Positions 1-64,000 of a stretch of DNA of 64,000 nt are shown one piece after another. This DNA comes from Chloranthus sessilifolius (taxonomy: Eukaryota > Streptophyta > Magnoliopsida > Chloranthales > Chloranthaceae). The stretch spans positions 69,583,604 to 69,647,603 of the forward strand of contig CM037587.1 of the NCBI GenBank assembly GCA_021018995.1, written 5' to 3'. The number at the start of each line of letters is the position of its first letter. The stretch's first letter is position 1. Position numbers and translations under genes: made by a program. The notes under the pieces are model-generated. The model did no database searches and was not told the origin of the DNA. It was given only the letters and a program-made list of their open reading frames with translations.

Positions 1-1450
1 CGCTTAACCCGAACACAATAACCTAACTTGTCACGTGGCATCCAAACTGAGATAGGTTATATCTATAGATGTAACATCGTGAAAGGTTTGTGCTACAGGT
101 ACATAGATTATTAATCGACCTTAGATGAGGAACCGTGCACCAACCCACAGTGGGCATGCTCAACACCAACGAGTAGACCTGAGTTGAGTGGATATAGTTT
201 GAGAACTAAATATCAAAAGGTTTGATATTTAGTTTGCCTTGTTTTGCTTATAGGAAGGGTGTTACCACTTAACACCGTTACCAAGACAAAATATAAATGG
301 TGTATAGCTTCTCACGTAAGCTGTGATGGGCTCTGTACCATGCGATCGAAATCACAAACTAACCATCTGATGGTAAGGTGATGGTCTCAAGATCCGATGT
401 ATGAAAGATGGGAATGAAACTAAATCACCACCATGTGATTCGAGGCGGTATGTGCAACTTGGGTTTTCCACCAGTAATTTGGTTGGCGGAAATAATGGTG
501 ACGCCTTAAGCTTTAGGAATATAATACGTGTGGAGAAGTGAGTTTAGGCTCTTACTTGATCTTATTTTGGCCTTAAATGAAGACCCGTTCACCAACTTGC
601 GGTGTACTGGCTTAACACCTAATTGGACCCCAAAACTTGTGTTTAGAATTTGAGCCATTTCACAAAGGCCATGTGTGCAAGCCTGGTCTGACACACTGTG
701 CACGTGTGCAACCTAGAGACAAAATTTTAAATGGAACATTTGTAAGGTATTATAAGGATTAAGGCTAATTGGACCAATTGATTAGGGTCGACTAATTAGG
801 CTGATTAGTTGGACCAACTAATTAGGTCAACTATTTGGGCCAACTTTTAGCCTCAACTAGAACCCTTGATGAGGTGGCAAATAGCCAAATTGTGTGTACT
901 AGAGTCACACTGGAGCCAAAATTCTTTGAAGTAGAAAAGACTAACATTCTTGTGGTGTTGCCGCTTAACACTGGAACCGAGCCATAATAAAATGGCAAAA
1001 GCTTTTCATGCAAGCTTATTGCTTGCAAAGTTTTGAGAGAAAAATGAGAGAAAAAGAGCCCTTTCTTCTGCTTCAAACCCTCTCGTGGGATTTGATTTCG
1101 AGGTCGCTCTGCAACCTCCGCATCCTTCGTGAAGGATTCAATATCAACATCGCACGAACTCCTTCTTTCATTAATTTCTGACTGCGGAGAAGCTTTGAAC
1201 TCCAGTAGCGATTAAATTTAAGGAAATGAGAGTGTGGGTTTAAGCAGGTGCAAACCGATCATTACGAACGCGTCATGCGCAGGTTAAGGAAGTCAAGGTT
1301 TATATATGTTGGAGAAGAACTACATCCTGAACTTTGTTGACGCGGATCATTGCGGTAACCCGCAAATTTAATCTGAAACCCTCTTTGGCTAAGATCATCT
1401 CGCGCCGCATCATCAACCTTGAAAGGTGAGCTCGTTAATGCTTAAATATT
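1..1450. repeat. Unclassified LTR-like repeat
   Basis: There is no convincing coding sequence here; the short ORFs are random. The stretch near 1030-1400 (a purine-rich GAGAGAAAAATGAGAG-type leader, then a long leader-like segment without ORFs) reads like the R/U5 part of a plant LTR. A palindrome cluster lies upstream near 765-835, in the position seen in the other LTRs of this window. No terminal TG/CA pair or primer-binding site could be fixed, so the class is unknown. Confidence 0.35.
765..835 (+). repeat. Palindromic motif cluster, TTAGTTGGACCAACTAA type
   Basis: Positions 804-822 form a palindrome with nine-base arms (ATTAGTTGG / CCAACTAAT) around one central A. Positions 767-779 form a shorter version (AATTGG-A-CCAATT), and related half sites (CTAATTAGG, GGTCAACTA) fill the gaps. 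The layout resembles the U3 arrays of the other LTRs in the window but the sequence differs. Which element it belongs to is uncertain. Confidence 0.5.
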
Positions 1451-1523
1451 ATATGAATTATACCAGGAAAAAATCGGGTTCAGTTTGAAAAAAAATTAGA
1501 CCAAGAACAAGCCCGAAGACTGT

Positions 1524-1812
1524 AAAATCTATAGAAATCGAATGTTCAAATCTGAAATCAAATGATCGATTTGATATCGATCGATCGATTTTGGCACAGT
1601 TTGACAAGTGAAATTTCTGAGGAAATTGAACGTTCGAATTGGAAATTGAGCATTCGAATTTGAATATCGAACAATCGATTTTTTTTACAGTACTGATATG
1701 CAAATTTTTCTGAAGAAATCAAACATTCGAATTGGAAATCGAACGCTCTATTTGGAAAATCAAACGTTGGAATTTTGTGCCTTGGAAAAATTGACCGTTC
1801 GATTTTGGTCTG
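1524..1812 (+). repeat. Dispersed motif cluster, GAACGTTCGAATT type
   Basis: About nine variants of a short motif built on ATCGAAC(A/G)TTCGAATTGG occur at irregular spacing of about 20-40 bases, together with TATCGATCGATCGAT near 1575. Core words AACGTT, TTCGAA and ATCGAT are self-complementary. There is no coding potential. This is another array with its own motif; the host element was not delimited. Confidence 0.5.
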
Positions 1813-1830
1813 ATGTGCAGACACAACTTC

Positions 1831-2563
1831 AGTATTTTAGCCATAACTTTCTGCTCCGAACTCCGATTGGTGCAATTTTTGCAGCGTTGGAAAGAGGACA
1901 ACAATTGATATAAATTTCAATAATTAACAAATTTATGAATTCAATGCTTTTGTTGTAATATTTTAGTGGGAAGTTGGGCTAAGTTTGAAGTTAACACGAA
2001 TTTGCCTATTTCCGCCCTGGTTTTGAGAAAACACTTAAATACGTCAAAGTTATTAGTATTTATAATCTTCCCTTAATACATCAACATATGTGTGATGTAG
2101 TTTGAGAATGGGAGGCTGTCGATAAGGAAATAGGTATCACTTTGAGCGGCTCCGAACTTAAGGCAGGGGAAATTCAACATCCATTTGCATTTTTTATTTT
2201 GATTCATAGATGCCTTTGATATTCATTTCATTTCACTTCTTGACTCGTGTTTGGCATGAAAATCATTTGGGTTGCTTTTGACTCGTACCTCATAAGACAT
2301 TGTAACAAATTGCAACAATTTGCATGCTCATCTTGAAATCTTTGAAATGCATAAGTGCCTCATATATGTCCTGAACTTTTCATACGAATTTGTTAGTTCC
2401 CGAAACGGGAAGAGAAATTGAGGTTGTCGTAAGTGATGAAAATATTATTATGTGTTAGCATTGCATGTTGATTTAAGGATTCATTCGAAATGAACAACTT
2501 CTCTCCTTGAACCTGTTGACGGTAAACCCGATAGGCACAAGTTTCCCTCATAATGCAGGGGCT
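1831..2563. other. Non-coding stretch, nothing recognised
   Basis: AT-rich DNA without a convincing ORF, RNA gene or repeat boundary. It may be flanking DNA of the chromovirus LTR that follows, or part of that LTR if the LTR is longer than I call it. Confidence 0.3.
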
Positions 2564-3262
2564 TGTCACATCTCCCAAAAATTATTCATTGAACAACGAT
2601 GGTTAGGGTTCCCAACGGCATATTCCTGCTCTCATGATATTGTAACTTGAGAGGAAATTTAAGTTATGATTTAAGTCAACTATTTAGATAAGAAACTGCA
2701 TGTTTTAACAAAAAGAAAATTGTTTTGCTAAGCTCTGCCACTAGAATTTTGTCTTAGTACGAAATTGTCATTTCATCTATGCTTCGTTTTCATCATTAGA
2801 CCTATTATTGAATCATGTCTTGTTATGTTCTTAATTCTGTCTTCAAATCTGTCTTATTTTCGCTTTTATTCTATCATTGAATCTACTGCCCTACTACAGC
2901 TCTTAAATTATGCACTAATTTATGCATTGATATGATAAATTATAAATGGTTTTGAATTTCTCTCTACTGAGCATAGACTGCAAGCTCACCCTGGCTTAAC
3001 GTCATAGGTACAATTTGTGACTAGAACCTCAGGCTTGGTGAAAACCCTGACTCTATGTCGAAGTGGAAAGCGGATCTTCCACAGTGGAGTTTTTATCCTT
3101 AGTTCATTTGTAATGAGGCTGGTTGTATAGTAAATTTTGTTACATTTTCAATTTGGTATATTTTGAAATAGTTCTTTTGTGTGAGACTATTACCACCACT
3201 GTTTAAGCGGCGGTCGGCCGGCGCCGGTGGTTGGTTGTTTTGATATTTCTTTTTGTCCTCGG

Positions 3263-3270
3263 TATAAATA
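3263..3270 (+). promoter_or_regulatory. TATA box of chromovirus LTR
   Basis: TATAAATA, about 200 bases before the LTR end, so the U3/R boundary should fall shortly after it. A GC-rich imperfect hairpin (3190-3236, core CCGGCGCCGG) sits immediately upstream. Confidence 0.5.
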
Positions 3271-3389
3271 GGATCTATGCTTTGTTGAATGTTATATCTG
3301 CTTAATTTCTGCTAATTGTCGAGGTTCCAAGTAAGTATTGTGTATTCAGATTGTGTTCTACGATCTGGCAGCTGGGTTTTCCCTTTTGG

Positions 3390-3390
<1 letters not shown>

Positions 3391-3429
<39 letters not shown>
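3391..3429 (+). repeat. (TA)n microsatellite
   Basis: About 19 uninterrupted TA units inside the transcribed part of the chromovirus LTR. The YIYIY-type reading frame across it is an artefact. Confidence 0.95.
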
Positions 3430-3431
<2 letters not shown>

Positions 3432-3466
3432 AAAAATTGTGTTGGAAAAATCCGGGCTGTCACAGT

Positions 3467-3478
3467 TGGTATCGGAGC
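3467..3478 (+). other. Primer-binding site, tRNA-iMet
   Basis: TGGTATCGGAGC matches the plant initiator tRNA-Met PBS (TGGTATCAGAGC) at 11 of 12 positions and begins two bases after the LTR. This primer is usual for chromoviruses and many other plant LTR elements. Confidence 0.8.
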
Positions 3479-3635
3479 CTAGGCTATCGGTCTTATGGGA
3501 GATTTGGAACCATAACTCTAAGTGCAGGAATATGGCATTAGGTCTGTCTAAACATAGGCTATGAGTGTTATAGTTCTGTCAGAATATCAGGGTCATCTGT
3601 TAATTGAAACCTTTGTTTCATTTTGACAGATCGAG

Positions 3636-3645
3636 ATGGCGCCTC
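3636..3645 (+). pseudogene. Chromovirus gag start, cut by element A
   Basis: ATGGCGCCTC after a leader of about 160 bases is the usual beginning of a Tekay/Del gag. It is broken after four codons by the end of element A at 3646. The rest of the element is not in the window; the matching flank on the other side of A was lost in a rearrangement near 38362. Confidence 0.45.
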
Positions 3646-4155
3646 TATTGATTATCTCAGATTTTTGTTTGTTATTGGTGAGAAAACAGTAGTGAAGAAA
3701 ATAAATCAAAAAGTGAAGAGATAGAAAGCGGTTAAATCAGCAAGTATGAAATACACAACCTGCAAGATACACAACTGTTGTAGCAAGTTTCTAGTAAGTA
3801 AGAGCTTGTCCCACAGAGAAATTGATTTAGAACCCAAAATGGGTTATATTAATAGGCCTCCAAATTTGGCTACAGATCTGACAATCCTAGAGAAAGGGAG
3901 TTGAGTGTCACAACTACACTAAGCTAACACTAAAATAAGAGAAATAAAGTGCAGTCCTATCTTAAAGAAAGGGTTAAGAAGAAAGGGTTAAAATAAAGAT
4001 AAAATTGATTTGAAGTAGACAATTAAGCTAAGGTTGTTTTAGTTCTGTAACTCATATTTAGGGTTGTCTCTGCAGCAGTCCTGCAGATGACTACAAGCAC
4101 AACTGCAAGGTGGAAGTATCTAATTCAACTCTTATGGTTTGACCTAGTCTCTTCA

Positions 4156-4697
4156 GGCTATAACCTATCCACTTCAATGGTCACAAGCTATCCAATAGAG
4201 AGATCAAACCACATGAATCAAATCAGAAAACCAATCTAATCCAAGAGAATGGCCTGATCTTAAGGCTATAACCTGTCCACTTAAATGGTCACAGATTATC
4301 CAATAAATATCCTCCACCCAATGGATCAACTTAGAACATTAACATCATTACAAACACCATGTTTGCCGGGCTACAAGCTCAGACATCCATGGGAGCAAAT
4401 AGCTCTTGAAAAACCAGTGGAAACCATAGTTGTTCAAGGGCAATTTGGGAACTTAAATCTAGCTGGTTATTGCTATAAAAGGGCTTGCAATGACTCAACT
4501 CACAAGGCTGCAATCTCTACAGAGAAACCAGATCTAACATCCGATGATGATCATGTAAAATAGAGGGGAGTTATTCCTCCTACAAACTCTCACAAGGCTA
4601 CAAGCTCAAGTGTAGAGGAGAAGAATCTTTCTCAGATCTGTGACTTGGAATCACCCTAGGGTTATAATATGTCCACTCAAATGGTCATAGGCTATCC
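4156..4697 (-). other. Three copies of the LTR hairpin in A
   Basis: Copies lie at 4156-4193, 4264-4301 and 4660-4697 (minus strand). Each is about 38 bases with an inner stem of the form CTGTGACCA / TGGACAG around TTTAAG. The third copy has decayed. The same hairpin occurs in A's other LTR near 37040-37077, 37149-37186 and 37545-37582. Confidence 0.6.
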
Positions 4698-5282
4698 AAG
4701 TCACAGAGCTCTAAGATGGAACATGATAATTGCTGCTACCACCATGGTGACAGGGCTACAAGCTCAAGCTTCCAATGAGGATTTCAAATCAGCTAAAATC
4801 CTAAGTGTATGGCATATATCAAATAATACTATGGACAAATAGGAAAACAACAGATTGACTAAGCATTAAAATCAAAATTTCATTGATTAAACAATACTTA
4901 CAATAAAATTTCTCAAGGCAGCAGCCTTATGCATAACAGCTCTCTATTACTCCCAATGTATACAAGACCCATTACAAAAACTGCATAAAACTAATTGCTT
5001 GCAGAGGTCATAGCGAACAAGTGCTGGGATAAGGAAGAAGAAAAATTGTTAAGACCTGAAAAGTACCACTTTTCACCCCTTAACTTAATCTCTATTAGAC
5101 CCTTAATCATTTAATAAATATGTTTAAGTCTATCCTTTAGGTAATAAGCAGCAGCTGCAAATAAGGCTCTAACCATGCCAAGAAGCTTACCTTTTTGCCC
5201 CAGAAGTGCCTCAGGAGAAAGAAAGTTAGACCCAAACAAAACTAGCTGTAGCTTAGGCACAGTAAAGCAGAAACAAGTCAAG

Positions 5283-5830
5283 AAATGAGCCTCACACAGA
5301 TGTCGCAAGGTTCAAATTGAATCATAAAGAATGCTTCGCACAGCTGTCGCGGGCTTCGGAAGGTAGCACACCAACTGCTTGCGCCGTTCTCGCGCAGTTT
5401 GATGACAGAAGGAATTGAAAAGCAAACTTTGCGTGGTTCTTGCAAGGCTCAGTCATAAGCGCTCGTGAAGCACTCACGCAGCTCAAAAGAGGAGCCCTTA
5501 ATCTTTGCATGATTCACTGAGGAGAGAGAGCTCCAGGCGTTCCTGCGCGCAGCTGTCGCGCAATGGCCGTGGGATACAAACTTTCAAGGAACTGCTCGCA
5601 CGATCCAGAAGCCCATGCACATTGTTTCTTTAAGAGGATCGCCACGAGATTCATCAAGGAATGAGCCACGCGCGTAATCCCCGCACTATTCAAATGGAAA
5701 GAGTAATCCTATGGCGATCAGAGCATCCCCGCGATGACCAAAGTACCAATCCCGCAACTGTAAGAGCTTCAAGTCAAATCAACCCTGTGATGCTAATTCT
5801 ATCACGCGATAAGACCTGAATAGCCTTTCT
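5283..5830 (+). repeat. CTCGCG motif array in U3 of S
   Basis: Many variants of CTCGCGCAG, TCGCGAAG and CGCAGCTGTCGCG occur at intervals of about 20-45 bases. Many copies carry C-to-T or G-to-A changes at CpG (TCACGCAG, CTCGTGAAG), which is the expected decay of methylated cytosine. The array ends about 200 bases before the TATA box at 6026. Confidence 0.8.
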
Positions 5831-6517
5831 ACCTAGCGAGGCTCAGTTTCTTAACTTCTCCTCACTTCAGTAGGGGCAATCTGGGAATTTCCAGCAACTA
5901 GGGCATGCACTCTAATGCTCTAATCTCAGTGCACACGCCCCGAGACATCCAAGGAATAGAAATGGGCCATGATAGCATTGATAAATTAGGGTTTTCCTAA
6001 CCCTAATTCATAGAGAGCTGACTGCTATATAAGCCAAAGCCTAATTTAGGTTTAAGGGACTTGTCTTTTATACTCCTTCTTGAAATCAACTGTAGAATTG
6101 CAGTAGGCTAAGGTTAGGGTTTAGGCAATTTCTTTTTCCCTTTCTCTTCTCTCCATAGTCCAGCGCTTGCTGGCTATGTCTTCGTATGTCAATTTGGAAT
6201 AGATTTAATGGAGTTTTATAATAGGATTTTATGCATGTATGGGATTGGTGTTTTGTGAGTTGTTCTGTACAAGGCTGTTGCCTTGAGATCCTCCATTGCT
6301 AGGTTGTGTTGTAAGCAATGGAGGATTGTTTTTAAGGGTTCATTTTGATCCAAGTGACTTGTGTGTCCAGGTTAGGCACATTGCAAGCCTATGCCCCACC
6401 ACATGATCCACTAAATCTGAATCCCCATGGGAGCTTGAGCTGGTAGCCTTGTCAACATGGTAGCGATAACAATGTTCTTGTTCTATCATTGACCTCTGTG
6501 AGGAGGATAGCCTCTAT

Positions 6518-6982
6518 GGATAGTCTGTGACTATTTAAGTGGACAGATTATAGCCCTAGGGTGAGGCCAATCCATAGATCTAAGACAGATCCTTCTTCTC
6601 TGCACTTGTGCTTGTAGCCTTGTGAGTGATTGTGCAGAGATAGACTCCCCTGTATTTGTATAGACCCACCATCAGATGGCAGATCTGATCTGGCTGTAGA
6701 GATTATAGGCTTGTAAATGATCACTGCTATTTTTTTAAAGCAGTGAACAACTAGGCTTAAAAGCTAGTACTCAAACTCTTGCTGGTTCTGTGTGTCCAGG
6801 CTAGTGCACATTGCAAGCCTAGCCCCACACACAGAACTTTAGAGGTTGAGGTTCCTATGGATTCCTGAGCTGGTAGCCTGGATGAAGTAGTGACTACAAT
6901 GATAAACTTGTTCTGACCCATCTCTGGACTGTGGTTCCCCTATTGGATAGTCTGTGACCATTTAAGTGGACAGGTTATAGCC
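6518..6982 (+). other. Two copies of the conserved LTR hairpin in S
   Basis: Copies are at 6518-6555 and 6945-6982, about 427 bases apart, inside two similar leader modules that look like an old tandem duplication. The inner stem is TCTGT/ACAGA in the first copy and TCTGT/ACAGG (allowing a G-U pair) in the second. Both lie downstream of the TATA box, so they would be in the transcript. Confidence 0.65.
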
Positions 6983-7589
6983 ATAAGGGATTGGAACATC
7001 GCACAGGGGTGAGTTGGATCCTTTCTCCTCTTTGGTGATAATGTAGCCATTGGACATGATTTCTATAACAGCAAATCTGAGTCTGAGTTATAAGACCCAT
7101 CAGATCTATACCTAATAACTTACTTCTCACCCTTTTATATTTATTTTCTCACACTCCATCATTCTTCTCAACCCTTTCTGTAGTTTAGGCATTAGGTTAC
7201 CTTAGGATTTAGATAATAGTGACCTTAAATCCCCTTCCATTTAGGATTTTCAAATCTGTAGCCAGATCTGGAGGGCCTATTAAAGATAGCTCCCTTGGAG
7301 CTTTAGATCAACTTTCCCTGTTGGACAAACTCTTACTTATTAAAACTTGCTACAACAGGCCCTTTATCTTGCAGGACTGTGTATTTTTAGGCTTGCTGCT
7401 CTATAGTTTTCAATCCACCTTTGATTCATTTTTACTAACCCCATTCTTTTCACAGTCTCCAATAAAGTCAGTAGCAAGCAACCTAAAATATCCAAACAAA
7501 AATGGAAGTGGAAGGTGATCAAACTCTAACCCTAATCTGCTAGAGCTCATAGCTGATTCAAGTTGAAGGAGCGATATTTTTCTAAGTTA

Positions 7590-7597
7590 TATTTATA
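7590..7597 (-). promoter_or_regulatory. TATA box of A's 3' LTR
   Basis: TATAAATA on the minus strand, directly downstream of the CTCGCG array in transcription order. The equivalent place in A's other LTR is near 38035. Confidence 0.5.
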
Positions 7598-7794
7598 GCG
7601 TATATATTCAGTCATTGATGCCTTGAGTAAGAGAAGATTAAACACTAATTTTATGGCAAGCGTAGCTTTGTTACAACCCTCAGATGCCTCAGGATGTGTG
7701 CATGGAGATCATGGCCTCGGGATGTGTGCCCTAGATATGAGGAAATCCCCAAAAGGTCCCTAAGAATGGAATTAAAAGTGGAGAGCCCGAGCTT

Positions 7795-8470
7795 CGTGGG
7801 CCTGACATTGGTTCTTCAATTCATTCGCGTAGTGTACAGAGTGTTTGTGAGATCAGATTTGGCTTGGTAAGCTCCTTGCTAGCGTAGAAGGCTTTGAATC
7901 GTTGTGCAACTGCTTTTCTCTAAACTGCGCTCACATGGAAGAGTTTGCAGTGCTTTGGCTATACTCGCGCAGCAGAGCTTCAGAATTTTCTGTCGTGAGG
8001 ATCTCGCAAAGATGAATTTACCTTTTACCAGGCTCCTTGTGTAATGGGTAGAGCAGCCCGAGCAGTGTAGGTTTTGGCTTTCATGTGCTTGAGAGCTGCA
8101 TAAGAGAAATTCTAAAGCTCTCTCTCCTCTTGAGCTACGTGAGAACTTCGCGAGCTTGCTTGATTCTTTTATATAACTTGGTTTCACGAGACTCCGTATG
8201 CGACTGCTTGAGACTTGATCCCTACGAGAGCTTTGCGAGTACTCTGAGTGTTGATAGCAACTGAAGTGCATGACTACTACGCGAAGCAGTTCTCTGAGGT
8301 TAACTCCTTCACTGAGCACGCGAGTTCTCTTGTGCTATAGGTATCAGCTGCGCGAGGTGGCTTTGCTGCAGATTTAAACAACACAAGGAAACCTTTGTGA
8401 CTGTGCAAGGCAATACTTCTGCACGTCTGCTGCAATGCATATGCAGCTGTTGCAGCTTTCTCCATTCATA
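7795..8470 (-). repeat. CTCGCG motif array in U3 of A
   Basis: Repeated variants of CTCGCG(C/A)AG and CTGCGCGAG at irregular spacing, upstream of the TATA box at 7597. The open frames across the array (146 and 62 residues) follow from base composition and are not genes. The truncated 5' LTR of A keeps only the TATA-proximal edge of this array (38224-38362). Confidence 0.75.
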
Positions 8471-8748
8471 TCCATACACCTCTAATCTGCTAAACTTCTT
8501 TGGTCTACCTTGACATGTAAACTAGTCACCATGGTGTGTACCACCATTGTGTTCCATCAGTCTTTGGCTTAGTAGTCATCCTTAGCTTGAATTCTCTCTT
8601 TTTGGCACCAAAAGCATGAACTTTGTATTAAGTTGCACAGCTATTACTAACTACAAAACAAGCCAAACAAAGGATTATTAGACCGCTACAAGGTGTAGTA
8701 AAGGTTAGGTTAAGAGGTTAAAAGTGATACTTTTCAGTGAATAATACA

Positions 8749-8758
8749 CCCCAAACCT
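8749..8758 (-). other. Polypurine tract of A
   Basis: AGGTTTGGGG on the minus strand, immediately before the TG of the LTR. This is the plus-strand primer site. The same sequence adjoins B's 3' LTR. Confidence 0.75.
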
Positions 8759-10330
8759 AATCTTTGCTAGTCCACGAGCAAAGCAAAATTTAAACAACTA
8801 CTCAAGGAATGTAAATGCTACTTTCATAGGGAGCACAAATGCATTTGCCTTATGCATCAAGCCTTTTAAACCCCTAGGTGATCCCTAGTGGAGGAGTGAA
8901 GTCTCCTAAGGGTTTTCAGTGAAGATACCTACAAACTTCTCAATGAAATAGTTAACAAAAGTGCACACATTATCAAATTAATTTTCAATAAACAAAGTAT
9001 CAATCTACCCTTGATTCTTTTCAAAATGTGAGGAGTTTAAACATATGCAATGTACAGGCCATTTAATCATGAAAAGCTCTTACATGTATGCATATCATTT
9101 TCAATCAGCTTACAACAAGAAAAATTGCAAGTGTATGTCAGTACTGAGATCACCATTAATTCAAAAATTAGGTTTAGGCAATGCCCAATACATTCAATGC
9201 AGACCCAATGCTTACCAGGACAGTTTCTCAAAAATAAACTTGAGGGTTTTCATTTTCACACAAGCTCAAGAGAAGTTACAGTCCCCAAATGGGCCTGCAA
9301 GTATGAGCATAGGCAAGGCTCCTAAATTCTGACATCATTGACTATTTCTCATAATAGATTGGACAACTCCTTGTCTCCACATAACAGCTCATTCTAATTA
9401 GGATCACAAGGTCTCATGACTGGGTTGTAATGTAGCTTATGGGTGTACGTTACAAAGAATGGAAGGGTGAAAAGATTGCAAAATTGAGAAATCAACAGAT
9501 GAAGGAGGTGATTCATTACTTCACCTTCTTTAATTCAACATATTCCATCTTCTTTGATGTTTTCCAGACTTGAAGTGGCCAGCTTCTCCTCTTATTATCC
9601 CTTTTTTCAATAAAATTTCCTCTTGACTCCTATCTATTCCTTTTCATTATTATTATTATTATTATTTTCTTTTCTTATTGTTTTTATTTTTCTGAAATGC
9701 CACCCTCTTCCCAGCTGCTACACTGCTGTCCTCTTTTTGTGTTTCTTCTCCATTCACCAAATGTTGAACCTAGCTTATCCATCTTCAACTCCTTCTCCTC
9801 TACCTTCTAAATTCTTAGAGTGGGGACAGGTTTGAATCAGGTCTAAAGGTTCAAGTGCAAATACTCAGGTGTATTATGAAGAAAATTGGAAATTAAGGCT
9901 CAAAAGGTGTGCACAAGGGCAGTTTATTAGGTTTGGTATCTTTAAGCTCAAACTGTCCAAGAGAAGGCCTTGATCCTTTCCTAAATGTCATGGGTACTAT
10001 CAGCTATTTCAACTTAGAGATGCCCAACTTCTAGTGATGAAATAGATTCAGCCAGTCCTTAGAGCAAGAAGAATTGCCTAAGGCACTCCTCAAAGAAAAA
10101 AAAACATTATAGGCCCAAATCTCACTAGGTATGGTCTTCCATTGAACTCATGGGCTTGTCCTTACCTTTTTTTCTCTTTAATGGTTCAGTAAGTGAACAC
10201 AAATCAGTTTTCTTGGTGTTCACCTCATGGAAATACTAAAATTTAAAAGCTTTTAATGCCTAAAGGTCTTCAAAATTTTAAATTTACTCATTTTCAAAGT
10301 TTCTTAGGTGAACTTAACTCTATCTCTATC
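8759..10330 (-). other. 3' UTR of element A
   Basis: About 1.6 kb between the end of the env-like ORF and the polypurine tract, without convincing coding sequence. It is homologous over much of its length to the 3' UTRs of B and C. It holds a short (ATT)n run at 9646-9667 and the conserved block described separately. Confidence 0.7.
8839..8955 (-). other. Conserved 3' UTR block, copy in A
   Basis: On the minus strand it contains TCACTGAAAACCCTTAGG, then GACTTCACTCCTCCACTAGG, then GATCACCTAGGGGTTT, then AAAAGGCTTG. Nearly the same sequence is found in B, C and E. CTAGG-GATCA-CCTAG can fold as a small stem. Function unknown. Confidence 0.7.
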
Positions 10331-12281
10331 TTACTCACTTGGTTCTGTTGCAATTAGGTTAACTACATCATTGGCATACCTTGCCACACCCCCAAACCTA
10401 TGAGGACCAGTGTCCTCACTATTTGAGAGATAAGGGACTTGTGCAGCAGGGGAGCTGTGTGGGATGTTAGTGAGCTGAGGCTCACTCTCATCATAGTGGA
10501 TTGGAGATGGAGGTGATGGTGATGGTAGATCAGTGGGTATAGGGTCTAGCATGGCTGTTGTTTCTACAATAGAGGTGGTAGTGGGGATTGGGATGAGCTG
10601 AGAGGTTGGGATAGGTTCAGGAAAGGTAGTAGAAGTGGTGGTTGGGGGCTCTTGAAGTTGAATGGACTGAGGTAATGGGGTAGGGGCTGGTAGGGTAATG
10701 GGCTGGGGAGTTTGAGTGGGGGCTTTGGTGATCTGTGAGGCTTTCTTTTCGGTGTATGTTTGTTTGACTAGTGGGCTGAGATGAGCAGGGAAAATGAGAG
10801 GAATTGGCTCAGGTGTGGTTATAGGTAAGGTAGTTGTGACTGAGGAAATGGGTAAAGGTACAGGTATAGATGATGTGACTGTGGAGGTTTGTGGGGTTAG
10901 GGTTATGGTAGTAGCTGGCATGGGAATGGAGGTGAGTGTGGAAGTAGTGCTGATAGCTGATGATGGTAAAATGGGTTGTGATGGGGATGGGATTGTGGCA
11001 ATAGATATGGTAGGGATGGCTTGCACCATGGAAGTGGTTGCTTGAGAGTTAGTAGCAGAGGTGGCAGCTCCCTCTGAATTGTGGGGGCTGCTTGAGCTAG
11101 CAACTCCTCTTCCTCCTTTTTCTTCTTCTCAATTAATGTGTCACTGATCCCCCACTACTTCTTTCCACACTCGTTGGGGGCCAGGCTGAGGGTCTCCTCA
11201 TTCATCTGAAAGTGGTAGCCCCCCAGGTGTAGCAGGGCTGTAATGAGCTTGCAATAAGGCAAGGCATGGGGCTTCTGCTCTCTTTTAACCTTCTCATGGA
11301 TGTCTTTCATCCCTTCAAAAATCAACTTTGCAGCATCAATGTAATAGTTGCAGTAGAAGGAGTAGAGGGCATCAGCAATTGGAGACCTCCTCCCTTGTTG
11401 GTGCCTAGAGCAATATACATTCTTTCTCAGAACCCCATCCATAAACCTCATACTTGGAAGCAAGTCTCTCTTCCTAATTGATACCCCAGAGGTTGTGATC
11501 CCTCGAGTGAGCTCTTTAGTAATCTCAGGGATGGATGCAGTCAAAGGTGCACCCAAGCCACATTCTGGTCTGTATGTTGCTAGTATCCAAAGAATTTTAG
11601 CAATTGTTGCTTGCTTGAACAACATCTCAAAATCATCAATCAAGTACCAACAGAGCTGGGTTTCCATCATCCCCTATCTTCACCCTGATGTTTTGATAAA
11701 ATAATTACACTAGTCTAGGGAAGACTAGCTGCAATGGGGGCCTGAGCAGGGGTAGCAGTGATGCCTTGGTGAGGTATTCTATTGATACAGCAGTCTCTGG
11801 TTGTTCCTCAAAGAATGCCTTATGAAAGGCAGTTTAAGCTTCAAGCTTGATGGAAGCCACAATCTCAGAGGGGGTTTTGAGTGACTCATCCTTAGAGTCT
11901 TCCTCTTCGGCAACCTTAGGGACAACTTCATTGGCCTTTTTCTATTTTTTCTTGGATTTCTCAGAGCTCTTAATAGTAAGGGGTGGTCTTTGGCCCTCTT
12001 CTTGGTGCTGCTTTCTTCTTGACCACAGGGGCATCAGAGACCACAGCCTTGGCCTTCTTCATAGGACCAGCCCTCTTTTTAGGTAATTCCACTTGGGGCT
12101 CAACAGGTGGTGTAGGAATCTCAGAGGTCTCCACAATGGAGACCTCTGCAATCCTCACAGATTTCGTAGTGGCCACAGGGCTGCCAGTAGGGGAGGGATT
12201 CAGCTTGGCAACCAAGGTATCAATAAACTTTGAACCAATGGCCATAGGTAAACAACTTCTCAGAAATTGGTCTTGAAACAC
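10331..12281 (-). pseudogene. Env-like ORF of element A, broken
   Basis: Several frames follow each other down the minus strand: 12281-11970 (Lys/Pro-rich, basic runs such as PKKRAGPMKKAK), 11670-11155 (171 residues, globular, MMETQLCWYLIDDFEMLFKQ start) and 11103-10331 (Pro/Thr/Ser-rich tail of about 230 residues). The place after integrase and before the 3' UTR is that of the Athila env-like gene. No membrane segment or fusion motif is clear, so the name reflects position only. At least two frameshifts or stops separate the pieces. The Thr/Pro-rich tail could be an O-glycosylated stalk or simply disordered. Confidence 0.6.
10389..10399 (-). other. Internal polypurine-tract copy in A
   Basis: AGGTTTGGGGG followed by TGTGG on the minus strand, about 1.65 kb before the terminal tract. 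It matches the terminal tract plus the first LTR bases. B and C have it at the same relative place. Confidence 0.6.
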
Positions 12282-12617
12282 ACAAACTGTATACTTAATA
12301 CTCCAATGAGAGATTTATACAAGAAATACTCCCTACTCACACTAAAATCATAGCCTAATCAATCGAAATGAGAGAGTGAGAACACTTACCACAAGAAAGC
12401 TAAGGTTCCACTTCAAATGTTGCACAATAGATCAAATTTCCCCAAATCAAGTGCAAAATGACCAAGAGCTATTACGGAACACAATGGTAGGAGAAGAGTA
12501 GCCGAGTTTGAGTGGTATCGGCAGTTAAGAAGAAAGAATGGAGAAGGAAGCTTAGAGGTGCTCAATGGAAACTAGGGCAAAGAGAGAGAATGGGGAAACG
12601 AAGGAAATCATGGGGAA

Positions 12618-12681
12618 TATGTGTGTGACCTCATGCCTCACGCGGTTCTCGCTAGGTACTCATGGGGTAAAGCCTTCTCGC
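12618..12681 (-). repeat. Internal CTCGCG cluster of A, part adjoining the env-like ORF
   Basis: Variants CTCACGCGGTTCTCGC and CTTCTCGC occur at the edge where B inserted. The cluster continues at 22523-22945 on the other side of B. In A's own orientation it lies directly upstream of the env-like ORF, separated by a CT-rich leader-like stretch (12600-12282). Confidence 0.65.
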
Positions 12682-12889
12682 TGTTAAGACCTGAAAAGTA
12701 CCACTTTTCACCCCTTAACCTTTGATTAGACCCTCAGCCATCTAATAAGTTCTTGTTAAGAGTTTTATGTAGGTAATAATCAGCAGTGAAATAAGGTCAG
12801 GAATCCTGCTAAGGAGCCTATTTTGGCACCAGAAGTCCCTCAGAAGGATGGTCTCTGAATCCATACCTGAAATGAGCCTCGCGCAGCTG

Positions 12890-13585
12890 ACCCAAGCTTT
12901 AGAGGATTCCGGAGAAATATGCCTCGCGCAGTCCAACTGAGCTTCCCAAGACTTTACAACAACTTCTTGCATAGTTGAGTCACTGAAGATCTTCAGAAGC
13001 ACAAATTTGCGTAGCTCTCGTGAAGCTCAAGAGTAGAACACATCGCGCAGTCTCACACAGTTCAAAGCAGACCTCTCTCAACCTCGCGCAGTTCGCTCAA
13101 AACGGTTGAGGAGAGAGAGCTTCAGAAGACTCTATGCGCAGCTGTCGTGCAGTAGCCATGGGATGCAAATATCAGAAGAGAACTCCTGGCGCAGTTCTCA
13201 CGCTATTCAAGAAGAAAGCATCCTCGTGAAGACAGAGCCATCCTCACGAAGATCAATTAAGACATGGAACCTCGCACAGTTCAGAACTCATTAAAGCCTC
13301 GCGAGGAAACCTGTGAAGTCCATTGAAGAGAAGTGCTCGCACAGTTCTCACTCTATTCAAATCCATCCTCGCAAAGATCAACCCAGCGAACCGTGCGACT
13401 GCTTCAACTCCAACCCTGTGACATTTGAGGCTTTGATGTCTACTCAACCTCGTGAAGCCCAATCCAGCGAGAGCACAATTCTCTATCGCGCGACTGCTTG
13501 AAGAGCAAAGCAAGGAAACCTCGCGACGGTTGAAGCTTCAATGTCAAACCATCCTCGCGAAGAACAAGAGGTACCACGCGACAAG
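12890..13585 (+). repeat. CTCGCG motif array in U3 of B (5' LTR)
   Basis: Roughly twenty or more variants of CTCGCGCAG(T/C), CCTCGCGAAG and TCGCGCGACTGCTTGA are spread over 0.7 kb. The palindromic core is TCGCGA. Many copies are altered at CpG. The ORFs overlapping it on both strands are compositional. The 3' LTR copy is at 20140-20900. Confidence 0.85.
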
Positions 13586-13796
13586 TATGGGAAATAATAG
13601 CTACCTAGCGATGCTCTGAACTTCAACTTCCATCGCTTCAGCAGAGGATGTTTTGGGAAATTCCAGCGATTAGGGCACGCACTCCCATGCTTAAATTTCC
13701 GTGCATGCGCCCCGAGGCATCCAAGGATCACTATTAGGCCACATGGCATCGTTAAAATTAGGGTTTCCTAACCCGAATGCCCCTCCACACCACTGC

Positions 13797-13804
13797 TATA
13801 TAAA
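13797..13804 (+). promoter_or_regulatory. TATA box of B's 5' LTR
   Basis: TATATAAA after a CACTGC context, about 210 bases after the motif array. It is conserved at 21063-21070 in the 3' LTR. Transcription should start shortly downstream. Confidence 0.7.
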
Positions 13805-14292
13805 CCCATACTTAGCTTAGGTTTAGATATCTGGGGAACACATCTCGTCTCTTGGAGACTTGATCTGAGATCGTTTTTCTTTTCTTTTGTAGCTGTAAGC
13901 AGTTTTCTTTTTCTTTTTCCTTCTCTCCATAGTCCAACACTTTCTAGCTATGTCTTTCTATGCATTTTGAACTAGTTTAATGGAAGTTTTGTAATAAGAT
14001 TTTACATTATAGGATTTGTGTTTAAATGTGATCTGCTCTGTGCAAGGCTGCTGCCTTGTGATCTACCATTGCTTTAGCTGTGATTCAAAGCAATGGAAGA
14101 CTGATTCTATGGGCCACTCAGATCCAAGTGAATGTGTGTCTGGGCTATCATGGTCCTATACAGCCTTAGCCCCACCACAGGACCCACTAGATCTGAAATC
14201 CCCATGGGAGCTTGAGTTGGTAGCCTTGTGACCATGGTGGTGGCAGCGATATTCTTATTTTGTCTTGGGCTCCGTGAGGAGGATAGCCTCTG

Positions 14293-14760
14293 GGATAGCC
14301 TGTGATCATTCAAGTGGATAGGTTATAGCCTTAGGGTGATTATAATCCACTGATCTAAGATGGATCCTTCTTCTCTGCACCTGAGCTTGTATTAGCCTGG
14401 TGGAGATTGTACAGAGGCAGACTCCCCTATATTTGTATAGATCCATTATCAGATGTTAGATCTGATCTGGTTATAGAGATTGTAGGCTTGTGACTGGACC
14501 ATTGTAGCCTCACTCAAGCAATGGACAGCTAGATCGAAGGTTGTACTCAATCTCTTGTTGGTTCTGTGTCTAGGCTATCATGGTCCTATACGGCCTTAGC
14601 CCCACACATAGAGCCTTAGAGGTTGAGGTTCCCTATGGATTCTTGAGCTGGTAGCCTGGATGAAATAGTGACTGCAATGATTAACTTGTTTTGACCCATC
14701 TCTGGATTGTGGTTCCCCTATGGGATAATCTGTGACCATTTGAGTGGACAGGTTATAACC
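14293..14760 (+). other. Two copies of the conserved LTR hairpin in B's 5' LTR
   Basis: Copies at 14293-14330 and 14723-14760, 430 bases apart. In B the inner stem is of the CCTGT/ACAGG type, where S has TCTGT/ACAGA. That is a paired change. Some positions have decayed, for example GGATAGG in the first copy. Confidence 0.65.
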
Positions 14761-15261
14761 ATAAGGGATTGAATCATGGCAGAGAGATGGGTTGGATTCT
14801 TTCTCCTCAGTGGTGATAACATAGCCATTGGATAAGATTTCTATAACATCAGATCTTAATCTGAGTTACAAAACTCCTCTGATCTAGGCTCAATAACATA
14901 CTTCTCACCCTTCTTTATTTATTTTCCACACTCCATCCATCCTCTCAACCCTTTCTGTAGTTTAGACATTAGGCTACCTTAGGATCTGTAAACTAAGTGA
15001 CCTTAAACTCCCTTCCCTCAAGGACTGCTAGATCTATAGTCAGATCTGGAGGGACTACTAGAGATGGCTCCCTTGGAGCTGTAGATCATCTTTCCCTGTG
15101 GGACAAACTCTTACTTATGAAAACTATCCACAATGGACCCTGTATCTTGCAGGTCTAGGACTTCCCAGTTGTGCTGATTTCATCCCCTGTTTTATTTTGA
15201 TTTTAAATTTCTTTTACCACAAAAACATAAAGGAAGCACAGCTGGGGTAGCAACAAGTTTT

Positions 15262-15279
15262 TGGCGCCGTTGCCGGGGA
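15262..15279 (+). other. Primer-binding site, tRNA-Asp (B)
   Basis: TGGCGCCGTTGCCGGGGA is the exact complement of the 3' end of plant tRNA-Asp(GUC) with its CCA tail. It sits in AAGTTTT-PBS context. This primer is typical of Athila. Confidence 0.95.
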
Positions 15280-15394
15280 CAGTTGATCTATTAGTAGACT
15301 CTAAGTTTTTGTAGTTTTATTATTCTTTTGTAGTTAAGAATAATTGATACTACTGATGTATTTGTGAATTTTTCTTTTGCAGATCTAGACAGCA

Positions 15395-15960
15395 GCAGTG
15401 AAGGACTTTTCTGTTGAATGTCTTAAGGCTTTTGAAACATTGAAAATATGCCTCACCTCTGCCCCTGTACTCCAAACACCAGACTACACCCTGCCTTTTG
15501 AGCTGATGTGTGATGCATCAAACTTGGCAATAGGTGCTGTTTTGGGCCAAAGAAAGGATAAGCTACTTGTGGTCATTGCTTATGTCAGCAAATCACTTGC
15601 TGAATCTCAGCTGAACTATACCACAACTGAGAAAGAGCTTCTAGCAGTGGTTTATGTTGTTGACAAATATAGAGCCTATCTACTAGGATCTAAAACTGTA
15701 ATCTTCACTGACCATTTAGCATTGAAGTACCTATTGTCCAAGAAAGATGCTAAGCCTAGGCTGATTAGATGGATACTCCTACTGCAGGAGTTTGACATCG
15801 AAATCAAGGACAAAAAGGGTGTGGAGAATGTGGTGGCTGACCACTGGTCCAGAATTGTCTTGGAGAAATGCCTTGATGGTCCTACAAATGATGCCTTCCC
15901 GGATGAGCAATTATTTACCATCCAATCCTTGTTCCTTGGTTTGCACACATTGTCAATTAT
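15395..15960 (+). pseudogene. RNase H of B (with the end of RT)
   Basis: The frame opens with a remnant of the RT thumb/connection ([15 protein letters not shown]). The Ty3-type RNase H follows, with CDASN, the EKELLAVV glutamate, the [10 protein letters not shown] aspartate and VADHWSR. It is open to a stop at about 15962. There is no RT catalytic domain upstream because the internal deletion joins the leader directly to this point. The start at 15398 is simply the first ATG after the junction; in an intact element this is part of the polyprotein. Confidence 0.85.
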
Positions 15961-17142
15961 CTAGTTATAGGAAAGATTCCTGCCCACTGGACCAAAATGG
16001 ACAAAGACCTTCTTTTCTCAAAGGTCAAATATTTTTTCTGGGAGGAACCTTGCCTATACAAGTACCGTGCAGACCAAATCATCCGAAGATGTGTTCCCGA
16101 AAGTGGTGTCCCCAGTATTCTGGCCATGTGCCATGAAAATGCCTGTGGAGGCCACTTTAGTGGGAGAAAAATAGCTGACAAGATCCTGCAGTGTGGGTTT
16201 TATTGGCCTTCTTTATTCAAAGATGCATATACACACTGCAAGGCATGTGCGAGATGTCAAAAATTAGGAGGGCTATCCAAAAGAAATTCAATGCCTTTGC
16301 AGCCCATCCTCGTTGTAGAACTGTTTGATGTATGAGGTATAGACTTCATGGGCCCCTTTCCTTCTTCTAATGGTTATTAGTTCATCTTAGTGGCAGTGGA
16401 CTATGTTTCCAAATGGGTAGAAGCCATTGCCACAAGAACCAATGACAACCAGGTGGTCCTCAAATTTGTAAGGCAGCACATTTTCTCCAGATTTGGAACC
16501 CCTAGAGCTATTATCAGTGATGGGGGTAGCCATTTCTGCAACAGAAATTTCGAGAGCTTGCTCAAGAAATATTCTATGACCCATAGGATTGCTACTCCCT
16601 ACCACCCACAAACAAGTGGGCAAGTTGAAATTTCCAACAGGGAGATCAAGCACATCCTTGAGAAAACAATAAGGACTGAAAGGAGAGATTGGGCCGATAA
16701 ACTGAATGATGCACTGTGGGCTTATAGGACTGCCTATAAGACTCCCATTGGAATGTCCCCATTCAGACTGGTCTATGGCAAGGCTTGCCATCTCCCAGTA
16801 GAGTTAGAACACAAGGCCTATTGGGCCATTAAGAATTTAAATATGAACCTAACTTCTGCTGGTCATCACAGGTCATTCTAGTTGTTTGAATTGCATGAGC
16901 TGAGGATGGATGCTTACACCAATGCCAGGATCTACAAGGAACGGTCCAAAGCTTTCTTTGACAAGGGCTTGCTGAGAAAAAGCCTCATACCTTGTGGTAA
17001 GGTTTGGTTATTCAACTCCAAACTAAAATTCTTTCCTGGCAAATTAAAATCCAGATGGGAAGGTACCTATGTTGTCTTAAATGTTTCCACATCTGGTGCT
17101 GTGGAAGTCAAGGATCCCAAATCTGGGAGGACCTCAAAGTGA
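15961..17142 (+). pseudogene. Integrase of B
   Basis: The N-terminal HHCC zinc domain (CHENACGGHFSG, then CKACARCQ) is followed by the catalytic core: [10 protein letters not shown] aspartate, ISDGGSHF aspartate and the glutamate of [14 protein letters not shown]-terminal basic domain reads FNSKLKFFPGKLKSRWEG. Three in-frame stops interrupt it, near 16334 (TGA, probably a former Trp), 16378 and 16879. Catalytic residues are retained, so inactivation is by stops alone. It closely resembles A's integrase. Confidence 0.85.
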
Positions 17143-17462
17143 ATGGTCAGAGGCTTAATCCTTGTATCGAAAAACCTGCTGACCCTATGAAGACTATTCA
17201 TTTTCATGGGACCCCTACATCTACCTGACCCACAATTGTGTCTATGTTGTACTATACTACTTTTGTTTCTTTAATAATTTTTAGGAAATTGTAGTGTTTA
17301 TGTGGAGTCTGAATATGTTGAGCTTGATAGAGTTTATGTGGGATTGGTATGATTTCTTCTTCTTCTTCTGCGAATTGCTGATTTTCGAATTGAATGCATA
17401 TTGTTGGAATATTTTTGATGAGTATGTTGCACTACCTGTATTGCCCCTATTTGGTCCTAAGC
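17143..17462 (+). other. Spacer between integrase and accessory promoter region in B
   Basis: Non-coding; it contains a short CTT run near 17355. I see nothing else in it. Confidence 0.5.
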
Positions 17463-17640
17463 CCTCGCGCATTCCAAATTGAGATTTGGGAATCTCTCAC
17501 GCAATTCACATAGAACATTTATTTCGCTGTCGCGAGCTTCAACAAATGCAGCAGAGTCTCTCGCGCACTTCAAGCTCCAACATCCATCATCGCGAGATTC
17601 AGTTATCTCGTGATCCCCTAGCCCGGCTGCGCGAGTCACA
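17463..17640 (+). repeat. Internal CTCGCG cluster upstream of B's env-like ORF
   Basis: Copies such as CTCGCGCATT, CTGTCGCGAGC, CTCTCGCGCAC, ATCGCGAGATT and CTGCGCGAGTC repeat the motif of B's own U3. The cluster ends about 115 bases before a TATA-like TTTAAATA (17755-17762) and about 190 bases before the env-like ATG. The ORF that overlaps it upstream of 17834 is not coding. Confidence 0.8.
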
Positions 17641-17754
17641 TGCATTTGTCATTTCCCATGCTGATTGCAGTAATTTGTCATTTCCCAACTCAATCTCAAT
17701 TAATTGCGGCAACTTGGATGTTATTACATCGATTCATCTTCCACCATCCTCATC

Positions 17755-17762
17755 TTTAAATA
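17755..17762 (+). promoter_or_regulatory. Possible internal promoter TATA of B
   Basis: TTTAAATA lies between the internal motif cluster and a CT-rich leader (TCCTTTCTCCTCTCCCC-like) that runs to the ATG at 17834. The arrangement copies that of the LTR promoter. It is inferred from layout only. Confidence 0.4.
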
Positions 17763-17833
17763 CACAGGGAGCCCCTTTCATATTCATCTCATCCTTTCTC
17801 CTCTCCCCTTGCGGTCTTGCCCTAGTCCTAATA

Positions 17834-18067
17834 ATGGCGGATGACAAGCCTAATGCTCTGCCTAACAAATTTTATCCGATGTGGTTTGATCCGCCCCCAC
17901 CTAAGGAGCTGGACCCCCTACAGTTCCTCTGGGACGAATACGAGGAGGTCCAACGCATCCTGGAGAAGGAAGAAAAGCAAAAGGACAAGCAAATGAAGAA
18001 GAAGCAGAAAATAGCACCATCTCCCTCCTCTCCTCCACCTACTCAGCCTCCCCCACCACCTCCCTAG
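17834..18067 (+). CDS. Short env-like ORF remnant of B
   Basis: An ATG after a CT-rich leader opens 77 residues: an acidic/aromatic start (DPPPPKELDPLQFLWDEYEE), a charged helix with basic runs (KQKDKQMKKKQK) and a Pro-rich end. It ends at TAG just before a sequence homologous to the 3' UTR of A. Compared with A's env-like region (about 2 kb) most of the ORF is missing, so this is a truncated head joined to the tail. Function is unknown; no membrane segment is seen. The longer upstream extension to 17486 runs through the motif cluster and is rejected. Confidence 0.5.
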   Translation: MADDKPNALPNKFYPMWFDPPPPKELDPLQFLWDEYEEVQRILEKEEKQKDKQMKKKQKIAPSPSSPPPTQPPPPPP

Positions 18068-18280
18068 ACTCCATCTTCTTGAACCCCATCAACCTTCTTC
18101 TTAGGATTTTACTTTTTTTTCTTTGTACTTTTAACTTTTTGTTTATAGTTAAAGATTTTCTCTTTTTCTATTCTTTCTGTTATTTATATGTGTTTTGATC
18201 CATGTTATTTCCCTTTCTTTTTGCAAATAATGGACCTGCTGCACACACACCTTTGAATCAGTGAGGACACTGCTCCTCAT

Positions 18281-18291
18281 AGGTTTGGGGG
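18281..18291 (+). other. Internal polypurine-tract copy in B
   Basis: AGGTTTGGGGG followed by TGTGG, 1.66 kb before the terminal tract with the same sequence. The preceding context GTGAGGACACTG is shared with A. Confidence 0.65.
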
Positions 18292-19745
18292 TGTGGTAGG
18301 CAGACCCTGCCAAAGGAATAGTTAACCTAAGTGCAACAGAGTCATGTGAGTAATATGGAAATGGATCTATGTTCACTTAAGAATCATGACAAATAAGAAA
18401 TTTAAAATTTCTGTAAAACTTTAGACATTATAAACTTTTAATATTTCACATTTCCATGATGATATCACTAAAGAAACTAACTTGTATCAGCACTTAGTGA
18501 ATCATTAGAGAGAGAAAAAGGTGAGGACATACTTAAAAGTTCAAAGGAAGACCATAACCAGTGAGAATTGGGCCTATAAAAAAATTTTCCACCCTTTGAG
18601 GAGTGACTAAGGCAATTTCTTCTAGTTCTAAGGACTGGCTGAGTGACAGTGCTCACTAGAAGTTAGGCAACTCCAAGTTGAAACAACTGACAGCACTCAT
18701 GAGACTTAGGAAAGGATCAAGGCCTTCTCTTGGACAGTTTGAGCCTAAAAAGACCAACCCTAAAGCAACTGCGCTTGTCCATACCCCCTTTGAGCTTTAA
18801 TTCTTGAATTTCTTCAAAATACACCTGAGTAATTGTACTTGAACCTATGAACCTGATTCAGTCTACCCTCACTCTGAGAATTCAGAAGGTAAAGGAGAAA
18901 GAGTTGAAGATGGACTAGCTATGGTCAACATTAGGTGAATGGAGAAGTATCTCAAAATTCTGGCAGTATGGTAACTGAGAACATGGTGGCATTTCAGAAA
19001 AGCAAAAACAAAAATAAAAAGAAGAAAAATACATAAAAAAGAAACAAAAGTAATAATGAAGAGGAGTATGAGAGGAGTCAAGAGGAACTTTCTTTTCGAA
19101 AATCGAAATCAAGAAGAGAAATTGATAACTTCAAATATGAAAATCTCAAAGAAGAAGAAAGGAGCTAAAATCAAGAAGGTGAAGTCATGAATCACCTCTT
19201 TCACCTACTGATTTCTCAAATTTGAACCCCTTTTCAACCTTCCATTCTTTTTAACCCCATTCCATAAACCACATTCCAACCCAGTTAAAAGCCCTTGTGA
19301 TCCAAAGTTGAGTGAGTTGTCATGTGGAGATAAAGAGTTATCCAATCTATGGTGAGGATCTATCAATGATGTCAGCACTTAAGAGCTATGCGTATGCTCA
19401 TGCTTACAGACCCATTTGGGGGATGTAACTGCTCTTGAGCCTGAGAGAAAATGAACCCCTCAACAAGACCCTTATGAGAGTATGCCCTGGAAAGTTTTTG
19501 GGTCTGATCTTGAATGCATTATGTATGACCTATAACCTAATTTTTGATCTGATGATGAGCTCAGTGCTGGCACACACTTGTGCAGTTTTCTGTGGTTGTA
19601 AACTGATTGGAAATGTTGTGCATTCATGAGAAGTTTATGCTATTTAAATTACTGTGCAACCAATGGATTAAATTTCTTTTATGTTTACTGATTCAAGAGT
19701 AAACTAAGTCTGCTCCTTGACTGCTCACTTGATGATATTGCACTT

Positions 19746-19878
19746 TTGTTAACTGTTTCATTGAGAAGTTTGTGGGTGTCATCACTGAAAACCCTTAGGT
19801 GACTTCACTCCTCCACTAGGGATCACCTAGGGGTTTAAAAGGCTTGGTACATATGCTAAATATATCCGTGCTCCCTAC
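19746..19878 (+). other. Conserved 3' UTR block, copy in B
   Basis: It carries TTCATTGAGAAGTTTGTGGG, ATCACTGAAAACCCTTAGG, CTTCACTCCTCCACTAGGG and ATCACCTAGGGGTTT in order. Agreement with A and C is high although flanking 3' UTR sequence differs more. Confidence 0.7.
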
Positions 19879-19941
19879 GAAAGTGGCATTTAATTTTTGT
19901 AGTAGAGTTAATGTAGCTTTGCTAAGGGACTAGCAAAGATT

Positions 19942-19952
19942 AGGTTTGGGGG
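19942..19952 (+). other. Polypurine tract of B
   Basis: AGGTTTGGGGG immediately before the 3' LTR TG. Confidence 0.85.
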
Positions 19953-22522
19953 TGTCTTAAGACCTAAAAAGTACCACTTTTCACCCCTTAACTTAACCTT
20001 TGATTAGACCCTTAGCCATCTAATAAGTTCTTGTTAAGTGTTTTATGTAGGTAATAATCAGCAGTGAAATAAGGCCAGGAATCCTGCTAAGGAGCCTGTT
20101 TTGGCACCAGAAGTCCCTCAGAAGGATGGACTCTGAATCCAGACCTCGCGCAGCTTACCCAAGCTTTAGAAGATTCAAGAGAAATATGCCTCGCACAGTC
20201 CAACTGAGCTTCCCAAGACTTTACAACAACTTCTCACGCAGTTGAGTGACTGAAGAGTTTCAGAAGCACAAACTCACGCATCTCACGCGAAGCTTAAGAG
20301 TAGAACACATCGCACAGTCTCACGCAGTTCAAAGCAAACCACTCTCAACCTCACGCAGTTTGCTCAGAACGGCTGAGGAGAGAGAGCTTCAGAAGACTCT
20401 TCACGCAGTAGCCGCGGGATGTAAATATCAGAAGAGAACTCCACGCGTAGTTCTCGTGCTATTCAAGAAGAAAGCATCCTCGTGAAGACAGAGCCATCCT
20501 CGCGAAGATCAATTAAGACATGGAACCTCGCGCAGTTCAGAACTCATTAAAGCCTCACGAGGAAACTCGCAAAATCCATTGAAGAGAAGTGCTCGTGCAA
20601 TTCTCGCGCTATACAAATCTATCCTCCCGAAGATCAATTCAATGAATGCACAGCTACCGCGCGACTGCTTGAACTCCAACCCCACGACATCTGAGGCATT
20701 GATGTCTACTCAACCTTGTGAAGCCTAATCCAGTGAGAGCGCAATTCTCTACCGCGCGACTGCCTGAAGAGAAAACCAAGGCAGCCTCACGACGGTTGAA
20801 GCTTCAATGTCAAACCATCCTCGTGAAGAATAAGAGCTACCACACGACAAGTATGGGAAATAATAGCTTCCTAGCGAAGCTCTGAACTTTAACTTCCATC
20901 GCTTCAGTAGAGGACATACTGGGAATTTCAAGCGATTAGGGCACGCACTCCCACACATAAATCTCTGTGCACGTGCCCTGAGGCATCCAAGGATCACTAT
21001 TAGGCCACGTGGCATAATTAAAATTAGGTTTTCCAAACCCTAATGGGCCGCCACACCACTGCTATATAAACCCATACTTAGCTTAGGTTTAGATATCTGG
21101 GGAACACATCTCGTCTCTTGGAGCCTTGATCTGAGATCATTTTCCTTTTCTTTTGTAGCTTAAGTAGTTTTCTTTTTCTTTTTCCTTCTCTCCATAGTCC
21201 AGCACTTGCTGCTATGTCTTTGTATGCATTTTGAACTAGTTTAATGGAAGTTTTGTAATAGGATTTTACATTATGGGATTTATGTTTGAATGTGATATGC
21301 TCTGTGCAAGGCTGCTGCCTTATGATCCGCCATTGCTTTGGCTGTGATTCAAAGCAATGGAGGACTGATTCTAAGGGCCACTCAGATCCAAGTGACCTGT
21401 GTGTCTAGGCTATCATGGTCCTGTACAGCCTTAGCCCACCATTGGACCCACTAGATCTGAAATCCCCATGGGAGCTTGATCTAGTAGCCTTGTGACCATG
21501 GTGGTGGCAGTGATATTCTTGTTTTGTCTTGGGCTCCATGAGGAGGATAGCCTCTGGGATAGCCTGTGACCATTCAAGTGGACAGGTTATAGCCTTAGGG
21601 TGATTTTAATCCACTGATCCAAGATGGGTCCTTCTTCTCTGCACCTGAGCTTGTATTAGCCTAGTGGGAGATTGTACAGAGGCAGACTCTCCTATATTTG
21701 TATAGATCCGCTATCAGATGTTAGTACTGATCTGGTTATAGAGATTGTAGGCTTGTGACTGGACCATTGTAGCCTCACTCAAGCAATAGACAGCTAGATC
21801 GAAGGTTGTACTCAATCTCTTACTGGTTCTATGTGTCTGGGCTATCATGGTCCTATACAGCCTTAGCCCCACACATATAGCTTTAGAGGTTGAGGTTCCC
21901 TATGGATTCTTGAGCTGATAGCCTGGATGAAATAGTGCCTACAATGATTAACTTGTTTTGACCCATCTCTTGATTCTGGTTCCCCTATGGGATAGTCTGT
22001 GACCGTTTGAGTGGACTGGTTATAACCTTGAGGGATTGAATCATGACATAGAGATGGGTTGGATTCTTTCTCCTCAATGGTGATAACGTAGCCATTGGAC
22101 AGGATTTCTATAACATCAGATCTGAATCTGAGTTATAAAACTCCTCTGATCTTGGCTCAATAACATACTTCTCACCCTTTTTTATTTATTTTCCACACTC
22201 TATCCATCCTTTCAACCCTTTCTGTAGTTTAGACATTAGGCTACCTTAGGATCTGTAAACTGAGTGACCTTAAACTCCCTTCCCTTAAGGACTGCCAGAT
22301 CTGTAGTTAGATCTGGAGGGACTACTAGAGATGGCTCCCTTGGAGCTGTAGATCATCTTTCCCTGTGGGGCAAACTCTTACTTATCAAAACTTGTCACAA
22401 TGGACCCTGTATCTTGCAGGTCTAGGACTTCTCAGTTGTGCTGATTTCATCCCCTATTTTATTTTGATTTTAAATTTCTTTTACCACAAATAAATAAAGG
22501 AAGCACAACTGGGGTAGCAACA
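19953..22522 (+). repeat. 3' LTR of B
   Basis: 2570 bp, homologous to 12682-15255 along its whole length. It starts TGTCTTAAGACC (a two-base insertion relative to the 5' copy) and ends GGGGTAGCAACA. Motif array 20140-20900, TATA box 21063-21070, hairpins 21557-21594 and 21990-22027. The second copy of the CTCGC duplication follows at once. Confidence 0.93.
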
Positions 22523-22945
22523 CTCGCGCAGTTTAAATGCAATCTCACAAGAAATGCTTTTTAAGGGACTCAGGAGTCTCGCGAGGTCACTCACATAGCT
22601 AATTTGAATCCGAGCCACATGAGAGGGCATGTGTATCCCTCGCACAACTGAAGCAAAGATCCTCATGAGAAGAATATATTCAGAGCCCAAAGGTTCTCGT
22701 GATGTAGTTAATAGTGCGAGCTTCAGAAGTCTGCTCGGGAGGCTCTCGCGGGGTACAAAATACATGATTTTAATTTTTTGCGCAGCTCAATGTCGCAGAG
22801 AAGGCAAAGACTCGCGAGGTTCATTTGCAGGCTTTCATCAGGTCTTTAGTTCGTGAGGCTCTTGTGAAGTAACAATTTTCATATTAGAGCCTCGCGAGAA
22901 GGCCCAAAAATGCTTGCAAGTGTGAGATTGGGGCCATTGAGCCTC
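22523..22945 (-). repeat. Internal CTCGCG cluster of A, upstream part
   Basis: Variants CTCGCGCAG, TCTCGCGAGG, CTCTCGCGGG, CCTCGCGAGAAGG and CTCGTGAAG lie between A's integrase and env-like ORF. B landed inside this cluster. Together with 12618-12681 it matches the internal cluster of B by position and motif. Confidence 0.75.
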
Positions 22946-23402
22946 ACGAGAAAGACATATCCACTCTTTCTCAGTGCTGCACATTAGTCTATGCATCAAT
23001 ATTGAAATGCACCATGCCATTGTGTAACAGCACCAACTTTCCTCACATTTCATCTATTTCACCACTAATAAGTTCATGCCTATTACCAACATATTCACAA
23101 AAAAAAATTCCTAGCATTCAAATGATTTTAACATACAACAGGTCCTTTCACATTTAAATTACAATAGGTCCATGAACATTTCAATCTCAGTAGGAAGCAT
23201 GCTCATGAAATTCAGATGACAAAACATTCACATCAACATCAACAATAGCACAACACAAAACAAAACATGCATATCAACAACAAAGCAAAGACAACACATG
23301 ACAGAGTTTTAAACAAAACAACATAAAATTTCAACAAGTATGGTACACAGTGTACAGAGCTATGGATCACTAAGTAGTAGGAGGTTCATAAAGGTGGATG
23401 GT
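22946..23402 (-). other. Spacer of A between motif cluster and integrase end
   Basis: AT-rich, with ACAACA-rich runs (23230-23340). No gene or repeat recognised. Confidence 0.4.
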
Positions 23403-24700
23403 CTAAGGAAGCTCCACAAAATTTTCTACACAAATCTTCAACATTTGACCACTCACTTTTATGTTCTTCCCAGAAATTGGATCCAAGATCTCCATAGCAC
23501 TAGATGGGGAGGCATTAATGACAGTATAAGGTCCATCCCACCTGGATTTTAACTTCCCTAGAGAGAATTTTAATTTGGAGTTAAAAAGCAAACCTTGGTA
23601 CCAGCCTTGATGTCCTTTCTCATCAGTTTCTTGTCAAAGAATGCCTTGGATCTCATTTTGTAAATTTTGGCATTTGCATAGGCCTCCAATCTCAACTCCC
23701 CAAGTTCTGATAGTTGTAATTTCCTGTATGAACCAGCAGTAGTTAGATCAACATTCAGTGTTTAATAGCCTAGTAGGATCTATGTTCTAACTCCACTGGT
23801 AAATGATATGCCTTGCTATAAACTAGTCTAAAAGGGGGGCATACCAATAAGGATCTTATAGGTAGTCCTAGAAGCCCACAGAGCATCATTCAACTTTTGT
23901 GTTTAATCCTTTCTATCTGTCATTACAGTCTTCTCTAAGATGTGCTTAATCTCCCTGTTAGAAATTTCAACTTGCCCACTGGTCTGTGGGTGGTAGGGAG
24001 TTGCAATCCTATGTGTAATAGAATACTTTTTGAGCAGGTTCTCAAAAGGCCTATTACAGAAATGACTCCCCCCATTACTAATGATAGCTCTGGGGGTACC
24101 AAATCTGGAGAAAATATTGTCCTTAAATTTGAGGATAACTGTGTGGTCATTTATCCTTGTGGCAATGGCTTCAACCCACTTAGACACATAGTCCACTGTC
24201 ACAAGGATAAAATTGAAACCCATAGAAGGAAGAAAGGGGCCCAAAAAATTAATCCCCCAGATGTCAAACCGTTCTACCACAAGGATGGGTTGCAATGGCA
24301 TTGAATCTTTCTTTGAAATGCCTCCCAACCTTTGACATCTTGCATAGGCTATGCAATATATGTGAGCATATCTGAACAAAGAGGGCTAGTAGAACTGACA
24401 TTGCATTACTTTTGTAGCTATCTTTTTACGACTAAAGTGACCTCCACAGGCTTGCTCATGGCACATAGAAAGAATGATGTGGAAATCACTTTCAGGCACA
24501 CATCTCCTAACAATCTGATATGCACAATGCTTGTATAGGTAAGGGTCCTCCCACAGAAAATATTTGACCTAAGAGAAAAACAAGTCTTTATCCCTCTTGG
24601 ACCAATGAAGGGGGACCCTACCAATAGCAAAAAAATTCACAATGTGTGCAAACTAGGGCACACTAGACTGAACAACAAATAGCTGCCTCATCAGGGAACA
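23403..24700 (-). pseudogene. Integrase of element A
   Basis: On the minus strand: zinc-binding region (CHEQACGGHF-like with CIAYARCQ downstream), catalytic core with [10 protein letters not shown] and [12 protein letters not shown], then the basic C-terminal end (FNSKLKFSLGKLKSRWDG, 23591-23403). The second catalytic aspartate is lost: the motif reads ISNGGSHF where B has ISDGGSHF, a single G-to-A change. Frameshifts or stops occur between the three open pieces. It would be inactive even if translated. Confidence 0.85.
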
Positions 24701-24730
24701 ATTCATTGACAGGTGCATCTACATATTCAT

Positions 24731-25087
24731 CTAACACAATTCTAGAGAGGTGGTCAGCCACCACATTCTCCACTCCCTTCTTATCCTGATCTCAAGATCG
24801 AAATCCTGCAATAGGAGGATCCATCTGATCAGCCTAGGTTTTGCATCCTTTTTAGCCGAAAGGTATTTCAGGGCTGAGTGATCAGTAAACACAATAATTT
24901 TAGACCCAAGTAAGTAGGGTCTAAACTTGTCCACAGCAAACACAATAGCTAGCAACTCCTTCTTAGTTGTGGTATAATTGAGCTGAGCCTCTGCTAATGT
25001 TTTACTTACATAATAAATTACTGCTGGCAACTTATCTTTCCTCTGTCCTAGGACAACACCTATAGCCAAGTCTGATGCATCACACAT
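24731..25087 (-). pseudogene. RNase H of element A
   Basis: 118 residues with [23 protein letters not shown] and [10 protein letters not shown]. After LEIR the frame shifts by one base, so the usual [16 protein letters not shown] ending is read out of frame. Part of the pol polyprotein, so the internal ATG is not a real start. Confidence 0.85.
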
Positions 25088-25091
25088 CAGT

Positions 25092-26324
25092 TTAAAGGGG
25101 AGTGAGTAATCTGGGGCCTGGATTATAGGAGCTGGTGAGACACTTTTTTAAGACCTCAAAGGCCTCAAGGCACTTAGCAAAAAATTCAAATTGCATATCT
25201 TGACACAGCAGGTGGCACAGTGGCTTTGCAGTTCCACTGAAGTCCTTAATGAACCTCCTGTATAATCCAACATATCCTAAAAAGGATCTGATATATTTGA
25301 TAGTCTTGGGTGGGGGCAAGTGTGAGATCAGGTCCACTTTAGCTTTGTCAACTTCTATACCTCTGTGGGAGACCACATGGCCTAACATAATTCCTTATGT
25401 TACCATAAAGTGGCTCTTTTCCTAGCTTAAGACCAAATTTGTCTCTTCACATCTTTGCAAAACTAGGTCAAGGTGACTCAAGCACTGGGTAAAGTTGTCC
25501 CCATAAACTAAAAAGTCATCCATAAAGATTTCCAAGAACTTGTCAATCATATTAGAGAAAATGGCATACATGCACCTCTGAAATGTGGCTGGGGGATTGC
25601 ACAGTCCAAAAGGCATCCTCCTGTAAGCAAAGGTGCCAAAGGGACATGTGAAAATGATTTTTTCTTGATCTTGAGGATACACAGGGATTTGGTTATACCC
25701 TGAGTATCCATCAAGAAAGTAATAAAATGCCTTCCCAGCCAATTTATCTAGAATTTGGTCAATGAAAGGGAGAGGGAAGTGGTCTTTCCTGGTCTTGGAG
25801 TTGAGTTTTCTGTAATCTATGCACACTCTCCAGCCAGTGGTCTCCTTGGCTGGCATCAACTCTCCAGAATCAGAAGTAATAATTATTATGCTTGACTTTT
25901 TGGGTACCACCTGAATAGGTGACACCCACTCTGAATCTAAAATTAGGTAAATCACCCCCGCATTCAATAATTTTACTATCTCTTTCAAGACCACTTCTTG
26001 TATGTGAGTATTAAGCTTCCTCTGAATCTCCTTAGAGGGTTTTGCACCCTCTTCTAAGTAAATTTTATACATGCAAACTGAGGCATCAATGCCCCCAGAA
26101 TCAGCAATTGTCCACCCCATAGCCTTTGTGTGCTTCTTGAGAACACTCAATAGTTCCTCCTCCTGCTCACTAGTGAGAGAGGAAGAGATAATCAGTGGAA
26201 GCTTTTTGTTTTGCCCCAAGAAGGCATACTTTAATATGTTTGGGAGTTGTTTCAGCTCCAGATCAGGGGAACTTTCAATGGAAGGCAACAAGGGGGCCGT
26301 GGTGGTTTGAGGAAGGGGCAACAA
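25092..26324 (-). pseudogene. Reverse transcriptase of element A
   Basis: A 300-residue open frame (26324-25422) continues after a stop into 25388-25092. It has the fingers and palm in order: WRVCIDYRKLNSKTRKDHFPLPFIDQILDKL, the PFGTFAYRRMPFGLCNPPATFQ block, and catalytic FMDDF. The second piece is the thumb/connection (GHVVSHRGIEVDKAKVDLI). This is the best-preserved coding block in the window. As in all Athila elements it is part of a gag-pol polyprotein. Confidence 0.9.
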
Positions 26325-26333
26325 TGTAGGTTT

Positions 26334-26603
26334 CTAGCTGGAATGCTGCACTTGGCCCACAGAAGACTCTATTTTGATGTTGTCTTCTGTCATAAGAGCT
26401 TGGGCCTCCTCCTCAACCATACTCCAAATATTTTCCAGATTTTCAGCCACATTATCCCAATCCAGTAGATTGGATAATTCTCCTTCAACAAGGTCATCTA
26501 GTACATCTATTGCACAGCAGTCCTCAATGTCCATCTTAGACTGCCTAGCAGCATTATATACATTTAATTGGGCCTTCATGTTCTCAAAGGTTACCTCCAT
26601 CAC
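26334..26603 (-). pseudogene. Protease-RT linker of element A
   Basis: An acidic linker (DIEDCCAIDVLDDLVEGEL) between protease and RT with an in-frame stop at either end. The equivalent region of C (28213-28569) has the same VYNAA...INVLDE pattern. Confidence 0.65.
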
Positions 26604-26615
26604 CCCTGACCTCCA

Positions 26616-27062
26616 TTAAATGCAAGCATTGGCAGTGGCCAAGAATGGCCTTCCAAGAATGACAGGAATTGGGGTTCTACTTTTGCAAGGGTCCATGTCC
26701 AAAACAAGGAAATTAGCAATGTAGTAGAACTTTTCCACTCCCACCAAAACATCCTCCACCACTCCCATAGGTCTTCTCTCAGACCTATCAGCTAGCTGGA
26801 GCACAACTGATGTGGATTTTAGTTCCCTCAAACCCAGCTCCTCAAATACAGAATATGGGAGCAAGTTCACACTGGCCCCTAAGTCCAAGAGGGCTTTACC
26901 AATGGTGTGGTTTCCAATTATGCTGGGGATAGTAAGTACCCCTACGTCTTGCAATTTCTCAGGTGTGGCTATGGACAGAACTGATTCTACATGTTCCACA
27001 GCAAAAACCTTTTTGGACAGCTGCACCCTTGCTTTTCCCTTTTGTGTACAAAGGTCCCTCAA
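26616..27062 (-). pseudogene. Aspartic protease of element A
   Basis: 148 residues with the retropepsin active-site signature LLDLGASVNLLPYSV near residues 57-72 and the downstream ILGRPFLATANA strand. It is preceded by LSIATPEKLQDVGVLTIPSIIG, a substrate-lobe region shared with C. It would cut the gag-pol polyprotein. The linker upstream is broken by insertion of C at 27205. Confidence 0.85.
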
Positions 27063-27209
27063 GAATTTGGCATAAGCAGGGACCTATTTTATAGCTTGAA
27101 AGTCTCTATCATTTCCTCCATCTGAGCATTTCCCTTATAAAAAAGAGATGGGCCAGCAAGTGCATGAGGAAATGGCAGTTGTGGGACTGCTAGTGCCACA
27201 ACTATATGC

Positions 27210-27325
27210 TATTAATCTCTGAAAAGTACCACTTTTCACCCCTTAACATGAGCTTTGATAGACCTATGAGTGGACTAATTAATGCTTGTTGAGTATGTCT
27301 TGTAGATAGCAGTAAAAGGCAGCCA
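27210..27325 (+). repeat. Remnant of C's 5' LTR
   Basis: It matches the first part of the LTR at 32688 (TCTCTGAAAAGTACCACTT and following) up to GGCAGCC, then diverges into former gag-side sequence. The initial TG has become TA. The deletion removed the motif array, the promoter, the PBS and most of gag. Confidence 0.8.
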
Positions 27326-27501
27326 TAGCCAAACCATGGACAATCCAAGGAGACAATATGTCGTAGGTGAGGTTCTTCTTCCCATGAGGAAGCCAAATCT
27401 GTCACCACATTAAGAAGTGAAAGGCTGGTAGATAATCAAGTAGGCTTTGAGCCTTTGAAAAATTCAGAAAAAAAAAAGAGAAGGTACAACAGGAGCAACC
27501 C

Positions 27502-28569
27502 ATGTTGAATAAGAAGGATAATGATGGTCCTCAAGAAAAAAATAAAATTAAAAAAAGAGATGATGAGTTGGCTAAGGCTGCAAATGGGGGAGCAGTCCCA
27601 CATTTGCCATTTCCTAAGGCAATGCAAGCACCTTTCCCTTTTGATAAAGGGCATGCCAAAATAGAGGAAATGATGGAAACTTTTAAGTAGGTGAAGATCA
27701 ACCTGCCTCTACTTGATGCAATCAAGCAGGTTCCAGCCTATGCCAAGTTTTTAAAAGACCTTTGCACCCACAAAAGACAATCAAGGATACATCTATCCAA
27801 TAAAGTCTTTTTAGTAGAGAAAGTAAAACAAATACTGACTATTGCAACTCCAACAAAACTCCAAGACCCTGGAGTCCCCACTATCCCCTGCATCATTGGG
27901 GATCATACCATTAACAAAGCCTTGCTAGATCTGGGAGCTAGTGTAAATTTGCTTCCATATTCAGTTTAGGAGAAGCTGGGCTTTGAAGAGTTGAAGCCCA
28001 CGCATGTGGTCTTACAACTAGCTGACAGATCTGAAAGGAAGCCTGTGGGGATCATTGAAGATGTCTTGGTTGGAGTTGACAAATTCTTTTATCCTGCTGA
28101 TTTTTCGGGGCTGGACATGGAGCCGAGCAAGTGTGCTACTTCTATCCCTGTGATCTTAGGCAGGCCCTTTTTGACTATTTCAAATGCTTGTATATAATGT
28201 AGATCAAGGGTCATGAAAGTATCTTTTGGCAATATGAAAGTCAAGCTGAACGTGTACAATGCAGCCCATCAGTCCCACTTAGAAAATGAGGACTATTTTT
28301 CCATTAATGTGCTGGATGAGTTTGTGCAAGAAAATCTACCTCTGTTGTTGTATGGTAATGATTTGTTTAATGTTTTTGAAGAAGTATGGAATGAAACAGT
28401 GGAAGAGAAAACTTCCATATTTGAGATTGAGCAAGTGGAAAGTGTAAATTCTGAAGCTGGGCCAGCAAAGCATCACTCATGGAGTCCTGCTTTATTACCT
28501 CTTCCACCACCTTCTAAGGCACCCCTATTGCATTCACTCATCAGTCCCCCAAATGTGGAGTTAAAGTAA
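27502..28569 (+). pseudogene. Gag end, protease and linker of C
   Basis: A lysine-rich gag tail (27502-27690) is followed by protease (27691-28197) with LLDLGASVNLLPYSV and VILGRPFLTISNA, interrupted by a TAG straight after the active-site segment. The protease-RT linker (28213-28569, VYNAAHQSHLENEDYF...) ends with TAA. Similar to A throughout, so this is the same lineage. Confidence 0.8.
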
Positions 28570-29580
28570 CTCCCAAAATCTTTAAAATATGCCCTTTTAG
28601 GAGACAATCATAAACTGCTAGTGATAATCTCTTCCTCCCTCACTCTTGAGCAGGAAGCAGAATTGCTTTGTGTGCTAAAAAGGCATAAGAGAGCAATAGG
28701 GTGGACTATTACAAATTTGGGGGGATAAATCCAGCTATGTGCATGCACAAAATTCATCTTGAAGAGGGTTCTAAACCTTCTAGAGAGATGCAAAGGAAGC
28801 TCAACCCACACATGCAGGAAGTTGTTATGAAGGAAGTAGTCAAACTTCTTGATGTTGGGGTCATTTACCCTATCTCAGATTCTCAATGGGTGGCACCTAC
28901 CCAGGTGGTACCCAAGAAATCTAAGATCACAGTAGTTCAAGCTGACTTAGGTGAGCTGATTCCAACCAGACAGACCACTGGTTGAAGGGTATGCATAGAC
29001 TATCGCAAGCTTAATGAGAAAACTAGCAAAGATAATTTCCCATTGTCTTTTATAGATCAAATCTTAGATAAGTTGGCAGGTAAGGCTTTTTACTATTTTC
29101 TTGATGGTTATTTAGGATACAACTAGATTCCTGCTTACCCTCAAGATAAAAAAAAAAACCACATTCACTTGTCCATTTGGAACCTTTGCATATAGAAGGA
29201 TGCCATTTGGGCTATGTAATGCACCTGCCACTCTTCAAAGATGTATGTATGCTATTTTTTTTGACATGATTGATAAGTTTCTAGAGCTTTTTATGGATGA
29301 TTTCTCTATCTATGGGGATAATTTTAGCCAATGCCTGCACCATCTCAGCCTTGTGCTACAATGGTGTGAGGAGACCAACCTAGTTTTGAGTTGGAAAAAG
29401 AGTCATTTCATGGTGACTCAAGGTATTGTCCTAGGACATGTTGTTTCCCAAAGAGGAATAGAGGTTGATCAAGCTAAAATTGATTTAATAGCACATTTCT
29501 CCCTCCTAAAACTATCAAAAAAGTCAAGTCATTCTTGGTCCATGTTAGTTTCTACAGGAGTTTCATCAAAGACTTAAGCA
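28570..29580 (+). pseudogene. Reverse transcriptase of C
   Basis: Pieces in several frames: GWTI region, 28701-28985 (VVPKKS block), then RVCIDYRKLNEKTS read after a stop, an A-run frameshift near 29150, and 29200-29577 with MPFGLCNAPATLQ and the catalytic LELFMDDFSIYGDN. Defective through several stops and the homopolymer frameshift. Confidence 0.85.
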
Positions 29581-30134
29581 AAATTTCCAAGCCTCTTTGC
29601 CACTTGCTATGCCAAGAGGTTCCATTTGTGTTCAATGATGAATGCCTAATTACTTTTGAACTTCTGAAGACCTGTTTGACTACTGCTCTTATATAGCAAG
29701 CTCCTGATTTTTCTCTGTCATTTGAGCTGATGTGTGTTGCATCAGACTTTGCCATTGGTGTAGTACTGGAACAAAGGAAAGACAAAGCACCATGTGTGGT
29801 GGCATATGCTAGTAAATAAATGGTTGATGCTCAATTTAATTACACCATAACTGAAAAGGAACTGCTAGCCATTGTTTTTACTTTGGAAAAGTTCAGATCA
29901 TATGTGTTGGAATCTAAGATCACTGTGTTTACTAACCATTCAGCCCTGAAATACCTCTTATCTAAGAAGGAGGCTAAAGCTAGACTAATTAGATGGAATC
30001 TTTTTCTGCAGGAATTCAACTTGGAAATCAAAGACAAGAAGGGGGTTGAAAATGTGGTTGCATACCACTTATCAAGGATTCTAGATGCTGAAATAGAGAG
30101 CTTGCCCATCAATGATTCTTTCCCAGATGAGTAG
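29581..30134 (+). pseudogene. RNase H of C
   Basis: Contains CVASDFAIGV (the catalytic Asp of CDAS is Val here), [23 protein letters not shown] (Asp to Asn) and VAYHLSRI (Asp to Tyr). Several catalytic positions are lost, and a stop lies near 29818. The 104-residue open frame at 29820-30134 is only the second half of the domain. Confidence 0.8.
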
Positions 30135-30727
30135 CTCTTTGCTGTGGAGGTAAGTATGCCCTGGTTTGCCAACATAGTAAACTATCTTGCTGTGGGAAGG
30201 GCATCCCCACATTAGAGTAAGGGTGATAGGAATTTGTTCTTTTCACAAATTCGATATTACATGTGGGAGGATCCTCACCTCTTTAAGTATTGTGCAGACC
30301 AGGTGATAAGAAGATGTATTCTTGAAACTGAGTTTGAAAACATTCTCACTATGTGTCATGAACAGGCTTGTGGGGGCCATTTCAGTGGCAACAAGACTAC
30401 TGCAAAGGTGCTTCAAAGTAGTTTTTATTAGCCCACTCTTTTCAAGGATGCCATACAGCATTACAAAGCTTGTTCTAGATGCTAGAAAATGGGAAGTATT
30501 ACAAAAAGAAACTTCGTGCCTTTGCAACCTATGCTTGTTGTTGAACTATTGATATACGGCGAATTGATTTTATGGGACCTTTTCCCCCCTCCACCTTACT
30601 ATCCAAGGAGGAAAGAAGGAAAGTTGCTGCTGCCCTTGGCTTAGATCCTACTGTCCTTTTCCCTTCTGATTCTGATTCTGACTCTGCTGCTGCTTCTGCC
30701 AAGAAAGCCAAGAAATTTGCTGCCTAG
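30135..30727 (+). pseudogene. Integrase fragment fused to env-like tail in C
   Basis: The HHCC region is present (CHEQACGGHFSG, then CSRC followed by a stop), but the catalytic core is absent. After IDFMGPFP the sequence changes inside a C-run into LLSKEERRKVAAALGLDP and a Ser/Asp/Ala-rich end (SDSDSDSAAASAKKAKKF). The join is a deletion of about 2 kb or more, probably through the C-run. Not functional. Confidence 0.7.
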
Positions 30728-31026
30728 TCTGAGGAGTCCCCCAAGCAGTCCACCCAGAAGACCGAACTTAAAGGAAAGCTCCTTTATCCAAGGAGGATTT
30801 GAAAATTTGGAAAACTTGTATGATTGGCCTGATGATGCTTGTAAATAAATTTAGGCTATTTTTGTTTGTTTTCCCTTAATGATTTAGACCATGTACATAT
30901 GTTAGTTGTTCATCATAGTTTCTTTTCTGTACTCTGTCTTTCTTTGTGCTTATTGTGCATCTGTTTCTTCATCTTCCCTTTTCATGGTTACCATGCTCAC
31001 TAAACAGTGAGGCCACTGCTTAATTT

Positions 31027-31037
31027 AGGTTTGGGGG
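31027..31037 (+). other. Internal polypurine-tract copy in C
   Basis: AGGTTTGGGGG followed by CATGG, at the same relative place as in A and B, after GTGAGGCCACTGC. Confidence 0.55.
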
Positions 31038-32491
31038 CATGGCAGGTGTGCCAATGAAATGAGTTAATGCTAGTGCAGCAATATTGAAAAAGGTTTTTGA
31101 AAATAAAGTGATTTCCCACCTAATTTTTGAAAAAAAAAGAGGAAATTAAAAACTTTTTAAAACTGAAATGAGCTATAATTTTAACATTTTTCATGAAGCA
31201 AATGTCAAGAATTTTCAAAAATTGATGTTTAGTGAACTTGAACGGAGAGAAAACTGTGAGGATACACCCCAGAAATTTGATGGAAGGCCATACCTAGTGA
31301 GATTTGGGCCTGAAAAATTTTCCTTGAAGAGTGTCTTGGTAATTTTTCTGCTCCAAGGACTGATTGGATCTAGTTTCGATCACTAGAAGTTAGGCAAATC
31401 CAAATTAAAATAGCTTGACAGCATTCATGACATTGAAGACATGAAGTAAGGCCACCCCTTTGATAGTTTGAGCTTAAAAGGTCCCACCTTTGAACTGCCC
31501 TTGATACACACCATTTGAGCTTTAAAATTCCCAATTTTCTTTGATAATAATCAGAAAATTTGAACCCAAAACCTCAGTGACCTGATGCAGCCTGACCCTC
31601 ACTTTGAGATTTCAGAAGGTATAGCTGGTTTGATGGTTGGTTGAGAAAGAAGAAAGCACATTTGGTAGTGTTGTGGCATTCCAACCCATAAAAAGAAAAA
31701 TAGAGAAAAATATAAAAAAGAAAAGCATAATAAAATTTAAAAAAAAAAAGAAAAAAAAAAGAAAAAGAAAAACAGAAAAGCAAAATAAAAAGAATGAGAA
31801 AGAAAAGTCATTTCATTGAAAGACTGAAAAGAGTATTAGAAACTGATCACTTCAAATCTGAATATTCAAGAAGTAGATGGAATTGTGCTGAAAAGAAGAA
31901 GGTATTGTCTAGACCACCTCCTTACTTTTACTGATTTTTCAATTTGAATCATTTTTACCCCATTATTCTTTTACAAATTTCACCCATAAGCCACATTACA
32001 ACCTAATAATAAAAAAAACCCTACTGATCTTAAATGGATTGAGCTGTCATGTGGAGATGAGGATTTATTTAATCTATGGTAAAAAGAGTTAGAAAATTTT
32101 AGGAGTTAGAAAATTTTAGGAGTTAGAGCAATGCCTATGCTCATGCTTGTAGTCCTATTTGAGGGCTGTAACTGTTCTTGAGCTATGTGAGAAATGATGC
32201 ACCCTTCTACTTTTGTTGTGAGTGAACAATCCTGATAAGATTTGCGTCTGAAATCAATGTTGTTTGGGGTATTATCAAAATAGAATTCTTAAATTAAAGG
32301 TGAGCTCTGCATCAATTTTCAGACATAATGCCTTGACATGAACTTATTGATGATGAAGGAATTATAGCTGAATTTCATGTTTTAAACTGATGATTTTTCT
32401 GCTGAAAATCCTCAAAAATTGAAGGGGTATGGTGTGGAATTTATTTCATTTCACTTAAACTCTGTTTTAACATGTTGCATAAGTATTAACT

Positions 32492-32625
32492 GATTTTATT
32501 GGAGAAGTTTGTGGGTACCTTCACTGAAAACCCTCAGGAGACTTCACTCCTCCACTAGGGATCACCTAGGGGTTCAAAAGGCTTGATGCATATACTAAAT
32601 GCATCTGTGCTCCCTACAAAACTGG
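32492..32625 (+). other. Conserved 3' UTR block, copy in C
   Basis: Same ordered segments as A and B, with CTCAGGAGACTTCACTCC and GGATCACCTAGGGG intact. Confidence 0.7.
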
Positions 32626-32673
32626 CATTTTGGTTTTCTTTATTCTTCCTTTGCTCAGGGACTAGCAACGCAT

Positions 32674-32685
32674 AGGTTTTGCGGG
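32674..32685 (+). other. Polypurine tract of C
   Basis: AGGTTTTGCGGG, slightly decayed, two bases before the TG chosen as LTR start (TGTG context; the start could be 32686). Confidence 0.65.
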
Positions 32686-32932
32686 TGTGTTAATCTCTGA
32701 AAAGTACCACTTTTCACCCCTTAACATAAGCTTTGGTAGACCTATGAGTGGACAAATAAATGCTTGTTGAGTATGTCTTGTAGATAACAATAAAAGGCAG
32801 CCGTAGTGTAGAAATCCATCGCTCAGTGCAGTACAGACCCAACAATGGCCCACTTAGAGCATGCAGCTACAACAAAGCAGCTTTGAAGGAGTGAAAATAG
32901 GCTGAAAACAACCTGTTTAGAGGTTACTGGAA

Positions 32933-33290
32933 CCTGTCGATAGGATCTAAAGGCTGAAAAAAGGAAGAAGTCGTAAGGATGGGAGAATTCAATAGGATCC
33001 GGAACCTATCGCGCAGTCGGAAACAAAACGGGAGCATCCTATCGAATGGTTGCCAGAGCTTGAACAAAACCTATAAAAAAGTTTGAAAACCTGTCGATAG
33101 GAGCCATAGTAGAACTTATCGAAACTTATTACGCATAAATCAACCTATCGAACACACCAGATGAAAGTTGTAGATGCTGGAGCTTTATTTTCAGCACCAA
33201 CCTATCGGAACCTATCGAAAGGATCTTGAATCCTAGTGAAAGGAATAAAAGGCCGGTTTGGAATCTGTCAAAAGCCTTAAGAACCTATCG
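32933..33290 (+). repeat. CCTATCGATAGG motif array in U3 of C
   Basis: Near-complete palindromes CCTGTCGATAGG at 32933-32944 and 33090-33101. Half sites CCTATCGA/CCTATCGG are near 33005, 33038, 33143, 33201, 33211 and 33283, with TTATCGAAA near 33115. Spacing is irregular, about 10-60 bases. The array ends about 260 bases before the TATA box. Confidence 0.85.
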
Positions 33291-33553
33291 AAATTGACTG
33301 AAGGACTTCTCAGAAAAGCTGTTGTTCATACACTACAAGTTGGTGACCTACTACACGCAATCTGAGGAACTTTGGTGGCCGGCACAAAGTTTCTTGAAGT
33401 GCCCTGGGAAACCCTAACCGACCCACGTGCTCTCCCCCAACTCTAACTAACTAAGAGAACCTTCTAGAAGGGGAATAAAAGAGGAAATGATAGAATTATT
33501 CCAGTTGAGCTGTGATTGGCGGGAAAAACAGATCCGATGCTGAAGGGGAGAGC

Positions 33554-33561
33554 TATATAAG
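33554..33561 (+). promoter_or_regulatory. TATA box of C's LTR
   Basis: TATATAAG in AGAGC context, comparable to TATATAAG in S (6026) and TATATAAA in B. Confidence 0.65.
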
Positions 33562-34025
33562 GAGGGAAGCTGCCAGAAAAAGGGGGGATCAATACTGGAG
33601 ATTAGAGTTTGCATTAAAATTCTCTATTCTTCCTTTTTTGCTCAACTATGGTTGGCTAATTTCTTTGGGGCAGCAAGGAGTGAGGTTAGATCTGTAATTG
33701 GAGAGAGTTGAGAGTGTTATTGAGGGTCAGATGATGCATAGACTACAAATCTGAGAGCATTTCATTGTATAGTGAGTTTTGTTTCAATGCAATGTTGGTT
33801 TTATTATTTTAATTAGATCCATAATTCATCTGGTTTTATTTGGTGCTCGATCAGATTTGTGTAGATGGGAATAGCTCACCCACTTAACTGGTAGACCTCT
33901 TGGATACCATTTGATCTCCCTAGATCTGATATTCCTGCAATTGCCTATGTCTGTGGCCTGACAGTTGCAACATTTATAGTGATTATAATGTTCTGATGGA
34001 AACCTGAGAATGGGGTGAATCTATT

Positions 34026-34063
34026 GGATGATCTGTGACCATTAAAGCGGACAGATCATAGCC
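34026..34063 (+). other. Conserved LTR hairpin in C
   Basis: One copy with an extended inner stem ATCTGT/ACAGAT around GACCATTAAAGCGG. The stem bases differ from B's (CCTGT/ACAGG) but pairing is kept. Confidence 0.65.
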
Positions 34064-34597
34064 TTAAGATCAATCCAAATCTCTGGCTTAGATCAAATCC
34101 TTTTACCTTGCAGTTGTGCTTATAGCCAAATGAGAGATTGATGCATTCTGAATTCTTTGTGATACTATCAGCTGAATCCAATTGCAGTAAGACCAAATTC
34201 CAAGTAGTTTCTCTCCATTTTCTGTTTCCAATTTCACCAAATATTCCCCTCACTTGCAAGATATGAACTCTGGATTTAATCTCAATTCATTTCTGCATTT
34301 AATTGTGTTTTTGTAGTTTAGTTTAAAGTGACAATCCCTGAAAACCTCTTCTCTCACTTTTACTATTTTAGTATTCGGTAGGGGGCCAAATCTGCTTTAG
34401 ATCTGGAGATTTACTTAATTTTCAGTTCACATATCTCTGTGGACATATCCTTACTTACCCTTTATAACTTGCTACAATAGGCCCTGAATACTTGTAGGTT
34501 TGTGTGTCTGCTTGCCTTGGTGTGTGCAACAAATAGATCATTTAATTGTGTAATTTTAAACTTCTTTTTTAACACAAGGTAAGAAGCCAACACATGC

Positions 34598-36144
34598 CTA
34601 GCAACACCATGGTCAAATTTTTATTTTTTCCTCTTTTCCTCATTTATTGTGTGTTGTTGGGGCTGAACCTCAACTCCATTATTTTATCCTTGTTATTCTA
34701 TATCAGGAATGAATCTATTGGTTCTTCTACACTCACATTTTTTTCTTTTTCACTCTCCATGGCCTCCTCAGCTGCCCTGCCCACTAAATTATCAATCACC
34801 CTGCCACTCCTTAGGGTAGTGATTACATTAGCCTCCTCATAGGTAGAGGAGCCTTCTCCAATCATGTATTGCACTTTAGGTTTGCACAATGGTTGACTAG
34901 GCAACCTGCCCTCCTCTCTCTTGTTCACAGTTTGTGCCAAGTTTCCCAGATTTTGTATTGATGCCAACATTTGCTCTTCAAAGGAACAAGATTTGGTTGT
35001 GGTGGGGGCAAGAGCAAATGATTTAGCTGTGGGGCAGGCAACTGAAAATTCTGCCTAGGTATATATCCTTAGTTAAATTGAGACTGAGGTCTGTATGGAG
35101 CTGCCAACTGCTGTTACTAGGACTGTTGGTATGTGTCTTGTCTTCACCTCAGATTTGAGTGGTTTCTCCATGTGTACCCAGCAGGTTGTTGCCCATATGC
35201 CTGGGCAGCATTGGCATGTTCCATAACTAATTCAGGGAACTGATTGGGTGATGGACATTTTTGAAGTGAATGTGTGAGAGATTGGCATATCAGACATGCC
35301 TCTTCCACTTGTACAGCCATCTTAGGTTGCGTCACATTCATCAATTTATCAATGCATGCATGCCACCTCTAGGGGTGGATTCTTTAACCATTTTAGCTGG
35401 GGTCTGGCTGTCATTGCGAGATAGTGACTCCTGCTGCATGGAATTCTCACCTATAATGTGAAACAACTCCCATGCCTCATTGGCTATCTTGTGGAGGTAA
35501 CTATCCCCTAATGAGGCATCCACCATGTCCCTACTCTTGGGATTAATTCCTTGGTAAAAGACTTGTACAAGTTGTCACTGTGGAATTTGGTCGTGGGGAC
35601 ATTTTTTTAACATTTCTTGAAACCTCTCCAATGCCTTATAAAAATCTTCAGTTCAGGACTGAGTAAAAGACAGTATGTTTGTCATCATCTGACTAGTTTT
35701 ATTCGTGGGAAAAAATTTGGTCAGAAATTGTCTTTGGAGGTCACTCCATGTCTGGATGCTATTGGCTGGGAGCCTAGAGAGCCAGGTATTGGCTTTATCC
35801 TTTAGGGAAAAAGGAAAAAGCCTAAGTTTGGTGGCTTCATGTCCCAAGCCAGTAATATTAAATTTGGTGCAAAGTGCTAAGAATTAATCAATGTGCCTGT
35901 ATGGATCTTCCTTACTGAGCCCATGAAAAGATGGATGCATGTTAATAGTGGACTTAATTTCATAATTTCCCTCAACTGAAGGAAATTGTATACAAAAGGA
36001 AGATGTATAATACCCAGGTACATTGTATTCCTTTAGAGTCCTTTGCCTCTCAGCCATCACAACTGGCTTAGTTTCAACAATAGGGGCTGCTGTGTTGTTT
36101 CTCAGTGTAAGGACCCTTTCAACCTCAGGATTTAGAGGTTCCAA
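34598..36144 (-). pseudogene. Gag of element A
   Basis: Open pieces down the minus strand: 36144-35884 (start, IKSTINMHPSFHGLSKEDP), 35847-35653 (retrotransposon gag core with LRLFPFSLKDKANTWLSRLP and TWSDLQRQFLTKFFP), 35526-35341, 35344-35144 (CCHC zinc knuckle CLICQSLTHSLQKC) and 34970-34698 (linker toward protease). At least five stops or frameshifts interrupt it. C is inserted just beyond at 34592. This is Athila-type gag, forming the particle core around the genomic RNA. Confidence 0.88.
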
Positions 36145-36493
36145 CTCAGGGTTAAGGGTCCTCTACCAAGCATACACACACAAAATCAGCAGGTAAAGAA
36201 AATACTCATAGCACACTAAAAAAATTACAAACAAAATTACAGCTAAACAGATTTGCAACTAAACTACTGACAGAGAATTCAATACAAATGGACTGAGTTT
36301 TAGGATAAAAGAAGTGCAAACAGAGCTAGCTGAACTCCAGCTGCAGCTCTAGCTTTTTCCATGCTGTTGTTATCCAGTTCTGTAAGAATTCCAACAAAAC
36401 TTAGTAGTACTTTTTATTCAATTAAAGGCACAGCTACAAAGAATTTTTTAAACTAAATTAAAATACAACTCAAGTCTACTAAAAAGAATAATA
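36145..36493 (-). other. Leader of A between PBS and gag
   Basis: About 350 non-coding bases. I see no motif cluster here. Confidence 0.55.
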
Positions 36494-36511
36494 TCCCCAG
36501 CAACGATGGCA
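36494..36511 (-). other. Primer-binding site, tRNA-Asp (A), decayed
   Basis: The minus strand reads TGCCATCGTTGCTGGGGA against the intact TGGCGCCGTTGCCGGGGA. Several differences are CpG-to-TpG/CpA changes. It is six bases from the LTR end. Confidence 0.85.
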
Positions 36512-36517
36512 AAAACT

Positions 36518-38362
36518 TGTTGGTTATCTCAAGTTGCTATTTGTTATTGGTTAGAAAATAGTGGTGAAGAAAAATAAATCAAAAAGTGAAGAGATGGAAA
36601 GTGGTTAAATTAGCAAGTTTGAAATACATAGCCTGCAAGATATAGGGTTGTTGAAGCAAGTTTTGAGTAGGTAAGAGTTTGTACCACAGAGAAATTAATC
36701 TAGAACCGAAAATGGGTTATATTAGTAGGCCTCCAGATATGGCTACAAATCTGGCAATCTTAGAAAGGGAGTTGAGTGTCACAACTACACTAAACTAACA
36801 CTAAAATAAGAGAAAGAAAGTACAATCCTATCCAAAAGAAAGGGTTAAGGAGAAGGTGGTGATGGTGTGTGTTAAAATAAAGATAAAATTGATGAGAAGT
36901 AGGCAATTAAGCTAAGGTTATTTCAGTTTTGTAACTCAGATTTTGGGCTGTCTCTGCAGCAGTCCTTCAAATGGCTACAAGCACATCTGAAAGGTGAAAG
37001 TATCTAATTCAACTCTTATGGTTTGACCTGGTCTCTTAAGGCTATAACCTGTCCACTTCAATGGTCACAGGCTATCCAATAGAGAGGATCAAACCACATG
37101 AATCAAATCTGAAAACTAATCTGATCCAAGAGAATGGCCTGATCTTAAGGCTATAACCTGTCCACTTAAATGGTCACTGATTATTCAATAAATTTCCTCC
37201 ACCTAATTGATCAAATCAGAAGATTAACATTATTACAGACACCATGTTTGCTAGGCTACAAGCTCAAGCATCCATGAGGGCAAATAGCTCTTGAAAAACT
37301 AGTGGAAACCATAGTTGTTCAAAGGCTATTTGGGAACTTAAATGTAGCTGGTCAGTGCTACAAAAAGGGTTGCAATGACTCAGCTCACAAGGCTACAATC
37401 TCTACAGAGAAACCAGATCTAACATCTGATGATGGTCATGTAAAATAGAGGGGAGTTGTTCCTCCTACAACCTCTCACAAGGCTACAAGCTCAAGTAGAG
37501 AGAAGAAGTATCCTTCTCAGATCTATGGCTTGGAATCACCCTAGGGCTATAGTCTATTCTCTCAAATGGTCACAGGCTATCCATAGAGGATTTCCAAGTC
37601 ACAGAGGTCTGAGATGGAACATGATAATTGCTGCTACCACCATGGTCACAAGGCTACAAGCTCAAGCTTCCATGGGAATTGAAAATCAGCTAAAATCCTA
37701 AGTGTATGGCACAGATCAAACAATACTATGGAAAAATAGGAAAACAACAGATAAACTAAGCATTAAAATCCAAATTTCATTGATTAAACAATACTTATAA
37801 TGAAATTTCTCAAGGCACCAGCCTTGTGCATAATAGCTCTCAACTACTCCCAGTGTATACAAGACCCATTACAAAAACTGCGTAAAACTAAGCCTAATTG
37901 CTTACAGAGGTCATAGCCAGCAAGTGCTGGGCTAAGGAAGAAGAGAAATGGAAAAGGAAGGTGATCAAACCCTAACCCTAATCTGCTAGAGCTCACAACT
38001 GACTCAGGTTGAAGGAGAGATATTTTTCCAAGTTAAATTTATAGCTTATATATTCAGTCATTGATGCCTTGGCTAAGAGAAGATTAAACCCTAATTTTAT
38101 GACAGACGTGACTTGGTTACAACCCTTGGATGCCTTGGGATGTGTGCATGGAGATAAGGGCCTCAAGATGTATGCCTTGGACCTAGGGAAATCCCTAAAA
38201 GGTCCCTGAGTATAGAATGAGAAGTGGAAAGCTCGAGCTTCACAGGGTTGACTTTGGTTCTTTAATTCATTCTCGCAGTTTACAGAGTGCTCGCGAGGTA
38301 AGATTTGGCTTGGAAAGCTCCTTGCTCACGCAAAAGGCTTTGAATTGTCGTGCAGAATGCTT
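36518..38362 (-). repeat. Truncated 5' LTR of A
   Basis: It matches the 3' LTR from its end to just past the TATA region and the first bases of the CTCGCG array (38224-38362). It then switches within a few bases into D's LTR. About 0.8 kb of the LTR start is missing. Confidence 0.85.
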
Positions 38363-38405
38363 TGAATTGGCAATCTGAAGTTTCGGGCTGACGTGAGGGC
38401 ATTTT

Positions 38406-38608
38406 GCCTAGCTTGTATAATATACATGCTAGGCCATTTCTGTAGGAATTTTGCCTAGCGTGTATAATATACACGCTACGCTATTTTCTGGAAGAATAAG
38501 GCCTAGCGTGTATAATATACACGCTAATCTAAATGGTCCCCATAGTGGGCTCTGAACTTCTCACAGGTATTGTACATATGCCTAGCGTGTGTAATATGCA
38601 CACTAGGC
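38406..38608 (+). repeat. D palindrome cluster 1 (5' LTR, four copies)
   Basis: Units at 38406-38434, 38453-38481, 38501-38529 and 38580-38608. The consensus unit is 29 bp: half site GCCTAGCGTGTATA, a central A, and the reverse complement of the half site. The fourth copy carries GTGTGTA/TATGCAC variants. It ends about 275 bases before the TATA box. Confidence 0.95.
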
Positions 38609-38883
38609 TTAGCTACAGTAACTGTGAGATTTTGCCCGAATTTCACTTTTGGAGTTTGACTTGTTGACCATCCCAATGTTCATGGTGGGTTTCCTTAGGA
38701 CTGTTGCACCCCCATTAACCCTATTTGCAACCCTCTAGCCATGTGAAACCCCACCCTATCATCTACCATTGAACCCCATTCCCACCTATCCATAACCTTG
38801 AAAAACCAAAAAACCTTTGATTTAGGATTACCTAATTGCTAATCTCATTAGCTCTTAAGTACTCCCCTAATCTACTCCTTTTC

Positions 38884-38891
38884 TATAAATA
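38884..38891 (+). promoter_or_regulatory. TATA box of D's 5' LTR
   Basis: TATAAATA in TTTTC context; the same box is at 57880-57887 in the 3' LTR. Confidence 0.7.
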
Positions 38892-39600
38892 GAGATGCAC
38901 CCCCTTTACTAAAGGCTTGAAAATTTCCAAGAGAGAGAAAAAGAGTAAGAGATCCCCTTCTCCCCATTGGTGCACAAAAAACCCATAAAAACTCTAGAAC
39001 TTTAGTTCATCTCTTACACTCTATTACCCATCACAAACCTTTGAGATTTAGCTAGAATTATCCACTAGCCTTCTTCCTCTACCTCTTAGCTACCAAGCCT
39101 TAGAGGTTAGAACCCATTTTCCAACCCCTAAAGCCAATGGAAGCTCCTCAAGTGCACCTATGCAAAGATCCACAGCCATGCTATAAGGGCCCGAGAGCTC
39201 CAACTCTCCCCTCTACTCCGTTACCTTCTTTGCTCTTCCTTTATCAAGGATTTAAGCTATTACACTGCCAAATTTTTGGTGTTTTCAGAGAGCTTGATAG
39301 GATCATAGTGTCTTCGGGTAAAAGGAAGCCTTTATTTATTTATTTTTATTTTGGCCATAAGTAGAGACCGCTTCCGAGATGGTTGATCGGGTGCCTAACA
39401 CCTTCTCGATCGATAACGGTAGCCCCCACCCAATAGCTTTTGGCGTTAGATCGATGAATCATAGTCATATTTTTGCACTTTGGTGCTTTTAATATTGATT
39501 TAGGCTTTCCGGGACACCAAAAGATCCGGTTGGAGACTTTAAAATTGTAGTAATGAGTGCATCATCACGACGAACTCGCGAGAGCCCATGGTTGTAGAGA

Positions 39601-39618
39601 TGGCGACTCTGCTGGGGA
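39601..39618 (+). other. Primer-binding site, tRNA-Arg (D)
   Basis: TGGCGACTCTGCTGGGGA is complementary to the 3' end of a plant tRNA-Arg and is the usual primer site of Ogre/Tat elements. Confidence 0.88.
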
Positions 39619-41112
39619 CTAGCTAGTAGAGCTTCCCCCTGAAGTTTGGCCTCTTTTGTTATTTTTAAAATTTTCACTAACATATGTTTTTTTTTTTTTT
39701 CCTTTCATACCCACCCCTACGATTTCGTCAAATTTTCTTACCCCTATGATTCCGTCTATTTTTACTCACCCTTACTTTTCCGTCATTTACGTGCCTTAGC
39801 CGATTGGCAGGCCTACTTGAGCACTGTTTTTACTTTCACTTATTTTCAGTCATTTACATGCCTTAGCAGATTGGCAGGCTTACTTGCGCATTTACACACC
39901 TTAGCTATTTGGCGAGCCTACTTGAGATTTTAAATTCTTGCATTCATATCCTACCAGTTGACACCGGCCCGTAGCGGCGACACGGGATCATCACAACCCA
40001 TTTTTGAATCTAAGAAAAATCCCCTTTAAAATTTGAATATTAAATTTTAACCTTAAAAGTGAACTAAGGGTCTTAATTTAGTTTGCGTTGGGTAGATTTT
40101 AAAAGGGTAGGAATTTAGGTAGCAATATAAACTTCCCAATACTTAGTACGACAGTAGCCCCTAGTGGTGATGATTCGAAAAAGTACCACCCCATTCAGTT
40201 TGCGTCGAAGGTATATAGGGTGGGTGACCGATCCAGTTACAAATCTTAAAACCCTTGGGGGAGATCGTTAGTCGTTAGAAATCAACCTTGTATCCCTAGG
40301 TCCGGACAGGAATGACACACAGCAACAAAGAAAATCTGCCCCTGGAAGCACCACTTCCTGAAAACTAAAAACTCATACCCAATTCAAGCTTGTTGTTTGC
40401 TGTCAAAATATATTATATAAACTATTTTTGCCAAGCGTGTATAATATACATGCTAGGTCAAAAACCCTAGAATTACCCTAGCATGTATAATATACACGCT
40501 AAGTAACAAATCCTCATATTTTGCTTAGCGTGTATAATATACACGCTAAGCCAAAATCTTCAGATTTCTAGCCTAGCATATATAATACATATGCTAAGTA
40601 TAATTCTTGCTAGGCAGCTCGAATCTGAGGCCTTTTTCGTTTCCCCGAGTCCTCCACTTAGCGGTTTAGTCCCTCCGGCAGATCCCACACGTCCCGACAC
40701 CCAATACGCCCTCACCGGTAAAGAGAGGTCACCCTCTTATTGACTTTTTTCGAGGGATCGAGTTGTCGTGTGGATTCCTGTGCCTTCACATGGATCAAGG
40801 GACTTCCCTTTTATTCTTCCGAAGTGCATCAGGGTCTTGTCGTGGGAAATATTTGGGGTGTGAGCACAGCTCGAAATGGGAATTCCAAGGCCCCGAAACT
40901 CATTATAGAAAGGTTCATTATCTTTATCTAAAAATCAAAATAAACAAAAATTGAAAAAAAATTAATTAAAATTAAACTGAAATCCAAAAATAAAGATAGC
41001 TTGTGCTGCCGATGCAACGGCATCGCCTTACCCTCCGTCATCCCGTAGAGGGAGGAGAAGATGGGTTTTTGGTCCTCACCCAAGGAGCCCGTACCCAACT
41101 CGCCAAAAAACC
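39619..41112 (+). other. Leader of D
   Basis: About 1.5 kb between PBS and gag without convincing coding sequence. A TTAGC-GATTGGCAGGC-type word repeats near 39792, 39862 and 39902. The second palindrome cluster lies inside. Confidence 0.6.
40430..40598 (+). repeat. D palindrome cluster 2 (leader, four copies)
   Basis: Units at 40430-40458, 40476-40504, 40523-40551 and 40571-40598. The third has a C-to-T change in the left arm (GCTTAG) matched by G-to-A in the right arm (CTAAGC). The fourth has GCATAT matched by ATATGC. These paired changes keep the palindrome. The cluster is about 515 bases upstream of the gag ORF. Confidence 0.93.
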
Positions 41113-43560
41113 ATGTCGTGGGATGTCGATCCGGCTTATGCCGATCCCAATTCATCACCGCCATGCTCCCCAACACATTCTCATTTGGAGGAAATTTTCA
41201 CCTCCATTCCACTCACCCAACCACCATTTACTGTCACCGGACCCTTCGGTGCACCCATATTTCTGACCACATCCTCTACATTTCCTCAAAGTCCATCCCA
41301 TTCTTCCCCCATAAACACTCTGAATTCCCCCTCCACAACTAACATACCCAATGTTCCCATATTTTCCCAAAATCCAACACCACATTCCCCACCATCTTTT
41401 CAAACCATATCCCATTCACCCATGCCTTCCCAAAATCCAAATTTCACCCAAGCCGTACCCTGTTTTCCTACATCCACACATATCATTTTTTTCAAATCCA
41501 CCGCATATCCCCCCTCTACCCAGGTCATACCGATTTTACTCGGGTCATGCCCAATTTTTCCCATACACCCACCCAATCCATGTCCCATGTTCCACCTCCA
41601 TCGGATGCACCATTTACATCCATCCCCTCGCCCAATCCAATGGCCATGATGGATGAGATGGTCAAGGCTTATACAAAATAGAAGGCCTCCCAAAACAATA
41701 TCCCTCATCCACACAACACATCTCCCAACCCATCCTATACACTCCCAAGTCTCCATGACTCTTTTCCCCAAGACTCCAATCAACCACCCAAAACAATATC
41801 CCTCATCCACACCACACATCTCCCAACCCATCCTATGCACTCCCAAGTCTCCATGCATCTTTTCCCCAAGACTCCAATCAACCCTCTCAAAACAATATCC
41901 CTCATCCACATCACACATCTCCCAACCCATCCTATACACTCCCAAGTCTCCATGCCTCTTTTCCCCAAGATTCCAATCAACCCCCCAATATTCACAACAC
42001 CCAAGACCCCCATCAACCATTGGGTCATTTGAGTGGGCCTCAAGGCCCCATATCCTAAGGTCCAATGGCCCAAGCCCATCAGGGCCCCATACCCCAAACC
42101 ACAAGGCACAATGGCCCAAGCCCATCGGGCCCAATACCCCATGCCCATCAAGGCCCAATGGCCCAAACATAACCCCACCAGGGCACAATACCCTAAGCCC
42201 ACCAGGGCCCAATACCCCAAGCCCAAAACCATCAAGACCCACACCCGAAAGCCCCACTCTCCCATCCTCCCTCATTCCCCCAATATCCCTCATACCCCTA
42301 ACGGGTCCCCACTCCACCCCAAATGATGCACCCATATCAGCTAGTCTCTTAACCCAGCATGGGCCCTACTTTTCCACAAGTCTCACATCCAACCCAATAT
42401 GGGAATCCATCCTCTACCATCAACCACCCTCAATTCACCCATCCCTATACCTCTCAGACCTATCCCTAAGGTTTCCCCCTTATACAATGGTCCCATCAAG
42501 CACCCATCTGACAAACTCAGAACCAACAGGATAATCTTACCCTCCACCATATATAGACCTACAGTATGAGGAGCATGAGATCAGGAATAGTGGAGCTTAT
42601 GCAGGGGCATTCACTAGCTTCAATCCTCCACCACCCGTATTCACTAACCCACTGATAACCCAAAGTGAATGGAGGCCGCCTATTGAGGGACCAGTCCCGC
42701 TGTCAAAAGAATCAGAGTTGTTGAAAGAGAAAATGGACAAGATCTAAAAACAGCTGATGAAGATGGGAGGAGCTTAAATACATGCATAGATTTCTCTTAT
42801 CTATGCCTATTCACAGAGGTCCCCATGCCCCCAAAATTAAAAGTGTCAGCCTTCGCCAAATACAACGGCATGGGTAACCCCATCGCACTACTCAAGTCCT
42901 ACTATGGGGACATGTGCCAATACGGAGGGGATGAGCATCTGCTCATGAAAGTTTCCCAAAAGAGTTTTATTGGCCAGATTTTAAGTGGTTCACTTCATTA
43001 GAACCTTCTATGATAAAAATATGGAAAGATCTGACCCATCTATTTCAAGAATAATATGTCTACAACATAGACATTGAACATGGCAAGTCGGATCTAGCCC
43101 GGCTAAAGAAAAATCTCGACGAAGCATTCAACGACTACCTGGGGCGATGGAGGGCATTGACAGCTCAGGTTAGGAACAGGATACCCGTTGATGAGCAAAT
43201 CGAGATGATCTTGAAAAACACTCTTTCGGTCATCTCGAATTTTCTGGTATATGAACAGTAATCTAGTTTCACTGATTTTGTAAGAAATGCCAACCAATGT
43301 TAAGATGCCAAAAGAGAAGGACGATTAAATAAAATCGTAAATAGTGGGGTTCGGAGGTTCAATGAATAGAGGTATGGTAGAAGAATCGGGACGGATGTAC
43401 AGATGGTCGTAAATACATGACCCAACACCAGCATAACTCCATTTCAGTTTAAGGCAGCACAGCCAGCCCCAACCAGAAGAGAGCCAATGCAGAGGGTTGA
43501 AAATGGACAAGGGGAACAAATGACCCCAGAACAGAGAAGGGCTGTTTTAATCGAGTCTTA
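41113..43560 (+). pseudogene. Gag of D with long Pro-rich head
   Basis: The head (41113-42534) is extremely rich in Pro, Ser, Thr and His and contains a tandem repeat. The gag core starts near 42829 with PPKLKVSAFAKYNGMGNPIA, which matches the Tat gag pattern of a KYDGTGDP-type motif, and continues through frameshifts and stops to about 43340. The long minus-strand ORFs over the Pro-rich head are compositional shadows. Confidence 0.7.
41691..41985 (+). repeat. 98/99-bp tandem repeat in D gag head
   Basis: Three units start at 41691, 41789 and 41888 (CAAAACAATATCCCTCATCC) and contain CTCCCAACCCATCC and TTTTCCCCAAGA. A fourth is degenerate. The first step is 98 bases and the second 99, so the frame changes between units. 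Confidence 0.9.
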
Positions 43561-44721
43561 ACACCATTAGGGTAATCCTTGAATATCTTATTATTTTTAC
43601 TAATCGAAAAAGGTTTTCTCACTGCACTCCAACTATGACCCCCGCCAAATCCAATCCCAGGGAATTATGATCCCAAAACCCATTGTAATTTCCATCAAAG
43701 ATCGGGCCACTCAACGGATCGCTGCTTCTCTTTGACGCATGCAATATAAGACTTAATTGAGGCCGACAAGATCATTCCTCCAGCACTTTCCCAGGCCAAC
43801 CAGCATGCCAATATACATCAGGTGTCTTTACCACCACATCCACTAGGTGGAGCAGGCCCAAGGCCAACTATCAGCATGATAGAGGGGGATGACAAAGAGT
43901 TTTACCCGTCAAAATATATCCGCACTCGGAAAGATTTTATAACACCGAGGTAGAGAGATCAAGAGGATAGAGGTATCAGAGTAATTGAGCCCCTGAATTT
44001 GGCTAATTACTTTCCTAATCCCGCACTACCGACAGAACCCTTAGATTTATGGGCATATTTTCCATCACTAGCTCCCGTCAGCTATGCCTAAACCAACCAG
44101 TATCAACCATACGTAGTAGTAGTTCCCAACAATTACCTGATGGCTGAATTTGCCCCATATCCCTCTCCGACATCGGTTAATTATCAATGGCCTACCCCTA
44201 TCACGCAACCCCCAATGCAACCATTCACAATCCCCACTAACCCCCACGTGGCCTATTTTCACCACCCCCTGATCCATCCAACAGAGGTTAACCAAGTGTT
44301 GACAACCCATTCCAATCCCCTAGTTCAAGCACCTTTGAGGTCTATGTCCACTCCATTTCAAATCTCGGGGCTAAGCTACGATCCCCATCAGGTTTCACTT
44401 AGCTACAATTAGACAGATATCAATGTGGGCAGCAATAGAGAGGGGCCAGTGAATTTTGTCACTCAATCAAGAAGAATCCAAGGTAACCAGAAGTAGCAGC
44501 ACTGACCTGAGTAGAAGAGAAGAAAGAACCTATAGCTGTAAACCCCTTTGAAAAATGAGCAAAAAGCACATACTTGAAACTCAGCTAGAGAGAATGTCAG
44601 CCCACATCTCCGCTCCACTTCCAAGCTCTGATGTGAGCATTAAAGGATGCACATGTGTCTATTCAAGTAACCCCAGATGAGGTGGGACAAATCCTCGGGC
44701 AGGTGTTGGCTCCCAATGCCA
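43561..44721 (+). pseudogene. Gag tail of D with zinc-binding motif
   Basis: Near 43680 one frame reads CNFHQRSGHSTDRC, the CX2HX4HX4C motif usual at the end of Tat gag, soon followed by a stop. 44140-44412 is another Pro-rich linker frame. Confidence 0.6.
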
Positions 44722-45120
44722 TTATGAGGGAAAAAATAACTCTAAACCCCTCAACATCACTATAGAAATTGGGAACCTGGTGATGCCATTGGTGTTAATA
44801 GACAATGGGTTTGCTTTGAATGTGTGCCCTTTCAAAACCGCTACCAAGATAGGGGTGGATCCCTCCACTTTTAGGCCAGCCAGAACAAGTGCTAGAGGAT
44901 TTGATAACATGAGAAGAGAGATAACCAAGAAGTTGACCTTGAGCTCGTCATCGGGCCAATGACCTTCTCCATACCCTTCCAAGTTATGGACATCAAATCT
45001 ACTTTCAATCTGCTGTTAGGGCACCCTTGGTTACACGAGGTCGGGGCAATACCTTCCACCCTGCACCAAAAATTGATATTTGTATAAGAACAGAAGATTA
45101 TCACCATTCTGGGTGAAGGG
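44722..45120 (+). pseudogene. Aspartic protease of D
   Basis: VLIDNGFALNVCPFKTATKIG is the Tat-type active-site region (DNG in place of DTG/DSG). After a stop at 44960 it continues in another frame as STFNLLLGHPWLHEVGAIPSTLHQK, the conserved C-terminal strand. Confidence 0.8.
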
Positions 45121-45430
45121 CAGGAGGTAAGAGACAAAGCTACCCACATCATCGAAGACACAGACCTCCATAGCTTTGAGTATGGTGTATCAACAGTAAT
45201 CCCTGAATCCCTTAAGAGAATCGCTTTAAAAACCAGTGGTGGAATGGTCGCAACAGTAGCCATGCTCTAGAAGTGGGTCTATCAAAAAGGTAAAGGATTG
45301 GGACCTCAATTGCAGGGACAGAAGGACCCAGTTAGAGCCAAAGGCGGACAGTGGGCTAGATTCGACCCAGGCTATAGGCCTACCAAAGAAGAAGTCCGAG
45401 AGGCCAAGGAAAAGGCTTGAACCCATGCTA
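45121..45430 (+). pseudogene. G-patch region of D
   Basis: KWVYQKGKGLGPQLQGQ followed by RFDPGYRPTKEE forms a G-patch-like glycine motif, a domain often found between protease and RT in Ogre/Tat elements. A stop precedes it. Confidence 0.6.
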
Positions 45431-45934
45431 TTGCAAATGCCCAAGGAATAGACCTGGATGACAAACCTCGTCCACGGCCTCTGATCCAGAGTACATTAGT
45501 GAGCGTCGGGGTCATAAAAATTTATCAGAATGGGGCAACATAGTTAACCCCGCACAAGTCGACAACCCCCATCCACCTAACCAATTCCTAAATAATCCCT
45601 CCCAATTTGAAATAGACCTAGCCTCCCTGTCCCTTTTTGAGGAGGAGTTTCCCATTCCTGTGTAGTCCCCCCTATTGTAAACCACCACAGAGCCATTCTG
45701 ATATTTGAGGATAGGGTCCTGGACGAGCCTAGAATAAATATGATGGAGGTTGACCCCCAGATACCACCAATTAGCCTCCTCCATCAGAGCAGGTAAAGGT
45801 GCGACATCACAGGTAAGAAATTGGGCAACTGTGCCCTTAACTCTGGAAGCAACAAATGGCCATAAATACGACACCAGCCTCCTAAAAAAACCAACCTATA
45901 AAAAATAAGGTGAGCCTTTGGCAGGTAACACCAT
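45431..45934 (+). other. Protease-RT linker of D
   Basis: About 0.5 kb of degraded linker without a clear domain. Confidence 0.45.
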
Positions 45935-47137
45935 GTGTGTACAAAGACTGGCCTTACCAAGGGCCCATCTCCAAAGAAAAAAAAAATCATAAAAAAAATA
46001 GAAAAAATGCAAAACCCAAAAATATTGTCTTTCAAAATTTTAGAGAAAATCGAAGAAAAAGATGCCTTGATTGAAATACCCACCCCATGTGAAATCGACC
46101 CCTTTTATGTGGAAATACAAAAGGAGGTAGGAGTCACGAGTCTGGACAAGGAAATTACTACTGAGGAGCTTCCCAATGAGCTCCTTCAACGGTATGCCAA
46201 TTTTGGGCATGGCCCTACCCTTATCGTTGAAGAAACAAAGGATGTTAATCTAGGGACCAAAGAGATTCCTAGAGTCACCAAGATCGTAACGTCGCTATCT
46301 CCGAAGGAAAGAAAAAGCATGATTGATTTCCTTCGGTTATACCAAGATGTATTCACATGGTCATATGAGCTGCCGCTTTATCTAGATGTTAGGCCGATCA
46401 AGCAAAAATTGAGATGTCTCTTGCCCGAGTGGATGTTGAAAGTAAAGGATGAAGTCAACAAATAGTATGACACGGGGTTTCTCATGGTCTCCAAATACCC
46501 GTAGTGACTAGCCAATATCATCCCAATACCAAAGAAATATGGAAAGGTTCGCATGTGCATTGATTTCAGAAACCTTAATAGGACAAGCCCGAAGGACGAC
46601 TTCTCGTTGCCACACATCAACATCTTGGTCGATAACACTGTCGGGCATGGAATGCCCTCATTTATGGACAGATTCTTCAGATACAATTACATCAGGATGG
46701 CAGAAGTAGACTGAGAGAAGACAGTGTTCATTACCCTGTGGGGAACTTTATGCTACATTGTCATGCCATTTAGGTTTAAGAATGCTGACACAACATACCA
46801 AAGGGCGATGACAACACTCTTCCATGACATAATGCACTGATAAATTGAGGTGTACATTGACGACATGATCGCCAAGTATCTAGAAAGAGGAGATCATCTG
46901 ATAAACCTCCAAAAGTTGTTTGAGAGACTAAGGAAATATAGCCTCCGTCTGAACCCTCAAAAGTGCGCATTTGGCGCCATTTCAGGAAAATTGTTAGGCT
47001 TCATCATTAGCAAAAGAGGTATCGAGGTTGACTCAATGAAAGTGAAAGAGATCGTCAAAATGCCATCGCCATCTATCGAAAAAGAGGTAAGAGGCTTCTT
47101 GGGCAGGATACAGTACATCTGTCATTTCATCGCATAA
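45935..47137 (+). pseudogene. Reverse transcriptase of D
   Basis: It starts with the LSPKERKSMIDFLRLYQDVFTW approach region (45935-46465). After a stop come KYGKVRMCIDFRNLN, SLPHINILVD, an aromatic FITLWGTLCYIVMPF block and catalytic YIDDM near 46853. The thumb has LNPQKCAFGAISGKLLGFI. Stops near 46466, 46503, 46715 and 46840. Confidence 0.85.
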
Positions 47138-47520
47138 CTCACTCCTATCTGTACACCGATCTTCAAACTACTAAGGAAAGACTCGCCCGTCGAGTGAAAC
47201 GACGATTGCAAAGCAGCATTTGATAAAATCAAGGGTTACCTTCTCAATCCTTCGATTTTAGTGTCGTCCGAGCCAGGGAGACCACTCTTAATGTATCTCT
47301 CCACAATTGATGTTTTGTTGGGATGTGTCCTTGGGCAGCAAGATGGGACAGGAAGAAGAGAGCAGGCCATCTACTATCTCAGTAAGAAGTTTACTGACTA
47401 CAAGACACGCTATTCTTATGCATGCCTAGCTCTTGTTTGGGCTACACAGAGGCTCCACCACTACTTGCTATCCCTAGACATTCTCCTACTAGCTTGAATG
47501 GATCCATTGAAGTACTTGTA
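47138..47520 (+). pseudogene. First RNase H of D
   Basis: LLMYLSTIDVLLGCVLGQQ, QAIYYLSKKFTDYKTRYS and LALVWATQRLHHYLL are the Ty3-type RNase H blocks. The usual first catalytic Asp is not evident. In dual-RNase-H elements this copy is often inactive. Confidence 0.75.
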
Positions 47521-47729
47521 TGAAAAGTCGGCTCTCATGGGCCAAATCACATGCTGTCAACTTTTGTTATCCGAGTTTGACATCACATATGTCACATGAA
47601 AATTAATAAAGAGGCAAGCACTCACCGATCATCTGGTCGAGAATTTTTTACCAAACTATGAGCCTTTGAGAACTGAATTCCCAGATGAGGACATCCTGTT
47701 TATGACGGAGGATGATACAGCAGAGACAT

Positions 47730-48130
47730 AGGAATCCTGGGTAATGCACTTCGACAGAGCAACAAATGTCGAAGGTCAAGGAATTGGTGCTATTCTGATC
47801 TCGCCCAAAGGAACTCACATACCAATTTCTGTCAAACTCAATTTCTCCTGCACTAATAACATAGTCGAATATGAGGTATGCATAGCCGGCTTACAAGCAA
47901 CACTGGACTTGCACGTAACACACCTTAGGGTATTTGGCGACTCACAGTCGGTCATATACCAGATAAATGGAGATTGGAAGATGAAGGATGAGAATTTTAT
48001 CCCATACCATGAGCACCTCGAAGATCTGATAGAATGTTTTGATGATGTTACTTTCTCCTACGTCCCATGAGCAAGAAATCGCTTTGTCGATGCACTAGCA
48101 ACATTGCCGTCAATGGTCAGAATCCCTTAT
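47730..48130 (+). pseudogene. Second, archaeal-type RNase H of D
   Basis: WVMHFDRATN (Asp), IVEYEVCIAGLQATL (Glu), LRVFGDSQSVIYQINGDW (Asp) and, after a TGA near 48068, RFVDALATL (Asp). The residues match the aRNH of Tat elements and plant RNase HI-like proteins. Catalytic positions are kept; one stop interrupts. Confidence 0.85.
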
Positions 48131-48199
48131 AGTGTCGAAATGAAGCCAACCATGATTGGGAAGAGGAATGAACCTACCTTCTGTCTCTAGTTTGAGGAA

Positions 48200-49470
48200 C
48201 CTAAAAGGATAAATGATGAGCCACCATGGTTCTCATATATCAAGAATTTCCTCGAAACTCGTACTTTCCCTAAGGGGACGAACAAGGAGGACAGGCGGAC
48301 CATCCAATGTTTAGGGACAAACTATATCATCTATGGCGAATGCCTCTGTAAGCAATCATATAACAACATCTTGCTCAGATGCCTAACTAAGGGCGAGGTA
48401 GCAAACTTGATGAAAGAGATCCACGAGGGAGTATGCGAGGCCCACGTCAATGGACACATGCTCGCCAAAAAGATCCTATGGCAAGGATATTTTTGTTCCA
48501 CCATGGAAGCTGACTGTTGCAAGCACGTTCAGAAGTGCTACAAATACTAAGAGCACTCCAATCTGATACACACTTCAGCCATAGATCTACACAGCATGAT
48601 CCCTCCTTAGCCATTTGCTACGTGGGGTCTTGACGTCGTCAGAAAAATCAATTTGAAAGCATCTAACGGGCACCAGTTCATTCTCGCCGCCATAGAGTAC
48701 TTCACCAAATGGGTAGATGCGGCCTCCTACGTGAGCATCACGGCCAGTCATGTCGAGAAATTTATCAAAAATACTATTGTTTGTCGATTTGGTGTACCCA
48801 AGGGCATCATCACAGATAACAACACCAACTTCTCGAACAAGTGTATAAGGGCCTTCTGCGAGTAATATAAATCAAACATCATCACTCATTGCTATATAGG
48901 GCACAAACCAACTTAGCTGTAGAAGCTGCTAATAAGACAACCGTCTGCATCCTTGAGAAGATGGTCATCACGGACTACGACTGGAGCGAGATGTCACCAT
49001 TTGCGCTATGGGCCTACCGAACATCGATCTGTACCACTACAGGGGTAACACCATTCTCCTTTGTGTATAAAACTGAGGTATTACTGCCAATTGAGGTTGA
49101 GGTACCTTCACTTTGCATCCTCATCGAATCTGATCTACCTGAGGCCAAGAAAGAGAGGTCCCATTTTGAGAAACTGAACCTGCTAGATGAGAAAAGGATC
49201 CTGGCCTTGTGTCACACCTTGGCCTATCAGAGAAGGATTGAATGTGCTTACAACAAATGTGTTCACATCCGAGAATTAAAAGTGGGTGACACGGTGCTCA
49301 AGAAGATCTTCTATTCACACCGATCCGAGAGAGAAATCCAAGCCCAACTGGGAAGGACCCTTCGTCATCCGAGAAGTAATCCTTGGATACACACTCCACT
49401 CACCACCATGGACGGAGATCAGTTTCCTGAGGCCATCAGCACAAGATACATAGGTCGATTCTACTCCTAG
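48200..49470 (+). pseudogene. Integrase of D
   Basis: Zinc region EIHEGVCEAHVNGHMLAKK with CCKHVQKCYKY. The core has WGLDVV, IITDNNTNF and, after a stop and frame change, the VEAANKTTVCILEK glutamate region. It continues WALWAYRT-like FALWAYRTS and the C-terminal LKVGDTVLKK. Broken by stops near 48610 and 48864 among others. Confidence 0.85.
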
Positions 49471-50089
49471 TCTCTAAGACAAGGTAAGCATTAACAAGAT
49501 CGATATGGGACTGCCTAAGGACCCCATAAAAGAGGCCATCATTTCAAAGCCAAGTAGCAAAAAAGTGTCCCTGAACATTCATACCTTTTGCTACACTTAT
49601 TGAGCCATGATCCTTTCTTTTAGAAAAGAAGATGGAAGAAGTGTATATACCAAACAAAAAAGGAAAAAAAGAGTTACCATCAAGTCCAAAAAAAATAAGA
49701 AAAGCAAAATCCCAAAAAGAGTATGTCTGAAAAAAGTAAAAAGAACAAAAAAATAGAAAAGAAAAACTGGGGCATGTACAGTCAAAAATAGCAACGACGG
49801 GCACAGTAAAAACCCATCTTAAGCGCTGAGTAAGAATTTTCAAAGGAAAGAGAAGAAATTTGTTACTCTGTTGATTATAATTCTAGGCTCTGGGCCGCTC
49901 ATGTTAGTTCAAATCGGATCTTGGTCAGGGATATCTTTGGACCGCACTGTCAAATGTATGACCTGAGGTAAGGAAAAAGGGGCGACTCAATCCAAGGGGA
50001 TGGATGTTCCGACCTTGGTAAAAGTTGTTGAATATCACTTGGGTCCGATCGCATGAACGGGTTTGGCTATGCTCAGAATGGGACCCGTG
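49471..50089 (+). other. D, region after integrase
   Basis: A-rich, non-coding, leading into tandem repeats. Nothing recognised. Confidence 0.45.
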
Positions 50090-50600
50090 ACTTCGTCTCG
50101 TTATTGAGCCATCAAACAAAGGAAAGGAGAGGACCACATTTATAAAAGACAATAAATTTTTCTTTCCCATTTTCAGGCTGACACTATGCACAACCCACCC
50201 CAAGAAGATCGGTTTGATGACCGATGCTTCCCTTTACAGAGAAAGGAGAGGACCACATTTGTAAAAGATAATAAATTTTCCTTTCCCATTTTGAGGTCGG
50301 CACTATGCACACCACACCCCGAGATAATCGGTTTGATGTCCGGTGTCTCCCTTTACGGAGAAAGGAGAGGACCACACTTATAAAAGATAATAAATTTCCC
50401 TTTCCCATTTTCATCCCCGTACTATGTGCACCACATCCCAAAATGATGATCGGTGTAATACCCAGTTTCTCCCATTTACCAAAGCAAAGAAAGATAGAAC
50501 TTGTGTAAGATAATAGATTTCCCTTTTTCATTTAAATATCTATATTGCACTTACACCACATCTCAAAAAATAATTGGTGTGATCCCTTGCGTACTCTTTT
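50090..50600 (+). repeat. About 119-bp tandem repeats in D, four units
   Basis: The word GAAAGGAGAGGACCACA recurs near 50122, 50241 and 50360, with a degenerate unit near 50480. Each unit also holds a TAAATTT(C/T)CCTTTCCC word and a CACTATGCACA word. Tandem repeats between the coding part and the 3' LTR are usual in Tat elements and can seed satellite DNA. Confidence 0.9.
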
Positions 50601-50689
50601 ACAAAATTGAAGAGCAATAAAAACATGAAGGAAATATATATACCCAAAAAAAGTCTAACAGGGGTTCTTATGCCCCTCCCTGTAGTGAT

Positions 50690-52336
50690 TTGATTTATGG
50701 AAAAGGTATGTGCAGTTCTAGGTCAACGACGTAACTCACACTTCAAAGCATGAATCTCGACGCGTAAAGCATCCTCCTAAGCATCCTGATCTGTCATCTA
50801 ATAGCCATGAAGGCTCTTATACCACTTTTAGGAAGCATCAGTAGCACCAAGAGCATCATTCAAGGCTCCTTCCAGACGAAGTACCTCATACTCTGCAAAA
50901 CTAGCTCTTGCTTCTGTGACATCTGCTCTGACCTTGTGTTTCTCTAACCATTCGTGCAGGGCCCGTTTCTCATCTGCTAGCAGCTCAATCCTAGCCAGAA
51001 GTGCTGGCTACTTCCTCGGCCAAGGCCCCTTTGCACCACTACTCCCTGCCTAATCCATGCAACGGACAGAAGGCCTCTCAGATAGCAGCCAGGCCTCATA
51101 CCCCAGAGAAGTTAAAAGAGAATTCCCTTACTCCAAGCCGCACATATGTGTCGACTGACGCATCTCCCAAAGAGCGGCTATCCTATCCAAGTCCCTTGAG
51201 GACCACTGAGAAAACATCAGTTTGCATAGGGGAGGTCTCTTCGAGCAGGGCACCTGCTGAGTATAACCAAACTGGCATAGTACCCGAGAAGGAAAATAAT
51301 GGGTGCTACTAGCCAAGCCAGGAAGGGTGATGCCCTCATGATCTCTAGATCAAACTACTAGGGAGGTCCTGTCCAACCATGGAAGCCTCCACACCAACTC
51401 AGCCTCAGCCAATCAAAGTTTCAGCTCGCACATATTCCCTCATGGAAACTTATGGCAACGGCTCAAAAAGTAGTGAGCCACCTCTCCACGAACCACATAA
51501 AAGCGGGGCATGAGCCCCAAAATGGCAAGATGCACCCCAAGCCAAACTTGGAGCAGAATGGTGCATCCCCGGAGTTACTCAACCTTGCCCAAAGTAAAAG
51601 CACCGAGACAATGGTAAAGCTTTGCCAGTAACATATACATTACAGAGCGACCCTCCTCAAGTTTTGTTAGCATATCTCAAAGTGCAAGAGAGAAGCTCTC
51701 TCCCCCAAGTGTAGAAAAGGACCTCTGAGAGAAGGCAGAGAGTGACTTTTACATTATGGATGTTTCTAACTAGCAATTTTTGCAAGCTTTCGTCCCCAAA
51801 AAGATCTCTTAGGAATTTCATAGAACAATTGGTCGGCCCATCGACAAAGCTTTTCGCATAATCTGCTTTCTTCAAACCCAAAGTCGTGTGGACGGCTTTA
51901 GCATAACCTAGTGTCAGTATTATCCTGGAAAGACCTCTATGCAGCTTCAAGCCCAATAGGTTGGGGAGTTCTTCAAGAGTGGGAGTTAGCTCACGGTTCC
52001 CAAAGCAGAAGACATGGGTATCCACGTCCAATGAGCAGCTGCAGCATAAAGGAAATCCCAAAGCAAAGGAATATCCAGGAAAGATGAGAGACAAGCCAGC
52101 CCGAGTTGATCCAAACCCGCAAGCTCGCTTTCATTCAGATTGTCGAGCCATTTCTTTGAAAAATTGGGCCCTGCGCCCAAAGAAGGAAGTGTAAAAGTCC
52201 CGAACCCCCCAAAAGAGGTAGGGTCGGAAAGTCGGTGCATGGTCATACAATTATGTTTTGAGAAATCACAATTCAATGTAGGATGATGGACCCACCCTCG
52301 GGAAAGAGAAAAGAAAAAATGACAGCAAAAATCCAA
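50690..52336 (-). pseudogene. Antisense accessory ORF 2 of D, DUF7745-like
   Basis: Down the minus strand: LDNLNESELAGLDQLGLACLSSF (52336 on), then in another frame 52094-51657 with TPTLEELPNLLGLKLHRG, KFLRDLFGD and LLSEVLFYTWGRELL. A helical, charged C-terminal region follows (51000-50690, RIELLADEKRALHEWLEKHK), probably coiled coil. The F-G-x-x-ELTPTLEE...LLGL pattern is that of plant DUF7745 proteins, which are distant from the plant mobile domain. A palindrome cluster lies 69 bases upstream. Broken by stops and frameshifts; function unknown. Confidence 0.55.
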
Positions 52337-52404
52337 AATCTAACTAGAAATAATGAAAGAGGGGGGCATTCTTGGGTCATAAAGACCCCACACTACCCAG
52401 AAAA

Positions 52405-52576
52405 TGCTTAGTGTTCGTAACACAAACGCTAGTTCAAAATCTCCCAGATTTTGACTAGCGTGTATATTACACAAGCTAAGCCAAATAGTCTCCAGAAAAT
52501 GCCTAGCTTGTATAATATACACGTTAGGCCATTTATGAAGAAAATTTTCCTAGCGTGTATATTACACATGCTAGGC
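52405..52576 (+). repeat. D palindrome cluster 3 (upstream of antisense ORF 2)
   Basis: Units near 52405-52434 (changed core, TTCGTAACACAA), 52453-52481, 52501-52529 and 52548-52576. Two copies have TATATTACAC in the centre in place of TATAATATAC. In the direction of the antisense gene the cluster lies immediately upstream of its first Met and of a T/C-rich leader. Confidence 0.9.
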
Positions 52577-53286
52577 CAGAAAATCCCAATAAAAAGTGAG
52601 GAAATTTGGGAGTTTATTTTTGTTACTAGTCCTTTAACCTGCCCACATACACTTTCTTTTTCTCATACAAAGCACCCTAAGCTACGTGCTGCGATACCAA
52701 AATTTGCCATCTAACCTATCTGTGTCGTTTTCTTTCAGATACCACCCGCATAAACATATTAGGTTTTGCCATTTTTTTAAACCAAATACACAACCCAATG
52801 GCCATTTTCCTATTTCAGAGCCCATCCTACAGATAATCAAGCATGTCACATCTAGAGGAAAGAGACAAAACGAATAGAAGGGGAAAGCAATAACATTCAT
52901 TCCAAATCATCCAAAATGTGCTCAATCTTCCATTACAATAAATTCACAAAAATAAAAATGTTCAAAAGTCTCAAGCATTTATAAAAGCAAGAAAGAAAAA
53001 GCGAGCTGCTCCTAATTAGTGCCCTTGGTCCTCTTTCGCCGGTGCAAGGTACTCTGATACGTTCGCACATCCCCCACCCGGGACCACACTTGGGACAATC
53101 TGCCGACCAATGAGTGAGACTCCTTTTCATGAGCATGCTGCAAGCATCACACCAAAAGGTCAGTTGAGGTTGATTGAAAATAGGGTAACAAAGCAACAAG
53201 CAGAAGCAATCAGTGCCATACTTACCACTTCCACATCGTGAAGGCCAGCAATATTATGTTAATATTCTGCCTGGTTGACAGAAGAC
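52577..53286 (-). other. Spacer between D's two antisense ORFs
   Basis: AT-rich; no supported gene. It would hold the 3' end of antisense ORF 1. Confidence 0.4.
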
Positions 53287-55383
53287 TCATAATCTTGCAA
53301 GGGGAAGACAAAAAGAGACGTCAACTACATGGGAATGATACAAAGGCAAGCATATCCTCAAACTAACCAAAAAAAAAAAGAAGAAAGAAGGAAGAAAACT
53401 CACCCCCGAAACCAAATCAGGAGGAGGGACCCTAATTGCCTCAGCCGATATATGAGCCCGCTCTGACACATTTGTACACAGGCGTGAGAGGAGCACGTTG
53501 TCAAAACGCCTAAAGGTCCCCTGGGTCCCCACAGTCGAGGCCCCTGAGGCCACCACACAAGAAGGGTCTGAAGGACTAACACCTGACGCCTCTGTAAGAC
53601 CCGCCTCGACCACGTCCTCATCAGAATCCTCCCCTCCATCAAACTAAAGAAAGAGAAAGAAATCCAGTCAGTATGGAAAAATTAAGACAAAGAGGAATGC
53701 ATATACGGGAGAAAGAAAAGTGGAAGAATACTTGAGATCGTGGGCCTCCGAATGCCAAAAAGTTGGCACTTGGCACAAAGCGTGGGAAGAGGGACCGGTA
53801 TGGGAGAGACTCATACCACATCTGATACCCTCCATGCTCAAAGAGACCATCAACTAGGAGCACATGGCGAAGAAGTCCACCTGCAAGCTCCTCAATCATA
53901 CCCTCTGGTGACATAACATCCCCGGGATGACCCTGCAGCACCGCGAAGTAGTCCCGGTACTGATGCACCACCCTCTCCCCCAAGTAATACGCTATGACCC
54001 AGGAGCCATAAAAGAAGATAATGTGACAATCGATAAACAGTCCCACGGTAGCATGATCCCAGAAGGGGGATCTGACATAGGGATCTAAAGTCACCTGCTC
54101 GAAAAAGAAGGGCCCTATTAGTCAAAGCAATACCATCTAAAAACCCAAGGAAAAGAGAGAGAGAGAGAGAGAGGGGGGAAAGTGGATCCTGCTCTAGGAT
54201 CATTAGGTGAAACTGGGACCTCAGACCCAATTCCAGATGCTTCATCCCCTGGTCCCTGCGATGACTCTTAGCCAGCGGCTCATCAGGGGGTGTGTAAACT
54301 CGTTTGAGAAGAGGAGGGGGCCCAGCTAGAAATGTAAATATCCCTAAATCTGAAAGGATGAACAAACATGAAAATATGTCAAAAGAAAGTGAAAAGACAA
54401 ACCATGGGTGATGGAAAAATATTAAAGGTTACCTCGATCGCAGGCCAGAAGTCGAGAACATATGCCACATCCCCAACTGAGGCCCTGACCAAATTGGCCA
54501 TCAACACAGCATATCCTGCTCCCCTAATCAAAATGATGCACGTTCTCCCAGTTTCCCATTAGACTGAGGAGGGATAGTGAGATCCGGCCACCACTAGTAT
54601 TGGCGAGAATGGTCTTACGCAGCAGGAAGAGGAGCGAGATACGGGCGAGCATCAGTGCACGCTCAGGCTCAACGATGATATCCATATCCGGCTGGTCCGG
54701 GTCAACCAACTCATCAATATCAAACTGATCGACCAGCCAAGATAGTTTAACGTTGGAGCCAACCATATATCGGGAGGTGTGGTAATCCCCGATCAATTAA
54801 ATCACCTCTACCCAATTTTTATGTGAGGAGGAACCACAGGCATCCCTCCTATCCCGATCCCGGTAATCATAGACCAGTTCACTGGGGTGATGGTCATCTC
54901 GGCCATGGACATATGGAAAGTCATCGTCTCAGTCCAGAAATGCTCCACCAAGGCCTTCATCTATGCCATATCCCCCCTCATGGCCGGGCATGACAAGAAG
55001 TCCCCAAAGATGGCCTGGGCCAGAAGGAACATCACAACCTAGGGAAGACGAGCATAGAGGCGCTGGAGGTCGAACCAACCTCCGCGGAACATGAATGGGG
55101 GTAGGGGCTGCATAAAAAGAATAAGAAATGTCAGATTCAAATGCGAAGATGCCTAAGCAGAAAAGAATAGCCAAAGGATACATCTTTTACCTTGCTGGCT
55201 GTACCAAAGTTAGTGATATGGGTGTACTGCTGATGCAGTAACCCACGCTGAGCGGCTTCGCCTTGCATTTCCCACCAGTCGTGAGAGGAGAGCTGCACCT
55301 GAATAAGGTGATGCCCTCTAGCACCATAAGTCACATCGAGACCACCCTCATGACCAGGTCCTCTTCACTCGACATCCTAAAAG
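53287..55383 (-). pseudogene. Antisense accessory ORF 1 of D, plant mobile domain (PMD)
   Basis: Down the minus strand from 55383 (MSSEEDLVMRV). Exon-like blocks follow: WWEMQGEAAQRGLLHQQYTH; WFDLQRLYARLP; then FWTETMTFHMSMAEMTITP with NWSMITGIGIGG at 54935-54840, the signature start of the PMD (THTFHLPFGEMTITLED type); RALMLARISLLFLLRKTIL (54680-54600); and VGLFIDCHIIFFYGSWVIAYYLGERVVHQY (54050-53950). One clear intron is retained and others are likely near 54435-54335. PMD is the domain of MAIN/MAIL proteins, involved in silencing and genome stability, and is carried by several plant transposons. Frameshifts and stops make this copy a pseudogene. Confidence 0.72.
55108..55190 (-). other. 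Retained intron in antisense PMD gene
   Basis: GCAAG|GTAAAAG donor (55191/55190) and TTTTTATGCAG|CCCC acceptor (55108/55107), 83 bases, T-rich before the acceptor. Removing it joins QYTHITNFGTASK to PLPPFMFRGGWFDLQ in an open frame. The position and size are typical of a plant intron. Confidence 0.6.
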
Positions 55384-56146
55384 GGGGAACATGCAGCAGA
55401 TATATAATAATCACCATCATCAACCAAAATCAGAATCAAATCATCAAGGGCATTGTGAAAAATATCAGATTGAAGGAAGGTGAGTATGCCTCTCTCACAC
55501 TAGATTTTTTTTTTTCCAAAAAAGGCACATCCAAAAACAAAAAAATCATCAAGTCCTACACCCTTCAAAAAAAAAAGAGAAAGAAAATCTTTACAAAAAA
55601 TACTCTCAAAATTTTGATTAAAAAAACCCCACAATTCATACACACTAAAATTATGGTTGAGGAGACATTCAAAATTCAAAATCAAATCACTTTTTTCCAT
55701 CATGTAATTAAAAAATCAAGATCACACTTGTGTAAAAATGATAATCAAAATTTTTGAACAAAAACTCATCCATTTTTCAAAAAGAATTCCATAAAAAAAA
55801 TCAAAATACACCCTCTTTTCAAACCAAAATGCATGCGAATGAATGCAACTATCATGAAATAGATTACACATGCAGAGAAAATCATTTAGATAGATCATAC
55901 ATACAAAGATCATCATCTCTATCCCAAAAATCCCTAACCACATTGGAATAAATCATGATAAATCAAAGGAAATAGGGATTAAAATGATTACATTGAATGA
56001 GAAATGAACCCTAGAATCAGTGGGAGAATGCGTGATTAATCAGCGATGATGAACAACAGTGTGATGTCGAGGTTCAAATCGAATCAATGGAGCACAAGGA
56101 GAGCCTTCTAGTTCGGTTTAGGAGAGAGGAGGGAAAGAAATTTTTT
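55384..56146 (-). promoter_or_regulatory. Leader-like region upstream of the antisense PMD gene
   Basis: Right after palindrome cluster 4 (read on the minus strand) comes a CT-rich stretch (TTTCTTTCCCTCCTCTCTCC) and then a sequence like a plant 5' UTR, ending near TCTAGGGTTCATTTCTC (56010-55985). The rest is very AT-rich and could contain a leader intron. The plus-strand 164-residue ORF across it is Lys/Ile-rich and compositional. Confidence 0.4.
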
Positions 56147-56269
56147 GCCTAGTGTGCATAATATACACGCTAGGCTTCAACTTGCTAGATATGGCCTAGC
56201 ATGTATAATATACACGCTAGGCATAAACCCTCCAGATATTGCCAAGCGTGTTTAATATACACGCTAGGC
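56147..56269 (+). repeat. D palindrome cluster 4 (upstream of antisense PMD gene)
   Basis: Units at 56147-56175, 56194-56222 and 56241-56269, spaced 47 bases start to start, close to consensus (GTGCATA, ATGTATA and GTGTTTA variants in the left arm). Confidence 0.95.
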
Positions 56270-57080
56270 TTAAAATCCTCCCTTACACATATGTGTGTTT
56301 CTTTTAGGTACATACGTATGTGCAACCCTAAAAATATAAAAAAATAGAAAAAAGAGTGACAATGGCACACGTCCCAATAAGCGTGTCGGCTTCCATTCGA
56401 TCCGCTTAGGGATTGTGCTAAAATAAAATGTTTTAAGGAAAATGAGCACGCTCAAAATCCTGAAAAAACATGAGAAATAAAAAACTATATATATATATAT
56501 GCACGAAATAACAAAAAGGTGGCACGCAATCCCCAAAAGCATTACGACATCAATATTCGCTCCACTCGGAAAGACATGCTAAAGTAACCTCGGGATCAAT
56601 GGGTTCGCCCAAAGGTCTTGAACCCTACCTCAGGTAGGGGCACCCGTGACCAATCAAATGGGGCAACCAATGCCTCATCCAATTGGACACAAACTGTGGA
56701 TCTTCGCGTCTTTGTATCGTGCCAATTTTTATGTATATATCGATCACCCAACTGCTCACGGGGCTGTTTTCTTCATAATGGAACTCAAACATTACAGCTC
56801 ATTGAATCATATCGAGGAGCGGATGTTTTTCCCAGTATATTGGGCTTTCACAACTCGCACCATGTCGATCATGGCCAGTAATGTTGCTAAGCGCTTGTGG
56901 AGCCTTGAGGAATGGACATTTTTCCCAACATAGAGGGCTTCTATATACTCACCGTGTTCCCATCTTGATATTTGAGGTTTGCTTTGAATAGGGCGGACCC
57001 ATTAGCTTGACTTGGGCCTCTTCATATGTATTTTTCTTTGACATTCGATCATTAGTGATTGGATACCAAAGAGAGGCATC
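56270..57080 (+). other. D, 3' untranslated part before the LTR
   Basis: Non-coding. GAGGAGCGGATGTTTTTCCC / GAGGAATGGACATTTTTCCC-type words form a degenerate direct repeat (about 56814 and 56907). The purine-rich AAAGAGAGG shortly before 57081 is the likely polypurine tract. Confidence 0.45.
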
Positions 57081-58595
57081 TGTGGAAACCTAAATTTGGC
57101 CCAAGGCCCGATCGAAACATACTTCGAGAAAGGTGCACCCTCGAGCTTCTAATAGCACTTCCTAAATCCTTAGGAATCAACCCTAACCCTTAGAACCCCT
57201 CCCGAACCCGTTTCAAATCCTCCTAGGCAGTGGTTGAGAGGAGTGGTGCCAAGGCTCGTTTGGTCCTTTACTGGAACTAAATCATACACCATTGGAAGGT
57301 AGAGGTCCCCAGCTTTCCAACAAGCCAATAATCACCCTGATCTTAGTCATACACCAAAAGTTATGGCAATTTAAAGTTTCGGGCTGAAGTGAGGGCATTT
57401 TGCCTAGCTTATATAATATACATGCTAGGCCATTTCTGAAGGAATTTTGCCTAGCGTGTATAATATACACGCTAGGCCATTTCCTGTTAGAATTTGGCCT
57501 AGCGTGCATAATAAACATGCTAAGACAAATGGGCCCCACAGTGCGCTCTAAACTTCTCACAGGTACTGTACATATGCCTAGCGTGTGTAATATGCACGCT
57601 AGGCTTAGCTACAGTAACTGTGAGATTTTGCCCAAATTTTCCTTTTGGGGTTTGACTTGTCGACCATCCCAATGTTCAGGGTGGATTTCTTTAGGACTGT
57701 TGCACCCTCATTAACCCTTTTTAGAACCGTCTAGCCATTTGAAACCCCACCCTATCATCTATCATTGAACCCCATTCCCACCTATCAATAACCTTGAAAA
57801 ACTCAAAAACCTTAGATTTAGGATTACCTAATTGCTAATCCCATTAGCTCTTAAGTACCCCCCTAATCTACTCCTTTTCTATAAATAGAGAGGCACCTCC
57901 CCTTACTAATGGCTTGAAAATTTTCCAAGAGAGAGAAAAAGATTAAGAGATCCCCTTCTCCCCTTTGGTGCATTAAAAACCCATACAAACTCTAGAACTT
58001 TAGTTCATCTTTTACACTCCATTATCCATCACAAACATTTGAGATTTAGCTTGAACTATCCACTAGCCTTGTTCCTCTACCTCTTAGCAACCAAGCCTTA
58101 GAGGTTAGAACCCATCTTCCAACCCCTCAAGCCATCGGAAGGTCCTCAAGTGCACCTACACGAAGGTCCACAGCCATGCTACAAGGGCCCGAGAGCTCTG
58201 GCTCTCTCCTCTACTCCTCTACCTTCTTTACTTTTCCTTTATCCAAGGTTTTAACCCATTATGCCGGCAAATTTTTGGTGTTTTCGGAGAGCTTGATAGG
58301 ATCACAGTGCCTTCAGGAAAGAGGAAGTGTTGTTTTATTTATTTTTATTTTGGCCTTAACTAGAGACCGCTTCCGAGTGGGTTGATCGGGTGCCTAACAC
58401 CTTCTCGATCGATAACCGAAGCCCCTACCTAAGAGCCTTTGGCAATAGAGAGGTGAATCTGAGTCATACTTTTGCACTTTAGTACTTTTAATATTGATTT
58501 AGGTTTCCTGGGACACCGAAACCTCTAGGTGGCAACTTTAAAATTGTAGTAACGAGCGCATCATCGCAACGGACTCGCGAGAGCCCACGGTTGCA
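57081..58595 (+). repeat. 3' LTR of D
   Basis: Starts TGTGGAAACCTAAATTTGG, a usual Tat/Ogre LTR start, and ends CCCACGGTTGCA. Length 1515 bp. It has four palindrome units, a TATA box at 57880-57887 and a part downstream that matches 38384-39596. Confidence 0.88.
57402..57604 (+). repeat. D palindrome cluster 5 (3' LTR, four copies)
   Basis: Units at 57402-57430, 57449-57477 (consensus, full length), 57497-57525 and 57576-57604. Spacing matches the 5' LTR cluster. The last copy has GTGTGTA matched imperfectly by TATGCAC. Confidence 0.95.
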
Positions 58596-59734
58596 TAGTG
58601 CTGATACAAAATTCATAGTGTTTTTAAGCACATTTCAATTTTGCTTATTCTCATACAATGCATCTTGGTTTGCTACTTGGCACATTTTATATCATTGCAC
58701 TAGAACACATTGCACTTTAGCTCAAAATAAACTGGCATATTTACCATCTTGTGAGGAAGTGATTGAAGGCCATCTTTGGCTCGTTTGTTCCTAAAGTACC
58801 CCACCTCATACAATATTCCTTTTGGCACCCCTATTGAACTGTATTGAAAAATTACCCATTGATGTTTTTGATAAACCACAATAACCACATTATTACACCA
58901 TCACTATTTTGAGCCTTACCCCTCTATTTCTGAGAAATTAGGAATAAGGAAAGAAAAGAAATGGAGAACTAGTTAATGGATGTAAAGAGTGTGGTATTTG
59001 CTGTGATCATGTGGAAAATTATTCTGCAAAGAAAAAGGGAAGAAAAGGGGAAGAAAAAAAAAAGTGAAAATTAAGAAGTAAATATGAGGTGATGTCAAAG
59101 GAAAAAGGAAAATAGAAATGGAAGGAAAAAAAAAAAAAACTCGAAAATCAGATTAATCTCGTTTCCCTATATCTTAGATAATTTGAACCCAATTTTCCTT
59201 TCTTTCATAACCCCTACCTAAGCCCCATTACAACCCATAAAAATACCTTCTTGATCCAATCTTGATTGGTAAATGCCTTGTGGCAAGTGAGAGTGTAAAA
59301 TCTATGCAGTGTGATGTGACGTGCTTAGGATACAAACATCTTTTCAATATGAGATTCATTTTCATTAATATACCATGTTTTATCTTATCATATGAGCCCT
59401 TGTAGTTATATTATAATGCTCTCTCACATGTGTGTAAAAACTGAACCACTCATCGGAGCGATTCTATTTTTAGTGTACACCTAAGGTAATGATAGAGTCG
59501 AGATCCAAATATTCCCTTGAGCTTGTTCCCTGATAGAAAGATTTTTTTCATTGGTAAAGCACACACGACACTCTAGGTATGAATGGAAGAATTACCTGAA
59601 GATCAAGACATTAAACTAATTTGAATAAGCACTGATAACACTAGTATGGTTGTCCATTTGATATCAAGGCTTCACCGGTTAGGAACAATTGATAGTTGTG
59701 AAAATTAAGTTTGAACTAATAGGCTTTGAAGTTT
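58596..59734 (+). other. 3' UTR of E, upstream part
   Basis: Non-coding with purine-rich low-complexity DNA (59020-59145). No gene supported. Confidence 0.5.
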
Positions 59735-59842
59735 GTTGGTAACTTCACTGAAAACCCTCAAGAGACAACTCCTCTACTAGGGATCACCTAGGGGTTTAAA
59801 GGCTCATTGGATATGCTAAATGCAATCGTGCTCTTTACGAAA
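59735..59842 (+). other. Conserved 3' UTR block, copy in E
   Basis: CTTCACTGAAAACCCTCAAG, then CTACTAGGGATCACCTAGGG and a TTTAAAGGCT word, as in A, B and C, although the surrounding 3' UTR is much changed. Confidence 0.7.
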
Positions 59843-59924
59843 GTGGCATTTATTTTCTTAGGATGATAGCTTTATTTGCTTTGACATATTTTTCATTCTT
59901 TTTGCTCGAGGACTAACACAATGT

Positions 59925-59935
59925 AGGTTTGTGGG
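59925..59935 (+). other. Polypurine tract of E
   Basis: AGGTTTGTGGG directly before TGTGATATTTGCCG. Confidence 0.7.
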
Positions 59936-60109
59936 TGTGATATTTGCCGAAATATGACTATATTTTGTACCCTAATACCCACACTTAGCCATCCGATGAA
60001 AGGTTACATGGGAGCATTGGGCCATGGAGCCAGTGGAAACATTGAAATCCGCAAAGAGAATTGATGTGTCCAGCCACAACTTTGAGGATGAAGATGTCAC
60101 ATGCCATAA

Positions 60110-60295
60110 TCAATCGATTGAATTTCAGAAATCAATCGTTTGATCTGATGAAAACTATATCCCTCTTCAATTTGAATTTAAACTGACTCAATGGATTGAG
60201 ATCTGTAAATCAATCGATTGAATTCAAATTTAAATGAATCCGCCAAAATTCAAGTTTGAAATCAACCGATTGAATTTTGCAATTCAATCGATTGA
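60110..60295 (+). repeat. TCAATCGATTGA palindrome array in U3 of E
   Basis: Exact copies at 60110-60121, 60210-60221 and 60284-60295. Single-base variants at 60132-60143 (CGTT), 60188-60199 (TGGA) and 60262-60273 (ACCG). The 12-bp unit is its own reverse complement. The last copy is about 30 bases from the TATA box. Confidence 0.95.
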
Positions 60296-60326
60296 TCCTT
60301 ATATGGAAGATTTCCTATCCGCACCC

Positions 60327-60334
60327 TATATAAA
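60327..60334 (+). promoter_or_regulatory. TATA box of E's LTR
   Basis: TATATAAA in CACCC context. Confidence 0.65.
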
Positions 60335-61192
60335 CAATGCTATGTTAGCGTTTCGGTGTGCTTCTTGGGTGGAATTCCTTAGCTTTATTTTGACCCTTTC
60401 TCCATTTTTTTTGTAGGGCTAGTTTTAGATTTTGATCAGTAGTTCGCAAATAGGAACCAAAGATTTGTAAGGTTTTGATTTTTTCCTAAAGATCCAACTC
60501 TTGATAAATCAAAGAAAGTATTTTTGATGGCTTCAAACTCATGTGTTGCATTCGGATCGAGGATGAGCGGCTCCCATTATTTATTGACCTAATTATTGAA
60601 TCATACGGCTGTTAGTGTGTGCTTATTGTGTATCATCGAATTCTCATTTACAACCATTGATCTTGTGGATTGGAGATAATAAAAGAATTATTCCACATAG
60701 ATCGAACTTGTAGACCGATATAGGATGTCGTATGATTGATTATTAGTGTTGTGATTCCATATTTGTGATACATTATACCTTTCGCGTGATTCATGTCATG
60801 ATTGAATGCGTCATGTTGTTATGATACTGTACATTGAATCAATAATCACATTCTTATCGATTCATTTTGCTTATAGTAAAAGGATGATAAATAATTTTTC
60901 ATTTGAATGTGTTGATAGTAGAAAAATTACACATCTAGGGTTAGCAGAATCCTTGATCTTAATATCATCGTTGTTTGTTTATTCATTGTTTTACGTGCAT
61001 AAGCTTTGTTTAGAATTCATTAATTATGCTTGTGTAGTTGTTAATTTTCATCATAATCATAAATCTCGCCTCTGGTACTTCCTTAGGTTGTAGCATTCTT
61101 TGAAATTAATCGAATTATGCACTTCCCTATGGGTACGACACTCGTATTCATGCCTTACTACAATGGAACTTGTGCACTTGCAAGGGTATACA

Positions 61193-61679
61193 TCTTAAAA
61201 TCGATCACCGATTCCAGGACTGACTCCTTACCTAGTCTGTGAGCCTTGTTCATGACTGGCTGAGGCGTTTGAGGTGTCGGGACTTGTGGCAGAGGGATTA
61301 TGTGTGGTGGGGGAACTGGGTTTGCTTCTCGATCCCTTGTTATTCTTTCGGGTTGTTGATTATTTGTATTTTCTCTCCCTCTTAAAGATGGGGAGTCTTT
61401 TGAGCTCCGAGGAAAGGGTGGCGGTGGATAATTTGTTCCTGACTTAAGCACTGAGTTCGTGGGCTGCTGATCCTTCAGCCATGATGCGATTTGTCTTGAA
61501 GATCCACCTAAAACACTTGACGTGAATGGAGTAAAATTGGAGGGAATGCGGACCGGGGTCACGCCGTTCCATGGAGGGAGGTACTGCTTGTAATCCTCCT
61601 CTAGAAAATTAAAAGTTAAGGTCTCTACCTTACTCGGTTCTAGCTGATTAATTTCAGCACTTGGTTCATTCTCAGTCAC
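61193..61679 (-). pseudogene. Linker downstream of F gag
   Basis: About 160 residues, Pro-rich (PPPPFPRSSKD, PPPHIIPLPQVP), starting MTENEPSAEINQLEPSK. It runs into E's LTR after SVLESVIDF, so its last dozen residues are LTR sequence. Probably the gag-protease linker; no protease motif is seen. Confidence 0.5.
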
Positions 61680-61699
61680 TATCTTGGATTCTTGATCCG

Positions 61700-62745
61700 A
61701 GGTATCGTCAGATGAGTTACCTACCTAGGGCAGCATTTGAGCAGCATGTTCCTTGGTTTCAAGTTCGGAGTCAGATAGGGGGAATGTTCAGGGAGTTGAT
61801 TTCGGGTATAGGGGAGTCAAGGGTCCTAGCGGGTTTCTATGGAGGATAGGCATTCTAGCCCTGAAGGGCTAGACTCGTATTCAAGAGAAGGTTGGGTTTG
61901 GTGGTAGGTTCGGTGGTTCAATTAGGGTGATCAAGGTTGAAGGATGTGGTCAATTACTCAACCGTCTCTAGGGTTTGATTTGGTCGACCGGAGTGTCTGG
62001 GGGTTAATACGGGTAATCAGGGTTGAACGGTGAATGGTGAGTTGGCTAGGGAGGTCTACGATTGTGATGTGGGATATTGGTCCTTGATGGTTATGATTTG
62101 GCATGGGGTTGGTTGTTGTTCTGGTTAGTATTTTAGAGGGCGTCCCATTCGATCCGATTCCGGTCATTCATGTCATAGATCATGTCTCCCGGGACCTAGT
62201 AGTCCTCTAAGTTATGCCCTGCGAATCGATGGAAAGCGTAGAACTTGCTATAGTCTAGATTGTTAGCCAAGCGCATGGCCTTTCTGGTGGGAATCTAATG
62301 AGGTTTTGGTTGCTGAGGAGACAGAAGATGTTTGGGATAGTGTGGGGTAATGGAGGGTAATGCTCGTGCTTTGGTTGGTAACTGACTTTGGCATATTCTT
62401 TGTTAAGGTTTTATGGCAGTGTTATAGTTTGGAGCATTAGTTGTTTGGTTTTGAGCTGTGTTCTGCTTTTGGTTTTGGTACTGGTTGGTACTGGTTTGGG
62501 TAGTTGTTTCAGTTTGGATATTGGTTGTGATTTTTTATTGATTTTCATTGGAGTATCGGTTCGGGTTTTGATATTGGACTTGGTTTGTGTATTGGGCTTG
62601 GTTGTTTTGGTTAGAGTATCTAGGTTGAAAGTTGCCATTCCGGGAATTTTGCCCCTGGTTGGCAACTGCATTAATTTTCTTAGAGCCTTAAATTTCTTGT
62701 TGTTCTTTGCTTTAGAGTCGTTGGAGGAGGAGCCCTTGGATGCTA
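61700..62745 (-). pseudogene. Gag C-terminal region of F
   Basis: One frame gives a Gln/Asn-rich stretch (RYSNQNNQAQYTNQVQYQNP, about 62620-62450), and further on FAGHNLEDY with a downstream DMIYDMNDRNRIEWD block. This resembles the HGHNTEDC...LRDEIE ending of Tat gag, with the Cys lost. Several frame changes. The 145-residue plus-strand ORF here is its shadow. Confidence 0.55.
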
Positions 62746-63249
62746 TTATCGAGAGGAGCAGATCTCTGCTTTTGATATGTCATTGTATACGGGAGGCGCG
62801 CAGAAATCTGGGAAATCGCTTATAATGAGGGCACTTTGAAGAGGCTCTCTGACGTTATCGATGATAATGTCGATTACATGTTTTTCCCTCATCTGACTTC
62901 TTGTACGGGCTGCAACCCTTCTCCAACGTCCAACAAAGATAGCGAAGTCTTCGTCGGGCTCTTGCTTTGTCGCCATAAGGTCACTGAGACTGACCATCTC
63001 TTGAATTAAGTGCTTATACTGGTCTAGGAACTGACTGCCTATGTCATCAAGCGTGTCGATCCTGGGGAGTGGTAGACTAGTGAACCAGTCAAAGGCTTCT
63101 CCTTCTAGTGATCTTTGAAAGTAATGTATGAGGAGTCCTTGATTGCCGCGTATGGGTCGACAATCGTTACAAAAGAATGTCATGTGGTGGTTCAGGTTTC
63201 CCGTACCATTATATTTGGTAAATTTAGGAGGCTTGAAGCCTACTGGCAT
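62746..63249 (-). CDS. Gag core of F
   Basis: 167 residues open without a stop. It has FKPPKFTKYNGTGNLNHHM, LIHYFQRSLEGEAFDWFTSL, a DTLDDIGSQFLDQYKHL helix, and RTRSQMREKHVIDIIIDNV. These are the blocks of the retrotransposon gag domain. This is the capsid-like part and begins inside the polyprotein, so the first Met is not a real start. It is better preserved than D's gag. Confidence 0.75.
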   Translation of the reverse strand: MPVGFKPPKFTKYNGTGNLNHHMTFFCNDCRPIRGNQGLLIHYFQRSLEGEAFDWFTSLPLPRIDTLDDIGSQFLDQYKHLIQEMVSLSDLMATKQEPDEDFAIFVGRWRRVAARTRSQMREKHVIDIIIDNVREPLQSALIISDFPDFCAPPVYNDISKAEICSSR

Positions 63250-64000
63250 AGTAACTCTAGAGCTCGGCAGAATTTGTCAAATCTGAACGAGAATCCAGGA
63301 CGTTCTCTCTTACCCATTTAGTCATCTAAAACTCGAGTAAGGTCCTCCATTTTTATACTAGTGTCCTTTGTAGTTTGAGGGTGGATCCTACCTTGATGAT
63401 TATTACTAAAGAAGGTATGAGCAGTCCGCCCTGGTTGTGATAGGTGAGCGGATATGGTGCTTGGGGTAGGCTGCGACTTTTGCTCCCTTTGTCATTCTTG
63501 GTCATCCTCGTTCTGTTGGTCTATGATAGCCTTCTACATTGCGACCAGGCTTCGAAGCAACCCTTTGGTGCCTTTTCCTCCTTTTGTTTATTGTGCTGAG
63601 ATTTGATTTATGAGTTGTTCTGCAGTATAGCTTTGACCGACACCGCTTTCTCTCCTGCCATTATTATTACTTATGCCTGGAGGAGTAAGAAGTATTTCTT
63701 TGCCTGCCATGTTAATCCCAGGATGATATTGGTCTAGTATCATTAGCGGGATTATCATGGTAGCCCCATAATGGTGGATCATTATTATTAGTAAGATTCA
63801 TTCTAAGTATTCCTAACATTTCTGGCTTTTGAAAAATGTTTATAGGCACTAAAAAGCTCTCGGGGGTTTAGGAATTAAGGGGAGCAGTATTTTTTTCCTC
63901 TTCAGGTTCCTAGGTTTCTCACTATGTATGCAGGTGTTCTTCTTCGGGTTAGGTGGGTGAGTACAATCTTCGTCCGATTAGGACTTGCCAGAAGGTCCCA
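63250..64000 (-). pseudogene. Gag N-terminal region of F
   Basis: Gly/Asn/Ser-rich frames with MIHHYGATMIIPLMILDQYHPG and SYTAEQLINQISAQ (63782-63588). Disordered head of gag, broken by stops and cut by the window edge. Confidence 0.4.

Follow-up and report, generated by a model that had tools for sequence, protein, structure and literature searches.

The window analysed here, a stretch of 64,000 nucleotides of Chloranthus sessilifolius DNA, holds several LTRs and LTR retrotransposons that carry arrays of short palindromic or near-palindromic words (Table 1). Elements A and D are LTR retrotransposons, as judged from their LTR pairs and pol domains, and not MULE-type DNA transposons. Element A has a gypsy pol with RNaseH and rve matches and, at ~15262 after its LTR, a TGGCGCCGTTGCCG primer site, which we take to be typical of the Athila lineage. 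The pol of element D harbors, besides its RT RNaseH, an extra plant-type RNase H (RVT_3, PF13456, E 3.6e-16), presumably the mark of the Tat (Ogre/Retand) lineage. As in Tat elements, antisense pieces, here plant-mobile-domain (PMD)- and DUF7745-like, lie between pol and the 3' LTR, at 51.6-55.4 kb; among the D antisense pieces scanned, no match to TRP28 (PF04195) was found at E up to 1 or 5.

With no prior choice of word, the window was scanned in 350-bp bins (n=910) for palindromic words of 10/11 bp, and every bin was compared with 100 dinucleotide shuffles. Forty-four bins exceeded all their shuffles, where about nine are expected by arithmetic. The U3 arrays of A, C, D and E hold 21 of these 44, and two (19111 and 28771) lie outside any recognised array. 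The initial annotation had described palindromic arrays upstream of the TATA box in the U3 of S, A, B, C, D and E, with B lacking coordinates and taken here as either the second LTR of A or the minus-strand LTR at 7900-8420. This description holds for A, C, D and E, which beat the shuffles and have their first TATA-like box downstream of the array, and not for S, which gave no significant bin in the palindromic-word scan. Arrays also occur inside elements, with three more in D and CTCGCG clusters in two others. Several of the words had to be corrected: CTCGCG(C/A)AG, given as self-complementary, is not, and CCTATCGATAGG is present in the window in mismatched forms only, its exact form occurring 1,960 times in the genome. 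Nor are the words of A and C strictly palindromic, the top words of a search that did not assume palindromes being GCCTCGCGCAGT and AACCTATCGAAA, with palindromic or near-palindromic variants (CCTCGCGAGG, CCTGTCGATAGG) scattered between them. The gaps in the C array, with up to 4 mismatches allowed, are 21, 39, 33, 33, 32, 20, 25, 29, 53, 14, 21 and 52 bp. With two arrays added that were missing from the earlier list (~1540-1805 and 767-860), the core observation of palindromic-word arrays is partly confirmed, its details being altered.

Table 1. Arrays and neighbouring genes in the window (distances are to the first TATA-like box unless stated otherwise).
Feature	Position	Strand	Description
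Unlisted short array	767-860		ATTAGTTGGACCAACTAAT-like words
Unlisted array	~1540-1805	+	GAACGTTCGAAT-type words; plus-strand LTR ending ~3467
S solo LTR U3	5290-5560	+	Scattered CTCGCG-like words; not significant in scan
Minus-strand LTR U3 (LTR start near 8748)	7900-8420	-	Decayed CTCGCG words; not significant in scan
Transposase_32 open frame	11158-11673	-	PF20167, E 4.3e-7, below curated cut-off
A left LTR U3	12878-13562	+	Words CTCGCGCAG/CTCGCGAAG/CCTCGCGAGG; TATATAAA 234 bp downstream
A internal CTCGCG cluster	17464-17635	+	Upstream of TTTAAATAC (~17755) and short ORF from ~17824; not significant in scan
A right LTR U3	20145-20830	+	Words of left-LTR kind; TATA-like box 232 bp downstream
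Array inside minus-strand element	22523-22960	-	CTCGCG/CCTCGCGAGG words; one significant bin
C U3 array	32933-33295	+	CCTGTCGATAGG (2 exact), CCTATCGAAAGG, CCTATCGAATGG and similar; TATATAAGG 258 bp downstream
D 5' LTR U3	38406-38608	+	GCCTAGCGTGTATAATATACACGCTAGGC (29-bp palindrome) in 4 copies, 47/48/79 bp apart; TATAAATAG after 275 bp
D internal array 1	40430-40599		4 copies, spacing 46-48 bp; between 5' LTR and first long ORFs
D pol pieces	46844-48547	+	RVT_1 46844-47134; RT RNaseH 47198-47494; RVT_3 47732-48067; weak Integrase_H2C2 (E 0.036) 48191-48547
D second antisense gene	51660-52339	-	Open pieces 51660-52130, 51989-52339; weak DUF7745 match, E 0.12
D internal array 2	~52404-52576	-	3 copies + 1 degenerate; directly 5' of second antisense gene
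D antisense gene piece, PMD match	54811-54960	-	Pfam PF10536, E 1.8e-6, below curated cut-off
D internal array 3	56147-56269	-	3 copies; ~1.2 kb 5' of PMD match
D 3' LTR U3	57402-57604	+	4 copies, layout as in 5' LTR; TATA-like box 275 bp downstream
E U3 array	60110-60295	+	6 TCAATCGATTGA sites (3 exact), paired at 22-bp intervals (three pairs); TATATAAAC 31 bp downstream

In element D, a single 29-bp palindrome forms five arrays, three internal and one in each U3, where it had been annotated and where it rises above the shuffles. Two of the five lie 5' of antisense genes of the PMD kind. The array at 22523-22960, which is cut by the insertion of A, lies 5' of the Transposase_32 ORF on the minus strand. 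The Pfam matches in array elements are to PMD, DUF7745 and Transposase_32. The earlier remark that no VANC-like gene was seen therefore needs revision, since elements with arrays carry accessory genes of these kinds, with arrays on the 5' side of the genes; no VANC homologue was identified among the Pfam matches. Downstream of D internal array 2, no TATA-like box occurs within 1.7 kb on the minus strand. Because TATA-like boxes are not close (740 bp for internal array 3 and 1761 bp in D, 939 bp for the A internal cluster, and 627 bp for the second array of locus L058 described below), we infer rather than observe that internal arrays act as promoters.

Eight further loci were picked by the D word (L067-L074), L067 and L068 overlapping, which gives seven places besides D. 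At two of the seven (L067/L068 and L070), the array lies 5' of a gene similar to the second antisense protein of D (tblastn E down to 3e-30), and the relative in L070 matches both PMD (E 5.3e-6) and DUF7745 (E 9.3e-4). At three (L069, L072 and L073), TATAAATA follows 270-278 bp downstream, as in the U3 of D. The array adjoins a stretch resembling the sequence upstream of the D PMD gene in L071 and L073, and L074 resembles the 5' internal region of D. Most D and E copies were selected by word and form a biased sample for testing association.

The E word TCAATCGATTGA occurs 64,441 times in the 2.17-Gb genome, often at 22 bp (28 of 66 close gaps). Both copies chosen from its word-plus-TATA listing, L058 and L059, show the same order: a TCAATCGATTGA array of 11 sites, a TATA box 9 bp on, an ORF with weak similarity to Transposase_32 (E 0.0073 and 0.038), and the U3 array of the 3' LTR. 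The regulator had been called family-specific, which is only partly right: the words do differ between families, but TCAATCGATTGA is found alike in an Athila-like element, in one of the Ty1/copia type and in further LTR elements, which differ in the spacer before TATA.

The earlier reading of the arrays as regulator binding sites is supported in part by the palindromes kept among diverged spacers in D, the regular spacing, the lack of compensatory change and the recurrence of one word at several places per element. From these sequence patterns, we tentatively propose, as a plausible explanation, that the arrays are operators for dimeric sequence-specific proteins at element promoters, the most likely regulator being an element-encoded, VANC-like one; that the regulator has this origin and nature is possible. 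As clustered binding sites, the arrays would serve the LTR promoter that drives gag-pol and, in part of the elements, internal promoters from which accessory genes would be read. Accessory genes of the PMD, Transposase_32 or DUF7745 kind are the putative source of the regulator, which would recognise the word of its own family and leave other DNA alone. Once bound, it may keep the promoters open against silencing, or activate them.

A serious rival, because unrelated lineages share TCAATCGATTGA and most sampled PMD loci are without a strong array, is that each family acquired clustered sites for a host homodimeric transcription factor at its promoters, with the factor differing between families, which we regard as possible, if doubtful. 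Among 27 PMD loci (L008-L034, three full-length frames set aside, arrays counted within 1.5 kb), arrays with z>=7.9 lie on the 3' side of five and on the 5' side of none; at z>=5 the counts are nine and six. At L005, whose full-length PMD frame is considered a host gene, an AT-rich array lies 5' of the frame. The stretch read of the Ty1/copia element with the E word contains no accessory gene, and U3 is described as varying between families with different regulatory motifs (PMC10794571). Against a host factor, accessory genes or ORFs adjoin arrays in D, F and L040, and a genome holding so many unrelated words would require many host factors. Usual plant transcription-factor sites are also shorter than the 29-bp and 22-bp palindromes.

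Three further alternatives were weighed. Hairpins or cruciforms could serve as signals in RNA or in single-stranded cDNA; the initial annotation raised hairpin or DNA-form signals, and self-complementarity itself is suggestive, but this alternative appears highly improbable, being unsupported for D: across 18 copies, one member had changed in 36 palindrome pairs and both members in 6, against 4.1 expected, and complementarity survived in 3 of those 6, which is no clear excess of compensatory change. Over the same copies, majority identity is 0.908 in the palindrome versus 0.50 in the flanks (0.906 versus 0.50 without the 3' LTR copies), and a word kept at 91% without compensatory change points to duplex DNA bound by a putative protein rather than to hairpins. 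This difference from the spacers also speaks against neutral tandem duplication, in which a short repeated unit is palindromic by chance, an explanation already weakened and quite improbable, although the D 47-bp units are detected as tandem repeats and several arrays are spaced at 20-22 bp. Gaps between short words (n=138 in 12 hand-picked arrays) have a peak period of 10.4 bp (R 0.65, reached by none of 2000 jittered nulls). Helical phasing is weak in gaps >25 bp (p ~0.03-0.04) and absent for the 22-bp palindrome (463 of 2000 nulls), so that the 21-22 bp spacing could partly reflect duplication. However, four of the six D-word pairs 47-48 bp apart, among the matches listed, are in opposite orientation, and unrelated elements carry an identical word. 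In random DNA, self-complementary words exceed mirror words (45 versus 2 bins at z>8, or 39 versus 1 without L048 and L056; 61 versus 19 at z>5). Finally, the CpG-bearing arrays could be small-RNA or methylation targets, or a methylation-sensitive switch, instead of activator sites, which we consider improbable. CpG observed/expected is 0.98 in the arrays versus 0.35 elsewhere in the window, partly as a consequence of the words themselves; CG sites in D have undergone C>T and G>A changes; and noncoding regions of VANDALs are reported as RdDM targets (PMC10398659). A silencing role nevertheless leaves the palindromy, the spacing and the conservation of word over spacer unexplained, and in words such as TGACGGTGGGTACCCACCGTCA CG is confined to positions near the ends.

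VANC-type motif arrays are among the closest known parallels. VANDAL21 carries VANC motif arrays in its noncoding regions (Hosaka 2017, PMC5735166), and an anti-silencing system of VANDALs is described in Arabidopsis (Sasaki 2023, PMC10398659). As reported there, a short family-specific motif is arrayed in several noncoding regions per element, including introns and the region upstream of a gene, with turnover between related families and an accessory gene in the element (PMC5735166, PMC10398659). Several regions are likewise occupied in D and, internally and in U3, in L058/L059. In contrast, the VANC21 motif YAGTATTAY, as reported, is by inspection not self-complementary and is arrayed in one orientation, and VANDALs are MULE-type, whereas the window arrays lie in LTR retrotransposons as palindromes at ~20-22 or 46-48 bp. 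Retand/Tat elements are described as having tandem repeats and antisense TRP28 genes, whose products are predicted DNA binders, between pol and the 3' LTR (Vicient 2025, PMC11963269); the antisense pieces of D instead match PMD/DUF7745, and its repeat is one palindrome found in both U3s and 5' of antisense genes. Tnt1 carries a repeated box in its U3. Like such stress-responsive U3 motifs of plant LTRs, the arrays are fast-changing cis elements upstream of TATA (U3 variability: PMC10794571); unlike these motifs, described as host-stress responsive, they also lie inside elements and across element classes. The PMD proteins MAIN and MAIL1 have been linked to the DOWN promoter motif (Nicolau 2020, PMC7156037) and are host genes, unlike the PMD genes of elements.

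Accessory ORFs of plant LTR retrotransposons have no settled function in the accounts given by two reviews (PMC7264820, PMC11963269), and a palindromic word that recurs, within one element, in U3 and next to accessory genes offers a concrete, testable target for them. The arrays suggest that sequence-specific control of the VANC kind could be widespread; the operator reading could explain the fast change of U3, and the set of words and proteins would provide a ready test of how DNA-binding specificity evolves. Even with a host-factor binder, TCAATCGATTGA at its copy number would define a very large regulatory network. A broader proposal, which we consider rather unlikely, is that self-recognition operators are general in plant transposable elements, palindromic arrays at their own promoters being read by fast-evolving dimeric accessory proteins of the PMD/Transposase_32 type. 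Athila, Tat, chromovirus, Ty1/copia, MULE-like and Harbinger-like elements would then be included, with VANC as one instance of a convergent strategy. The earlier restriction to Athila and Tat was too narrow: of 20 random 4-kb pieces, 4 hold clear arrays of other words, among them one chromovirus and two DNA transposons. In the random piece L040, the end of a chromovirus integrase is followed by an array, a long ORF and a second array, and L045 carries Peptidase_C48 and SWIM.

Palindromic 10- and 11-mers were scored in the window with at most two mismatches, in 910 bins of 350 bp each compared with 100 dinucleotide shuffles. Forty-four bins exceeded every shuffle, against about 9 expected by chance. 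In U3, these bins belonged to A (4 + 3), C (1), D (5 + 2) and E (6); internally, to three arrays of D (5 + 5 + 3) and one of the minus-strand element F (1); and the others to two arrays absent from the initial annotation (5 + 2) or elsewhere (2). That annotation had described different palindromic arrays upstream of the TATA box in the U3 of six LTRs. The core of this finding is real, with D and E strong in the scan, but its scope was too narrow, as arrays extend beyond U3 and beyond the elements named. The array claimed for S is unsupported, since S contained no significant bin against dinucleotide shuffles in the window scan.

Motif discovery without a palindrome assumption returned a complete 10-bp palindrome in the top word of 9 of 47 arrays, compared with 0.7% of random words; these nine include the AT-rich and doubtful L052 and L056, and three come from L045. 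E alone among the 22 window arrays gave a complete palindrome. D was overlooked because 12-letter words cover half a site, whereas A and C, despite their significant U3 bins, are partially supported because their top words are not palindromes. Alignment of the S and A U3 regions showed an identity of 0.83 for columns 1-100, 0.42-0.67 in the array columns and 0.71-0.73 after them, falling again to 0.46 just past the TATA box, which indicates that faster change is not restricted to the array.

Features of the window and of genomic loci carrying arrays
Feature	Position	Strand	Description
A (Athila-like), LTR pair	12682-15255 and 19957-22522		90.7% identity (self-comparison)
D (Tat-like), LTR pair	38368-39594 and 57364-58593		88.9% identity (self-comparison)
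S, solo LTR	5047-7499		self-comparison
F, LTR pieces	3648-5046 plus 7500 to ~8748, and 36520-38363	minus	self-comparison
F, CTCGCG words	U3 and again 22960-22523	minus	
D, internal array	56269-56147	minus	5' side of antisense gene with plant-mobile-domain (PMD) match 54811-54960, E 1.8e-6
D, internal array	~52576-52404	minus	directly before second antisense gene, 51660-52339
Array unlisted in the initial annotation	1540-1805		inside LTR ending ~3467, before TTGGTATCGGAGCC; ~1.4 kb upstream of TATAAATA near 3263; first TATA-like box 103 bp downstream
Second unlisted array	767-860		palindromic
L040, word TGATCGATCA			chromovirus: chromodomain integrase end, array, long ORF without Pfam match, second array
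L045, word AATCGATATCGATT	C11:49594288-49598287		at mostly 22-bp intervals, in three arrays around Peptidase_C48 and SWIM pieces
L054, word TTCGATCGATCGAA	C15:73400719-73404718		large array beside DDE_Tnp_4 transposase piece
L055			clear array in random piece

The window, at 69,583,604-69,647,603 of contig C4, contains nested LTR retrotransposons of this 2.17-Gb genome. A is nested within F and is flanked on either side by the letters CTCGC (12677-12681 and 22523-22527, a 5-bp duplication), which shows that the insertion of A hit a CTCGCG word in the internal array of F. We also read the stretch beyond 7916 as part of F. E, a 3' LTR, resembles A in its upstream flank in the self-comparison.

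The restriction of arrays to U3 did not hold, as D contains internal arrays and both F and A contain internal CTCGCG words. A single 29-bp palindrome is present in the five D arrays. The two D arrays next to the antisense genes have no TATA-like box close downstream (nearest at 740 and 1761 bp), so that a promoter there is suggested by position only. With the inserted A set aside, the internal F array is located 5' of a Transposase_32 ORF (11158-11673, E 4.3e-7), and a weaker internal cluster of A precedes a short ORF. Arrays adjoin accessory genes in D, F and the E-word loci L058 and L059, and perhaps in L040 and A too. Protein searches found no relatives of the L040 ORF or of the Transposase_32 ORF at E <= 0.001. 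PMD and Transposase_32 domains are very abundant in the genome: PMD gave 20,277 first-look candidates, 117 of them scored, and Transposase_32 gave 13,856, of which 150 were scored, many with long stop-free frames.

For a random sample, 60 positions were drawn on 12 contigs of known length, out of 32, and the opening 4 kb at each of the first 20 was scored. In these 20 pieces, z exceeded 8 in 45 bins for palindromic words versus 2 for mirror words (39 versus 1 without L048 and L056). The corresponding values were 61 versus 19 at z > 5, and 76 versus 36 for bins above all shuffles. Bins with z > 8 occurred in six of the 20 pieces; L048 and L056 were rejected, the former being a microsatellite and the latter adjoining a TA repeat, and clear arrays were retained in four (L040, L045, L054 and L055). 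The DDE_Tnp_4 element at L054 is presumably a Harbinger. The L045 arrays lie in apparent introns, and the layout of this transposon resembles VANDAL. Among the PMD loci, arrays of TGACGGTGGGTACCCACCGTCA, with 34/39-bp spacing, lie between PMD and opposite-strand pieces at L030 (with L035) and L033 (with L037). We read these opposite-strand pieces as MULE transposase, weak FAR1/AFT matches being present in L035 only. A TTCGATTAATCGAA array at L032 is followed, in L036, by pieces of a retroviral protease and RT.

Exact genome counts were 1,960 for the C-type word CCTATCGATAGG versus 40 for its reversed form, 64,441 versus 79 for the E word TCAATCGATTGA, and 1,186 versus 0 for the 23-bp core of the D word. 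These counts are evidence of repetitiveness and not of selection for palindromy, because any word of a high-copy element is inflated, an issue addressed by the mirror-word control and by motif discovery without a palindrome assumption. Genome-wide, the E word was followed by TATATAA within 15-45 bp at 1,683 sites and preceded by it at 889; as TTATATAA is palindromic, some sites count in both orders. Among the matches listed on contig C1 below 139.6 Mb, 100 versus 49 places, 31 of them common, left 69 versus 18, sites of one family being non-independent.

Two loci drawn from these word-plus-TATA matches, L058 and L059, carry eleven E-word sites, with TATATAA 9 bp further on, followed by a long ORF whose similarity to Transposase_32 is weak (E 0.0073 and 0.038). 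Additional sites follow at ~2.0-2.2 kb, succeeded in L059 only by a second ORF of 109 aa; beyond them come another cluster, the third, and a U3 array 29 bp upstream of TATA. L061 contains the corresponding 5' LTR for one of the two loci. For the D word, seven other places were picked by the word, L067 and L068 overlapping. The array is 5' of a relative of the second antisense gene of D in two of the seven (L067/L068; L070, whose relative has PMD and DUF7745 matches at 5.3e-6 and 9.3e-4), and the D-type U3 layout, with TATAAATA 270-278 bp on, is found in three (L069, L072, L073). In L071 and L073 the array adjoins a stretch resembling one upstream of the D PMD gene, and L074 is similar to the D 5' internal region. 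As these D- and E-word copies were selected by word, they demonstrate conservation of layout and not an unbiased association.

Over 18 D copies, majority identity was 0.908 in the palindrome versus 0.50 in the 15-bp flanks (0.906 versus 0.50 for the 14 that remain when 3' LTR copies are excluded). The initial annotation had offered hairpins as an alternative; paired D positions showed 36 one-side changes and 6 both-side changes versus 4.1 expected, without a clear excess of compensatory change, and this reading was not retained. A simple tandem repeat is likewise weakened by the diverged spacers and mixed orientation of D, where word pairs 47-48 bp apart were in opposite orientation in 4 of 6 cases among the matches listed. 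Spacing of the 29-bp word was mostly 46-48 bp (4.5 turns). Adjacent gaps between short words (n = 138, 12 hand-picked arrays) peaked at a period of 10.4 bp (R 0.65, reached by none of 2000 jittered sets), driven by gaps of 19-23 bp; gaps above 25 bp alone gave p ~0.03-0.04. The gap analysis revealed no helical phase for the 22-bp palindrome. E-word gaps at 90 places among the matches listed were 22 bp in 28 of the 66 adjacent gaps of at most 300 bp (28 of 89 overall). CpG observed/expected was 0.98 in arrays versus 0.35 elsewhere, partly because the words contain CG. The conservation of symmetrical words while their spacers diverged, the preferred distances between words and their mixed orientation point to duplex DNA that would be bound by protein.

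Since U3 and the element interior share one word, a single regulator per element is suggested, which would act on the whole element. A host factor, and not an element-encoded protein, is a real rival as the binder, given the spread of the E word across lineages and the sides on which arrays occur at PMD loci. The word occurs at the two LTR positions of a Ty1/copia element (just outside L062), in the short LTR pair of L063, which carries Retrotrans_gag, and in the copia-like L064, where Pol_BBD is just under its cut-off. Of 27 PMD loci, five have a strong array (z >= 7.9) on the 3' side and none on the 5' side (nine and six at z >= 5). The repeats of L063 (C1:63945500-63951500) lie at a distance of ~3.1 kb and each contain four sites of the E word ahead of TATATAA, the Retrotrans_gag ORF lying between them.

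VANC, the VANDAL anti-silencing protein, provides a precedent for pairing an accessory gene with arrays (PMC5735166, PMC10398659), antisense TRP28 genes occur in Retand (PMC11963269, PMC7264820), host PMD proteins are linked to a promoter motif (PMC7156037), and palindromes at insertion sites (PMC6911290) are a different phenomenon. A search of chiefly freely accessible literature, at the level of titles and abstract openings, showed no account of arrays of this kind among the matches listed. They are best regarded as a putative variant of motif-array control of transposable elements and not as a member of the VANC system, as no VANC homologue was identified. Two tandem repeats were also observed in the window, one of 98 bp (3.1 copies, 41686-41988) within the long ORFs of D and one of 119 bp (2.7 copies, 50122-50441) downstream of the D pol pieces.
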